From Mesostigma viride (taxonomy: Eukaryota; Streptophyta; Mesostigmatophyceae; Mesostigmatales; Mesostigmataceae): a DNA stretch of 64,000 nt. This document shows, one piece after another, positions 1-64,000 of the stretch. The notes under the pieces are model-generated. The model worked only from the letters and a program-made list of their open reading frames with translations. It did no database searches and was not told the DNA's origin. Position 1 is the stretch's first letter, and the number at the start of each line of letters is the position of its first letter. The DNA lies in NCBI GenBank assembly GCA_009746045.1, contig RPFO01000246.1, forward strand, positions 2,477,911 through 2,541,910, read 5' to 3'. The translations under genes and the position numbers were made by a program.

Positions 1-3000
1 CCAGGGGGCCACGTGTTTCACCGTCATCGACTGTGCGGACGGGTTTTGGCAGCTGCGCATCGCGCCAGAAGACTGCCACAAGACCGCGTTCGCTACGCCC
101 TTCGGTCACTATCAGTTTCGGGTGGCGGCAATGGGGCTGTGCAATTCGCCGGCGTCCTTCCAGATGCTGATGAATGATATCCTCCGTCCGGTGATGGGCA
201 CAGCCCACTTGCCGCAGGTCTCCCAGGACCTGGCGGACCCGCAGAAGGGGGCGCGCCCGCCCTGGACCTACAAGCGCACGTGCGCGCTGGCGTATCTGGA
301 CGACATCCTGGTGTACTCCAAGACGTTCGAGGAGCACCTAGAGGATGTGGACGCCGTGCTGCAGATCATGGAGGATGAGCACCTTTCGGCGCGGAAAGCC
401 AAGGTGCGCGCCGGCCGCTGCGTGCCGTTTCTGGGCCATACCTTGTCCGCAGACGGCATCGCGACCGACCCGAGAAGATCGAGTCCGTCCAGCAATGGCC
501 TGTCCCTACGGACGTGAAGGGGGTGCGCAGCTTCCTGGGATTGGCATCTTACTACCGACGGTTCATCCCGCGGTTTGCCACCATCGCCGCCCGATCAACG
601 CTCTTCTCAAGAAGGGTACCCCGTTCCTCTGGGCTGAGCAGTGCCAACAGGCTTTTGAGGCGCTTAAGCGCCACCTCACCACAGCACCAGTCCTTATCCT
701 GCCGGACCCGGCCCTTCCTTTCGTCGTGGCTACGGACGCCAGCAAGGTGGCCATCGGGGGTGTCCTCTGCAGGACCAAGGCAAGGGTCTTCAGCCCATCG
801 AGTATATCTCACGCACAATGATTCCGGCGGAGCGGAATTACCCAGTGCATCAGCAGGAGCTTCTGGCAGTAGTCTACAGCTGCCACACGTGGCGTCACAT
901 CTTCTGGGGGCCCAGTTTTCGGTGGCCATTAGTGAGCAGGGGGATCTCGACCCCCACCGCCTGGTGATCCACACCGACCACCGGCCGCTCACCCACCTCC
1001 TGGTGCAGCCCAACCTGACGCCCCGCCAAGCGCGGTGGATGGAGTACTTGTCACAGTTTGCGCCATTCAAGATCCAATACGTCAAGGGCGCGGACAACGT
1101 GGTGCCAGACGCCCTTTCGCGACGGGCGGACTATTGGTTCTACGAGGACATGGATGTGCTTCATACCACTTGCGTACCAGTGGCCGCCCCGGGGACCGCC
1201 TACGGCGCGGAGCCACGGTCTCCCCGGGCCCGCCACCTGTTTCATCTGGGACACACCACCAGCGATGACTTGTCACCTCTCTTGGAGGAGACGAGTGCCC
1301 ACGAGGACGTGGACGCCCCCGGGGAGGGGGAGGGATCGCATATGCGCATGCCCCTTAGCCATGTGGTGCCGCCCCAGGGAATTTTTCAGCTTCAGCCGAT
1401 CGGCCCGCCCACAGTCTTCTCCGAATTCGTCAACCAGGCGAGTGCGGAGACAGACCGGCCGCGGACGCGTTCACAGTCACGTCGGACCTGGAGACGATGA
1501 TCAGTCGTTTCACGGTCACGGAGGAAGCGGCGCTTGAAGCCATCCGGGCGCATCCCCAGCAGATGGGTGCCTACCCTTGCAAGTTCCAGGATGGACGCCT
1601 GTTCGTGAGTATCCAGCCGGAGGAATGGCGGCTGTATGTCCCGGAGCTTTGTAGGCCGCCTTGCTTCACGAGCTCCACGATTCGCTTCTAGGCGGACATC
1701 AAGGAAGCCACCGTCTTTATCCTCGGGCCCGCAAACATTTCTACTGGCCAGGGATGAAGGAGTATATTGAGACATATGTGCGCCAGTGCCCCTCGTGCCA
1801 GATCATGAAGTCCAGGAACACGGGCTCGCAAGCCGTCCCCAAGACGTTACCTGATCCGATGGGTCCTTGGGATTCTATCATGATGGACTTCATCGGCCCG
1901 TTCAAGAAGGCGAAGAGCGGCAACAGCATGGTCTGGTGTTCGTGGACCGCCTGACGCGCATGTGTCACTTGGCCCCGTGTCCGGCCGACCTCACTGCGGA
2001 GGAGTGCGCCAAGATATACCTGACGCACGTGTTCCGGTTCCATGGGCTCAGCCGACAGTTCATCTCCGACCGCGACAAGCTCTTCACGGCCAAATTCTGG
2101 CAGGAGTTCTTCGAACGGCTGGGCACCAAGGTGTCGCTGGGCACGGCCTACCACAGTTCGTCGTCACATCTGGTGGAGCGGTTGAACCGCACAGTGCAGG
2201 AGACCATGCGACACTACACCGACGCGGTGGGCAGCAATTGGGAGGAACTTCTGGGCTTGGTGGAGTTCTCCCTGAACAATGCTCCCCAGGCCGCCCACGG
2301 ATTTACCCCCTTTTTCCTCAACTCTGGCAGGCACCCTCTCACGCCTCCCGACCTGCTTATGAGCCCCGAACGGGGAGAGGATCAGGTCAAGCTGGACACA
2401 CGCCAGGGGGTTGATCGCTTGCTGCAGCGGATGCACCAGGCTCATAACAGTGCAGTCCAGGGCTACCGCGCCGCGACCGAGCGGTATCTGGAGAGGACAG
2501 CCGGCAAGCGGGATAACCGGGCGCCGTCCATTGAGGTGGGCGATTGGGTCCTGGTGGAGGGCCCACAGATCGGACGATTCTCACACAAGGTGGAGAAGGA
2601 GCTGAAGACTAAGCTTCGTCCCATGTTCCTGGGCCCCTACAAGGTTCTCACCAAGTTTGACGACGTCATGTTCCAGGTGGACGTCCCGGTGTCATGGAAC
2701 CTCACGTCCAACCGTTTCCATCGTGACCAGCTCAAGTTGTACCACCAGAACACCATTCAGGGTAGGGTCAATCCCCCGGCCCCGTTGGAGTTCAATCCGG
2801 ACACAGGGGAACAGGAGGATGAGGTGGCTGCGATCGTGGGACACCGAGATGTCAAACGAGGTCGGGGGACCCAGCGACAGTACCGTGTGCGATGGCGATT
2901 CGCGCAGCATGAGTCGGAGGACTCCTGGCGCACCCCTACTGAGTTAGCGGGTTGCGCCCGCTTATTGGAAGCATACAAGAAGACACACCAGTTGCATTAA
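1..3000 (+). pseudogene. pol: Ty3/gypsy element 1 pol: RT, RNase H, integrase, chromodomain (broken)
   Basis: This is retrotransposon polyprotein copying RNA to DNA and inserting it. The window opens inside the reverse transcriptase. The RT active site YLDD is encoded near 295-303. RNase H starts with ATDASKVAIGG near 730. An integrase zinc-binding segment with CPSC follows near 1790, the integrase core (DFIGPF, then SSSSHLVERLNR near 2160) lies downstream, and a chromodomain-like tail (residues around GHRDVKRGRGTQRQYRVRW, about 2840-2900) ends at the TAA at 2998. Compared with element 2 at 15.8-21.2 kb, the frame shifts by one base near 470, 590, 770, 1500, 1665 and 1935, so no single intact protein is made from this reading. 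Gag and protease lie outside the window. The family assignment is firm; whether every shift is biological is not. Confidence 0.93.
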
Positions 3001-3213
3001 TAGGCGGTATAACGGTGTACGGTGTAGGGTGAGAGTGAGGTGTGACCGGGTACAGGTACACGCCGACTAACGCCTTGGCTTGTGGTGTGTGGGCCGTGCA
3101 GGGGGACGCCGCGGAGGCGCTTCCCCGAGCCAGACTTCTGCCAGCGCCGCGGAGGCCGTAGAGGCAGGGATCCGGGTAGTAGACGGGGATCGAGTGAGGA
3201 AGATCTGGTGGAT

Positions 3214-5573
3214 ATGGACACGACAGATTACCCGGAGGCCCCTCTACCAGAACAGGTTGACAGGATGCAGACAGCTCGCGGAGAGCCTGCAGTCCGAAGG
3301 GGCGTTTCAAGGGCCGGGGGCTCGGGCGGTGGTGGCCGGCACGAGACGTCGTCCAGACCCGAAGCTCCGGACGCGCGCGCGCTGCAGCTAGTGAAGGAGC
3401 TGAATGAGGAGACATTCAACCCCCGGTGTTCGTGCGCGACTATGGTCGGGCGGGTGACTTGGTGGAGCGGCGTCGTCGGCGCCGTAACCAGATGCCGTCA
3501 GATCTCCGCGCCGATTCCATTCTGGCGCGGGTCGGCCCCGCTAAGCTGGAGGATTTTCGATGGTTCGTGCGGAGAAATGTGGGGTTCAAGATCGAGACCC
3601 GCACCGCCGAGCGCGACGGCGTGGTGGTCGGTATCGACTGGGAAACCCATGAGCGGGAGTGCCTGTGTCATGCGTGCGTGAACACGCTGGATGCAGGCTA
3701 GCTTTTCCACGGCTGTTGCTCCTCCTAATTCCACCCGAGGTGCGGAAGCATCTGGAGAACTACTTTCCGCGATACCTCCCGTATGAAGGGGCGTTGCGGG
3801 GCGAGAAGTGTATGCGCGCGGGTCAGTACTCGTTGCGACAGGCCCTGGATCGCATTGTGGCGATGGACGACGAGGACCAGGATGATGGGAGCGAGGGTGA
3901 TGACTCCGACTCTGATGACTACCCTCCCCGTCCTCTTCCTCGTCCCCTTCAAGGGATCCACCTTCTGGGGGCTCCTTGGAGGGCGGCGCAGGACATCGTC
4001 CTGTGACGCGTTTCGAGGCGCCACCGCCGGCGATGGGCTGGGGGCGCCCCTCTGGGCGAGGGTCTCGCCCGCGGCCACGGGTTGGGGCGGAGGCAGCCAA
4101 CCAGAGGCTCGGCGTGCTCCAGACCGGCCTGCACGTCGGCGCTCGCCCTCACCGTCATCGCGCTCGCGTTCCCGTTCGGACTCGGGAACGGAGGTACGCC
4201 CTGCTCGCCGAGCTTCACCACCACCTCGTCGCCCGGCGGATCGGCACTGGGAGCGCACGTGGGGGTCGGCGGTGGAATTGGAGCGAGAGTCTCGGCGACC
4301 GCGGTCGGATACGACGGGAGCTGCTCCGGCTAGGACAGAACAGCCGGCCGGGGGCGAGCCCCCGGTTGTGGCCCCCTTAGATCCTCCGACGGATGCGGGC
4401 CAGGAGGAGCCTACCTTCCTTGTCTCCTTGGAACCACCGGAGCCTACCTTTTTGGTCTCCCTGGATCCACGTCCCCGGCCTGCACCAGCCGGCTCATCAA
4501 TGCCACGTCCTGCGGAGGGACACATCCGTCCCACTTCGTCGGGTCGACACTCGCACTCTTCCGCGGAGGAACCGTGCCTACACCCCCTGGCAGCGACGCG
4601 ACCTCGGGCCGCCGAGGATCCCAGCGGAACGGGCATTCTGGTACCAGCGGAGCCCGTGATGCGTTTGGAAGCGCTCGTAGCTGCGGTACAATCAGGACAG
4701 GACCTGATACAGCGCCTGATGGTCCAGCACGGTCGTCAAGGCGATCATTCTGCTGCCACCTCAGTGGGCTATGATGCGGCCTCCAGAGCTCCTGGGTCAT
4801 CTCACGAGGAGTGGTCATTGGGCGACTTCATACGGCCGGTACCGGGCCGAGTGGTGCGACATGGTGGGCCAGGACCGCGCACGGAGAAGCTCTGTGTGAC
4901 ATTCGAGGGGCCTCCGGCTTTTCAGGTTCCCCCGGGTACGCACCTACCTGCTCCTCTGGTGTTTCGCGCGGGTCCTTGGTTCGCTGTGGATCGCGGGGCT
5001 TACTGGGAACAGATAGAGATCACCTTTCTGCCCCAAGTCCCCCTGCCCCTGCCGCAACCCGACGACCCTCGCTTCCCCGCTGCGGTGGGGCATGTTGTGC
5101 GATTCGGGTCCGAAGACTGGTGGGATTGGCGCTATCAGGTCGATGGGGTGAAGCACGTGGTGACGCCTCCCAAGGTGGCTCCAGCGGAGGGGAGTGCCTT
5201 TCTTAATCTGGTGGCGCCCGATATTGTAGGGGCCCGGACGGTGTCGATCAATGATGATCACGTGCGTATGGAGGTTTTCCTGATGGGGGTGCACTTTGTT
5301 CGCGAGCACCGGTGTGGGGTGGTGGATCGGTCGGCGTTGACGCTCATGTTCACCCATCCCCAGTACCTTGCTGGGTTCCTGTCGCTGTGGCCCCGAGGGT
5401 CGTGGGTGGAGCTGTCCCGGCTGGGTCGACAGAAGGTGTCCCCCTACCAGGTGGCTTTCGAGGTTGACTTGTGTTCGCACCCTGGGGTGATGACTTCACA
5501 GATGACCCACGCGGGGCGTAGGGCCTTCACTGAAATCCTGTCGCAGCGACGTGCCACTAGCGGCGGACGCTAG
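3214..5573 (+). pseudogene. Extra ORF downstream of pol in gypsy element 1
   Basis: A coding region follows pol within the element and before its polypurine tract, the place where some LTR elements carry an env-like or other third ORF. It begins plausibly at ATG 3214. It is open in pieces: frame of 3214 to about 3420, another frame to 3701, a third to about 4005, then the frame that ends at 5573. The middle is Arg/Ser/Pro-rich. The last 250 residues form a compact Trp-rich domain of unknown function. I see no signal peptide or membrane segment, so an envelope role is not supported. Element 2 has a comparable ORF at 21.2-23.5 kb, with a similar proline-rich centre and a tail that looks distantly alike. 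No known function recognised. Confidence 0.6.
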
Positions 5574-5777
5574 AGTGGTTAGAATAGTTTTCGTGACGGA
5601 TAGAGGATTGATCCAGTCACCATCATTGTCTTACTACTACGTCAGAGTTGGTCCTGTGTATCAACTTCTAGAGGAACTGGCATTACTAACCTGCGGGTGA
5701 ACCGAGGTTGGGACATAGTACTCTTATAGTAGTGTTGTTTTCCAATCTCACTTGTACGGTAGGGACTACCGACCCCC

Positions 5778-5791
5778 ATGGGGGGGAGGAG
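5778..5791 (+). other. Polypurine tract of gypsy element 1
   Basis: A run of G with A, ending GGAGGAG, abuts the TGTTACG start of the LTR. This is the standard position of the plus-strand priming tract. The 200 bases before it (5574-5777) hold no ORF and are 3' untranslated. Confidence 0.75.
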
Positions 5792-6378
5792 TGTTACGTC
5801 CCTGCCCTTTTGGCTGGACGTAACAATGGAATAAATTACTAAGGCTGTTTGGTCTATTGAACTTGGGTTTTACGGACCTTGGCTATTGTGTGAATTGGAC
5901 TAGTTATTTTGGTCCTAGGTTGTCCTTTTAGGGGCCGGCGCTGTGGCGCCGCGCCGGTTCTGAGTCTGTCAGTGGTTCTAGGCGTGGATCCTATAGTTGA
6001 GGGTCGATGTCGGCCCGGATCCTACGTGGAATGAGTGACTCGGATTGTTCTAAGGAAATTGGCGTGTATCTGCGCCGCAACCAACCTAGGTTAAATTGGT
6101 CCAAGGACGAGAGTCTCGTCCTCTTGGTTTAATGAATGATAAGTGCGAATACGCCTACACATTGAGCCCGGGGCATTATCCATTTGTAAGTGGTATTGCT
6201 AGCCATTATAAGTGTGAACTAATTAGCTTGGCATTAAGCCGTGATGCCAGATATCTCACGACTCACGTCGTGAAGCGCAACCTACTTTATTAGGCTATCT
6301 TGAATTATTCCTAATTCCGGCAAGAAGGGTCTTTTGCTACGTAGCTCAGGCTAGGTGAGTCTGGGCAGGGACGTAACA
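5792..6378 (+). repeat. 3' LTR of gypsy element 1
   Basis: The 587-bp segment starts TGTTACGTCCCTGCC and ends with its exact inverse GGCAGGGACGTAACA, giving the TG...CA termini expected of an LTR, directly after a polypurine tract. The partner 5' LTR is outside the window, so repeat identity and target duplication cannot be checked. The LTR of element 2 begins with the same TGTTACGTC. Confidence 0.8.
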
Positions 6379-6403
6379 TGAGGCTCCACAGTCCGGCCCC
6401 ACG

Positions 6404-7600
6404 TTGCCATCTCTTCGGGAGCGTATGCCCCGTCAGACGGCCTCGGTGGCACCGGACGGGACGATTACCTTTCGTCCCGCCACATCAAACCTTAATGTCC
6501 CTTTCGCCCAGGGACATAACCACATTGAGCTAACGTTTGGGCGACCCTCTGCGTCCCTTCTTCGCAAGAAGAAGGACATGGAGAGTATTAAACTCGCACG
6601 GGTGGTGCGAAAACCTGTGGAACCCATCGCCGGACAACCAATGTCCGACGATGAGGTATCCGACACTGCCAGTCTCCCCGATGGGGAGACTGAGATCAAT
6701 CTTACCCCAGCGCTCCTGGCGGTCGAGCAGGCCGCGCTGGTGGCAAATGAAGAACGCCGAGCGCGGCAGCGGGACCGAGAGGTCCGCCGAGAGGCGGCTT
6801 TTCGGCTCGCCGCTAAGCGGCAAGAATATGAAGAGGAAGCCGCCCGTCGCCTGGCTACCCACCAGGCGATGGCGGACGCGTACCGCGAGGCCACCCAGCG
6901 GTTACGTGACCTCTTAAAAAATGCTGACTATCCCATGGACTATATGCGGACAGTCAAGACCTGGCCGAGCTTGCTCGGTCAGCACACTTTAAAACCATGT
7001 CCTCCATCACCCAAGCCAGGGTCACGGAGGCCATCTTGGCCAAACATGGGGTGGTAGCTGAAGAAGCCCCCCCGCTGGAAACCACCAGCAAGAAACCCTC
7101 CCCCCCCAACCCCTGCAGTACAAGGAGGGACTGCTGGCCCTGGGTGCGAGGAAGGGCAAAGAGGCGGACTGTCCAGTCCGGCCTGCTATGATCATGGGAG
7201 ACCACTCCCTGACATACCCGAGGATGAAGCTGCCTTTCAGGCAGCCCTCCGGGAGCATGAGGTACGCAAGGAGATGAAGCGTCTCATGCGGGAGGAGGCC
7301 AGGAGGAGAGCAGAGGCAGACACCCCTGCCCGCCCCTCCACCGATGGGGCTGGACCCAGTGGGGTTACCCGGACACCCCCGGGCTCCCCCAGGGCCACCA
7401 TGACCCCCCCTCCCCCTCCCCCACCACCCCAGGTTCGCCCTGTGGGTTGGGGCCCCCTCCCAAACCAGGGGGGTGGCCAGGACCCCAGGAGGCCCTGGGG
7501 GGAGGTGCAGAGGTGCCACAGGCACCCAACAGGCCTGCTGAGGCCCCCCAAGGAGCGGGGATGTCCTGGAACAGCTCGCCATTCTCCAGGCCCAGCTGGC
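6404..7600 (+). pseudogene. Gag-like N-terminal region preceding the Copia element (decayed)
   Basis: Three overlapping open stretches in different frames (6404-7057, about 6950-7190, 7274-7600) read as one charged, helix-prone protein that runs into the Gag ORF at 7605. The first piece is rich in Glu, Arg and Ala (ERRARQRDREVRREAAFRL type, near 6750-6900) and probably forms a coiled coil; the last is Pro-rich. The frame changes lie in runs of C or G. It starts 25 bases after the LTR of gypsy element 1, so that element may have landed here and removed or displaced the Copia 5' end. No 5' LTR of the Copia element was found. Assignment to the Copia gag is inference from position. Confidence 0.45.
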
Positions 7601-7604
7601 CTCG

Positions 7605-8617
7605 TTGCAAGATCAGCAGTTAACAGCTAACCAGCTGCAAACTGTCGAGGGCCTGCGCGCCCTGATGTCGCGGTATGAGCGGGGGACCATCAACCTGGAC
7701 CCCACCCGCCTGCAACAAGCAACCGACGGCTTCTTGAGGGCCAACCCCCCTCTCACAGGTGTGTTTAACCCTCATAAAAAGGAATCCAAAATCAATATTG
7801 CTGGCTTGCCTGAGGGTCACACTGTTGAACAAGCTAAGCAATTTGTTTTTGCTTTGGAGTATGGGATGGAAGGTCTTAACCTTAGACATCAGTTTAAGGC
7901 TCTCAGGGCCTCCTCCACATTCCATCAATCATCTCCTGCAATCAGAGCATTGATTCAAACCTATCAGGAACGTACCCTGACACCTGAAGCAGCCATTGAA
8001 CAGTGGCCTACCTTTATCACTGATCTGAAACAGCTAGTGCTTACCAATAACCACATGGAAGCAGTAGAACGTTTCAACTGGCTTGCTGCATATAAGGTGA
8101 ACAAGAATAACCTCTCTGGGGATGCAAAAACATACAGGGTAATGATTGAGAAAGACCTTGAGCTTCTCAAGCTCCAACCAAGGTATCTCATCCACACCTG
8201 GCTAACAAAAGCTAATTTGCAACCTTCTGTCCTGGCTACCCTGCTTACAGGCCTCAAGTCCCTCTGGGACAACTTCAGAGCTGCCATGCTCTATATCGAG
8301 GAGGCAGTGGACCCCCTGGGTACTGGCAACAACCAGGCCCAGGACCCCAAGGTCCAGGGTGTCCAAGGCCACAAACGCAAGGGGCAGGCCAGCCAGGGGG
8401 GGGCACCCAAGACCCACAAGTCCTCCCACCAAGGGGGCAGTGGCTCTCAGGGGCGTGGCAACACGTGGCACCGTGTGCCCCTGCATGGCAACCCCAACAA
8501 CAACAACAACAACAACAACAACAGGTCCCAGCAGGGCAACAATAACAACAGGTCCCAACAGGGCCAAAACAACAACAACAACAGGTCCCAGCAGGGCCAG
8601 AACCGGTCCCAGCAGGG

Positions 8618-8648
<31 letters not shown>

Positions 8649-8675
8649 CAGCCTGGCAACCCTGGGGGTCCATAA
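7605..8675 (+). CDS. gag: Copia-class Gag (capsid) protein
   Basis: The 356-codon ORF encodes a helical capsid-like core (about residues 50-240), then a low-complexity tail with runs of Asn broken by RSQQG repeats (8497-8650). It should assemble the virus-like particle of the retrotransposon. The stop is at 8673. A CCHC zinc knuckle that would normally end Gag is present, but in the next frame (8678 onward), so the nucleocapsid motif belongs to the pol frame. The upstream frame continues openly above 7605, so the true start is probably earlier. Family placement rests on the following pol domains. Confidence 0.75.
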
Positions 8676-8677
8676 GG

Positions 8678-11068
8678 TGCCTGAGGTGCTTCCAACGAGG
8701 GCACGCACGGCACAACTGCCCCAACAACGACTCCCTGGCCAACGGGGTGGATCTCTGCCCGGGCTGCTGGCACGCACGTCATCCCCTGGGGCCTCCAGGC
8801 AGCCGTTGCAACAGGCCTCGCTACCCAAATCAATGTGAGTTCACTCACCTTATGTACTCTGAGGATGATGATCTCATTACCATTGGGGATGGCAACCAGG
8901 GCATAATTGATTTTGAGGCAGCAACCTTACTGTCCTCCCAACACCCTGTTCTGGAACCTTACATAAAAGCACTAACCCCTACTGTTGACAACTCCATAGA
9001 TATCAAGGAGCTTGCTCATCAGCTGCACCTAGCCATGGGTCATGAAACAGTGGCTGAGGAACTGGCCAGACGGCTGGGGGGTAGTAGCATGGGAAAACAA
9101 CTCAGGAATGCAGTAAAACTGGCTAGACAACACTGTCAAGAATGTCAGTTCAATAGCCCCAAACCTCAAAAATGGCATACTGCAACTCCTTCCACCAATA
9201 GGGGCATGATAGTGGGGGATGTGATGCACATCAACAAAGATGTCCAACCCTACCTGATCCTAAAAGACTCATGGTCCAGGTTCACAGTAATGGAACCCCT
9301 ACCTGGCATGTCTGCAGGGCAGCTACGTGTTGCACTCATGATTGCTTTACCCAGATTCTACCCAGTTGACAGAATTTTGCTTGATCAACAATTTTCTTGT
9401 CTGACTGACCTGGAAGGGTGTGAAGCAATAGAGATTGCTGGGCTGGAAGATCATGAGGGTCAGGGGGTCATTGAAAGAACCATCAGATCTGTCAAAACCC
9501 TACTAGCCAAAAATCCTTCCAAGGATGCTACTTCAGGGGTCTATTGTGACAGGGCACTCTGGTGTCATGAAATGTGCACAACCCTAAACATGAGACCTGT
9601 CTTGCATGCCACGTGGGGTGAAGTAATCCCAGCAGGCCTGCAGGCAGGTGTATATCCCCCAGAGGTGATAGCACTGTACAACACTGCACGTGCACAAACC
9701 TCAGCAAAACTGGCAGAAAAAGATAAAACCCATTCCAGGCCAGTATTCCAAAAAGGTGATCAAGTTCTCTATTACAAGGAAAACAGCTTTGGTAAGGTTG
9801 GAACTTGGCTAGGTCCAGTTACCATCCGTGGATTTACCAAAAACAGCAAGACCGTGGAGGTCAAGCACAATATCAATGGGAAGCGTCACAGGGTGAGCTG
9901 TCATAGAATTAAGAAGTATTATTCTCCCATGGCAGACGTGCCTGGGGAAGAGTCTTTAAGCATGGACTCACTACTTCTATCTGGCAACTCCAGCATGCCC
10001 AGCAGTAGCTCTGAGCCACCAATTACTGCTGTTGACAGCACCACAGCACCCTCTGTGAACACTTCCACCCTCAGTGAAGCCAGGCCCACTTCACAACCTG
10101 GGGATTGCTTAACCAGGCACGAGGTAGCTGGGTTGGAAGCATTAGCTCAGCCCCAAGGCACCAAATTGTCTGCCAACCCTCCCGCTCTGAGGTCAAGATT
10201 GGCAGTCGCCTTGCAAGCATTACACAGGTCACATAAGCAACAAGCTGCTGTGGCCGCAGGGTTGGCAAAAGTCTCAGCTGTGTGCACTAGTCAGGACCCC
10301 TGGACCCTGGCAATAGACACTCAGGCACAGGTCAGTGTGATCAGTGCACAAGCCATCCCTGGTCTTGAGATTGCACCTTCATTTTGGGCACGGGTGCAGG
10401 ATTTCTCAGGCCAAAGCTCACTGGATGTAGTGGGACAAGTGATGCTCCCTATACTTGGTATTCAGACACCCTTCCAGGTGGTGGAGGGGTACTCTGGTAA
10501 CACCTTGTTGGGGGAACCTTTTGTATCCTATCCTGGGGTGCTTATCTCAGCTAATGAGCTCAGTGTCACAGGGGTGGGTGCAGTTCCTCTGGACCACTTT
10601 AAAATCCCTCTCTCCAGTATTGTCCCTGGTATGGATGCTGTCATCAAGGCAGTCAACACTCAGTATGCACCAGGGGAGATCCCTGATCTGGACAAGTTAG
10701 TGCACAGCCAGTTCCTCCATCCCTCAGCCTTTGGGCTGGGTAAGTGGGACATAGCCATGCACTCACCCCACCAAATCTCCCACGTCATACAAGAATGCAA
10801 AACACAAAAAGGGTTTACCAAGTGGCTGATGGCCATTGTCCACCAAGCCAGGCAGGAATGGGTCCTGCCCAACCCCAAAAACCCTCAATACAAACCGCCT
10901 GTCACCCCTTCATGGGACGTGCCAGAGGGAGCCAACAAGCTCAGATTAAAATTTGTTCTCAAACAAAAACCACAAAAAGTGGGCTCCCCAATCTTCCATG
11001 CCAGACCATGTGTCACAGAATTAAGGGGAGGTGGCACCCCAAAAACCTTAAAACTTGACCCATGCTAA
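8678..11068 (+). pseudogene. pol: Copia-class Pol, first part: zinc knuckle, integrase, retropepsin-like domain, start of RT
   Basis: The frame opens with a CCHC knuckle (C-x2-C-x4-H-x4-C, CLRCFQRGHARHNC, 8678-8719). The integrase zinc segment (H...H...CQEC) lies near 9020-9150. The catalytic core follows with Asp in VGDVM, Asp in LLDQQF and Glu in GQGVIER (about 9210-9490). A segment at 10300-10520 (LAIDTQAQVSVIS, later LLGEPFV) looks like an aspartic protease with DTQ in place of DTG/DSG, and it lies after the integrase, not before it. The frame then enters the RT (KFVLKQKP...ARPCVTEL) and is cut at 11021 by the insertion at 11025-12908. Without that insertion the frame continues exactly into 12913. 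Confidence 0.85.
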
Positions 11069-12908
11069 TATCACTTGAATTTCAGTTGCACCATGCTAAA
11101 TTATGATTGGGGGCACTAAATAACATCTCTAGTGAGTTGTCCATGCACTTGTTGGGGGTACTACCCCCACATATACGCCAATATAGCGCTATAAATAGAA
11201 AAAGACGCTAATTAGGGCTATGTATGCCCCAGCCCATGCACTCATTTGTTGGCAAAAAAAATGTAGCGTCTATAGTTCCCTGAGTTTGTAGCTTGCTGAG
11301 CTATTTACATCATGAAAATGACAAAACCTTGAACAGTTATTAATTTCCCCGCAAAAGTACCCTTTTTTTACCGGACATTGGGAATAAACATGTCATAAAC
11401 ACTTCAGATTAGGCAACAAAATGTAGCGAAAATCCGGCTAACAGGGGGACAGCAGTGGTCCAAGTCCCAGGTCATTCCGACAAGTCTAGCTCAAGTTATT
11501 GCGTTTGGCGTGCTAAAACCTGAACATACGCTAAATGAGGTTTTTCTGTGTATAAGGCCACCTAGGCATCATGTTTTCCATCCAAGAAGCCAAAAAACAT
11601 GCCCAACTCGATCACACAACATAAGAAAAGGCTAGGCACCTCATCTGCCCTCCCCTGCCCTCAGCATGGCCAGCCTTGCCAGCGTGCGCATAGCAACACC
11701 ATCGCTAGGCATACACGCACCAAGAGAGCATACACTAAGCTCAGCCCAAGGTTACCATGTAAGTTTATGCCAAGAACTCAGCAAGTATACGTGTAAAAAC
11801 CTTAGAAAGACTGCCCAAGCAATAGAGGCAACTGCAGCCTGCAAACTTGGCAGCAAATCATACATGTTGTATGCCAAGCATTCACATCCTATCCAGCTTG
11901 CCTTGCTGCACACATAGCAGGGAAGTCTTAATGGTTATAGCTCAAGGAAAGCAATGGAAACACCTATCTAATGCAATGCCACTCATGCAGTATGGCCAGC
12001 AAAAGAACCACTCTCACCTTCCTTTCCAATAGGGCAATTTGCTAAGAAGCTGATGCCAGCTTGTTAGCCTCTAGGCACATGCCGGATGTCGTTCTAAAAC
12101 AGGCGTGTCAGATCCGGCACATAACAAATCGTCTGAGCAAGGTCACGTCCAAAGGATTATGGAAAACAAATGTCAACACATTACCAACAACTTGACCTCG
12201 GCGCATTTAGCATGCCAGCCACAAACTACACGAAATTGTACGAAATTGCTAGGAATCTGACGATGCAACCGAAAGAAATGGAGCGCTTCCTGCAGGGAAA
12301 CTGCCCGAAAAAAAGGCGAAAGGCCGACGTTAATGCACCTGCCTGCGTGGAAATGTTTCATGCATAAACTGGCACGCAAGCTCGAACAATAAAAGACATC
12401 ATCCATTGATCAGGCGAACAAGGAAGGTGCGCCTTCCGTGAATACGTCGAAGGCGACATGCGCAGGCCTGCGTAGGTTCTTACCTTGAATGCCGGAAATG
12501 TAAAAGAAACCGGGAAGCTTCGGCACAAACTCGACAACACCATTAAGTTAGCTTCATAATCGCTCTTTAGAGCCTACGTTGCCTCACAATAGCTGCCGTA
12601 AACCTGCATTAAATTTCATGATCCGCAAGAGAAATTATATCCTGGACCCCCGCGCCCGTAGCCGTTCGAGAAATTAGCGATATTGCAAACCGTAAACTTT
12701 CCGCCACGCAATGAGGTCATCAACTAATCTTCTGCGAAATTCAAGCATTTTTTCTAGCTGTTTACGTGCCATATCGATTAATATTGCATAAAGGCATGCC
12801 GCCATGGCCACTTCCGCGAGGGTTGAGCGGTCCGGGCACACATTATACACCGTACGGACGGTACCGCGAATTTTTTGGCGCGGAAAATATTCGGCGCGCC
12901 ACGTCCCC
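11025..12908. mobile_element. 1884-bp TTAA-flanked DNA element inserted in the Copia RT
   Basis: The segment is bounded by TTAA on both sides (11021-11024 and 12909-12912). Its ends are imperfect inverted repeats: left GGGGAGGTGGCACCCC, right (reverse complement) GGGGACGTGGCGCGCC, 13 of 16 bases matching. Removing the segment with one TTAA restores the RT frame with no lost or gained base. TTAA duplication with short inverted ends is the hallmark of the piggyBac superfamily. The inside has only short ORFs and an AT-rich sequence, so it would be a non-autonomous copy. Superfamily is inference; the insertion boundaries are read directly. Confidence 0.8.
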
Positions 12909-12912
12909 TTAA

Positions 12913-13718
12913 AGGGGACCTCCACACTGCCAAAAGGGGAAACATACACACCTGGGCTGCAACAAACCTCACTCAGGATCATGCTCTCCCTCTTCCTCCA
13001 CAACCTCAATGCAGGCCAAGACTATGTCTGCAAAGCCACTGATATTAAAAGGGCCTTCCTCAGGGGGGACCCAGAAAAGGCTGAATCTGTGTGGAAAGGG
13101 AAGGTGTACGTGGTAGACACCCCAGCTGTGTGGAAACCTTATATTGATGAGCCCCACCTTATCATCAACATTGGGGTGGAAGGGCTTGTCAGTGCCCCAA
13201 AAATTTTCAGAGACTCAGCAGAGGAAGTATTCAAAAAGCTCAAGGCCACGTATGATGACCTGGACCCATGCTTTTTTGTTGTACCCACCCCCTCTGGACT
13301 GCTGTTCTTTGTGTGGCATGGAGATGACCAACTCATTTGTGGGCCTAGAGCTGAGGTGGAAACCTTTATTCAGCAGGTCCAGGAATCATATGAGATTGGC
13401 AAACAGGTGGAATTGAGCACAACCCCCATCCAGTTCTGTGGCATCATGTTGCAGCTGCATAGGCAGCCAGATCAGTGGGTCTGCTCTCTCTCCCCTCCTG
13501 CAGAATATATCCAAGATTGTCTAGATCTGCTGCAGGACAACTACCTCCCCTTACATATGTGTGCCACTGTTCAGGGCAAACTGGGGTGGTGGTCAGCCAT
13601 CTGTGGGGCTCCCTTAGCTGTCATCAGCAGGGTCACCCATGATGTTCTAGTCAAGATCAAATGCAGTCACATCAGGAAGTTGGTCAATGACTGTCCCCCC
13701 TCATCCTCCATGGCCTGA
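12913..13718 (+). pseudogene. pol: Copia-class Pol, second part: reverse transcriptase
   Basis: Continues the RT after the inserted element. Visible RVT_2-type motifs are TPGLQQTSLR, then ATDIKRAFLRGD (first catalytic Asp, near 13035) and VWHGDDQL near 13315, where the usual YVDD is HGDD with the Asp pair kept. A stop at 13716 follows a run of six C (13693-13698); one base of shift there would continue the reading into the RNase H ORF at 13724. Codons before 12913 in this frame belong to the insertion, not to the RT. Confidence 0.85.
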
Positions 13719-13723
13719 ATCTG

Positions 13724-14248
13724 ATGGAAGACATCCACATCCAATGTGTCATGGACAGCTCCATGGAGAGCAGAACAATCAATCAAATGGGGGCACGGGA
13801 ATCAGGGCTGTTTTTTCTCACCAACAGGTCAGATTACATGTCCCTCACTTCCTGGTACAGCAGGCTACACCGCAGAAAACCTGGCAGCAGCAACTCAGCT
13901 GAATGTCGTGCTGTGGTGTCTGCTGCATTGCATGCTCGTTCCCTGCAGCACATGCTCACCTGGCTACAAACCCAGGCAGGCAGCACATGCAATGTCATCT
14001 CACATCTCTATACTGACAGCCAATCTGTGATCAGCTTTCTAACCAAGAAATCTGTCTCTGCTGCTGTCCACACTGACTTGGATTGGGTGATCCTCAAACA
14101 GGAGGCCACCTATTTTTCCAGCTGGACTCATGTGGATGATGAGGACAACCCAGCAGACGCTCTCACGAAGCTGCGGGATGCTGCTGGCCAACAGTACCAG
14201 CTCCTCTTTCAGAACATGAACCCCTATGATATCAGAGTCAGTGTTTGA
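13724..14248 (+). pseudogene. Copia-class RNase H
   Basis: Removes RNA from the RNA:DNA hybrid. The Copia-type RNase H signature residues are visible: Asp in CVMDSS, Glu in AECRAV, Asp in LYTDSQSVISFL, and the closing NPADALTK motif. It is the C-terminal domain of the same polyprotein as the RT just upstream, separated from it by one frame shift. The ORF ends at 14248, where the element's coding part ends. Confidence 0.85.
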
Positions 14249-15100
14249 ATAAATGACTGGCCATAGCACAGTACACAACCACCACACCCCCTTACCACAG
14301 CGATAGCTGCTGGGCGCCATAAAATTCAACACATTCGTTGTGGGGTGTGAGTGCTGGCTAGGTCAGATTTGTATCCATTTGCAGCTTGAGGACACAAGCT
14401 TTGTATCCATTTACTTAATGTGTGCTTCAGTACCTGGCCAAACCAGCCAGCTGTGTACACCTTATTTAATGTGCAATATAACACCTGGCCAGAACAGCCA
14501 GCTGTAACCAACCTGGCTCAACCAGCCATGTCTCTTTTGTACCCCTAATCAACTTAAAAACAATAACAATAATGTTGGGGGTGCAGACCTGCATTAAGAA
14601 ATAAATAATAAAACAATACTGGAGTTAGTCTCCATGCTTTGCTGTAGACTAAGTCTCAAAGGCATTGTGAATACAACGTATGAATAAGCCTTGTAAACCC
14701 ACATTGGTATGTGAATATAAATACCACGTGGGCTATGCAGATAGGGATGCTAGTCGAGTCGCATACGTTTCCCTAGATAGGTACTTTGGGTACTGAGGTA
14801 CGTGACAGATGTCAGTACCCAGTATACGTAGTGTCCTGTCATTGGACGGTACTAGAGTATCCTAGATAGGGACCGTACTGCAGCGTGCATTGATTTGTGA
14901 TCGCACGATGCAGTGACTAGGCAGCTACCTGTCATCGTGCGGCCTCGGGCCAACGGTCTGCACCCAACGGTCACTGGCGGCGCAGCCGGTGAGAGGAACG
15001 TTGATAAAGGGTAAACCTATTTTCTAATGAACCAAGCAATTCATTGCTCACAGCTTTCAGTGTTCTCAAGCAATATATCCCACCGCATTCTAACTTACCC
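14249..15100. other. Non-coding stretch between the Copia pol and gypsy element 2
   Basis: No gene seen. The part at 14420-14530 repeats a motif like ACCTGGCCARAACAGCCAGCTGT (with variation) two to three times. TGTTGGGGG at 14573 could be the start of a Copia 3' LTR, but there is no matching copy upstream and no clear polypurine tract, so I do not call an LTR. From about 14740 the sequence is probably 5' leader of gypsy element 2, whose 5' LTR I could not find. Confidence 0.4.
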
Positions 15101-15105
15101 CTCAG

Positions 15106-15315
15106 CGTGCTCCTATTCGTCCCACTTCAGGACGCATTCCTTCAGCTACCCCTAGTAGGCTGAATGCTGTGCAGACAGGATCCCCAGGGTTCCCCTATGA
15201 TAATCAGGCTCTCGCACCCTCTTCAATCCCTCGTGACCCTCCAGCAGTGGCTTTTCCGCCAGGGTCTTCTTCGGGGTTCGTTCCTATGGATTTGGGGGGG
15301 GAGGGGGAACAGTAG
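15106..15315 (+). pseudogene. C-terminal Gag remnant of gypsy element 2
   Basis: An open stretch rich in Pro, Ser and Arg ends at the TAG at 15313. It lies just upstream of the protease of gypsy element 2, where the Gag C terminus is expected. No start codon or capsid domain is present, so gag is truncated. It is too short to identify by motif; the call rests on position and composition. Confidence 0.4.
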
Positions 15316-15377
15316 GCCTGTCAGCCGGGGGTAACCTGGACAGGTCCTTAGATAGTACCCCAGATATTAATTTTTGC

Positions 15378-15770
15378 TTGCCTGTTTTTATAACCTCTGT
15401 AGGAGCTGAATCATCCCTACCACTACGTGTGCGTCCTCTTATGTTCTTGAATGGTGGCTTAACCGTCCCTCATACTGTTGTAGACCCCTTCCTGCATGCT
15501 GATGAACTCTTGAATGTCTCTGTGTTAGTGGATAGCGGTGCGGCTAGCTCCTTTGTGAGCGAGGCCCTAGTTAGGCGTTTAGGACTAGTCCCTACCCCTC
15601 ACACAAAAACTGTCACTGTCCATTATGCTGACGGTCGCACCAGTCATTCCCCGGGTACGGTGTCCCTTCCCCTGGTCATACAAGGACGTACGGTCAACCT
15701 GACGGCCACTATAGGCCCTATCACTACAGCTGATGTATTACTAGGATTACATAGATTGGCATCAGGATAA
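15378..15770 (+). CDS. Gypsy element 2 aspartic protease
   Basis: A retropepsin-type domain that processes the Gag-Pol polyprotein. The catalytic loop VLVDSGAASSFVS (Asp-Ser-Gly) is encoded near 15527, and the second conserved segment ADVLLG lies near 15733. The frame stops at 15768, but the RT frame opens 26 bases later; a single extra base near 15757-15764 separates them, so protease and RT were probably one polyprotein. Confidence 0.85.
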   Translation: MPVFITSVGAESSLPLRVRPLMFLNGGLTVPHTVVDPFLHADELLNVSVLVDSGAASSFVSEALVRRLGLVPTPHTKTVTVHYADGRTSHSPGTVSLPLVIQGRTVNLTATIGPITTADVLLGLHRLASG

Positions 15771-15795
15771 TAAAATCACTATTAATTATGATACT

Positions 15796-17523
15796 ATGGT
15801 CATTTGGTTTCCAGATAGCTCCTACTGGGTACCAGAACGTCATTATAGATTAGAAAATTTATCCTTGGTAGATATTACTCCTCCTGCACCTGTTGATACT
15901 CCTGTGAGACCTATACCTGAAGTATTAATGTCCAATGACGAATTGCGATCTGAACTAAAGGAATATGGATACCTATTATGTATGTTCCTTCAGCTAGAAG
16001 TACAAGAGATACCTATCACTAATAATAGTGTGGATATAGATGTAAATACAGTGGATACAATAGGAGTGGGATTTACTGAAAATGAAATAGTCAGATACAT
16101 GGCTGTGATAGATTCCTCAAAAGTATTTGAAGAAAAGACTCCTTCTTATCCTCCTCCTCGTTCTGTTTTACACCGTGTAGTTATCAAGGACGGTGCAGTT
16201 CCTACGCACTCTCCGATGTATAGAATGGGCCCTACAGAATTAAAGGAACTAAAACAGATTTTAGTATCACTATTAGAAGCAGGATTGATAGAGCCTAGTA
16301 ACTCCCCCTACTCCGCTGGTGTCCTGTTAGTTCCTAAGCCAAATGGCAAGTTTCGCCTAGTTACTGATTATAGGAAGTTAAACGATATTACTGTGAAGTC
16401 TAAATACCCTCTACCTCGTATTGATGATATATTTAATAAGGTTAAAGGTTCTACCTGTTTCACAGTACTAGATTGTGCGGATGGTTTCTGGCAACTACGT
16501 ATAGCTCCTGAGGATTGCCACAAAACCGCCTTTGCTACCCCTTTTGGGCATTATCAGTTTAGAGTAGCGGCTATGGGACTCTGTAACTCTCCTGCCTCCT
16601 TCCAAATGTTAATGAATGAAGTACTTAGACCTGTTATGGGAAATTCCCACCTTCCTCAAGTGTCCTCTGATTTAAAGGATCCTTCCTTCTCCTCTGTTTC
16701 TTTATCTGAGCATGACCGTTCTTGTGCTCAAGCTTACTTAGATGATATCCTTATTTATTCTCCTGATTTTGAAACGCACTTACGTGATTTAAAGAAAGTA
16801 CTAGAAATTATGGCTGAAAACTCTTTATGGGCGCGCCGTGCTAAAGTTCGTTCGGGTAGGAGTGTCCCATTTTTAGGGCACGTCCTGTCAGATGCCGGGG
16901 TCGCTACCGACCCTGACAAGACTAAGTCAATTCAGGAATGGCCTACCCCTACCGACGTTAAAGGTGTACGTAGTTTTCTAGGAATTGCTTCTTACTATAG
17001 GCGTTTTATCCCGCGTTTCGCAACTATAGCAGCTCCTATTAATCATCTATTAAAGAAGGATATCCCCTTTGTTTGGAGTAGTGAATGTCAGTCGGCTTTT
17101 CAGTGTCTAAAATCCCTACTCCTCTCCCCTCCTGTACTCATCCTACCGGATACTACTAAACCCTTTGTTGTAGCCACAGATGCTAGCAAGGTAGCTATAG
17201 GGGGCGTCCTTCTCCAGGATCAGGGTCAGGGCTTACAGCCAATCGAGTATATCTCTAGGACAATGCTTCCTGCGGAGCGTAACTATCCCGTCCACCAGCA
17301 AGAACTATTAGCTGTGGTGTACTGTTGCCACGCGTGGCAGCACTTTCTTAAAGGTGCTCAATTTGATGTTTGTCTGAATGAACCCTGTGAGATTGACCCT
17401 TATAGATTAGTTATCCAGACAGATCACCGCCCTCTTACCCATCTTCTCTCACAACCCAACCTTACCCCTCGTCAAGCGCGCTGGATGGAGTTTTTAGCAC
17501 AGTTCTCCCCTTTTAAACTTCAA
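15796..17523 (+). CDS. pol: Gypsy element 2 reverse transcriptase and RNase H
   Basis: Copies element RNA into DNA. The RT begins after a linker with SPMYRMGPTE; the first catalytic Asp is in VLDCADGFW (near 16470) and the YLDD active site in AYLDDILIYS (near 16735). The RNase H follows with ATDASKVAIGGVL (near 17175) and IQTDHRPLTHLL. It is close in sequence to element 1 (for example FLG.ASYYRRFIPRFATIAA), so both belong to one Ty3/gypsy lineage. The native frame ends at about 17523, where an insertion starts; the ORF runs on to 17589 in foreign sequence. Confidence 0.93.
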
Positions 17524-19230
17524 CCGTCTGGACTGGAACCACCGAAACGGACTGAGTTTGGGTATCTTTGTGCGCCTGAGAGTAACTAGCCAAATAACAT
17601 TTTCTGGCCCACCCTTGGAACCAAGCATGCTTTTATATCAAATAATGTTTGGGAAATTTGGTTGGTCACATATCTATGCCCCATGCATGCTATAAATAGC
17701 CCCCCCCCCAGGGGGGTACGGTGCACATGGGGTTGGAGACATATATAATGCATTATAGACCATTTACACAAATCAGGTGGCCCTGGCCTTTTAAAGGCAG
17801 TTTATTAGAATCACAGGCATGCCATCAATGCATTCACAGCATGAAATGTCACAGAACTGCACATGCTAGCTAGCAAACAGCCCAAAATAGCTCAGACCGT
17901 TATAACGGTGCAAGCTATTTTGGGACGGTTGCTAGAACTGCCGTATAGGTTTCCTATCCCAAAGTGGCACAAAACAACTAGATGGCCACAAAAGCAATGC
18001 CAACACCATGTCCAGCATATAAGACACAAGCTCATGCTATACAATAGGTGTAAGGCTCATATCAAGGCCTAAAGCGCGCGTACAAAGGGTGGCAAGGAGC
18101 TACATCACTAACACACCCAATGAACGACAAAACACCTCTATGTTCTTGGAAACAATGAATAAAACAATAGGAATAAGTTGGTATAATGCTCCCATGCAAA
18201 CAGGTTATGGGTATCTCCACGATTTTCACATGCAATGGATGCAAAACAAGAAGGTGGGCGTTGGCCAGCAAAACAAGAAGCCACGCCTAACACTGGTCAG
18301 AAAAGAACTTGTCTCGGGGTGCTTGACCAAGGAAAAGCATTGGGTAATCAACGTTACCATATTAGTGACCGATAACAATCGTTACCTCGCTATTTCCGTT
18401 GCTGCATCAGCTAACGGTGACCAAACATGGTCCAAAATCTGCTTGACCTGATGGTATTCCCCAACCATGACAAGCCGATGCGTAGAGGCAGCAAAACAAC
18501 AAAAAGACAATCACAACCCCTCGGTAATAACTCTGATATTAGCTTTAAACGATAATACAACTATATACGGCTAATAGAGCACGCTTGGAGGCTAGAACGT
18601 ACCAGGTCGGTACAGCAGATTACCTTTCTTGCGCGAGCCAGCACGCCAGAGTAATGGACGTAGCCTCGAGCCTTTACTGGCTGCCAATGCTAATAAATCT
18701 TGTTGGGAACAACGTACTAAATTGATCGATGCGCAGATGTCTGGGAAAATTCGGCCTAGCAACATGCAGCACTCGCACCATCACTGCCTGGCCGCTAACG
18801 TCATTTGCTGCGCCGACCAGCACCCCGAGACCCATCTACGTATCTCCGAACCTTCCATGGCTAGGGATATTCAATTTTTAGGATCTAAGAATCATGCCTA
18901 CAAAATTTGAGTCCAATACGTCAAGCCATTCTCTCGTACCAGTCAGTTCTTTGCACCGCCATAGCCGTGCGCGTCAATATTTTTCCTGCACGTCGGTCCC
19001 GTTGGACCATGGTACCCCCCTAACTTTGCTCAAGCATATCTCCCTGGCCAGGTGTCCAAAGTACGGTCTGAAGTGCTCTACGGAAAGCTGACGTCTAGAT
19101 CTTTCGATCCCCCCAGGTTTGACCGTTAAATTATTATTGGCGCGGCGCCTGGTAGGCGCACAAACTCAGTCCGTTAGAGTGGTAGGACTTCAACTGGTAC
19201 CACGAAAACGGCGCGAGAACGGTTTAAGAG
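17524..19230. mobile_element. Insertion of about 1.7 kb splitting gypsy element 2
   Basis: By comparison with element 1, the pol frame breaks just after FSPFKLQ and resumes at GVDNIVPDALSRR (19237). The interruption carries a perfect 15-bp inverted repeat near its ends (AACGGACTGAGTTTG at 17546-17560, inverse at 19161-19175), followed inwards by TGCGCCT on both sides. It has no long ORF. A hairpin-forming inverted repeat lies at 17881-17924. I could not define clean ends or a target duplication; ACTTCAAC occurs on both sides (17516, 19187) but does not restore the frame. Probably a non-autonomous DNA element, perhaps two nested ones. Confidence 0.55.
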
Positions 19231-19236
19231 TTAACC

Positions 19237-20518
19237 TTGGGTGTAGATAACATAGTACCAGATGCACTCTCTCGTCGTGCAGATTACTCCTTTTTCGAGG
19301 ACCTTGATGTTCTCAATACTACTCTAGTTCCTACTACTATGGGTGTAACCCCGTATGGTGAACTACCTGATGATGAATCCTATGCCTACCTCTTTCATAC
19401 AGCTGTTCGCATGCCTGATCTCCTTTCTCACGTAGGACTCTCTCTCCCGTGTGAAGCCCTGCCTGTGGTCTCGGTGGGGGGGGAGGGGAAAAATAAAATT
19501 TCTATACCGCTTAGCCATATAGCGACTAGGTCAGGAAAGTCTTATGAACACATAGTCCCTCTAGGACCTCCCCTTCTCTTTGGCAAGGCGGTAGGAGATC
19601 TCTTTAAACCTGTTCTGGATACCTCTGTAGCGATGCCTACCTCTGATCTCGAACGTCTTATTAGTAGATTTACGGCCACTGAGCCGGAAGCATTAGCTGC
19701 CATTGCTGCCCATCCCCAACAATTAGGCAAGCACCCTTGTAAATTTGTAGGTGGATTTTTATATGTGCAGATAGCAGATTCTCCCCCTCAATGGCGCCTG
19801 TATGTCCCTCCTATCTGTCGCTCCTCCTTGCTCTTTGAGTTGCATGACTTAGCTGCTCACCAGGGTGGTAAACGGGTACGGGACCTAGTAGCCCGCTCTT
19901 ACTACTGGCCTTCCCTTTTAAAGGATGTAGATGAGTATGTTAGAACCTGTCAATCTTGCCAGGAGATGAAACCCAACAATGTAGGACAGATAGCAGAGCC
20001 TAGGACCTTACCTGATCCCATCATGCCGTGGGACTCCATTATGATGGATTTTGTAGGACCTTTTAGGAAGAATGATAGAGGTAACGCCCAGATCCTTGTT
20101 TTTGTAGATCGTTTTACTCGTATGTGTCATCTCGTGCCGTGTCCCTTAGAACTCACCGCACGCGATTGCGCACGCCTATACCTTAATAACGTATATAGAT
20201 ATCATGGTTTGAGTAGGCAGTTTATTAGTGATAAGGATAAGTTATTTACTTCTGATTTTTGGCAGCAGTTCTTCGCTGCTATCGGTACCAAGGTCACCTT
20301 CGGTACTGCCTACCACTCCTCCTCGTCTCATTTAGTAGAACGTTTGAATAGGGTAGTGGAAGAAGCTCTGCGTCACTATGTGAATGGCTCTGGGAGTGAT
20401 TGGGAGGATTACCTATGTTTGGTAGAGTTTTCCCTTAACAACTGCCCTCAGGCTGCGCATGGTTATACGCCCTTCTTCCTAGATACTGGTAGACAACCTC
20501 TTACCCCTACCTCTCTTT
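19237..20518 (+). pseudogene. Gypsy element 2 integrase
   Basis: Inserts the DNA copy. The zinc-binding segment (H..H, then CQSC near 19950) precedes the catalytic core: MMDFVGPF (first Asp), the FISDKDKLF motif (second Asp) and SSSSHLVERLNR (Glu) near 20325. The stop at 20518 is premature: the next frame carries on at once through the C-terminal part at 20547. One missing or extra base near 20505-20515 explains this. Confidence 0.9.
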
Positions 20519-20546
20519 AGCTAGTCCTTTAAGGGACAAGGATGAT

Positions 20547-21158
20547 GTGTCCCGGGATACTGTAGAAGGTGTGCAGGCGTTATTAGATAAGATGAAGAAT
20601 GCACACGACAACGCTATTGCAGGGTACCATAGGGCGCAGGCCAAATACCTTGCTAGGTTGCGTGCCTCATTAGATAGAAGAGCACCTGAGATAGAAATAG
20701 GAGATTTAGTCTTAGTAGAAGGCCCCCGTGTTGGCCGCTTCGCTCATAAGTTCGAAGCTGAACTGAAAGTGAAACTTAGGCCCGCCTTCTTAGGACCCTT
20801 CCGTGTGTTGTCTAGAGTAGGTAATTTTCTGTATGAGATAGATATTCCTACCTCTTGGCAGACCCACTCTCGCACCTTTCATAGAAGCCAGCTGAAGCTC
20901 TATCATCAGAGCACGTTCGCTGGTAGAGAATTAGCCCCTGCCCCTTTAGAGCATAACCCGGATACTGGTGAGGTAGAGGATGAGGTAGAGGGTATCGTGG
21001 CCCATAGAGATATCAAAAAAGGCCGCGGTACCCAGCGCCAGTATAAGGTGAAGTGGATGTATGCTCGTAGTGAGGTAGATAAGGTCTGGTATACTGAGAG
21101 TGAGCTAGATGGGTGTAGTCGCCTGCTGCAGGAGTATAAAACCCTGCATAAGCTCTAG
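20547..21158 (+). CDS. Gypsy element 2 integrase C terminus with chromodomain
   Basis: The beginning (to about residue 100) is the integrase C-terminal domain with the IEIGDLVLVEGP beta-barrel motif. The end, from EVEGIVAHRDIKKGRG onwards, is a chromodomain-like module with RQYKVKWMYARSEVDKVW, as in chromoviruses, where it directs integration to marked chromatin. It matches element 1 closely over its length. Same polyprotein as the preceding entry. Confidence 0.88.
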   Translation: MSRDTVEGVQALLDKMKNAHDNAIAGYHRAQAKYLARLRASLDRRAPEIEIGDLVLVEGPRVGRFAHKFEAELKVKLRPAFLGPFRVLSRVGNFLYEIDIPTSWQTHSRTFHRSQLKLYHQSTFAGRELAPAPLEHNPDTGEVEDEVEGIVAHRDIKKGRGTQRQYKVKWMYARSEVDKVWYTESELDGCSRLLQEYKTLHKL

Positions 21159-21236
21159 TTGTAGACCTTCTCCTCTCTTATGTTATGTCTGCTGTCGACG
21201 GATGGTTGGTTGTCCCCTCCCCTCCGCAGCCGTCAT

Positions 21237-23542
21237 GTCAGAGCCTACCCCTCCGGCTGAGAGCTCGCTGCCGTCCCCGCCCCCACCGGACCCTGAGCTG
21301 TATTTCGAGGCCCTTCCGGGCCGCTGGGTGTCGCGATCAAGTTACCGGGTGGCGTTGTGCAGCCGGCCCTTCAGGCCCAACATGCGGGCTTAGTCAGGGC
21401 GGCCCTCTTCGGGGTCACGTGGTATGGTCCTTCCCCTGATGAGCCGCACCAGCTTGTCCTGCACGGGTTCGACGATGCCGGACACTGTTTGTTGGGGTGT
21501 GGTTCCAGCTGTCCCGCCTTGGGCAGATAGATGCGGTTCTCCGGTGTTGCCGTGTGTTCTCCTACCTCTCCACCCTGTGGGCCGTACCTGCCTACGGGAG
21601 GTGTTCCCTTGGCTTCCGGCTGAGGGTGATGCTGAGGTAGACGAGAACCCCTGCGACCTTTTACGGGCCGTAGAATTCATGGAGATAGCTGATCAGTCGG
21701 CGGGACTAGCGGTTAGTGGTCCTGCCCCTTCGGGCGCCCCAGCCGAGGTACATTATACTCCAGATTATTCTGCCTCGAGCGCTGCGTCCGTCTCCTCGGC
21801 GTCTGTTCCTCCCTCTCCGGTCCCGTCGTCCCCTCGGTCGACCCGGGGTGTTGCAGTAGAGCCTACCCCTTCGGGTTTGCCTGATCCTCTTTCGGCGACG
21901 GTCTCGGCTATGCAGGCTCAGATCCAGTCCCTGACCACGGCGTTCGGGGCCTTCCTGGCGGCCCAAGCGCAGACTCCGGCCACGCCAGGTGGGGTGTCTG
22001 TGGTGTCCGCGCCCCCTACCCCTTCGGTTTCTTCGGCACCTGTGGTTTCGCCGGCGCCCCCTACCCCTTCGGTTGCTGCGGTTCCGACACCTCCGGTTGC
22101 CTCTGTGCCTGCGGCCGACGTTCCCGCGCCTCGGCGCGAGCCTTCAGCCCCTTCGGCTGTGCCCGCCGTCGCCCCCTCTGGGCCGTCCGCTGCGCCCTCA
22201 CAGCCAGTTCGTGGTTTCTTCAGCGACACGGGCGATCATCCCAGGCTTTGGGAGGGTGGTCCCCCGCAGAGGATCCCGGTGCCCGACTGGAGCTTGGATG
22301 GTAACCAATCTTATGCCGGGCTGCCTGTCCCTACGGGCCCTATCTTCAATATGTGGCCTGAGGGTGCACCGGCAACGGAGACCGGCGCGCCTGCGTCGAT
22401 GGCGGGTCCGTCACGGCCCTCTCTGGCTTCGGGTCCGGCGCGACCTCCTGTTTTACCAGTGCCCCCTGCGTCGGTGTCGGCTCCTGCCCCTGCGTCGGCC
22501 CCTGCTCGGTCCCTCCTCCTTCGGCCTCGCGGTCTTTGGCCGCGGTTGTTCGGTCCACCGGTCAGGATCCTCGCGCCACCCGCGCTGCCGATTCCCTCCG
22601 GGAGTTGTCCCAGGGTGATCGGGACAGGGCTCCTTCTGTGGTGCATGCGACGCCGGAGTCGCGTGACACGCCCATTCCGGGGTATGGTATGTCCGCACTC
22701 GCCTGCCGACAGTGTGACCTGCCGCGCGCCTCTGCTGAGCTTGCCATCTCTCCCATGTCCTACGGGTTCTCCCAGGTGTGTCGGGCGCCCCGGGATCGTG
22801 GCCTACCCATTGAGACTGATCGGCCTCCGTTCGACATGGTTATTTTAGCTGATCCGGTGTTCGAGGGTGAGATCCTGGTCCGGCGCGTCCTGTATCGCTG
22901 GGCGAGGCGCCACAACGACTTAGACACCTACGGTGGGTTCCAGTGGGCTTACCCTCCCCTCTGGGCATTATGGCTTCGGATGCCCTTACAGTAGAGTTTC
23001 CTGCGGTGCCGGGTGCGGCGTACACTACGGTCCTCCAGCCCATCCTTGAGTGGGATGCCCGCCGCCCGGCGCCTATCCCGGGCCAGGGTCTAGACTCCCG
23101 CGGTCACCCTCCTCCTCGTGCCAGCGACTACCTAGAGACATTCGGGTCGCGACAGTGTGTTCGTCGGTGGCGCTCCCGCGAGGTTCGGCACATCCGGTTG
23201 TGGCCGTCCAACGTGGAGCCCCTGGTGGACCTGTTCTTCCCGACGGGTATGCGCCCTCGGATTCGGTACCATCGCCTCCTCCTGCGGGCCCTTTGCCTGA
23301 TCGCGGTAGAGCCTTTCCTTCGCCTCTTTGCCTGTGGCTTTCTGGACTGGGCCCGTGGCCAGGTCGTCCTCACGCAGCATAGGTATTACTGGGCCTTCCT
23401 GGGCCTCTTTCCTGACGGCGTGTGGGCCGATGTTTTCCTCACTGTAGATAGGCATGACAATGTCGAGGATGTGGCTCACTACCAGGCCTACCTGGAGGTC
23501 CTGCTGGCCTCTCGTGGCACTTACCAGACGGATGGCCACTAG
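21237..23542 (+). pseudogene. Extra ORF downstream of pol in gypsy element 2
   Basis: A second case of an ORF between pol and the polypurine tract. Open pieces are 21424-22848 (Ala/Pro/Ser-rich with repeated PTPSV motifs), part of 22536-22994 and 22943-23542. The C-terminal 150 residues are compact and hydrophobic-basic (DYLETFGSRQCVRRWRSREV...), ending TYQTDGH at 23540. In the last 60 residues a WAFLGLFPDGVWADV block sits where element 1 has AGFLSLWPRGSWVEL, suggesting homology. No membrane anchor or signal peptide seen. Function unknown. Confidence 0.55.
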
Positions 23543-23918
23543 ATAGAGGGCCTTAGGCCCGACCTGAGGGTGTTGTCCCTCCGGTATGTAGAGTCGCCCT
23601 CATATTCTGGCCAGTTGATTGGCTGTTCTTGGTCCTTAGCGCTGATGTGTTTACTCTGTGTGTCCTGCCCAGTGCCGTCCCCCCCGGCCAGGACTCCGTT
23701 CCAGGCAGTTAGGGGAACCTACCACCAGGCTTGGTGCTGGCTAACCCTACACCACCCGGCGTGGTGGTGGAGACCGTGTGAACTATTGGTGCTTTGTATC
23801 TGGGATGGTCTATCGATTGTGTTGGTATGTGCTGGGTGCATTAGGATTATTTTCCTACCCCTTTGGTTCCCTCCTCTCGGCGTAGGGAGAGGGCTCCCTA
23901 CCTTTGTGGGGGGGGAGG

Positions 23919-24491
23919 TGTTACGTCGCGTAACAATTCGTTGTAGTTACGGACGTAAATTAGGTCCTTGGCCTCGGTTGTTCCTAGGTTACGTGCAGTT
24001 CTAGTTTGGACATGATTGTCCCCGTAACAGTACTGTGGTATAGTGGGTGCCTTTGGGCGCCGCGCCGCGTACTATATTAGTGGTCCTTATCCTTTTGTAG
24101 AATGTAGTGGACAGGCGTGCATCTGTGCACCTGCTTGTGTTTCTGTGTTTCTGCAGGCGAGGGCCAGGTCGGCCCGAGCCTGTTGGACCGTTGGTGACCA
24201 TTTATGCACGTTCCACTCCTTGTGTGGTCACTCGGCGTGTGTTAAATGAATTAACACATATTAGCTTGGGTCACGGCAGTTTAGTTGTGTTTCCTTCCTC
24301 TTTTCCTGGAGTAAACGGGTTTGATTAAATGGCCTATGGCGTATTACAGTAGTACATATGTAAATGCATTGAGATCTGGTTCGTCTCGGTCGTCTTTCGC
24401 TATAGGGGTGTATATAGAGGCAGCCTCACTAGTTTAGGTAGTATCAGGACAGGTAGAGGTAGAGGTGGTGGCCGAGGCTTGCGGCGTAACA
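23919..24491 (+). repeat. 3' LTR of gypsy element 2
   Basis: It starts TGTTACGTC directly after a purine tract (23906-23918, mostly G) and ends at the inverse CGTAACA at 24491, 573 bp later, close to the 587 bp of LTR 1. The end lies inside what looks like the tail of a LINE reading on the other strand, so the 3' border is less certain than the start. The stretch 23543-23905 before it is untranslated. Confidence 0.6.
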
Positions 24492-25144
24492 GTAATCCTC
24501 ATCCGAGCTGTCCTCTACTGTAATGGCAGACGAGGCGGTAGTGTAGCGGCTATCCTCAGGACCAATAACCTCTACCTGCGGACTTCTACCCTGGCTAGCA
24601 ACGGGCCGCGGGGCCCGTGGGGAGAAAACAGGAGCATACCCCTCGGGGAGGTGCTTATCGCAGATGGCAGCCCATTTCTCCTTGTCAATCATGCGGGCGC
24701 GGAGTACGGATAGTCCCAGAAGCCCTGCATCTTCAAGCAGTTGTGTCACATAGGTCCGGGTCGCGCCGCGCCGGTGCCCGGCGCGCGCAAGTTTGCCAGT
24801 GGGATGCGATGGGACAAGGGGACCCTGCCATAGGAGGAGGTGTCTACCTGGTTGGCCCGTCTTAAGCCCCCCGGCAGGGCCCACATCGGTATGAATTCAC
24901 CTGGTCTGTGCGGGCAAGATGGCCGGCAAAGAGGAGGCGGCGGTGTCGGATGGTATGGGTGACAAGAGGGAGCTCGCAGTAGTAGATCTCGGCCCGGGTG
25001 CGGCGTTCTTGGTAGCGGACGCCGAGGATATGACGGAGCATTCGAGTGACGGTGCCGTCAAGCTGCTGGCTCAGCGCCTGGTCCAGGGTCCACGCCTCGC
25101 AGCCATAAAGATGATCCATGAGCTTCCATGCAGGCGAAGATGAC
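24492..25144 (-). pseudogene. LINE X: C-terminal part of a non-LTR retrotransposon ORF2
   Basis: Minus-strand frames encode the segment that follows the reverse transcriptase in many LINEs: YGCEAWTLDQALSQQLDGT, then RMLRHILGV (25000-25110), and after one frame shift near 24880 a tail with TRTYVTQLLEDAGL. The RT core is missing, so the copy is truncated on its 5' side, and the frames are broken. A homologous segment is present in LINE Y at 25.99-26.20 kb, so these are two copies of related elements. Confidence 0.7.
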
Positions 25145-25960
25145 GCTAGAATAATTAAATTAAATTAAATTAAATTATAACATGTCTCCTTGATCAATCA
25201 TGTAGCACATATTCCTTAATTGCTGGATGGGTGGAGGTGGACGAAGCCGCGTAATCGAACGAACCTAACTAACTCTCAGCTATCTCGTCTAGAAAAATCC
25301 TAACGTACACTATGTAGCAAAACGCCCCTTCCGCGTGGGGGGAGGGGGCTTGCCCACAGGCCACAGGGGCTCGGGCGTGTGAGCCTGGACAATCTTTCTG
25401 CCACCGCAAGCTTAATTCTTGTTCTGCATAGCAGTCCATGAGAAGAGAGAGGGAGTGAATGCGGTGTTCAAACTGAGCTGCATGGGACCACTAGGTCGGC
25501 CAGTAACATCTGGATCGATGTAGTTCGTGGCAGGCTTGCCTAGCTTTCTAGGAATGTCCTTGGGGCCACTAGGTCAGGTCAGGATGTGCCGCCCTGGTTG
25601 GCCAATTAAGCCGCTGGGGGCCGGCCAGACCAAGGGCGGTGTCGACCTGACTGGTGCGAGCAAAATTAAAATGAAAGTATAACATGACTCCGTTGGGAGA
25701 TCATTAAATTAAATTGAATTTTATAACATGCCTCCGCGGCGCGTGGGAAGATCATGTAGCTTATATTCCTTGATGGGGGGTGGAGGTGGAGGCCGGCAAC
25801 ATATATGGGTGTAGTTCGTGGCATGTTTCCCTACCCTTTTATAGGAATGTCCTTGGGGCCACCAGGCCAGGTCAAAATATGCCGCCCTGGCTGGCCAAGC
25901 CGCTGGGGGCCGGCCAGACCAAGTGCAGTGTCGACCTGGCTGGTGCGAGCAAGATGTCCT
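25145..25960. repeat. Duplicated non-coding module between two LINE remnants
   Basis: Two related copies of a module of about 290 bp occur: TTAAATTAAATT... followed by ATCATGTAGC near 25155-25210 and 25705-25755, and the block GGAATGTCCTTGGGGCCAC with CCGCTGGGGGCCGGCCAG near 25553-25640 and 25849-25920. No ORF of note. They may be the 3' non-coding parts of two successive LINE copies; that is inference. Confidence 0.5.
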
Positions 25961-25983
25961 ACAAATGCTATCCTATACGCTGC

Positions 25984-26652
25984 CTAATCTCGATCGTCCG
26001 AAATACGAGGCATACCCTGATACAAAGACTCTAATGACCTATATGCTGGGAAAACCCTACATTCAGGACCTGTCGGAGCATCCTGTAAACCGTGCCGTCG
26101 AGCTTTATTATAGCTGCTGCAGTGTGTCCGTGAGTGTCCACGCCTCGGCGCCATACGTAAGCACCGACGGTGAGGACGAGGACCTTGAAGAGCATATGCG
26201 CTTGCGGTGCTCGCCCATGCAGGCCCTTCGAGCGCCAGCACTCCTGAGGTGGTGAGCGAACGGAGCCTGGCCCAGGCCAGGCCGATGCGGATGTCCATAT
26301 CGTCGGCGGTGTCAGGGAGCATGCTCCCCATGGCAGTTTGAAGCGATCACGTACGGAACGGGACCTCCATCCCGTCTAGCAGCCGCGGCTGCCAGCGCCG
26401 GTGGGCTGCTGCATGGAGGCCCCAATCACCATCGCCTCAGTTTTGACACTCATCTCCAACCCCGGCCACCGCCCTCGCCTCCAGGCCCAGACAGTCCATG
26501 CAGCCAGGTCTGAATGTGCACGGGGCGCGCGATTAGGGTGGTGTCGTCCGCATAAATCAGGTCGGCTAGGCGGTAGCCAGTGCAACCCCCGCCATGCTCG
26601 CGCTTAATAAGGATGTCCAAGCCGGGCTCGAAGCAGTAAAGCCATTACAATT
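25984..26652 (-). pseudogene. LINE Y, downstream part: RT active site and C-terminal segment
   Basis: On the minus strand the RT catalytic motif reads LIYADDTTLIARPV (YADD, near 26535-26570), followed by the conserved helix with DIRIGLAWARL (near 26240-26300) and a second copy of the GAEAWTL...LDGTVYRMLRQVLNV segment (about 26000-26180). Several frame shifts and stops interrupt it. It is continuous with the part at 27422-28897 once the inserted element at 26653-27421 is left out. Confidence 0.75.
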
Positions 26653-27421
26653 CGTTCAAGTGGCCCGCCGGAGCGGCTGTACAATTTTTCCCAGTGAGCG
26701 CGCTGCCAAGTGTACTTGTGGGCAAATTTTTAGGTGCCCCGTCACTTCGAGGTACTAAAAATTAGGCTACGGTACGAATTCAGCGAATTTCAGCGAATTT
26801 TCAGTCGAACCAAAGGAAGTGACGCCAACTACCAAAAAGTTTCCGTTACGAATTTTCAGCCCAACACTCGCGCAAAATGAAGTGACGGCAACTACCAAAA
26901 CGTTTCCGTTACGAATTTTCACTCCCACACGTTTGCACAAGAGGAAGTGACGGCAACTACCAAACAGTTTCCGTTAATTACGAATTTTCAGTCCCACACT
27001 TCGCGCAAATTTTAGTAGGGCTGCACGCAAGCTACCTTTCAAAATTTTGCGCTAGTATGGAACGCATTTCATTCGTCTGGAGGAACGCTGCCCGCCAACT
27101 ACCCCCGTTCAGAATGTTCCGCCGAAATTTACTTGAGATTTGGAAATCTGAACGTGCGCGCAAATTTTAGTAGGGCTGCACGCAAGCTACCTTTCAAAAT
27201 TTTGCGCAAGTATGGAACGCAATTCATTCGTCCGGAGGAATGCTGCTCGTCAACTGCCCCCGTTCAGAAAGTTGCGCCGAACTTTACTTGAGATTTGGAA
27301 ATCTGAACGTGCGGTTGGAGTTTCGCGGGGAAACCCAAGTTCCCTAGTAATTCACCAATGACGCGCTTCGAACACTTGTCCGCTAAAACCTAAGCAGCCG
27401 CTCCGGCTGGCCACTTAAACG
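26653..27421. mobile_element. 769-bp inverted-repeat element inserted in LINE Y
   Basis: The ends are 27-bp inverted repeats with two mismatches (left CGTTCAAGTGGCC..., right reverse complement CGTTTAAGTGGCC...). It separates two parts of one LINE reading frame. Inside are two tandem arrays: three units of about 60-66 bp (GAAGTGACGGCAACTACC..., 26815-27000) and two units of about 154 bp (GCAAATTTTAGTAGGGCTGC..., 27005-27311). No ORF, hence a non-autonomous DNA element. I saw no convincing target-site duplication. Confidence 0.75.
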
Positions 27422-28897
27422 AAACTTGATGCGCGCACGTGCCGGGCGGCGCATGACGTGATCGATCCACAACAATAATGAACAGATGTGGGGACAGGAC
27501 ATAACCTTGCCACACCCTGTGGTGAAGGGGGAATGGGGGTGGTGCCTTCGGCAGTCCGCAAGTGCTATCTATACTGCCTGTGAGCCCTCGATCATACAGT
27601 CGACGAATGGCAGCAAAATAAACGCTGGTGGTACCCGATCCAGAGCTAGGATGGCCCAAAGAGCCTCCCAAAGGACCGTGTCAAAGGCCTTGATATAGCC
27701 ATGCAACAAAGATGAATCTTGACCAGCGGCAAACTGTCAGGGCAAAGGCGACGCACCTCCTCCATCAATTGGCGCGCGACAAACACAGCCATGACAGTGT
27801 TACGACCACGACGGAAACCCATCTGAGACTCACCCAGGTGTGGGTCCAGCGCGGCGCGGAGCCTGTGCAGCATCATATGCGCATGATCGAGATCTTAATT
27901 CAGCGCGGCGCTCTGGAGGCAGACACCCCGATAGTTACCGGGCCGGGTCAGCAGCAGAGCCCTTCTTGTACAGCATGACGCGGATGGCCGTCTGCCACTC
28001 GGCTCAGCAGGCGGAGGCTCGTCATGCAGAGAGTGCTCAGGACACGGTTGCAGAACGCCAGCAGAAGATCCCTCACCGCCGAGTCAGGGGTCTTCAGCAG
28101 CTCAGCAGAAAGGCACCTGGTCGGCACCGACCGCCGCATCGTACCGCAGGCGAGCAAGGGCGCCGTCCAATTCCTTCGAAGTGAAGGGGTGGACGACGTC
28201 GTTGGTGGCAACTGGCAAGGCAGCCATGGGCAACCCCGAGACGGGCGGCCGTCTCGGGGTGAAGCGCGCGGCGGGGGGGGGGGCGCGAGCCCCACCTGTC
28301 AAGGAAACATTGTGGGCCAACCATGAACCAGGGGTCAAGGCTCAGTGACCGGCGCCGTGCCGTCCCCCGTGTGCTCCACCGGGGTGCGCTGCCGGGCCGG
28401 CCGCCGAGCCGGTCGAGGTGGTACCACATGTCCTTGCCCTGGTTGCGAGCTTGGCGGGCCTTGGCATCGGCGATGCACTGGGCCGCCTCGACCGCGTCCT
28501 GAGCGTGCTCGTAGGCCTCCACGAGGGCGGCCTTGAGCGCCGGACTCTCAGCAGCGGGTCCCGGTTACGCTTGAGGCGGGGCGGGCGGCAAAGACCTTTG
28601 GGTCCTGGTGGTAGAGCGGGCCGGGGCGGCGGCGGGGCATGACCAGCAGGTGCCGGCTGGGCCGCCAGCAACGGGGCACGCGCCGCAAAGCCCGCAAAAA
28701 TGGCAGCGTTGGGGGCACCCTTGTCCAGCCCGTCGACGTCCGCCCGGGCGTCCAGGGCCGACAGGTACTCCAGTCGGCACCGGTTCCGCGCGTGCTCGGC
28801 GTCCGTCCAGTCCTCAGGATCTCCCCGGACCGGGCGTAGAGCAGACCAGTCAGGGCGGGCCACCATGGCTGGGGCGCGCGGCGCTCCCGAGGGGACA
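27422..28897 (-). pseudogene. LINE Y, upstream part: N-terminal RT and preceding linker
   Basis: Minus-strand frames encode the entrance of a LINE reverse transcriptase: a linker rich in Ala/Arg (28340-28870), then a segment like RVMLYKKG near 27960-27990, the GFRRGRNTVMAVFVARQL motif (27770-27820) and the WQG/LSPHLF block near 27500-27530. Multiple frame shifts show decay. The copy ends sharply at the terminal repeat of the large element starting at 28902. The endonuclease domain is not seen. Confidence 0.75.
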
Positions 28898-28901
28898 TGG
28901 C

Positions 28902-28965
28902 GGGTGGTCCCACGCGGAATGGGGTAGATTTTTGCAAGAAAAAAACGCTAATTTCAATCGTCCGA
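28902..28965 (+). repeat. Left terminal inverted repeat of the 34.5-kb element
   Basis: Starts GGGTGGTCCCACGCGG. It is followed inward by subterminal repeats of the type GCGCCGAAATT (28978, 29038), also hinted at on the right end as GCGCGAATTTGGCG in reverse. The 29000-29340 stretch inside it holds no gene I can support. Confidence 0.7.
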
Positions 28966-29349
28966 AAACCGGACATTGCGCCGAAATTCTTGCCGAAAAT
29001 TTGGCAGCCGAGCGAATTTTTCGCCCGACGGACTTTGCGCCGAAATTTTGTGTCTGCCGTGCTTCGAACTCAACCGACTCCTGCTGTTGCGTGCACTTTG
29101 TCCGATGCCTGCAGGCCACGCACGAATTTTGCGACCGAAATATGACGACTAGACAAGTTTATCGACGACCTACATCGATCTATTGCCACTTTTGAAGTCC
29201 TTGGCTTGCTAGCAGCTATTGATTATCAATGCCGGGAACAAAATTGCCGAAAGTTTTTATTGAATCAGTACATATATGTGCACATGTCCGTAATTTTATC
29301 ATTCGCAATTTTGACATTGTCGGAGTATTTGACAACTTAGGCATTGCGC

Positions 29350-29952
29350 CTAGAAAAAGGTGCCCCATCCGTCGATGTCAAAATCGCCGAAGGAGTACAC
29401 TCCCTGGTACTGGTCTCCCCTGTAGTTGGGAGGCTCGCCTGTATACATTTTGGTGTTCCACTTGGCCCCGCCGTTCTCCGCAGCAGCCAGGAACTCCTGC
29501 TGGGCCTCGGCCCTCAGGCGCATCATTGATACATTGGGAGAGCCCGGAATTTCCGTGCTCTCCACCACCACTCTCGCCTGATTGTCAGGCACGCATTGGT
29601 AAGCAGGGTTCAAATCTGAATCGGGTGGCACCAGATCGATCATGCCATTGCCGAACGCAATGACACCTGCACCCCACTGTGCAGAAGGTCCGAGCAACTC
29701 TACATCAATTCTGATGTTTGCAGCGTGCTCATTTTTGTCGACCATCACATAGGTATGCTGAGAACCGAAAATATTGCTCTGCTCCATTTGTGACAGTGTT
29801 AAATTTCGGCAAGGTTGGCTGCTTGCAATCGACAGGAAATTGGTGACCCCGACAGCCAGACGCGCAAGGGTTATAACTGCAGGTAGAACCCAAAATTTGT
29901 CGATAAGGAGTAATGGAAGGGCACGACCACCAGTCACTAGTATTCGCTTCAC
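29350..29952 (-). CDS. Unknown protein near the left end of the large element
   Basis: A 200-codon open frame with a hydrophobic N-terminal stretch (PLLLIDKFWVLPAVITLARLAV type) and a soluble, Asn/Pro/Gly-rich remainder ending DFDIDGWGTFF. The N-terminal part may be intron or upstream exon sequence read through; the frame after about residue 55 (NLTLSQMEQSNIF onward) looks most protein-like. It stops 450 bp from the left terminal repeat. I do not recognise the family. It could be an accessory gene of the large element or a captured exon. Confidence 0.4.
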   Translation of the reverse strand: MKRILVTGGRALPLLLIDKFWVLPAVITLARLAVGVTNFLSIASSQPCRNLTLSQMEQSNIFGSQHTYVMVDKNEHAANIRIDVELLGPSAQWGAGVIAFGNGMIDLVPPDSDLNPAYQCVPDNQARVVVESTEIPGSPNVSMMRLRAEAQQEFLAAAENGGAKWNTKMYTGEPPNYRGDQYQGVYSFGDFDIDGWGTFF

Positions 29953-30108
29953 CGGACACCTTTTTCAGCTTCCGGATAAAATTCAGCAAGAGCAGCGGCG
30001 ATTAGATACTAAATATTGCGTTATTGGTTCGTACCGTACCCAGACAAAAATTGTACTAGTGACGCAATTGTACTAGGCGGAATGACAACTGCGCCCGGCA
30101 AATAAGTA

Positions 30109-30321
30109 TTTATTGCTCCAACCCCACACCTAACTTGTTCCGGAGCTGTTCGAAGCGAAGAGCAATGGGAGGGATCGGACCCGAGCCAGATTTGAGTGCG
30201 GAACATGATGGCTGGCCTACCTCACTCCGAACATTAAGGTGGACCCGGGTTCGAATCCTGTCAGTGCTATTCGCTTCGAACAGTTCCGGAACGATTTTTT
30301 TTGTGGGGGTGGAGCAATAAA
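30109..30321. mobile_element. 213-bp MITE with 54-bp arms
   Basis: Arms beginning TTTATTGCTCCAACCCC at the left and ending GGGGGTGGAGCAATAAA at the right pair with each other through TTCGAAGCGAA / TTCGCTTCGAA. The ends lie next to TTTA/TAAA, so a TA target is possible. The core contains GGGTTCGAATCC (about 30246-30257), an exact match to the Pol III B box as found in tRNA genes, but the surrounding bases do not fold as a cloverleaf. The stretch 30322-30600 to its right is AT-rich and shows nothing further. Confidence 0.7.
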
Positions 30322-30612
30322 TTCTCGACATGCAGAAACAAATGTCGAATAGATTGTGCAAAAAAATATCGAAATCCTTATCATTATTTAAATATACAGC
30401 ATAAAATTATGTTGCAGTAAAAAATAACTGTTAATTGAAGGCCGCAAAAAATTATCAACTACCCTTAAACTTGACCTCAGAAAGATCTCGAAAAATATAT
30501 ACAATATATGCGGCCACCTTTTTACACCCTACTGAAGCCCCACTCTAAAGATATAATACAAGCCGAAACTAGGGCGTCGTCTACCCGCAGCGAGACCCCA
30601 ATTTCTTGTTTA

Positions 30613-31355
30613 AGTCGGTGCCGGCCCCTCCGGGGCTTCATCCTTGATCACCAGCGCAGTAAGCCACTTGTCGAGCTCCTTGCTCATCCTGATGTCGGCA
30701 CACATTCCGTCGCTGCGCACGCGTGCTTCTAGACGGAGAGCCGGAGCGACGCAGAGATAGCAATTCACAAGCTCGGGCTGGCGTGACGGTGGCCAATCCT
30801 CAACGTTGAGCGTGAAATGCAGGGGGTCATGCTTATCCCGCTTCCAAATCCGAACGGGAAGAATGCCGTTCCCGGCGAGGAACAGCTCCTTCTCCCGTCC
30901 GTTCCGGCCCTCGACCCACCTCTCGAAGTTCTCGTCTAACACGATCGGCCCGGCTTCGCTTACAACCTCAGCCAACCAGAACGGGTGGATGGGATCGTGA
31001 TCCGTGTCCTTGTCCGATGGAACTGCCACATAGTCGTGGAGTCTCATCTGCCGGCCCATCGCCTCCCGCTTGTCCTTCAGCTGCTCCCCCGCGTCACCAT
31101 GCGAACCGGAGGGTTGGGCTGGCTCGGTGGCAGCAAACGGACAGTTTTCATCGAGCTTCCTGCATCATTGAACTCGATGATAAACGACCACTCGCTTAGA
31201 CATCCCTCAAACCGCCCAGCCAAACAGGGCGGACAGTAGCAGGAATAGCGCCTAATCATCAAAAGGCCAGGGTCGGACTTGTCCAGTCGCCACCAATGCG
31301 CCTTCTTGATGCCAGGCACCTCCTCCACCTCCGCGCGTCGGCCGGACTCGACGTC
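30613..31355 (-). CDS. DDE-family gene, exon 3 (C terminus)
   Basis: The exon starts after an acceptor ...GATGACAG (minus strand) and continues in phase from exon 2 (...LLPP / DVESGRRAEVEEVPG). It carries IKKAHWWRL and a Cys-containing segment RRYSCYCPPCLAGRFEGC, a C-terminal Cys cluster that follows the catalytic domain in this protein family. A one-base shift near 31160 moves the reading into the frame ending at 30610-30613 (DYVAVPSDKDTDHDPIHPFWLAEVV). The exon lies 8.9 kb from exon 2 because a transposon (31626-40022) sits in the intron. Confidence 0.7.
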
Positions 31356-31426
31356 CTGTCATCAAATAGTTAGGGCAAAAAGAATACCGTTCAAGTTAGC
31401 AAAATTGACCAAAAATCAATAAAACA

Positions 31427-31625
31427 GGGTATAGCTGCAGAGAGACCCCTTACAAAAAAAAAAATAACGACAAGACATCAAGTGATCAAAATTCGACACA
31501 GGGTATAGCTGCAGAGAGACCCCATTCGAATCATAATAACAACGTACGACAAGATATTAAGTGATCGAAATTCGACACAGGGTATAGCTGCAGAGAGACC
31601 CCATTCGAATCATAATAACAACGTA
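31427..31625. repeat. Tandem 78-bp intron repeats with palindrome variant
   Basis: Units read ...CGACACAGGGTATAGCTGCAG... with GAGAGACCCC, then CATAATAACAACGTACGAC. Palindrome copies start at 31427, 31501 and 31580; a further unit continues at 40024-40080 on the other side of the 8.4-kb insertion. They lie in the intron between exons 2 and 3 of the DDE-family gene. Confidence 0.8.
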
Positions 31626-32399
31626 CCCTGCCAGCCGTTAAGAATGTACTCCAGCACAAGTACATTTTGAGTTTTTCCAAGTTTCTTGTTTTTTGCTTGT
31701 TTCAAGTTCAGTTTTGCATAAAAAGTGTCCCCATAGCCCCTGGATCTCATCTGGAGGTAGTTGAACTAGTATATGCTACAATATACTAGGTTGTACTATT
31801 TTCTACTACATTTATACTATAATGTACTAAATTGAACTACATATGAACTAAATGTAACTGTGATTGATGCCCCTGTAACGTCTCCCAATGCTCAATAACA
31901 GGTCTGGCCACCATTGGTGACCTCCTAGAGCCATTCACAGCTGCATTTCGTGGATCACCGCACAAAAAAAAAAAGTTTTACTTAGCCTTATCAACATGGG
32001 AATGAGGGCTTTGGTGTGCAAACATGCATGTGTGCTAAAAATTGGACATTCTGACACTGCGCGAGAGTCTGGTAATACTTAAGCACTTCAGGTCATGATC
32101 GAAGTATAGAATGAACTGATGCAAGCAATCAAGCATTATGCAAGGAATGGAATGCTGCAATGAATTTTAGCAGTAATACTTGCAACTAGGGAACACACGA
32201 TAAAGTCACGAATCTGACATGCATTGTGCCGTCATGGCACATGCATGAACATGTACACGAACAGAGGATCACGCGGACGCCCACGTGCACGCGCATGGCA
32301 ATCCCCATGCCCCCCCCCCCCCACACACACACAAGCCCCAACTCCAAACATTGCACCAATGACCCACCCACCCAAACCCAACCCCAGCCCCCCTGACCC

Positions 32400-33690
32400 C
32401 CCAACGCCCATGCACACGCCCATGCCCCGCCCCCGCCCCCGCCCGCCCCCGCCCCCCCGCCCCCGCCCGCCCCGCCCCCGCCCCCGCCCCGCCCCCGCCC
32501 CCGCCCCCCCCCGCCGCCCCCGCCCCCGCCCCCGCCCATGCCCATGCCCCTGCCCCCGCACCCGCCCATTCTCACCCACGCCCACGCCCACGCCCACGCC
32601 CACGCCCACGCCCACGCCCATGCCCACGCCCACGCCCACGCCCACGCCCACGCCCACGCCCACGCCCACGCCCACGCCCACGCCCACGCCCACGCCCACG
32701 CCCACGCCCACGCCCACGCCCACGCCCACGCCCACGCCCACGCCCACGCCCACCCTAGCCTCACCCCTACTCCAAGCCACAATTATACCCAAAGCCACAG
32801 CCAGAAGTAGAGCGCAGCTGCAACAATAGCAGACGTAGCTGAGACACACACCTACCCACGCCAACGCCCACGCCCACGCTCACGCCCACGCCCACGCCCA
32901 CGCCCACGCCCACGCCCACGCCCACGCCCACGCCCACGCCCACGCCCACGCCCATGCCCACGCCCACGCCCACGCCACGCCCACGCCCACGCCCACGCCC
33001 ACGCCCACGCCCACGCCCACGCCCACGCCCACGCCCACGCCCACGCCCACGCCCACGCCCACGCCCACGCTCACGCCCACGCCCACGCCCACTCCACGCC
33101 CACTCCCACGCCCACGCCCACGCGCACGCGCACGCCCACGCCCACGCCCACGCCCACGCCCATGCCCACGCCCACGCCCACGCCCACGCCCACGCCCACG
33201 CCCACGCCCACGCCCACGCCCACGCCCACGCCCACGCCCACGCCCACGCCCACGCCCACGCCCACGCCCACGCCCACGCCCACGCCCACGCCCACGCCCA
33301 CGCCCACGCCCACGCCCACGCCCACGCCCACGCCCACACCCACACCCACGCCCACGCCACGCCCACGCCCACGCCCACGCCCACACCCACGCCCACGCCC
33401 ACGCCCACACCCACACCCACGCCCACGCCCACGCCCACGCCCACGCCCACGCCCACGCCCACGCCCACGCCCACGCCCACGCCCACTCCCACGCCTACGC
33501 CCACGCCCACGCCCACGCCCACGCCCACGCCCATGCCAACGCCCACGCCCACGCCCACGCCCACGCCCACGCCCACGCCCACACCCACGCCCACGCCCAC
33601 GCCCACGCCCACGCCCACGCCCGCGCCCATGCCCACGCTCACGCCCACGCCCACGCCCACGCCCGCGCCTGCGCCCACCCTAGCCTCACC
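32400..33690. repeat. GC-rich hexamer microsatellite, mainly (CCCACG)n
   Basis: Starts as CCCCGC-type repeats (32420-32540), continues as CCCACG hexamers to 32755, and after 115 bases of unique sequence again from 32865 to 33690 with CACA and ATG variants. The flanks of the two arrays (CACCCTAGCCTCACCCCTACTCCAAGCC with minor changes) recur at 32751 and 33674, showing that a larger unit was duplicated. The long Gly/Val, Ala/Trp, Pro/Thr and His/Ala frames here are by-products of the repeat. Confidence 0.95.
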
Positions 33691-33947
33691 CCTACTCCAA
33701 GCCACAAATGCACCGTAAGCCACAGCCAGAAGTACAGCACAGCAGCGACAATTGCAGACTTAGCCCAGACACACACCTACCCACGTCAATGCCCCTGCCC
33801 AGAGACTCGCGGCCTCATCCCACCCCCCTGCACGAACAGTTCCCAAACAAAAGAAAAGGCAAACAAAAGGAACAAGAGTAGCAAGCTGCATTGCGAGCAC
33901 ATATGCCAGTTCTGGTGCACATGCCAGGCCGAAAGCAACTCATGATT

Positions 33948-34112
33948 GCCCCTGCCCCTGCCCCTGCCCCTACCCCTGCCCCTGCCCCTGCCCCTGCCCC
34001 TGCCCCTGCCCCTGCCCCTGCCCCTGCCCCTGCCCCTGCCCCTGCCCCTGCCCCTGCCCCTGCCCCTGCCCCTGCCCCTGCCCCTGCCCCTGCCCCTGCT
34101 CCTGCCCCTGCC
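33948..34112. repeat. (CCCCTG)n hexamer microsatellite
   Basis: About 27 near-perfect copies, followed by an ATAATAATAAGAAG-type AT-rich repeat to 34205. 34205-35300 holds no gene I can support; 34615-34685 has a short CGCAAA/GGCAAA repeat. Confidence 0.95.
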
Positions 34113-35308
34113 ATCACCATTCTAACCACCACACATTACGAAAAGCAAGAAGAAATTATAATAATAATAAGAAGAAATTATAAGAAGAAGAAATAATAAT
34201 AATAAACAAGCACAAAGTTGACTGCACATGCGACTGTACCAGTTAGGCACGTAGCAAATTTTAGCTGCAGCTTCAATTTCAACTTCATTGCAATTGCAAG
34301 TGTGACTGCATGTGTAATTGCACTACCAATGCCTAATGCCCACTGCATGTGCCCAGTGCGAATGCAATTCAAAAGCAACATGCAATCGAAATTACAGCTG
34401 AAGCCGGCTATTAACAAAGATATTTAAAGCAGTTGTTAACTACAGAGACCCAATGAAAATGCAAATGCAATGAAAAAGCAACAGAAGTTGAAGCCACTGC
34501 CACTCTACCTGCCGACAGTAACACCACCGCCAGCACCCACTCATATCCCAACGACAAGGAAATAGAATTGCCCAAAGCCAGACATACATTGGGACGCATA
34601 AGCAAACGGCAACGCAAGCGCACATGCAAATGTATACGCAAAGGCAAAGGCAAAGGCAAACGCAAACGCAAACGCAAACGCAAGCTTGTCATGTACCTAC
34701 GCTTAACTGCAAACGCAAACTGTGCACGAAGCAAAAAGATTGGATGGCCAAGATCATGGCAAATACGAGGGCCGAAAACAATCCAACTTCATCTAAATGT
34801 CCGAAATCCTCACGACGTTTCGATGCGCGCTTGAATGTCGAAGGCCTGCGCCGATTATCGATCATAAGTCGAATGTGTAATTGTCGGCTTATGAGAACTG
34901 CTTTGCGACAGTATCACGTCAGGCCGTTCCTGTGCAGCCATTTTCCCTGTGCAGCGGGTGGACAACGTTCACTTTCCGCATTATTCATGGCTATCGAAGT
35001 TAATTCTTACCGACCCCGGCTGCCATGGCCACTGGCCACGCATATCAAGTTCAGGTATTCCCGACCTGTAGCGCAGCAGATTTCTGTCGGAAGGCATCCT
35101 AAGCATCGTGATAAAAGAAATCCGAACAGTAGACATTCATGCTGCATCTAAGGACATTATGGCATTTGTATATACTGCAAGTACATGTATCGACATTGCC
35201 GTGATTGCTAACCCCGACTCACCATGAACAGGAACTTTCCCTCTGCCTCCATGAAATGTACTTCGTGAAATGTACTGTAATACATATGATGTACTACGAT
35301 GATAATCA

Positions 35309-35923
35309 TCCCAGCAAAGCCATAGCACACCTTCCGTTTCGACCGCCATGTCGGCCACTAGTCCGGATAGCTCAATGTGCACCTGACCTTGACACTAATC
35401 GCACAAACAGCCACAATTTTGCAAGCAAGAAGACATGGCTACCTCGGCATTTCATGAAATGTACTTCGTGAAATGCATTTCGTGAAATGTACTAAGGAAC
35501 GTGATTGGCCGGCGTTCGCTCGCCAAATCTCGCAAAATGTACTAAGGCACGTGATTGGTCCCGCAAAATGTACTAAGGAACGTGATTGGCCGGCGAAGAT
35601 TCTGTTTGCTGCAATTAAAATTCCCTACAGAATCTTCGCCGGCCAATCACGTTCCTTAGTACATTTTGCGGGACCAATCACGTGCCTTAGTACATTTTGC
35701 GAGATTTGGCGAGCGAACGCCGGCCAATCACGTTCCTTAGTACATTTCACGAAATGCATTTCACGAAGTACATTTCATGAAATGCCGAGGTAGCCATGTC
35801 TTCTTGCTTGCAAAATTGTGGCTGTTTGTGCGATTAGTGTCAAGGTCAGGTGCACATTGAGCTATCCGGACTAGTGGCCGACATGGCGGTCGAAACGGAA
35901 GGTGTGCTATGGCTTTGCTGGGA
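35309..35923. repeat. Inverted repeat with 297-bp arms and 21-bp loop
   Basis: Left arm 35309-35605, right arm 35627-35923, seemingly identical by eye when one is reversed. Each arm carries repeated AAATGTACTAAGGAACGTG-type motifs that resemble the subterminal AAAATGTACTTCG of the enclosing transposon. Transcribed, it would form a long double-stranded RNA. Confidence 0.9.
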
Positions 35924-36356
35924 CATAATCGTGGCTATCTGCTTCCTGGCTTTCGCTATCATGGTGATGGGACACCATGGGAAGCGCAAGTTCGCAGCCA
36001 TAGTGCTAAGCGGCAGCACCCATGCCGGCAGCCTAGTGACCGACGAGACGTTCGACTGTAAGTGCGGCCACGAGTGCATGAAGCCCATTAGAATATCACA
36101 TCTCCAGGCATTGCGAAGCGCCTGGTTTTCGCCCGGGCGGAAGCAAGAGGACAGGAAGGCGGCGATAAAGCAGCAGCTGCACCAGGGGGGGTACGACGCC
36201 ATAACCACGATGTCGTCATCTACTCGTCACAAGTTCGTTCATGGCGCTGGTTTTCGGTTCGTTCTCGACGGGGGAGTCAAGGATATGAACATAGGGTTTG
36301 TGACCCCTTTTCACTTTCGCGTTTCACTTTCGAGGCGGCCTTCAGGCACTGCCTGA
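35850..36356 (+). CDS. Unknown ORF with a Cys motif, partly in the inverted repeat
   Basis: The 168-codon frame has one hydrophobic segment (LWLCWDIIVAICFLAFAIMVM) and a short Cys cluster TFDCKCGHEC followed by RKQEDRKAAIKQQL. The first 25 codons lie in the right arm of the long inverted repeat. The Cys part recalls the N-terminal region of the DDE-family proteins, so this may be a decayed related transposase; that is a guess. It could also be non-coding. Confidence 0.3.
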   Translation: MHIELSGLVADMAVETEGVLWLCWDIIVAICFLAFAIMVMGHHGKRKFAAIVLSGSTHAGSLVTDETFDCKCGHECMKPIRISHLQALRSAWFSPGRKQEDRKAAIKQQLHQGGYDAITTMSSSTRHKFVHGAGFRFVLDGGVKDMNIGFVTPFHFRVSLSRRPSGTA

Positions 36357-36828
36357 AAATTAGCAACCACGTTTGGAACTCTTCGGACCACCTGTGAAAC
36401 TAATCACATTTGATGATGTGCTGGCGGGCCTGGGCATCGCATTTGAGCATTACTTCGAGCAGGGCTCAACAAGCTCGATTCGCCAACTCAACCCGAAGAA
36501 GCCCTAAGCTGCGGTAAGACATATATTTGTGTGGATGGCTCTTGATATCATGCTGAATTTCTAGTCTTCTCTAGGTGGACAGTTCATGTGCAGCCATACA
36601 GGTCATCCATGTGTGTTTTAACCATGTTGCATGTGCCACAGATATTATGAGCAGTATTTACTAAGTGTGCTGGAGTCGTTGTTGCATGCTTGTTGTATTT
36701 CACAGTTCACGCCTGCATGAACGCATCGTTGATACTAATGATTATTCATATTGCATGACTGTTCTATTGGGGACGCCGCGCTTGATGTCACAACGTGGCC
36801 GAAAGGGTGCATCCACCGCTGACGGCCG

Positions 36829-38544
36829 GTGGGTGATATCGATGGACGCATTTCCGAAGAAGCCAGCCGCGGGCCACACCCATGGCGCGGGCGGGGCGCG
36901 GGCGGGGGCGGGGGCGGGGGAGAAGGCGCGGGTGCGGGCGCGGGCGCCACCCAAGACGCGGGCGCGGGCGCGGGCCCAGGCGGGGGCGGGGGCGGGGGCG
37001 CAGGCGCCGGCGCGGGTGCGGGCGCGGGCGCCACCCAAGGCGCGCGCGCGGGCGCGGGCGGGGGTGGGGGCGCAGGCGCCGGCGCGGGTGCGGGCGCGGG
37101 CGCCACCGCCGACTTGGATGATGAGCCAGCAACCGAAGCCGAGAGGGAGAGGCACCGCTCTTCGAAGGTGTTCGATCTCGAAGTGTTTTGGGGCCCGGAT
37201 ATGACCGTGTATGTCCGCTGGCGCCTAGCCGCATCGGAGACGTTGGTAAATGCACCGGTGAACAAGTGGCAGCCCACAGGGCCTAATGGCGAGGCTTGTG
37301 ACGGGGTCACGCCCATTGGGTACACCCCGCAGGGAGATCCTGTCTATGGGTGCCTCCTCATAGAGCGTGGCAAGGCCCCCAAAGGAAGTCCTGGTCTAGT
37401 GCCGCTTTTTGAATGGGACGAGGGCGGTGCCAGGAGATGTACCTGCGCTAGCCTTCACAGCCTTTTTCCTGACATCGTCGCCGCTGAGAAGCAGCAGTTG
37501 CTGGACGGATGGATTGAGCAGGTGCCAAAGTCCGTGGAGGATGTGCGTGCCAACAACGAGAATCTGTTCGACATCATGGAGCAAAAGCTCAAAGAGAAGC
37601 GTGAACTGCAAGCGAACAAGGCGGTACCCTTACCGCTGCGATCTGCAGGCGACCAGTCGGTTGCGCGGGCAACACGAGCACTGAGGCTGCCCATAAAACA
37701 AGTAATCTCACACGTCGCTTGCCCTGCCCGCGAGATTCAAGCGCAGATCAACCGCGCATGTGCGCCCGCTGCGCGAGGGAGCACATCAACGGCAACGCCC
37801 GCTTTGCGCACACTGATTTCCGGCAGGCACACCTTCAAGGTGAATGGAAGCCTCATACGACGCAGCGACCTACTCGTTGTTAAGCGGCCAGCCGTCACCT
37901 GCGGGCAGGGAATGCCGTGGGCACCACACATGCTGGTGAAGGTCCTTGATCTGGAAGGCGATCGCACGGAGCGTGACAGCATTGTCGCCTCTCCTTACTA
38001 CGCACCGTCGTGGACGGGCCAGTTTTCTAGAGTGACATTAGGTGGCGGCAGCGCAGGGATGACGGTCCCCATTTCTGATGTACACCTGCAGCACTGGACA
38101 GTGGGCGGTACGGCAGAGGTGCACCAGCCTGAGCTGATCAGTACCGGCAAACTGTCAGCTGCCACGGTGGCGGCGTTGAAAGAGCACCCGCAGATTGACT
38201 TTGAGCATTACAAGACTGCCACCGCCGCCAGGGCAGCAGCAAAGGATGACTGCAATGCCTACTTTGCCGAGCATGGAGCACGTGCGCTTATCGGGATGCG
38301 CCTGTGTGCCCTGTTTCCGGGGATAGCGAGGAAGAGGGAGCGCTTCCATGGCTGGGTCACTAAGGTTCAGGAAAGGGGAGGTCACCTGCTCATCAAGGCG
38401 ATGTGGGCTGATGGGCAGTATGAGGACTATCATGCCCTGGCGGAGGTGACGCAGTTCGTGTGCGGCTGCCCACACCCAGTCGAGGCATTTGGCCGCGCTC
38501 GCTTCTTTCCACAGGAGCTAGGCTGGCACCGTGAACGCAGGTGA
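36829..38544 (+). CDS. 571-codon ORF of the 8.4-kb transposon, Gly/Ala-rich N terminus
   Basis: After a Gly/Ala low-complexity tract (to about residue 100), the protein is ordinary in composition: VFDLEVFWGPDMTVYVRWRL, a Cys pair region near residue 210, a coiled-coil-like stretch (MEQKLKEKRELQ) and a C-terminal 60 residues (GMRLCALFPGIARKRERFHG...MWADGQYEDYHALAEV) that look like a Tudor/chromo-barrel fold. The start is uncertain: an ATG at 36785 in another frame (SQRGRKGAS, AT-hook-like) may be the true start, with a shift hidden in the GC-rich tract. It is the only substantial gene of this element. No family recognised. Confidence 0.55.
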   Translation: MGDIDGRISEEASRGPHPWRGRGAGGGGGGGEGAGAGAGATQDAGAGAGPGGGGGGGAGAGAGAGAGATQGARAGAGGGGGAGAGAGAGAGATADLDDEPATEAERERHRSSKVFDLEVFWGPDMTVYVRWRLAASETLVNAPVNKWQPTGPNGEACDGVTPIGYTPQGDPVYGCLLIERGKAPKGSPGLVPLFEWDEGGARRCTCASLHSLFPDIVAAEKQQLLDGWIEQVPKSVEDVRANNENLFDIMEQKLKEKRELQANKAVPLPLRSAGDQSVARATRALRLPIKQVISHVACPAREIQAQINRACAPAARGSTSTATPALRTLISGRHTFKVNGSLIRRSDLLVVKRPAVTCGQGMPWAPHMLVKVLDLEGDRTERDSIVASPYYAPSWTGQFSRVTLGGGSAGMTVPISDVHLQHWTVGGTAEVHQPELISTGKLSAATVAALKEHPQIDFEHYKTATAARAAAKDDCNAYFAEHGARALIGMRLCALFPGIARKRERFHGWVTKVQERGGHLLIKAMWADGQYEDYHALAEVTQFVCGCPHPVEAFGRARFFPQELGWHRERR

Positions 38545-38589
38545 TGGCACCCACATAGACGATGCCGTCCCTGCTGTGCACAGTGACAG

Positions 38590-38735
38590 TGAAGGCGGGG
38601 AGGAGGAGGAAGAGGGAGAGAAAGAGGGGGAGAAAGAGGGGGAGGAGGAGGGGAGGAGGAGGGAGAATGGGAGGGGGAGGGGGAGGAGGAAGAGGGAGAG
38701 GGAGAGGGAGAGGAGGATGCGGAATGGGAGCCGGG
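38590..38735. repeat. Purine-rich GAG/GGA repeat
   Basis: A strand-asymmetric run of GGAGGAG/GAGAGG downstream of the ORF. No separate gene. The following 38740-39140 is unique, non-coding sequence. Confidence 0.8.
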
Positions 38736-39139
38736 GATGACTGGTAGATGAGACGGTGCCATCTACCGGCGCATGGAATGAAGTGGTAGACAAGTTTACT
38801 CATGGTTGTCGGCAAGTAGAGCATGCACGCCTGGCCTAGCTGAATTTAAATCAACGAGTTGAGTTTGGAGAGGCTGCATTTTGCTTGGATGAAGAATGTG
38901 TTAGCATGGCCAAACTTTTATGGCTTGTAGCCAAATCCTCTTGGGGTATGTGCACAGTGTACTAGCGGTGTTGTGCAATTGCGAGGATTCCTGTCTTGTA
39001 GCGATGTGGCCTCTCACCCTGCAGCCTGGTAGATGTGATGGCATGCAGCCACCCATCATTGGTCATCCGATCTGGTGTGATTTGCATTTGCACACCTTGT
39101 ATTAAGGCCATGATATGATGATGTCTTGTTATTTTTGAT

Positions 39140-39960
39140 GTGTATATGCGAAAAGAGGCATAATATGCTTGTATATAGTGCTAGCAAATGTCACTACCTT
39201 TACCTATGCCTGACCTTACAAGTTGAGGATGGTCTAATGTAGTGGCAAACAGGTTATTTACAACAATTCACAGTTTTCTGACATAGTTTGAGGCAACTAT
39301 ACTTACCAAAATGCTTGAAAAAGGCAAAAATTGCACCATTTATGCTAGCAAACGTCACTATTTTGAGATCAAACTGGGCCCAAACTTGGCCCATGGTCTA
39401 ATCTAGTGGGTGTCAGGTTGCTTCCAACATTTCATAGCTTTCTGACATAGTTTGATATTGTTTAGTAGCTTACACTGAGCAAAATGCTTGAAAATGGCAA
39501 AAAATGCACCATTTATGCTAGCAAACGTCACTATTTTGACGTCAGACTGAGCCCAAACTTGGCCCATGGTCTAATCTAGTGGTGTTTAGGTTGCTTCCAA
39601 TATTTCATAGCTTTATGACGTAGTTTGATATTGTTTAGTAGCTTATACTGAGCAAAATGCTTGAAAATGGCAAAAAATGCAGTATTTATGCTAGCAAACG
39701 TCACTATTTTGAGTTCAGATTGACCCCAAACTTTGTGCATGGTCTATTCTAGTGGTAATTAGGTTGCTTGCAAATATCCATGATGGTTTGACGTGATTTA
39801 GTACTGTTTCCTATTTATTACTATTTAATTTAACAAAAAATGACAAAAATGTACCTTTATTGCTAGCAAATGTCACCAAGATGACGTCCGATCGATACCA
39901 AACTTTGTACGAGGTCTATTTTGGTTGCAAACATCATGCATGACAATTTTCAGCATAAAA
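39140..39960. repeat. Subterminal satellite, about five units of 162-176 bp
   Basis: The anchor GCTAGCAAAYGTCACTA occurs at 39181, 39343, 39517, 39691 and 39867 (last copy diverged), spacing 162, 174, 174, 176. The array ends just inside the right terminal repeat of the 8.4-kb transposon. Confidence 0.9.
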
Positions 39961-40240
39961 AGACAAACTTCGGTACGAAGTACATTTTGCGTGCTGGAGT
40001 ACATTCTTAATGGCTGGTAGGGGTACGACAAGATATCAAGTGATCGAAATTCGACACAGGGTATAGCTGCAGAGAGACCCCTTCATACCGATAGAACAAG
40101 CGAAATTTCATACCTAAAAGAAAAGCAACCCATTGACAGTATATAGGGTCTCTCTGCAGAGATACCTTTATTGGGTTTGAATTTTTATAGAACAGCGGCA
40201 GTTGACGTCTTAAAACCTGAAATAACACACAATTCCGTAC

Positions 40241-41079
40241 CGGGGGTAAAAGGAAGAAGTGGCGAGTGACGTTCTCGGCCCGCGCGCGGGCCGACTCCCT
40301 GCTCGATGTCTTGCCGCCCTGCCAGTTCTGGTTCAAGTAGGCGACTAGCTGGTGGGTCTCAAGTATGTGCTGGTTTTCGGGAATCCTCTGCATTTCCCTC
40401 AAGACGCACTTGCACTTCGCTCCTTGACCATCCACCTCCCCCTTCCCATGCTGCTCCCCCATGTAGTGGAACTCAAAGGCCTGCAGGTCGGGATCCCCCA
40501 TGAGCAGACCGTTAATCTGGTTAATCACGTACCTGGACTTAAACTGCACCGCGCAGTTGTCCGAGCACATGTACAGGTTTCGCACCTCTACCCCTACTTC
40601 TACCCGCAGGGTTTCCAGAATCTTGCGAAGAGCGTATACGAGTGCGCGCTCGCCCCGCTTGATACTGGAATCCCCCAGGAAAAAGAAGACGCGCTTTTCC
40701 AGCTCGCCGTTGAGCCGATAACGCACGATCATGGGCATCAGGATGTGGCTGCGCTTGTGGAAGTACTGCGACTGCAGTTGGACGTAGCTGCTGTTCTCGT
40801 AGTTCTCGGCCCAGTCGCCGTGCACGAGCACGTCCCCCTCTCTCAGATTCTTCTCCCGATCCTTGATTGTATCCGCCTGCGACCAGGCCGTAAAGCAGTG
40901 CACGGTGAACTTGTCCCACATCTTAAGAATCTCGTCCCGCAGCTCAGCTGGGGTGGACCTCATTTGGACTTGCTCGGGCCGCTTCACCTTCTTCGCCGCC
41001 CTGCCATCGGTCTCGCCCTGTTTCGCAAAGGTCCGCAGACAGTTTCGATTTGCAATAAAATCGCATTTCGATAAGATAA
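40241..41079 (-). CDS. DDE-family gene, exon 2 (catalytic region)
   Basis: Encodes the RNase H-like catalytic core. Three acidic motifs are visible in order: GDWAENYENSS (Asp codon 40814-40816), MCSDNCAVQFKS (Asp 40559-40561) and HGKGEVDGQGAKCK (Asp 40430-40432). The order AENY, SD..A.QFK, HGK...DG.G..K is shared by a transposase-like family found in many eukaryotes. The exon starts after ...GAGTTGCAG and ends at CCCCCG before donor GTACGG (minus strand). Both bordering introns hold copies of the 22-bp palindrome. It would bind and cut transposon ends if active. I cannot name the superfamily with certainty. Confidence 0.75.
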
Positions 41080-41172
41080 CTGCAACTCACAAAGGGTCTC
41101 GCTGCAGCTATAGGTCACAAAAAAAAAAGTCAACAACATATTAACGGAGAAATAAAATCGAAACCAACTCAC

Positions 41173-42738
41173 ATTCACCCGTCGGGTCACAGTCTGCTCC
41201 ACCATCTCGAACTTGAACCAATTCAGAATCTCCGTGGAATTCTTGTCCCGATCACACTGCACCCAGTTATTATGGATGCCGCATGATTCCTCAGGACAGA
41301 ACCCCTCCACACACGCCATCTTCAGTATGCGGTGAACCCTCTCCGTCCTCGGCACCCCATCTTCGTCCTCCACCAGCCTCTCAGAAATGTCGAGGTCTTC
41401 CAGGTCCCGTCCCCGCCATTCATCTTCCCCCTCCCCCTCTTCCATCCCCCCGCCCATTCCGCCCCCTTCACGCAGCCCGTTATCCCTGCCGTCAGTCTCG
41501 GCGGACACCGGGCAGTGAAAGTGCTTGATCCAGTCCGTCGAGTGAATGGCTTTCCACATTCCGCAAGTACCGTCCGGCTGTCTGTACTTGGAGCATCCCG
41601 CACACTCCGCGCCACACTTGCAGTTCTTGCCGTGGTTCGCATTGCAGTGCTTGGTCCACGCCCCCATGGCCGACTGCATGGTGACGTGCTTCTCACACGC
41701 GCACAGGTTCCTCTCCTTCCACTTGCCCTTGATGCAATCGGGCGCGTATTTGCAGAAGGTCGTGTAGCCCACGTGAATGCCCACGTCCTTATCATACTGG
41801 TTACTCCTTTTGTTCCAGTACGCATGCTTTTCGAGAAAGTGATTGTACATGTCCTCCTTGGAGGTCATGTAATAGCGCGCTCCCTCAACGGCGACGAGCA
41901 CCCCGCGATTGCCATGACCCTCCCTGCTGTAAGTGCGCTTGACATCCTTCATCTGGGAGGAGGCGCGCGACTCATCATCGTGCATCCACGCGTCCACTAT
42001 CGCGTCAATCACGAATTGCGGCAAAGGGCGCCCCTTGCGAGCCTGCGCGTGTCTGAGGTAGTCCAACTTCTGCTGCCTTCGTATCGCGCGAATTCCGCGA
42101 ATCTTCTTGGCGTCCATCCCCGTCAGGTTCTCCAACTCCGCGGCCGAAAACTCCTTCTCCAAGTCGTCACCACAGTAAAGCGTGGACATCAGCACCATCC
42201 TGACGTCTCTGTCTGCGTCGCTTTTGGTCAGACCATCAAAAAAGCCGTTAATCCGAGCCACCCAGAACCTGTTCAGTTCTGCCATCCGCTCCTGATTGTA
42301 AAGCTTTTTCGCCTCCTCATGATACTTCCCGTGACCTAGTTCAGCGGCCCTAGAGTTAAAGCCAGCAATCATCTGGTCGAAAGCCGGCCCCCGCCCCTCG
42401 GGTTTTGTCATCGCCTGAGCCGCTTCAAACGCCTGGTCAGCGAAATATTCCCCAATAACCCTCTTTGATTTCGAGTATTCTCCCGGCCGCTTGACTTCCT
42501 TGGCTTCAGGCTGCGCTGGATTCTGGTTCTCATCTCCGAAAACCCTTTTTGCGCCAGTTGACTGCTTCGTCCCGGTGTTCAACTTAATTGCACTGAATCC
42601 TGGACGACCGGACGCAAGGGCGAAAACTCCCACCCGTTCGCGTGCTGCATGCCATGACGACCGGCACAACGAAATCCATGCAAATCGAGTATCGTTGGGA
42701 AAAGCGACAATTACAGACAAAGTTCGAAAGTGTATCAT
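41173..42738 (-). CDS. DDE-family gene, exon 1 region (N-terminal and Cys-rich domain)
   Basis: Encodes a Lys/Arg-rich beginning (VFGDENQNPAQPEAKEVKRPGE), a helical part, then RYYMTSKEDMYNHFLEK, VGYTTFCKYAPDC and a Cys/His-rich region (CACEKHVTMQSAM, HCNANHGKNCKCGAECAGC) typical of the zinc-binding module that precedes the catalytic core in this family. Donor GTGAGT follows TRRVN at 41173. The first 30 codons are probably intron; acceptor-like ...ATGCAG near 42647 and the palindrome at 42754 suggest the coding exon begins there, with another exon upstream (see 42825-43097). Confidence 0.7.
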
Positions 42739-42753
42739 TTTTTACCACGATTG

Positions 42754-43011
42754 GGGTCTAGCTGCAGCTAGACCCTTAGAGGGGCTTTTTCCGTTAGACG
42801 AAAAGATTACCTGATGTGGTGAACTTAGCATACCCCGACCAAGATTGGGGTCTCGCTGCAGCTAGACCCTTCATTGCGGCGTGCGATTGTTAAATCACAG
42901 ACTTCTGATTCATTAATTTTATAGCAACCATAAAGAGGGTCTAGCTGCAGCGAGACCCTTGAATTTAAGCTATTGCTTGTGGTTATAAATGGTCTAGCTG
43001 CAGAGAGACCC
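42754..43011. repeat. Cluster of four 22-bp palindromes in the 5' intron of the DDE gene
   Basis: Copies start at 42754 (perfect, A/T arms), 42848, 42937 and 42990. Half-sites GGGTCTAGCTG or GGGTCTCGCTG pair with CAGCTAGACCC, CAGCGAGACCC or CAGAGAGACCC. They occur between the probable first exon and exon 1 on the minus strand. Confidence 0.85.
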
Positions 43012-43097
43012 CAATAAGGACGAAAAGATTTCAGGTTTTCCTCACCTTCGCGGCTCATTCTCTTATTAGTTCTCCCAGAACACTCAGATACCTGCAT
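42825..43097 (-). CDS. Possible upstream exon of the DDE-family gene, overlapping palindrome cluster
   Basis: The first 27 codons (MQVSECSGRTNKRMSREGEENLKSF) precede a block with palindrome copies and could be the first coding exon, with donor near 43020. The rest of the frame is intron-like. No transcript evidence; weak call. 43100-43440 beyond it is AT-rich and empty. Confidence 0.3.
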   Translation of the reverse strand: MQVSECSGRTNKRMSREGEENLKSFRPYWGLSAARPFITTSNSLNSRVSLQLDPLYGCYKINESEVCDLTIARRNEGSSCSETPILVGVC

Positions 43098-43439
43098 GGC
43101 GAGAATAACAAAAATAACACAGTAGCATTGATAAAATTGTTTATCAGAAAATATATATACTAATTACAGTATATTTTGCAAAAGATTTTATAATATATTG
43201 TGAATAGCATGGTTAAATTCCACATACTTTAATAATATGGTATGTTAAAGTATATAGAATCATTATTTAGTAAATCATTTACAAGAAAAAGTGGTATAGA
43301 CTATTATTATTATATAGTTCGGCAATCTATGATAGTAAGACGTACCGGATGTCAGGTTTATCAGCGGGCTCCAGGGCTATAGCGTCTCGCTGCAGCGTGA
43401 TTGTTTGGTGCTATGACTGATTTCAGTAGATGTGCAGAA

Positions 43440-43515
43440 AAAAATTTATTTCCATGACCACACCAGGAATCGAACCCAGAACCTCATTGTACATTGACGC
43501 ATGGTAACGATGTCA
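43440..43515 (-). other. tRNA-like sequence (B-box match), not a clear tRNA gene
   Basis: On the minus strand, TCTGGGTTCGATTCCTGG forms a plausible T arm with a perfect B box, and TTGGCTGAC upstream resembles a D arm. No matching acceptor stem is found, so it is more likely a tRNA relic or SINE head than a gene. Confidence 0.35.
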
Positions 43516-43836
43516 GCCAAACATCCGAATGTTCCCAGGTAAATGGGCTGGAGGTCGTCTCTTTTTATACCTGCGGCCACAAGCACGGGTGACGGCATAT
43601 TGGATGTCGTCCAATCCGCTAGCTTGGTTCCAAAAGATGGGATCGAGCTTTTGCACCAGCGCCGCGCTTCCAGTTTTCAGTTCCGTGGGGAGGAACGAGG
43701 ATGCCACGTTTCCAATTTTTTCAATACCGTTCAGCCCTGTGACGCCGCGTCCGTTTTGCGAATTGCGACCGTCCCATCGCCCATCGAAAAAGAAGCGCAG
43801 CCGCAGAGAGACCCCATAGCTGATACGAGCTGCCAT
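43513..43836 (-). CDS. Weak ORF, possibly an exon
   Basis: A 107-codon frame of normal composition (SLRLRFFFDGRWDGRNSQ near the start) with a degenerate palindrome half (GGGGTCTCTCTGCGGC on the minus strand, near 43800-43816) at its beginning. No known domain. It may be a further upstream exon of the minus-strand gene or chance. Confidence 0.25.
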   Translation of the reverse strand: MAARISYGVSLRLRFFFDGRWDGRNSQNGRGVTGLNGIEKIGNVASSFLPTELKTGSAALVQKLDPIFWNQASGLDDIQYAVTRACGRRYKKRRPPAHLPGNIRMFG

Positions 43837-44575
43837 ATCGTTTCGACGTTTGCATGCTACCTGCTGGATTATAAAATCCTACGTTGATACCTGCCTGGTG
43901 CCGGAAGTTTACAAGGAAATCGGTCTGCTTTCGCCGCACAACGAAAAAAAGGTGAGCTTTTGCCGCATCCTGGATGGTAGGCTGACTAAAATTGTTCTAT
44001 CAAAAACGGCAACTAAACAGCGCATGCACGCCGACGACACAGTTAGCCAGCTGGGCGAAGACATGTCCTTGCTGCCATCGCAAGAAACTCTATGTTGCAG
44101 CAAGAGTGATAAAAATGTCTGGCTTCCTTCTTTTCGTTGCTAGCTAAACCCTGCAGACATCTCGGTAGAGTCAGCTAAGCCGATCCTAATCCACATCTGG
44201 CATCCATCCCTTTAGTCTAGTTGCCATGGAGCGTTTCTTGGTCTCGCACATGTCGATCATGGTGGTGCTAGGCTTTCACTTGGGTCACCCTTTCCATGTT
44301 TGCTATGCCTTTGGTCTGGTTAGGTTATAGGTGTAGATGTGCACATACTGCATTTGCTGCGTTTCTAATCGGTGCTCCTGTTTGATGCTTTTTTTCCCCT
44401 TCATATCGTTTCGACGTTTGCATGCTACCTGCCGGATTATAACATCGGACGTTGCTACCTGCCTGCATAACGATAGTTTGCAAGAAATCTTCATTTTGCC
44501 GAAACACAAAAAAAGGTGATCTTTTGCCGCAACGTGGATGGTAGGCTGACTAAAATTGTGCTGCTACGTATCAAT
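43832..44575. repeat. Direct duplication, about 170 bp, 571 bp apart
   Basis: CATATCGTTTCGACGTTTGC occurs at 43834 and 44403, and both copies continue for about 170 bases to TGGATGGTAGGCTGACTAAA (43970s and 44535). The second copy leads directly into the 30-bp minisatellite. Between the copies lies unique sequence without a gene. Confidence 0.75.
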
Positions 44576-46680
44576 ACATGTGGGGGGGTGCTGCTACGTA
44601 TCAATACATGTGGGGGGGTGCTGCTACGTATCAATACATGTGGGGGGGTGCTGCTACGTATCAATACACGTGGGGGGGTGCTGCTACGTATCAATACATG
44701 TGGGGGGGTGCTGCTACGTATCAATACATGTGGGGGGGTGCTGCTACGTATCAATACATGTGGGGGGGTGCTGCTACGTATCAATACACGTGGGGGGGTG
44801 CTGCTACGTATCAATACATGTGGGGGGGTGCTGCTACGTATCAATACATGTGGGGGGGTGCTGCTACGTATCAATACATGTGGGGGGGTGCTGCTACGTA
44901 TCAATACATGTGGGGGGGTGCTGCTACGTATCAATACATGTGGGGGGGTGCTACGTATCAATACATGTGGGGGGGTGCTGCTACGTATCAATACATGTGG
45001 GGGGGTGCTGCTACGTATCAATACATGTGGGGGGGTGCTGCTACGTATCAATACACGTGGGGGGGTGCTGCTACGTATCAATACATGTGGGGGGGTGCTG
45101 CTACGTATCAATACATGTGGGGGGGTGCTGCTACGTATCAATACATGTGGGGGGGTGCTGCTACGTATCAATACATGTGGGGGGGTGCTGCTACGTATCA
45201 ATACATGTGGGGGGGTGCTACGTATCAATACATGTGGGGGGGTGCTGCTACGTATCAATACATGTGGGGGGGTGCTGCTACGTATCAATACATGTGGGGG
45301 GGTGCTGCTACGTATCAATACACGTGGGGGGGTGCTGCTACGTATCAATACATGTGGGGGGGTGCTGCTACGTATCAATACATGTGGGGGGGTGCTGCTA
45401 CGTATCAATACATGTGGGGGGGTGCTGCTACGTATCAATACATGTGGGGGGGTGCTGCTACGTATCAATACATGTGGGGGGGTGCTACGTATCAATACAT
45501 GTGGGGGGGTGCTGCTACGTATCAATACATGTGGGGGGGTGCTGCTACGTATCAATACATGTGGGGGGGTGCTGCTACGTATCAATACATGTGGGGGGGT
45601 GCTGCTACGTATCAATACATGTGGGGGGGTGCTGCTACGTATCAATACATGTGGGGGGGTGCTGCTACGTATCAATACATGTGGGGGGGTGCTGCTACGT
45701 ATCAATACACGTGGGGGGGTGCTGCTACGTATCAATACACGTGGGGGGGTGCTGCTACGTATCAATACATGTGGGGGGGTGCTGCTACGTATCAATACAT
45801 GTGGGGGGGTGCTGCTACGTATCAATACATGTGGGGGGGTGCTGCTACGTATCAATACATGTGGGGGGGTGCTACGTATCAATACATGTGGGGGGGTGCT
45901 GCTACGTATCAATACACGTGGGGGGGTGCTGCTACGTATCAATACATGTGGGGGGGTGCTGCTACGTATCAATACATGTGGGGGGGTGCTGCTACGTATC
46001 AATACATGTGTGGGGGGTGCTACGTATCAATACATGTGGGGGGGTGCTGCTACGTATCAATACATGTGGGGGGGTGCTGCTACGTATCAATACATGTGGG
46101 GGGGTGCTGCTACGTATCAATACACGTGGGGGGGTGCTGCTACGTATCAATACACGTGGGGGGGTGCTGCTACGTATCAATACATGTGGGGGGGTGCTGC
46201 TACGTATCAATACATGTGGGGGGGTGCTGCTACGTATCAATACATGTGGGGGGTGCTGCTACGTATCAATACATGTGGGGGGGTGCTGCTACGTATCAAT
46301 ACATGTGGGGGGGGATGCTACGTATCAATACACGTGGGGGGGTGCTGCTACGTATCAATACATGTGGGGGGGTGCTGCTACGTATCAATACATGTGGGGG
46401 GGTGCTGCTACGTATCAATACATGTGGGGGGGTGCTGCTACGTATCAATACATGTGGGGGGTGCTGCTACGTATCAATACATGTGTGGGGGGATGCTACG
46501 TATCAATACATGTGGGGGGGTGCTGCTACGTATCAATACATGTGGGGGGGTGCTGCTACGTATCAATACATGTGGGGGGTGCTGCTGCGTATCAATACAT
46601 GTGGGGGGGATGCTACGTATTAATACACGTGGGGGGTGATGCTACGTATCAATACATGTGGGGGGTGATGCTACGTATCA
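44563..46680. repeat. 30-bp minisatellite, about 70 copies, with higher-order pattern
   Basis: The unit is CTGCTACGTATCAATACATG followed by TGGGGGGGTG. A CACGTG variant and a 27-bp short unit (one GCT lost) recur in a pattern: short units at 44950, 45217 and 45484 are exactly 267 bp apart (8 x 30 + 27). The unit is a multiple of three, so all three plus frames stay open; these frames are not genes. Confidence 0.97.
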
Positions 46681-47345
46681 TTTATTTATTCATGCCATCA
46701 TCCCCCCACATTTAATTATTAATGCCATCACCCCCCCACATTCTTTTATTCATGGCAGCACACCCCCACATTTATTTATTCATGCCATCACCCCCCACAT
46801 TTAATTATTAATGCCAGCACCCCCAACATTCATTTATTCATGCCATCACACCCCCACATTCTTTTATTCATGGCAGCACCCCCCACATTTATTTATTCAT
46901 GCCATCACCCCCCCACATTTAATTATTAATGCCAGCACCCCCAACATTCATTTATTCATGCCATCACACCCCCACATTCTTTTATTCATGGCAGCACCCC
47001 CCCACATTCTTTTATTCATGGCAGCACCCCCCACATTTATTTATTCATGCCATCACACCCCCACATTCTTTTATTCATGGCAGCACCCCCCACATTTATT
47101 TATTCATGCCATCACCCCCCACATTTAATTATTAATGCCAGCACCCCCCAACATTCATTTATTCATGCCATCACACCCCCACATTCTTTTATTCATGGCA
47201 GCACCCCCCCACATTTATTTATTCATGCCATCACCCCCCACATTTAATTATTAATGCCAGCACCCCCCACATGCATTTATACATAGCATCCCCCCCCACA
47301 TGTATTTATACGTAGCTTCCCCCCCCACATGTATTTATACGTGGT
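46681..47345. repeat. Diverged 30-bp minisatellite in opposite orientation
   Basis: Units like CCCCCCACATTTATTTATTC followed by ATGCCATCA are the reverse complement, diverged, of the neighbouring array (CCCCCCCACATGTATTGATA, then CGTAGCAGCA). Intermediate units (ACATGTATTTATACGTAGC) at 47300-47345 link the two. The arrays meet head to head near 46680. Confidence 0.85.
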
Positions 47346-47350
47346 CGTAA

Positions 47351-47703
47351 GGGTCTCGCTGCGGGTAGACCCTCGGAATTTTGTTTTTGTATTGACGTTA
47401 GGGTCTCGCTGCAGCGAGACCCCAAGGAATGTCAATTTTTCATGTTTTCATGATGGGGGGTCTTTCTTTTCTCACCCTTAAAATGATTTGTTTTTGTATC
47501 GGTGTTAGGGTCTCGCTGCAGCGAGACCCCTACGAATGTCGACTTTTAATGTTTGCAAGATGGGAGGGGGCTTTCTTCGCTCACCCTAAAAATTATTTGT
47601 TTTTGTTTGACGTTAGGGTCTCGCTGCAGCGAGACCCCAAGGAATGTATACTTTTTTATGTTTGCATGATGGGAGGTTGCTTGTTTACGCTCACCCTAAA
47701 AAT
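47351..47703. repeat. Tandem array (107-108 bp unit) of the 22-bp palindrome
   Basis: Palindromes start at 47351, 47401, 47508 and 47616; the last three are perfect (C/G arms). Each later unit continues with CTCACCCTAAAAAT and ATTTGTTTTTG. The array is interrupted at 47703 by the PAT-like retrotransposon and resumes at 53093 with the palindrome at 53115, in register (110 bp from 47616 when the insertion is removed). Confidence 0.9.
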
Positions 47704-48081
47704 CGGGGTTCTCTGAACATAGTTTCTTTATAGTGATACGGAAGGGGAGCCGCTGATGCTAGGTGAAATAGAGCTGGGTGATGTGATCGTAATAAGGCTG
47801 ATTAGGCTTCTAGTGTACGAGTATTACGGAAGATATGGCCTAATTGTTGCGGCCCATACCTTGACGGTGTGCTGAGTACCTTGACGACGGATTTTTGCGT
47901 CTAGGTTCTCCTAGCAGATCTGTGATTGCGGACGGGTTTGCAACAGGCAATATCTGAAGTAAAACTTGACGGCTAAAACTGTTTAGAGGCCGTTGCCGGA
48001 TCTGGCCGTTGGTAGAGAGCCGTTGGCCTTGAAACACGATAAAAGCTTGCTCACCTAGCTCATGGCGGTCTCTTTTGTTTT
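47704..48081 (+). repeat. Split direct repeat A1
   Basis: Starts CGGGGTTCTCTGAACATAG right after AAT. It is identical to A2 (52547-52924) except C at 47798 versus T at 52641. Confidence 0.93.
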
Positions 48082-48152
48082 AACGAAGGCGGCGACAGGG
48101 GTCAGGGGCAGCGTAGCTGACGCCCAGAATTCCTTTCTGCAAAGCGGCTGGG

Positions 48153-49211
48153 ATGCCGAAGCCCGGGCGGAAGCCAGGTTCGACAGGTGCTGGGAAGCAA
48201 TTACCGAAAGCTAATCCCGAGGTGCCGACAGCTACTAAACAGACGGGAAAGGGCCGACTAGGCTGGCCGACGCAGAAGAAAAGGCTCCATCAGGAGCTCT
48301 CCACTTGCTCGGGCCTGCCTGAAGTGTGCGCTGCCTTTGAGGCGGTCCTCGGGACCGACTGGGTAACTACTGTCAGCCGGTGGTCTGCGGCCCAGCTGGA
48401 GTCCGTCGTTGGACTGCTGGTCGACCACGTGGACGGGCCTGAAATTCTGGCAGCAGCGGACCCAAACGAAGCGCTAGTGGCAGCCCTCCAAAGCGCCCGG
48501 GACTTGGCGGACTCGGACGAAGAGGAGATGCAGCCACCACGCCGGCCCACGAAAGGGGCGAAAAAGGGGACGAAAAAAGTCGGAAGCCCAGCCCCGAGCA
48601 AGGGAAAGGCCGCGGGGGATGTGAGGGAGCAGCTCTTGGAGCTGGCGGCTATTATTGGCAAGCAGGGGCAGGCGGGCAAAGAAGAGGAGGAGGAGGAGGA
48701 GTCCGAGGAAGAGGATTTCCTGACGAAATTGAAGGATGCGCTGGCCGGGGCAGATGGGGCTTCCAGGAAGCCGAAAAAGACCAAAGGGGTGACGCTGCCC
48801 ACTCGAGCACAAGTGGTGAATTGGAGGGTGCAAGAGAGAGTGCTCCCCGAGGTGCTCGAGGATGCCAACGACAATGGAGGGGGGATAAAGAGTTGGATCA
48901 TGGCTACTCGCCAAGGGGGGTGGAGGAACCAGGAAAGCAGGAAGGTGGTCATGAACATCGCCCTGGCCATGGACACACTCTTCAAGGAGTTGGGGCCGGC
49001 AGCCGGGGAGTTGGCTGGGGTAGAGTATCTCATGAGGGTGGTGGCAGCCATGCTCCTAGTGGAGAGCCAGGGGTCAGGAGGGTGGAAGGTGGCTGGCCAC
49101 CTCCTTGCTCTCAAGGAAGATGCCTCCTTGGTGAGCAACCCGGCCATGAAGATGGCCCTGCAAAGCGCCACGATGATGGAGAAGCTGGGCAAGGCCCAGC
49201 AAACCAAGTAA
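48153..49211 (+). CDS. gag: Gag-like protein of the PAT-like element
   Basis: The 352-codon ORF starts 72 bases after A1. It is basic at the N terminus (MPKPGRKPGSTGAGK), has an acidic Glu run (residues about 173-185) and a helical C-terminal half with QVVNWRVQERVLPEVL and YLMRVVAAMLLVE. No zinc knuckle is visible. By position it is the nucleic-acid-binding structural protein of the element. It overlaps nothing; the pol frame has its first convenient ATG 48 bases after the gag stop. Confidence 0.75.
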   Translation: MPKPGRKPGSTGAGKQLPKANPEVPTATKQTGKGRLGWPTQKKRLHQELSTCSGLPEVCAAFEAVLGTDWVTTVSRWSAAQLESVVGLLVDHVDGPEILAAADPNEALVAALQSARDLADSDEEEMQPPRRPTKGAKKGTKKVGSPAPSKGKAAGDVREQLLELAAIIGKQGQAGKEEEEEEESEEEDFLTKLKDALAGADGASRKPKKTKGVTLPTRAQVVNWRVQERVLPEVLEDANDNGGGIKSWIMATRQGGWRNQESRKVVMNIALAMDTLFKELGPAAGELAGVEYLMRVVAAMLLVESQGSGGWKVAGHLLALKEDASLVSNPAMKMALQSATMMEKLGKAQQTK

Positions 49212-49258
49212 ACACCGAAAGGGTAAACCGCTCCCCCTTCCCACTGCCTCTTCCTACA

Positions 49259-52200
49259 ATGCCTCTAAGCACTACGTGGGGGAGAGTGAGGTCAGCACGC
49301 AGACGCCAGCGTGCAACTCGCCGCCGCCGGACCTTCACTCTACAACACAAGGTGATTACGTGGTTGAATTGGCTATGGCACGGGGGGGCAGACCCTCCGC
49401 CTAAATCTGGAGGCGCGTGCTCCAGAGGAACGGCGGAGGCCCTGAAAAGGGTCAAGAAGCACTGCGAGTGGTACAGTCGCCGCGTAACCGGCGTTGCGAC
49501 AGGCCCCGCAGAAGGAAGTGATCTAATCTATGGGAAATGTAATAAGTATGAACAACTTGTGGCGGAGCGGGTGAGTCTGCCGAAGCGCGAGGTGGCAGGA
49601 AAGGCGAAGCTGCTGGATTTGCTGGCGCTACGACCTAGTTGGCGAGAGGTGTACGCGAGCGAAGCCAACTGCATCAAGCCGGAGGTGGCTGCCAGTGCGA
49701 GGTATTGGAATGTACCTGCCCCCAGCCGAGGGTGCACCATGGCGGAGTGGGGCAAGTTGATGGGGAGGGCAGCGGACGTGGGGATGGTGGAGTTCCGAGA
49801 GACGCGGCCAAAGTGGGTAGACGGATGTTTTGGGGTGGCCAAAGGAGTGGGGGAGTTAAGGCTCATTGTGAATAAGAAGTTGGGGAACGCACTGTGGGTG
49901 GACCCCCCTAAGACGGTGTTACCCCACCTGGGCATATACTCGGAGGTCTATATCAAGGGTCGGTGCTACACGGCCAAGAGCGATCTGGTCTCGTATTACT
50001 ATACCATCCAAGTGCCGGAGTGGTGGTGGGATTATCAAGGGCTACCTGATGTGTGGTCCACCGATGTCGGGCTGCCGGGGCGGCGGAGGAGGGTGTGGCC
50101 AGTGCTGAAAGTGCTGGCCATGGGGCACTCCCACGCTGTAGCGCTAGGGGAAGCCATCCATGAGATGGTCCTCTATGCCACGGGCGCTTTGGATCCTAGA
50201 CGGCAGGTGAACCGCCTCACAAGTGTAGGGGAGCTGACCGTGCTTCGGAATGCATGGGGTAACCCAACCGCCCTAGCCATCGAGTACAAGGAGGAGAGCA
50301 CGAGGGAGATGCAAATCGACCTTGAGGACCCCCCTGCCCCTATGGTATCCATCACTATTGATGACCTGGTGGTCAGCAATGGGCGCACGTGCGAGGCGGT
50401 GAATCGCTTAATCGCGAGTGCTATTGAAGACGGGTACGCGCCTAACAACCTTGTGCCCTCCAAGGACAAGACGATCATGGCTAGCCCGGAGGGGGAGGAC
50501 GAGCTAGAAGCTCTGGGTGTTGTTCACCGGCGGGATGGGGTGTTGGAGCCGACAGCTAAGCAGCTCACCCTTGTGGTTGCGCACACTCGTGTACTCCTCG
50601 AGAGGGGACGCGCTACCGCTGAGGCGCTGGCGGCCGTCGTGGGCCGGTGGGTGTGGCTGCAGATGCTCAGCCGCACTTGCTTGTCCATATGGCAGCAGAG
50701 TTTTAAGTTCATCAACCTCAAGGGGTGGGGCCAGCGAACGCGACCTTTGTGGCAAGGTGTGCGCGATGAGCTCGAGTGTGCCATGGCGTTGGCCCCCATG
50801 CTCCGTGTGGACCGGGGGGCTGCCCTGGCTCCGGTGGTGGTGGCCTCGGATGCGTCTAGTTTTGGGCAGGGGGTTGTCTACGCTGAGATGGCCCCAGCTG
50901 AGGTGACGGAATTAGCTCGGGCCCGGGAGGTGCGGGGTTACCCAACCCTCCTCACCCCAGGTGAGGCCATGTATGCCGGGCCTAGACCCTTGACCAAGGC
51001 CGCGGAAAAAGCCATCATCCACGGGCGATGGCGCGTCGGGATCAAGAGTCGCTGGCGCGATTCGACCATGCACATCAACGAGAAGGAAGTGCGGGCCGCT
51101 GTGAAGGGGGTGGAGCGCTCGGCCCGGAACCTCGGAACATGGGGTAAGCGGGTGGTGAGGTTAGTGGACTCCACTGCCGCTTTGGGCTGCTTGGCTAAAG
51201 GGCGTTCCTCTTCTTACCGGTTAAACAAGCAATGCCGCCGGTTGTGCGCTCTTACGTTGGTCACCGGCAGCCGCTCACAATGGGTCTGGACGCCAAGTGA
51301 GCTTCAGCCTGCGGATGGGCCTTCGCGGGGGCTTTCCATGGCTGCCTCGGTGGCCGGGTGGGTCCGCGATTTGACTCGCGAGGGTGTTCATCCCAATCCC
51401 GGGCCTCGGCTTGGCGCTAGCTACTTGACCCTTCTTGAGGGCAAGGTGAAGCCGGCTACTTTGATGGTTTACCATCGGGGTCTTAGGTCCTTTTTCGCAT
51501 GGTGGGCGAGCCGGCGGGGTCGGGTTGGCAGCTTGTTGCGCGGCTTGACGATAGAGGAATACTATTGCGAGTATGTCGCTTGGGCGCACTCACGGTGTTA
51601 CAGCCGCCAGTTGTGTGTCAATGCGCTTATGGGCCTGAATTTGTACTTCCCCCGGGAGGTGCGGGATTGGGCCTTGGCACGAAGTGTTTTGGCTGGCTGG
51701 CGCACGTTGGCACCCCCTCGTGCCCCCCCCCCATTCCATGGGAGGCTGCGTTTGCGCTTGCTTGTACTATGGTGCTCCAGCGGCAGCCTCGTGCGGCTAT
51801 GATGGTCATCGTTATTTTCCAACAATACCTGCGGGTATCGGAGGCGCTCAACCTGTTGGTCGGCCATGTGCGCTTGCAGCCTGATGTTCGGTTGCGGGGT
51901 TCGCAGCGGGGCGCCTTGTTGTTGATGTCAGCTAAGACGGCTAAGGGGGAGGTGCAGTCTGTGGTGATCGAGGATGTCATGACTGAGACCCTCTTGCGGG
52001 CTTGTATGCGTGGCAAGGCGGCCTGGGAGCGGGTGTTCCCTTACGATTATGCCCAGTTCAGCCGGGTTTGGCATCAGGCCACGCAAGCTTTGGGGGTCGA
52101 CACGGTGTTTACCATTCACGGGCTGCGGCATGGGGGGGCTACCTATGATTTTTTGCGGCAGCGCAGCATGGCTGATATTCAGCATCGGGGTCGCTGGCGC

Positions 52201-52335
52201 AGCAGCAAAACTGTCGCCCACTATGTGGGATTGCACCGGAGCTTGGCCCTCACCCTTCCTGACGCCCTGGTTCGGGCTATCGCCGCCTGCCCCCCGCGCA
52301 TTTGGCGGAGCGTCTTTTCTCTGCCTTCCTCTTAA
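49259..52335 (+). CDS. Pol of the PAT-like element: RT, RNase H, tyrosine recombinase (one frame shift)
   Basis: The RT has Asp in KSDLVSYYYTIQVPE (codon 49982) and the IDDLVVSNG active site (50360-50365). The RNase H has Asp in VVASDASSFGQG (50849), then INEKEVRAAVKGV and VRLVDSTAALG. A linker with EGVHPNPGP follows (51380-51406). The recombinase has Arg in YLRVSEAL (51831), HGLRH (His 52117, Arg 52126) and a final Tyr in VAHYVGL (52222). RT and recombinase are in different frames; the break lies in a run of ten C at 51723-51732, after which the second frame runs to 52335. ATG 49259 is chosen because upstream codons overlap gag. The shift may be a read error, slippage or damage. Confidence 0.9.
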
Positions 52336-52411
52336 GTTCCCTTCATTCTTGTCTTATGCGTCCACCGGTTTTTGTTTTGCCCCTGGCTTGGGTCGCCAGG
52401 GAGGGATGTAA

Positions 52412-52546
52412 GGGTAAGGCTAGCCTTTTTGGACATAAAGTGTTCCCATGGGTAAGGATGGCCAGTTGAGGGCCACTTCCCGATGTGCTCTACTTATTGT
52501 TTTAATAAAGAGTCTGGTTACCCTGGAGTTCCACGGTTAATAGAAT
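52412..52546 (+). repeat. Split direct repeat B1
   Basis: Runs GGGTAAGGCTAGCCTTTTTG to ...GGTTAATAGAAT. It contains AATAAA-like TTTTAATAAAG (52499-52509), a possible polyadenylation signal. Same sequence as B2. Confidence 0.93.
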
Positions 52547-52924
52547 CGGGGTTCTCTGAACATAGTTTCTTTATAGTGATACGGAAGGGGAGCCGCTGAT
52601 GCTAGGTGAAATAGAGCTGGGTGATGTGATCGTAATAAGGTTGATTAGGCTTCTAGTGTACGAGTATTACGGAAGATATGGCCTAATTGTTGCGGCCCAT
52701 ACCTTGACGGTGTGCTGAGTACCTTGACGACGGATTTTTGCGTCTAGGTTCTCCTAGCAGATCTGTGATTGCGGACGGGTTTGCAACAGGCAATATCTGA
52801 AGTAAAACTTGACGGCTAAAACTGTTTAGAGGCCGTTGCCGGATCTGGCCGTTGGTAGAGAGCCGTTGGCCTTGAAACACGATAAAAGCTTGCTCACCTA
52901 GCTCATGGCGGTCTCTTTTGTTTT
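52547..52924 (+). repeat. Split direct repeat A2
   Basis: Second copy of A1, joined directly to B1 at AAT|CGGGG. The B1-A2 junction is what a closed circle would contain. Confidence 0.93.
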
Positions 52925-52957
52925 CCCACCCGCCCTCCCTGTGTGTTGCCTGTTTGG

Positions 52958-53092
52958 GGGTAAGGCTAGCCTTTTTGGACATAAAGTGTTCCCATGGGTA
53001 AGGATGGCCAGTTGAGGGCCACTTCCCGATGTGCTCTACTTATTGTTTTAATAAAGAGTCTGGTTACCCTGGAGTTCCACGGTTAATAGAAT
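52958..53092 (+). repeat. Split direct repeat B2
   Basis: Copy of B1 and the right end of the element. The host array resumes with GATTTGTTTTTGC at 53093. Confidence 0.93.
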
Positions 53093-53114
53093 GATTTGTT
53101 TTTGCTTGAAGTGA

Positions 53115-53203
53115 GGGTCTCGCTGCAGCGAGACGCCAAAGTTTTGCATTAAACTAAATGTCCCTTTTAGAATCCACGAAAGGGTCTAGCTGCAGCGAGA
53201 CCC
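53115..53203. repeat. Two palindrome copies upstream of the plus-strand gene
   Basis: Start at 53115 (one base off perfect) and 53182. They precede the acceptor TTCTGCAG|ATG at 53280/53281, so they probably lie in a 5' intron or leader of the gene that follows. Confidence 0.8.
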
Positions 53204-53280
53204 TCCCCATCGTTTTTCTGCCGGCGATTCAGATTCTGAATGACATTTGTGAAACTTGCTTTTTTGATATTGTTCTGCAG

Positions 53281-54481
53281 ATGTCGTCCTCCTATTCCGA
53301 TTCTGTCAAGGCCACTCCCGTTTCACCCAAGATGACGGCGAACACCTCGCCGGACCGAACGGCAACGGAGGAGTTTCCTTCGTTGCAGTTCGGTCCCGTA
53401 AAAGATCTTGCGAGGTCCCCCCCCACCGAGTCCCCCTCGCCCTCCAAGTCCAACTTGCCCCCCAGCGAGTTGGACAGAATTATACCCCCCACCTCTCTCG
53501 CTGCTGCGTCTCGCGCTCCGTCCCGCTCTCCGCCCCGTAAGTCTCCATCGCCGCCCCCAAGTCGGCCGGAGCTACTGCGTCCCGCTCGCCGCCCCGCAAG
53601 TCCCCCAAGTCCCCCGCAACTGCGACCCGTTCGCCGAACCGCAAGTCCCCCTCTCCGCCCAAAGTTCCCCCCGCTACCGCGTCCCGCTCTCCTTCTCGCA
53701 AGTCCCCCTCGCCGTCAACCAAGAACCCCGCAACTGCGACCCGCTCGCCGTCCCGCTCTGCTTCCCCCAAGTCCCGCTCGCCGCCACCCAAGTCCCCCGC
53801 TGCTGCGTCCCGCTCGCCGTCCCCCAAGCATTCCAGTTCTAAGCGTAAGCCTGCGGCCGAGTGGGTAGAGGAAGACGACCGCACCAAAGAGCTCAGGAAG
53901 CTGAGGAAGTCTATCAGTGAGCTTGTTGAGGAGGACGAGCGCGATCAGACTAACGGGAGGCCTGAAGACCCGGAATCGCCGGTTCGGGAGTCGCGTCAGA
54001 AGCGGTTGTCCGATTTGTTAGCAATGGCCGCAAGCTTTGCTGACGAATACGCGGCTCTCGACAAGAAGGACAAGGAGAAGGAGAAGGCGGAGAGGGAGGC
54101 CATCGAGAAGGCGGAGAGGGAGAGGGTGGAGAGGGAGGAGAAGGAGAGGCTGGAGAAGGCGGAGAGGGAGGAGGAGGAGAGGGAGTACAAGGAGAAAAAG
54201 GCTGCCCAGGAGAAGGAGCACAGGATCCTGGTGGCGAAGCAGAAGGAGGAGGCGAAGAAGAAGACGGAGGCGGCAGCGAAGGGAATTCTTGCGGAGGAGG
54301 CCGCTCTTTTTTTGCAGATGCGACAGGAGAGGATGAAGGCGGAAGAGGCCGCGAGGAAGATGGAGGAGGAGGCTGCGAGGAAGGGGGAGGAGGCTGCGAA
54401 GGCAGTTGAGGGGGACTGGGGGAGAAGGACGAGAACGGGAGCCCACCCCTTCTTCACGAAGGATTTTCAGTCGATTATCAG
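53281..54481 (+). CDS. Plus-strand gene, exon 1: Ser/Pro/Arg repeats and coiled coil
   Basis: Begins ATG right after a TTCTGCAG acceptor. Residues 40-190 are repeats of the type SRSPPRKSPSP; then SKRKPAAEW, and a long charged helix (EKEKAEREAIEKAERERVE..., 54060-54400), very likely a coiled coil. A one-base shift in a C run near 53551-53556 changes frame from that of 53281 to that of 54006. Donor GTATGT at 54482. The phase to exon 2 does not close perfectly, so another small error may exist. Function unknown; composition recalls SR-type or scaffold proteins, which is not evidence of function. Confidence 0.55.
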
Positions 54482-54879
54482 GTATGTTTATTAATGTGAG
54501 ACGTACATTTTTCAGATGGCTTGAACGGCGTGTGTGTATCGTAGAAAGGGTGGGATTTTATGTCATACATTGATCGTAAGGGTCTAGCTGCGGAGAGACG
54601 TTGACCTAGGAGTTAAGGTTGTTGACGACGACGATGTGTGGCCTTTTTTTTACTCTTGTTGTCTGCAGCCCGACACGCTGGCCATTCTGAAACAGTACCT
54701 GGCTCAGGCTGAGTCTGAGTCTGGGGTGAGTCGTAAAGCCGAAAAGGTCTTGAGAGGCTTGATCCGCTTTCTTTCGGCCGAGATAGGGTTTGCAGAGAAG
54801 TCCGGTGTCGTCGCCAACCCGAGTGTCCTCCAGTTTCAGAACGTAATTTGGAAGAACGACCGCTGCGGCCAGCTTGCTT

Positions 54880-56182
54880 CCAGGTTGGTCTGTACGCCGC
54901 ACTTTTGCGATAAAATGCGGGATAAAGCATATTATGGGCCTCGACGTATTTTACGCGTATTTTACGTCTGACCACGCGGTTTGGACTTGGAATTTTTCGG
55001 GGGTACCAGCGGGCAGCGGGCACTGGCGCGGTGCCCAGGTTCTGGGCGCGGCGCGCTCACTGCACATTTGAGATTTTTACTACTAGAAGTAGATGCGTAC
55101 AGTTCTTTTCATAAAGCGCAAGCCTTGCAAAATGTTTGGCCGGTAGGAGACAGCTAGGACTAGGTACATAACGCATAAATAACAGTGTGCCAGCAAATGC
55201 CAGCTGTGCTACTGACGGTGTAATGCAATATAGCGACGACGAGGCCAGTGCGACTGTGCGACAGTGTGCAGCCATTTTCGATTTGCAGCCATGAAGAAGA
55301 AAGGGCCTGAATGGGATTTCGTTCTCGAGAAGAAAGAAGCAGTCACAGATGCTGTTAGTAACAAAACGCAGTTTGTGTCGAATAAGTTCTGCTCATTTTG
55401 CAACAAGAAGTTCTCATACGGGGCGGGGGCAATCAGCGTATTCCGAGTCCGTGCACACTTTGCCGGAATCGCAGGGGAAGGGATGTTACCCTGCGACAAA
55501 ATTCCACCGAATATCCGGAGCAGGTTTCTCAGGATGTATAACAACAAGTCGCAGCAGTCAGACGCCAAGAAGCAGCACAATTTGAACAGGGCAATGGCGG
55601 AGATGGGAGGGGCTGCGCCGGCTGACTTGTCGTCGGTTCCCAGCAAAGGCCAGCTGAGCATCACCAAATGGCTGGTTCCCGTCGACGAGAAAGGTGTCCA
55701 GCTGCTGGCTGCCGAATTTTTTATCGAGAACGGCATTGCCTTCAATGCGGCTGAGAGCGCCTCTTTCAAGCAGATGGTGGCCGGCATGATCCAGTACAAA
55801 GGAGGGCACGTCACCCCTCCTTCTCGGAAGTTGTGTCTTATGTCCTCTCATGCATTATATAGTGGATGGCTTTCCTTACAATCAATTAATTAATTGAATC
55901 CTTACTATTCCCGTTGCAGCATGCTCCCCCCTGCATTTAACAAATCATAATCAGATAGGATTGCAGGGCATAAATGGAAGATGTTAATAAATAAGCATAT
56001 ACACCAAATTTCAGTTGTAATAACTGCATGACCATCATCAAGGAGCGTGCTAATTGGGTGACTGACAATTGGACCACAAAAACTGTCGCGCATTTTACCA
56101 CCGCGTATTTTATACCCCCCACGTATAATACGCGTATTTTAAGTCCACGTATTATACCCCGCACACGTATTTTCCAACCTGG
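54880..56182 (+). mobile_element. hAT-family element, 1303 bp, 8-bp target duplication
   Basis: Ends are CCAGGTTGG and CCAACCTGG, flanked by GCTTGCTT on both sides (54872-54879, 56183-56190). Subterminal TACGCGTATTTTA motifs occur near both ends (54947-54962 and in inverted form 56125-56145). An 8-bp duplication with a BED-finger transposase fragment is diagnostic of hAT. Too short for a full transposase, so non-autonomous or deleted. 55894-56080 inside it is non-coding. Confidence 0.9.
55291..55893 (+). pseudogene. Truncated hAT transposase (BED zinc finger part)
   Basis: From ATG 55291 the frame gives KFCSFCNKKFSYGAGAISVF, then RVRAHFAG: a BED-type finger with C-x2-C and a His. Further on, FFIENGIAFNAAESASFKQMV and GHVTPPSRKL match the N-terminal part of hAT/DUF659-type transposases. 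The catalytic Asp residues and the C-terminal dimerisation domain are missing; the frame ends at 55893. It would not transpose on its own. Confidence 0.8.
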
Positions 56183-57144
56183 GCTTGCTTTGTTCGGAGC
56201 CACACTGCGAGCCATTCATGGGAAGAGGGTCGTTGGTGACGACATGTATGAGGTTTTGAAGATCGCGCAGTCGTGCATCCTTAATCTGAAGGAGGATATG
56301 TCGGACGTTACTTTCCCCGTCGTGCTTTAATATGGTCGACGCTCTTTGATGAGGTTGAAAAGTTCGAGGTCCACATTGGCTTCACATGCATCGAGGCTTC
56401 CTATATGGAAACCTTGAAAACCACTGCGTTGCATCAGCTCTTTAAACTCATGACTGGAGATATGAGAGCGGATTCGAGGGCTTCACTGTCGGAAGATGAA
56501 GTGTTTGATATTGTCAGGCAAGGATTTGTTGACACGTCCAACAGTGACTATATCGTAATTGTGCCGGGAAGAATGAATGACGTAGGAGGATTGGAGGAGC
56601 GCGCACATGAAGTGATCGCGCATTTGGACATGGCAAGAGACCACTTACTGCAATCTTTTGTTAAGTGGCGGACTGACTTTCTTGTCAGCCCGGACGCCAG
56701 CCTTTCGCGGGAAGCGGTCGCTTTCTTTTTGGATTGGGCTGGACAGGTGATCCAAAGTTTCCGGCACCGGGAGGACTTCCATGTTATTCAGACATATAAG
56801 CCATACCGGGAAGTCGTCCAGGAATGGTTGGATCAAATCTCGTTGGTTGATTGTCTCCAGAGTATCCGAACCAAGACAGACACGGAGTGGTCTGATTTAG
56901 AGGCGGGAGGCCATTGGCAGTCCCTCGAGTTGTTCTTCGAGGCGGAATTGAGGCGGCAACTGGAAAAGGAGAGAGCCCATCAAGTGCCGATATGGCCTTT
57001 GGGGAAGATTTTGAGGAGGTGGAAGTTCTACGTTTCGGTACGTTAACTTGCCGATATCGTTTATCGATTTGGGTTGTTTCCATTCCCTGAATAGGGCTCT
57101 ATATGCTGACCAACCTTCATGGTTTGTCCTGTCATATCATGCAG

Positions 57145-57407
57145 GGGGGCTCCATGCCAGGGGACGTATCGGAGGATTTACCTAATTTGTCAGACTTGGT
57201 TGATAAGGTGGGTGCTTGTCCGTCGAGTTTCCACGAGCATCTTACATGGGGTCTAGCTGCAGGTAGACCCTCACCCTTTTATTGAGACTGACATGTTCGG
57301 CTAATTTCAACGGTGCCCCCAACCAATCTGTTGTCTTTTTTCAGGGGGCGGCTGCGGCGATGGCTGTTGACAGTGCTGGTATTTGGTCTGGACTCGAGAT
57401 GGAAATG
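57145..57407 (+). CDS. Plus-strand gene, exons 3 and 4 (small)
   Basis: Exon 3 is 57145-57207 (GSMPGDVSEDLPNLSDLVDK), exon 4 is 57345-57407 (AAAAMAVDSAGIWSGLEMEM). Both are bounded by ...CAG acceptors and GTGGGT/GTAAGC donors. The intron between them (57208-57344) holds a palindrome at 57249. The intron before exon 3 (57038-57144) holds none. Confidence 0.6.
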
Positions 57408-57531
57408 GTAAGCATTAAACGATATCCGGATGTCTGCATTTCGCCTGAAGTTTTAGTGAGCGCATTATGCGAAATATACAAATATCGACTAATTTTGATT
57501 TCCAATGAGCTGTCGTATTCGGTGTTGACAG

Positions 57532-57660
57532 GCGGGGGGTTTGGCCTCAGCAGGCGCTGCCGGAGAGGAAGAAAACGCTGGAGGAGATGAGGATGGGGGG
57601 GATGAAAACGCTGGAGGAGATGAGGATGGGGGAGACGCTGAGGGAGAAGTGGCTGTGCAG
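57532..57660 (+). CDS. Plus-strand gene, exon 5: acidic repeat
   Basis: Encodes repeats of ENAGGDEDGGD. Acceptor GTTGACAG, donor GTACGT. The next intron (57661-57786) contains a degenerate palindrome at 57706. Confidence 0.6.
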
Positions 57661-57786
57661 GTACGTTCATCCGCCGCGAGTTCGTGTGATTTTTTTCGTG
57701 CTGAGGGGTATCTCCGCAGAGAGACGATGGTGCAACAATCGAACTGAGGTCAAGTCCCTTCTTGTTCGTTTTTTTTTGTCATGCAG

Positions 57787-58329
57787 GCGGGGGCTGTCGC
57801 TGGGGGTACTGCGGGGGGGAAGGCGGCGAAGCCTCCATTGACTGAGCATGAAAGGGAAAAGCTGGATTCCCGCAAGAAGGTTGCGAAGGATCATATTATT
57901 GCTGTTGGCCTGATCATGCTTAAGTCTCCGCCCGATGGCGTCGATTCGGAGGGACCTGCGGGGTCCGAGTTTCGCAAGTACCTGACACGACTTGAGGCGG
58001 AAGTCGATGCCGATTTCGATACGGAGGTGTTGGGTGACGCTACCTTTAAGAGTGAATTGGCATATGAATTCGCAAATCTGGTGAAGTCGAAAGCCACCAA
58101 GAATTTCAAGTGGCAGCCTAAGGAGTACTCAGAGGCAAAGGTTGACAAGATCGAGAAATTCATGAAGGCTGATTTTCGTCGTCGGGCCGCTGAGGGAAAA
58201 AGGGCGCTGAATGCGGTGGCAAAGGCCAACAGTAAGAAGAACGCGGAGGCGAAGGCGGCGGAGAAGGAGGCGAAGAAGGCGGAGAAGGAGAAGGCTAAGG
58301 AGGCCAAGAAGCAGCAGAAAACTGGACAG
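57787..58329 (+). CDS. Plus-strand gene, exon 6
   Basis: Encodes GAVAGGTAGGKAAKPPLTEHE, then a helical, Lys-rich stretch (EREKLDSRKKVAKDHIIAVGLIML) and an Ala/Glu/Lys coiled-coil tail (AEKEAKKAEKEKAKEAKKQ). Between them lies a more ordinary segment (FRKYLTRLEAEVDADFDTEV). Donor GTACGA at 58330; the following intron (58330-58518) carries a degenerate palindrome near 58352. Confidence 0.6.
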
Positions 58330-58518
58330 GTACGATTGTTGTGAAAATTTAGACCTCTCGCTGCGGGTAGACGCTGACCGGCTGCGGGACTTGGTGTTTA
58401 GTGTCAGTAAGGTACTATTCCAACAGAACTTTGTTCGTCCCTGAACAGGATGTCGTGGTCGGCCTAAAGATTACTGACTTGAGCAAATCCTGCGGTCCTT
58501 TTCGATTTTTTACTTCAG

Positions 58519-59685
58519 GATGACGGGGGGGACGAAGACGCCACGGTGGAGAAGAAGTTACCTGGTCATGACGCCGTGTTCGCGCTGGTGAAGGATATGC
58601 TCAAGTACTGCTCGAGTAGGCGGATGGCGGACGTCGATGACCTGCCAAACTGGCCCGAGTTCTCCCCCTTTCTTGAGCTGCTCCGGTCACTCAACAAGCT
58701 TTTTAAGGAGGGGGTGCTCACGAGCAGTGGGAACCCGGACACCGACCCTATCATTGAAAGCTGGAAGCCTTCGAAAAAGGTCGACTCGAACAAGGAGGTC
58801 AGGGACCAGAACATCCGGAAGGCCAATACTCTCAGGGAAACGCGTTGGATTCGGCCGGCCGATTTTAAGCAGACCGGATGTTTCAGTATGCGGATCCAGA
58901 CGGTCAACGCGCTTATTTTGCCAGAGGCTTTGAGGCAGCGGCGTTTAAACCTTGAAACCATTAAGGAGAACGGCCGCATTCTCCTCAATGCGCGGGACAA
59001 CGCCTTGCACTTCAAGGTTGTTGTCCCGGTCTGGCAGTTCCCTTTCCAGGCGCTTGCCGAATCTCAACCTGACCTGTTCGACAAGCAAATCTTGTGCATG
59101 CCGGATTTCGTCAAGTGGCTGAAGCATCACCACGGCGCCAAGATTGACGCGGAGGATGTGGGGTCCAGGTACTTCCGGCCCCTTTCGGATACTGAAGTCG
59201 ACGTGTGGCTTAACACGGAGTCCACCACCTCTTTCCTCGCGAGAGGACTTGAGTGGCGTACCTACGCCAGGGTGGACGAGGTGGAAGCAGTTTTGCCTCA
59301 GGAGATCGAGGGCAGTCGGCAAGTTTTCAACCTGCTGTGCAATACTGCGATGAAGTCCTACGATCCGAAATTTTTTGAGGAACGGGTACCGGTACCGTAT
59401 CTGGTTCTCCGGTACGCGGTGGTGGATGGGAACCACTACTTTAAGGGGTTAAAGTCGTTTCTCAGGGGGCCGGATGGCGGGTGGGGAGAGGTTCGGGCAA
59501 TGATGTGCGAGGGTGGGGCGGAGTCCAATTTCGCAAATACTCCTAAGGAGGCGGAGCACGCCTTCCAGGACCTGTTGCGGAAATTCCGTGGTGGTTACAT
59601 GGGTACGAACGTCATTCTTCTCAAGGGTGGCGACCTGCTCCCGTCGTGGAGTGAGCTGCGAAATCTACCTAAGGCAAAAGAAGAT
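58519..59685 (+). CDS. Plus-strand gene, exon 7: largest globular part
   Basis: The 389-codon exon has normal amino-acid composition and no low complexity. It includes FLELLRSLNKLFKEGVLT, IRKANTLRETRWIRPADFK, LHFKVVVPVWQFPFQALAE, RGLEWRTYARVDEVEAVLP and YLVLRYAVVDGNHYFKGLK. I do not recognise a family. Acceptor TACTTCAG, donor GTAAGC (59686). The next intron (59686-59940) has three palindromes, at 59706, 59776 and 59862. Confidence 0.65.
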
Positions 59686-59940
59686 GTAAGCTATCTATTT
59701 TGGCAGGGTCTAGCTGCGGGTAGACCCTCGGAATTTTCGTGGTTGTTTTTTGTGTGCGCTTCAAGTTTTTTGCGAGGGTCTCGCTGCAGCTAGACCCTCT
59801 CCTTTTTTTTGTTGGAATTTTCGTTGCGTATTGTCGGCCGTTTCTTTTTCGAATTTTGTTAGGGTCTATCCGCAGCTATACCCCTCGCCTTTTATGACTG
59901 AGTTTTGTCGTTGCTCGCTCGATGTTAATTGATGTCGCAG

Positions 59941-60948
59941 GCGGTGCTGACCGGCAAGCTGGAGAAGCTGTTCGACATCGCCAAGGGGGCGAATTCGGAG
60001 GACTTAGCCGTGGCGGATCGTACGCTGGGCCAGGCGTTGCTTGACGTGTGGAACTACAACAAGCTATATCTATACGGCAAAGTCACGCGTGGGAAGGGCC
60101 ACTATATTGCGGATGGCCACTACACCAATCTGCTCACGTACATCCTCCCGGCTATGCGGCAAGCGGGGGGAAGGGAAGGGAATGTGGAGCCGGCAGCGGT
60201 GGATGTACACGAGGAGGAAGCAGAAGGAAAGAAAAAGCCGGCCCACAGCATTGCTTCAGTGCATTCCGCTTACAGTCGCACGCTGGCCAACACGTTTCTC
60301 CGTCTGACACAGGAGCAGACTGATGATCCTGCCTCAACGAAACCCGCGCCTGAGGAGGTGATGATGCAAAGGTGCAAATTCGCCAATGCAGAGGGGGAGA
60401 AGAAAGGCCAGAAGGTCTCTTGGACTTCTTTCAGGAACTTGGCCAGCCTTCCTATGATGGACGCCGTGATCGATTGCATCATGAGCTGCCAGGTTGGACC
60501 GGAAAAGCTCACCAAGTTGGTGGAGATCGCCAAGGATGTGCTGGAGTGCCTGCGGCTGACCATTTGCGCCAGATTCAAGGAGGATGTGACGCTGGAAGCG
60601 CAATGCAAGGACGCAAATGGCAAGGAGTTTGTGGCGTCTCATATTTTCGAACTCGTCTTCAATCTCCATCCTCTCGCTCGGCCGGTCGGCAGGAAGGAGA
60701 TTGTGGCCAGATACCGGGAATTTTGGGATGTGGCCGTCATCATAACGAGGAACATCGCCTACCTTCTTAAAGCCAAAAAACACGCCGCACATCTGAGGAT
60801 TCCGAGAAAGGATCTCAGTAATGGCAAGATCGACTTTCAGGAGATTCTGCTAAAAGAGAGCGAGGACAAGACGGTGGGTTTGGCACTTTTGGCTCCGGAA
60901 GCGTTCAGGAAGTACGCTCCAAAAGTTGGATTACTCGAAGGGGGGTGA
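59941..60948 (+). CDS. Plus-strand gene, exon 8
   Basis: Starts after GATGTCGCAG with AVLTGKLEKLFDIAKGANSED and continues through LGQALLDVWNYNKLYLYGKVT, SVHSAYSRTLANTFLRLTQ and IFELVFNLHPLARPVGRKEIV. It ends at a stop just after a run of six G (60940-60945); one base of shift there leads into Lys/Glu-rich sequence (KGLEKGKGKGKETEAKKEEE) and on to the next exon, so the stop may be an artefact. Function unknown. Confidence 0.6.
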   Translation, partial: AVLTGKLEKLFDIAKGANSEDLAVADRTLGQALLDVWNYNKLYLYGKVTRGKGHYIADGHYTNLLTYILPAMRQAGGREGNVEPAAVDVHEEEAEGKKKPAHSIASVHSAYSRTLANTFLRLTQEQTDDPASTKPAPEEVMMQRCKFANAEGEKKGQKVSWTSFRNLASLPMMDAVIDCIMSCQVGPEKLTKLVEIAKDVLECLRLTICARFKEDVTLEAQCKDANGKEFVASHIFELVFNLHPLARPVGRKEIVARYREFWDVAVIITRNIAYLLKAKKHAAHLRIPRKDLSNGKIDFQEILLKESEDKTVGLALLAPEAFRKYAPKVGLLEGG

Positions 60949-61065
60949 AGGAGGCGGCGATGAAGGGGCCGGTGAAGGGGCTGGAGAAGGGGAAGGGGAA
61001 GGGGAAGGAGACGGAGGCGAAGAAGGAGGAGGAGGCGAAGGAGGAGGAGGAGTGGGACGTGAAGT

Positions 61066-62459
61066 ATGAGTGGCAGAGTGTGGACTGGGGCCGTCGCCGG
61101 GTCTGGTTTTGCTGTCAGGCTAGACGGTGATGATGATGACAAGTCGCTCGTCAAGCAGGTGGCAGGCGAGGTTGCCTCAGCTTCAGCCCGCCCCTTTCCC
61201 TTGGGCAGGTCCCTTCCGTGCCTGAGCCTGCTGAACTTGGCGAACATTTGGGGTGATAAGTGGAGTAACTTTCAGAGAGGGTGGTGGGCGTTCGGTCCTT
61301 GCCCGACAGCTTCGGACATTCCCCAACCGGGCGGGATGTACGATAATGTGCTGAAGGCTTGCGCCCACGACTTTTTCTCCAGGTTCGAACCGATGGTGAT
61401 CGTGTTTGGTACCGAGACGGAGATTAAGGGGTTTCAAGAGATAGTGGAAAGGATCGGGAAAGGGAGTGAATTGTGGGAGCGGCTTGAACAGGGGGAAGGT
61501 GATGGGGGGCCTAGGCTCGGAAGGGCGAAGAAGCGAAAAGCTTCCCACGAAGCTGGGGGATCGTCCGCCGTGGTGGAGAGGGATGACCAACAGTTGTTGG
61601 AGGGAGGGGATGGAGGGGATGGAGGTCCGGCAGGAGGGTCTAACCGCGGAGAGACCCCCGTCGAGGTCAGAACGCAGCAGGCCGAACAGATGACGGGGCC
61701 TGAAGGTGATTCGGATCCGCCTGCGGCGAAGAAGCCCGCTTCTCAAGTGACTCGACGGGCAGTCGTGTCACTTGTTGAGGATGATGGAGGTGGGCCTTCC
61801 AAGCCTGCCGCGTCGCAGCCCGTTTTTCAGGTTCCGAAGAAGCAGCTTCGGGTTCCCCCGGCGACTCTGCCCACCCCGGCGCCTCTGCCCAGTTCTCAGG
61901 TACCGAAGAAGCAGCTTCGGGTTCCCCCGCCGACTCTGGCCATTTCTCAGGTACCGAAGAAGCAGCTTCGTAAGCCAGTTGTGGCAGTGGCTGATTCGGA
62001 CGACGATGCTGAGGAGGAGGAGGAGGAGGAGGACGACGATGCTGAGGAGGAGGAGGGGGAGGAGGAGGAGGAGGAGGAGGAGGAGCAGCACGTTGCTACC
62101 AAGAAATCCGCCAAGGGTGGGAAGGCTGCGGAGCACGTTGCTTCCAAGAAATCGGCCAAGGTGGGGAAGCCTCCCAAGCCTGCCCTGCCTCAGAAACGGC
62201 GTCGAAAAGCAGTTGTGCTTTCAGATTCGGACGATGAGGAGGAGAAGGAGGAGGAGGATGGCGGCGGAGAGGAGGAGGACGGGGGAAAGGAGCGCGTTGC
62301 TTCCAAGAAGTTACCCAAGACCGCGAAGACTGCCAAGGTTGCCGAGCCCGCCAAACCCGCCCCGGCGCCTGCCCCCCACCCCCAGACGGGGTCTACCTGC
62401 GAGCAGAGGTCGAAGGAAAAGGCCAAAAAGGGTAAGAAAAAATCTGCGAGTGAATTCTG
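61066..62459 (+). CDS. Plus-strand gene, exon 9: acidic/basic tail region with repeats
   Basis: The first part (NLANIWGDKWSNFQRGWWAF... FEPMVIVFGTETEIKGFQ) is globular. From residue 160 it is disordered: RAKKRKASHE, three copies of QVPKKQLRVPP-type repeats (61830-61975), long Asp/Glu runs (62000-62085) and KKSAKGGKA motifs with several basic patches that could be nuclear localisation signals. A palindrome copy lies within the coding sequence at 61636-61657. The start given is the first ATG in frame; the true 5' border is not clear. Donor GTATGT at 62460. Confidence 0.55.
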
Positions 62460-62554
62460 GTATGTAGAGTGTTTTGATTTTTCACGGTTGGCAGTCCGAT
62501 TTCTACTAACTCGATTTTAGTCATGCGTTGATGGCATGATCGGTTTGCTCGCAG

Positions 62555-63117
62555 GTAATGAGGATGTGGAGCAGTTACTTCGCTTGGCTAATGTGGCGGT
62601 GGGCTTCGGACCAGCGGCTGTACATGCTGACACTTCCGGACGGGAGGAGCCTAAGGGGGCGGAAGACAGTCAGGCGGGCGATGAGGATGATGACAAGCCC
62701 ACGTTGGAAATGAGACTTATGGACGGGGAAATGGGGTTCGGAGCACCAGAGGCCTTTTGGTGTGATGGGTGGACTTTAGCCATTATGCAAGCAGGGAACA
62801 AGGATACGGCTACGCCAATGTATGCCAAGCTAGAAGACGTCATGCTTTATGGGCAGGTGTCTGGATACGACACCAAGTGGAGGGACGTCGCATTTAAGTT
62901 TTTCGCTGAGGGGGAGAAGGGAGGGAAGTTGAAGAACAAGTTGTGGTGGATGCCGCTGGACTACGCGATGAAGGTGGTAAAGCTGACGGATGGCAAGAGC
63001 TGGAAGGATGTGGAAGTCTGGGCGCCTGCAAAGGAGATCGATAAGAAGAGGAGGAACTCGAAAACGGAACAGCAGATCGCGGAAGCGAAATTACGGAAGA
63101 GGCCCTCGAAAGTGTGA
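62555..63117 (+). CDS. Plus-strand gene, last exon
   Basis: Follows GCTCGCAG and encodes NEDVEQLLRLANVAVGFGPA, then an acidic stretch and a compact segment (MGFGAPEAFWCDGWTLAIMQ, YAKLEDVMLYGQVSGYDTKW) ending RKRPSKV at 63117. The stop is 294 bp from the end of the 34.5-kb element. No known domain. Confidence 0.6.
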
Positions 63118-63339
63118 GGGAAAGTTAGCACTTGGACATGCGCTGGCAATGCTCGTCCTATGGTTAATACAAAGGTTAGGATGATGTCGAGTCTCTCCAC
63201 GTAAAATTTACATGAATTACTAACTTTCAAGCCTCTCGATGTGGAATGTACGCTCAAATTGACATGAATTAAGCATTATGACACCAAATTAGCTCGAAAA
63301 TACGCGATCGGACGCCAAATTCGCGCGAAAAAAAGATAT

Positions 63340-63411
63340 CGGACGATTGAAACTAGCGTTTTTTTCTTGCAAAATGCGCCAAAAATGACCCCATTCCGCG
63401 TGGGACCACCC
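63340..63411 (-). repeat. Right terminal inverted repeat of the 34.5-kb element
   Basis: The reverse complement of the left end, with eight extra bases between the two conserved blocks (GGCGCATT region). It is followed outside by TGGC. The 222 bases between the last exon (63117) and this repeat contain no ORF of note. Confidence 0.7.
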
Positions 63412-63549
63412 TGGCTGGAATGCATGCTAGCAAATGGCACGGCAAGATGCTAACAACACTTGATTATACACCGACATGATTATGGGCAACTTGCTGATCA
63501 ATCTTCTCGCACAATCAACGCAGTATTAACCGCATCACGCAGTATTCGA

Positions 63550-64000
63550 GGACACCGGTGTTATGCTGCTCTTCCGGGACGTCTGCAACCGCCTTCTCCT
63601 GTCGTCGCAACCACCTCCAGCGGCCTGGCAACACAGTTTTCGCACGATGCTGTACAAGAAGATGCATGTGCCAGCCGACCCCGGCAACTACAGAGGGGTG
63701 TGCATTCAAAGTGCCCCGGCCCCTCAAGCTTCTTATGTGGCTCATCCTGAACTGCCTGCGCACGGCCCTGGACGGTCACCTCAGCGAGACTCAGCACGCC
63801 TTCCGTTCAGGTCGCAACACGTACAGGCGCTCTTCGCTACTCGCCGACTGGTGGAGGAACTGCATCGCCTTCAGCCTGGTGAGTCCCCTTTGCACCTTGT
63901 GCTGGTGGACTTCATCAAAGCATTCGATTCGGTTTCTGGCCTGCGCTTTGGGACATCCTCGAGCTGTTCCGGATCCCCCGCCCCCTTATTGCTGTCATCC
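63550..64000 (+). pseudogene. LINE reverse transcriptase, N-terminal part, cut by window end
   Basis: Plus-strand frames give MLYKKMHVPADPGNYRGVC, then (shifted) a Gln-His-Ala-Phe-Arg-Ser-Gly-Arg-Asn-Thr block and FATRRLVEELHRLQPGES, LVDFIKAFDSV: the usual entry of a LINE RT, homologous to LINE Y on the left side. At least two frame shifts. The 135 bases between the large element and this region (63416-63550) show nothing. Confidence 0.75.

Follow-up and report, generated by a model that had tools for sequence, protein, structure and literature searches.

MuDR and En/Spm are two-gene elements in which a transposase is accompanied by a second gene, and they are much smaller than the element described here, with other duplication lengths and with transposases of recognised families. 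CACTA elements have CACTA-type ends and 2-3-bp duplications, Polintons/Mavericks duplicate 6 bp of their target, and Starships are fungal elements that use a tyrosine recombinase. One review describes a significant drop in DNA transposition once the cargo exceeds about 6 kb; it also describes enlarged En/Spm (CACTA) families in Chondrus crispus, 16-20 kb in size and carrying 4-5 ORFs, as well as Polintons/Mavericks of 15-25 kb with inverted ends and a DDE integrase (PMC6431247). Sola elements are described as encoding a DDD transposase and producing 4-bp duplications, with lengths mostly of 2-9 kb, some above 15 kb, and with variable ends of 11-1,124 bp (PMC10741241). For Sola2-Fanzor elements, the description is of AT-rich duplications and 12-21-bp ends (PMC3627910).

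In a 64,000-nucleotide stretch of Mesostigma viride DNA (contig RPFO01000246.1; the window), an earlier note made from the sequence had marked positions 28902-63411 as a candidate transposon with inverted ends sharing 24 identical bases and a block of about 35 more, with TGGC on both sides, and direct reading bears this out. The left terminal inverted repeat (28902-28965, plus strand) starts GGGTGGTCCCACGCGGAATGGGGT, and the right one (63339-63411, minus strand) is the reverse complement; both were delimited by reading, genome copies and BLAST, which aligns 64 with 73 nt at 82%. The 24 terminal bases are identical between the ends and are followed by the common 35-base block TTTTGCAAGAAAAAAACGCTA(A/G)TTTCAATCGTCCGA, with one difference, while TGGC stands immediately outside each end, at 28898-28901 and at 63412-63415. 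Each orientation of the terminal 22-mer is present a single time in the window, and a search for subterminal repeats gave nothing clear beyond the inverted ends. The inverted repeats at 28902 and 63411 are confirmed as the true ends of an element and chance is excluded, because they form the exact boundaries of a repeat at many unrelated places in the genome, as the ends of a TIR DNA transposon do. These ends of about 70 bp start GGGTGGTCCCACGCGG and occur in many nearly identical copies. We put the probability at roughly 90% that 28902-63411 represents a copy of a giant two-gene DNA transposon, 19.4 kb long in its clean form, with its transposase encoded by gene A.

Copies were sought in the 440-Mb assembly of 2,243 contigs that holds the window. 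The left 74 bases are found at 100% over their full length in at least 40 places (40/40 scored), with one further, partial match, and the right 100 bases at 100% in at least 40 places (40/40 scored); the 474 and 468 first-look candidates, respectively, were only partly verified as copies. At 20 left-end loci (L001-L020) the sequence is common from GGGTGG inward and divergent outward, with a flank common to L010 and L016. When the left and right lists were matched by orientation, at least 19 of the 40 listed left ends paired, among the matches listed, with a listed right end in the correct orientation, 16.1-58.4 kb apart (median 23.9 kb for the 19 pairs); at the C557 locus a second right end was assigned to a neighbouring copy and left out of the count. 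Exact 4-bp duplications of varied sequence flank 15 of the 19 pairs (CCTA, CGCC, AGCT, TTTT, AAGC, CGCT, TGTT twice, AACC, TCCG, CGAA, GGAT, TCCT, GCCT and GCCA), and since C323 and C224a are at one site these represent 14 independent loci. One further pair (C224c) has a 5-bp duplication, TGCCA, and three (C662, C382 and C100) have none; C382, whose right flank is common with C887c, may be chimeric. The check proposed in the earlier note, a search for paired ends with flanking 4-bp duplications, gave the outcome looked for, with duplications of constant length at varied sites as in a TIR DNA transposon. At 29 fetched loci besides the clean copy, identity to that copy is 99.3-100% over 2.6-4.1 kb, and five loci (L055, L057, L058, L064 and L069) are unchanged relative to it over 3.2-4.1 kb.

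Empty target sites, which the earlier note had also proposed to look for and which are expected of a TIR DNA transposon, were found by joining the flanks of C407, C887b, C644 and C887a. Joined with one duplication copy, the flanks of C407 match at least 40 places at 99% (40/40 scored; 616 candidates); 39 of these matches span query 93-296 and one 95-296, all running over the junction, which lies at 150, and this copy had entered a sequence that is repetitive in its own right. For C887b, the alignment of the joined flanks with the window LINE near 28394 continues across the junction, where it has a 2-base gap (83.8% over 1,082 columns); joining the flanks of C644 restores an open LINE frame, and joining those of C887a a 30-bp minisatellite; the joined flanks of C407 and C887c gave no match within the window. 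Insertion is thus demonstrated for a unit with fixed boundaries, which has entered varied sites many times in the recent past and duplicates 4 bp of its target.

In the window copy, LINE sequence adjoins the two ends, and it could be proposed that the inverted repeat is a leader or promoter common to two LINEs and not the end of an element. This explanation, against which the earlier note had already argued, fails, as flanks similar to the window LINEs were found at 2 of 20 left-end loci (L004 and L011, at the cut-off used) and the repeat does not lie upstream of most LINE copies; the 4-bp duplications and empty sites already refute it and leave it a negligible probability. The LINEs on either side lie outside the element. 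The copies might also have arisen through segmental duplication or duplication in the assembly, in keeping with small contigs that repeat sites of large ones (C323/C224a; the right flank of C382/C887c), but flanks and 4-bp duplications differ among 14 loci, and empty sites exist, so that this explanation is already contradicted for most pairs and is vanishingly improbable.

The clean copy of the transposon (C745:4002-23432) is 19,431 bp long, is flanked by TTTT, has both ends present and has both genes open according to the gene models. It aligns to window blocks 28902-31626, 40023-47703, 53090-54877 and 56184-63411, and the remainder of the window copy, which measures 34,500 bases, consists of three later insertions of about 15 kb together. 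The earlier description of a 34.5-kb transposon was therefore right about a mobile element and wrong about its size: the element proper is about 19.4 kb, and the window copy is enlarged by three nested insertions, each delimited by the clean-copy alignment. The first (31627-40022), in an intron of gene A, is a TIR element with GTAC flanks and an ORF at 36823-38544; its ends match at 93.5% over 31 bp, the left one without one terminal C, and its left 74 bp occur at 100% in at least 40 genome places (40/40 scored, 244 candidates). This ORF shows no similarity to a gene A exon, and a link between the insertion and the second transposase family described below was considered and rejected, no listed places lying near each other by eye among the matches listed. 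The second insertion (47704-53086, plus strand) belongs to the tyrosine-recombinase elements: its 300-bp direct repeats are identical, and Pfam recognises a tyrosine-recombinase domain (E=1e-6) but not its RT. It is presumably DIRS-like. The third (54878-56178), inside gene B exon 2, is hAT-like by eye only and gave no Pfam match. A central array of 30-bp tandem repeats (44480-47340), also present in the clean copy, separates the divergent genes A and B.

The gene models are sequence predictions: six open stretches of the element itself served to train a small Viterbi gene finder, and two clearly false upstream exons per gene were left out by hand. Gene A is modelled on the minus strand with at least four exons and about 1,090 residues. 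Its predicted exon 1 (41173-42599; core coordinates 5298-3872) is cysteine-rich and has a provisional 5' end; exon 2 (40271-41017; core 3716-2970) carries the motifs GDWAENY, CSDNC and HGKGEVDG and is the putative catalytic core; exon 3 (30652-31355; core 2455-1751) and the last predicted exon (29350-29757; core 856-449) follow. Homologues of the DDE-like exon 2, a kind of support that the earlier note had asked for, were scored at 114 genome places among 995 candidates, 101 of the 114 having at least 97% protein identity and 28 having 100%; stops occur in many entries within the stretch searched, part of which is intron. Five places at 89% protein identity looked like a diverged subfamily, but this was rejected: at C323, the one checked of the five, 4,158 columns of DNA align to the clean copy with 99.7% identity, and a change of frame within the intron accounts for the low protein figure. 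A degenerate HGKG..DG pattern gave 129 genome sites versus 0 for the reversed control, all but one showing one sequence among the matches listed, and L097, a pattern match, revealed no convincing relative. A second high-copy family (L098, L099) contains the domain at 39% identity over 257 residues (pairwise E=4e-52) and keeps the acidic positions of all three motifs (D72, D157, E198 and D200 of alignment A1).

Gene A has no match in Pfam at E up to 1, and its core exon none at E up to 10; in particular, no Pfam transposase or integrase match was obtained to hAT, MULE, CACTA, piggyBac, PIF/Harbinger, Tc1/mariner, P, Merlin, KDZ or Ginger, superfamilies that have such models. Searches of NCBIfam and of PDB sequences recognised no family, the weak PDB matches being judged chance or composition, and a single-sequence structure model of the core exon (mean pLDDT 34) was set aside. 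The core motifs may resemble those of an animal protein family. From the anatomy of the element and the conserved acidic motifs we infer that gene A encodes a DDD/E transposase, a label that rests on anatomy and motifs because no known family recognises the protein. What had been called a DDE-family gene thus has acidic motifs conserved in two families but no match to a known transposase family, and the profile search that was to place the superfamily gave no placement. The open, 39% identical copy of the domain in the second family suggests that the domain of gene A may be under constraint.

Gene B, modelled on the plus strand with 12 exons, about 2,310 residues and a single terminal stop, agrees with the earlier observation of a second, many-exon gene reading away from the first. 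Exon 1 (53281-54481), extended by hand upstream to an ATG at core 10627 within the open frame, is broken into two frames in the window copy versus one 444-aa open stretch in the clean copy; exon 2 (54588-57037) is interrupted by the third nested insertion; and exons 3-12 (57345-63117) run to a stop codon at 63117. The profile search, with 1,708 residues as one set and the remainder from the window exons, gave weak Pfam matches only, below curated cut-offs and in low-complexity stretches, and these were judged chance or composition. Codons that differ between the window and clean copies are nonsynonymous in 24 cases and synonymous in 6 for gene B, and in 4 and 1 cases, respectively, for gene A. 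These changes show no sign of constraint between the two copies, and the counts say little about intact copies because gene B of the window copy is broken. Since this gene has a nested insertion in an exon as well as a frame break, the window copy is probably non-autonomous.

We infer that the element moves by cutting and pasting. In such a scheme the gene A protein would bind the element ends, is predicted to cut the element out, and would insert it into target DNA at cuts staggered by 4 bases, catalysis presumably being carried out by three acidic residues. A possible role for gene B, and this is a guess, could be that of an accessory factor which binds the ends, assembles the complex or counteracts silencing.

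Alternatively, genes A and B could be cargo, and a transposase gene outside the element, such as one of another family, could supply the protein that recognises the ends. That gene A matches no known transposase family would fit such an arrangement, as would the amplification in this genome of other TIR elements with 4-bp duplications, such as the first nested insertion, but the second high-copy family keeps the domain and its acidic residues, and gene A is found together with these ends in both the clean copy and the window copy, which makes cargo status unlikely. Less probable still is a self-replicating element resembling a virus, as Polintons do, to which a size near 20 kb and large proteins would be suited; the predicted proteins include no polymerase, capsid or retroviral-type integrase family, the Pfam search of the predicted exons gave no match to PolB or retroviral-type integrase, and no relative was confirmed in scans of viral contigs. 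The prokaryote contigs scanned likewise gave no relative.

A cut-and-paste transposon with its own two genes would offer a natural system for studying the movement of very large elements of this type and the contribution of a large second protein. The 19.4-kb element, including copies of 40-58 kb, has multiplied recently, some copies being identical over 3-4 kb. Because the domain of gene A has no Pfam match, its description could help to annotate other genomes. If the more novel interpretation were true, which we regard as possible but doubtful, giant size would be no bar to high copy number, and two element-encoded proteins would be used.

Compared with described systems, the element resembles the enlarged CACTA families of Chondrus crispus, as these are outlined in the review cited above, in its large size and in carrying more than one gene, but its ends and duplication length do not fit CACTA and there is no CACTA transposase match. 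With Polintons/Mavericks, as described there, it has the size range and inverted ends in common, and with Starships the status of a giant eukaryotic transposon. The 4-bp duplications, as the earlier note had hinted, together with the putative acidic triad, are like those of Sola, which was compared by description only; the large size also has a counterpart in the Sola elements reported above 15 kb (PMC10741241), while at 19.4 kb the element is unlike most Sola. Compared with the description of Sola2-Fanzor elements (PMC3627910), its targets vary and its ends are about 70 bp long. The testable features fit, but with a comparison by description only the element is not filed as Sola. Tentatively, and with less than even confidence, it could represent a new superfamily, an autonomous unit of about 19 kb that combines an undescribed DDD/E class with a 2,300-aa partner, at high copy number and in at least two amplified families. 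In encoding a second gene beside its putative transposase, it is like MuDR and En/Spm.

The clean copy of the giant TIR transposon contains 16 short palindromes of the type GGGTCTCGCTGCAGCGAGACCC, found at core positions (coordinates along this copy) 5453-5636, 10086-10528, 13269 and 15726-15882, among others. These palindromes cluster near the 5' ends of gene A, which encodes a putative DDD/E transposase, and gene B, and 14 of them lie outside predicted exons, or 15 if gene B begins at its ATG. Similar motifs were seen in the host flanks of two of the loci that carry the element's left end, L002 and L014. The giant element also has an internal 30-bp array (window 44480-47340); resembling minisatellites occur in host DNA, including the flanks of L002, L003 and L038, and are the insertion targets of some giant-element copies.

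Nested within the giant element at 31627-40022 is a second high-copy TIR element, of 8.4 kb, with terminal sequence CCCTRCCAGCCRTTAAGAATGTACTCCAGCAC and GTAC on both flanks. It contains a perfect inverted repeat of 297 bp (35309-35923) and an ORF (36823-38544) for which no match to a known family was found. A tyrosine-recombinase element with identical 300-bp repeats also sits within the giant element, at 47704-53086. To the left, reverse transcriptase and RNase H domains lie within 15745-17589, and further retroelements in 1-28900 were judged by eye to be Gypsy- or copia-like.

The 129 sites matching a degenerate version of gene A's HGKG..DG motif, L098 and L099 among them, represent a second amplified family with a putative transposase domain related to that of gene A. 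Among giant-element copies, C323:668-20202 (19.5 kb) and C224:2489380-2505487 (16.1 kb) differ in length but have the same flanks, and are perhaps two haplotypes.
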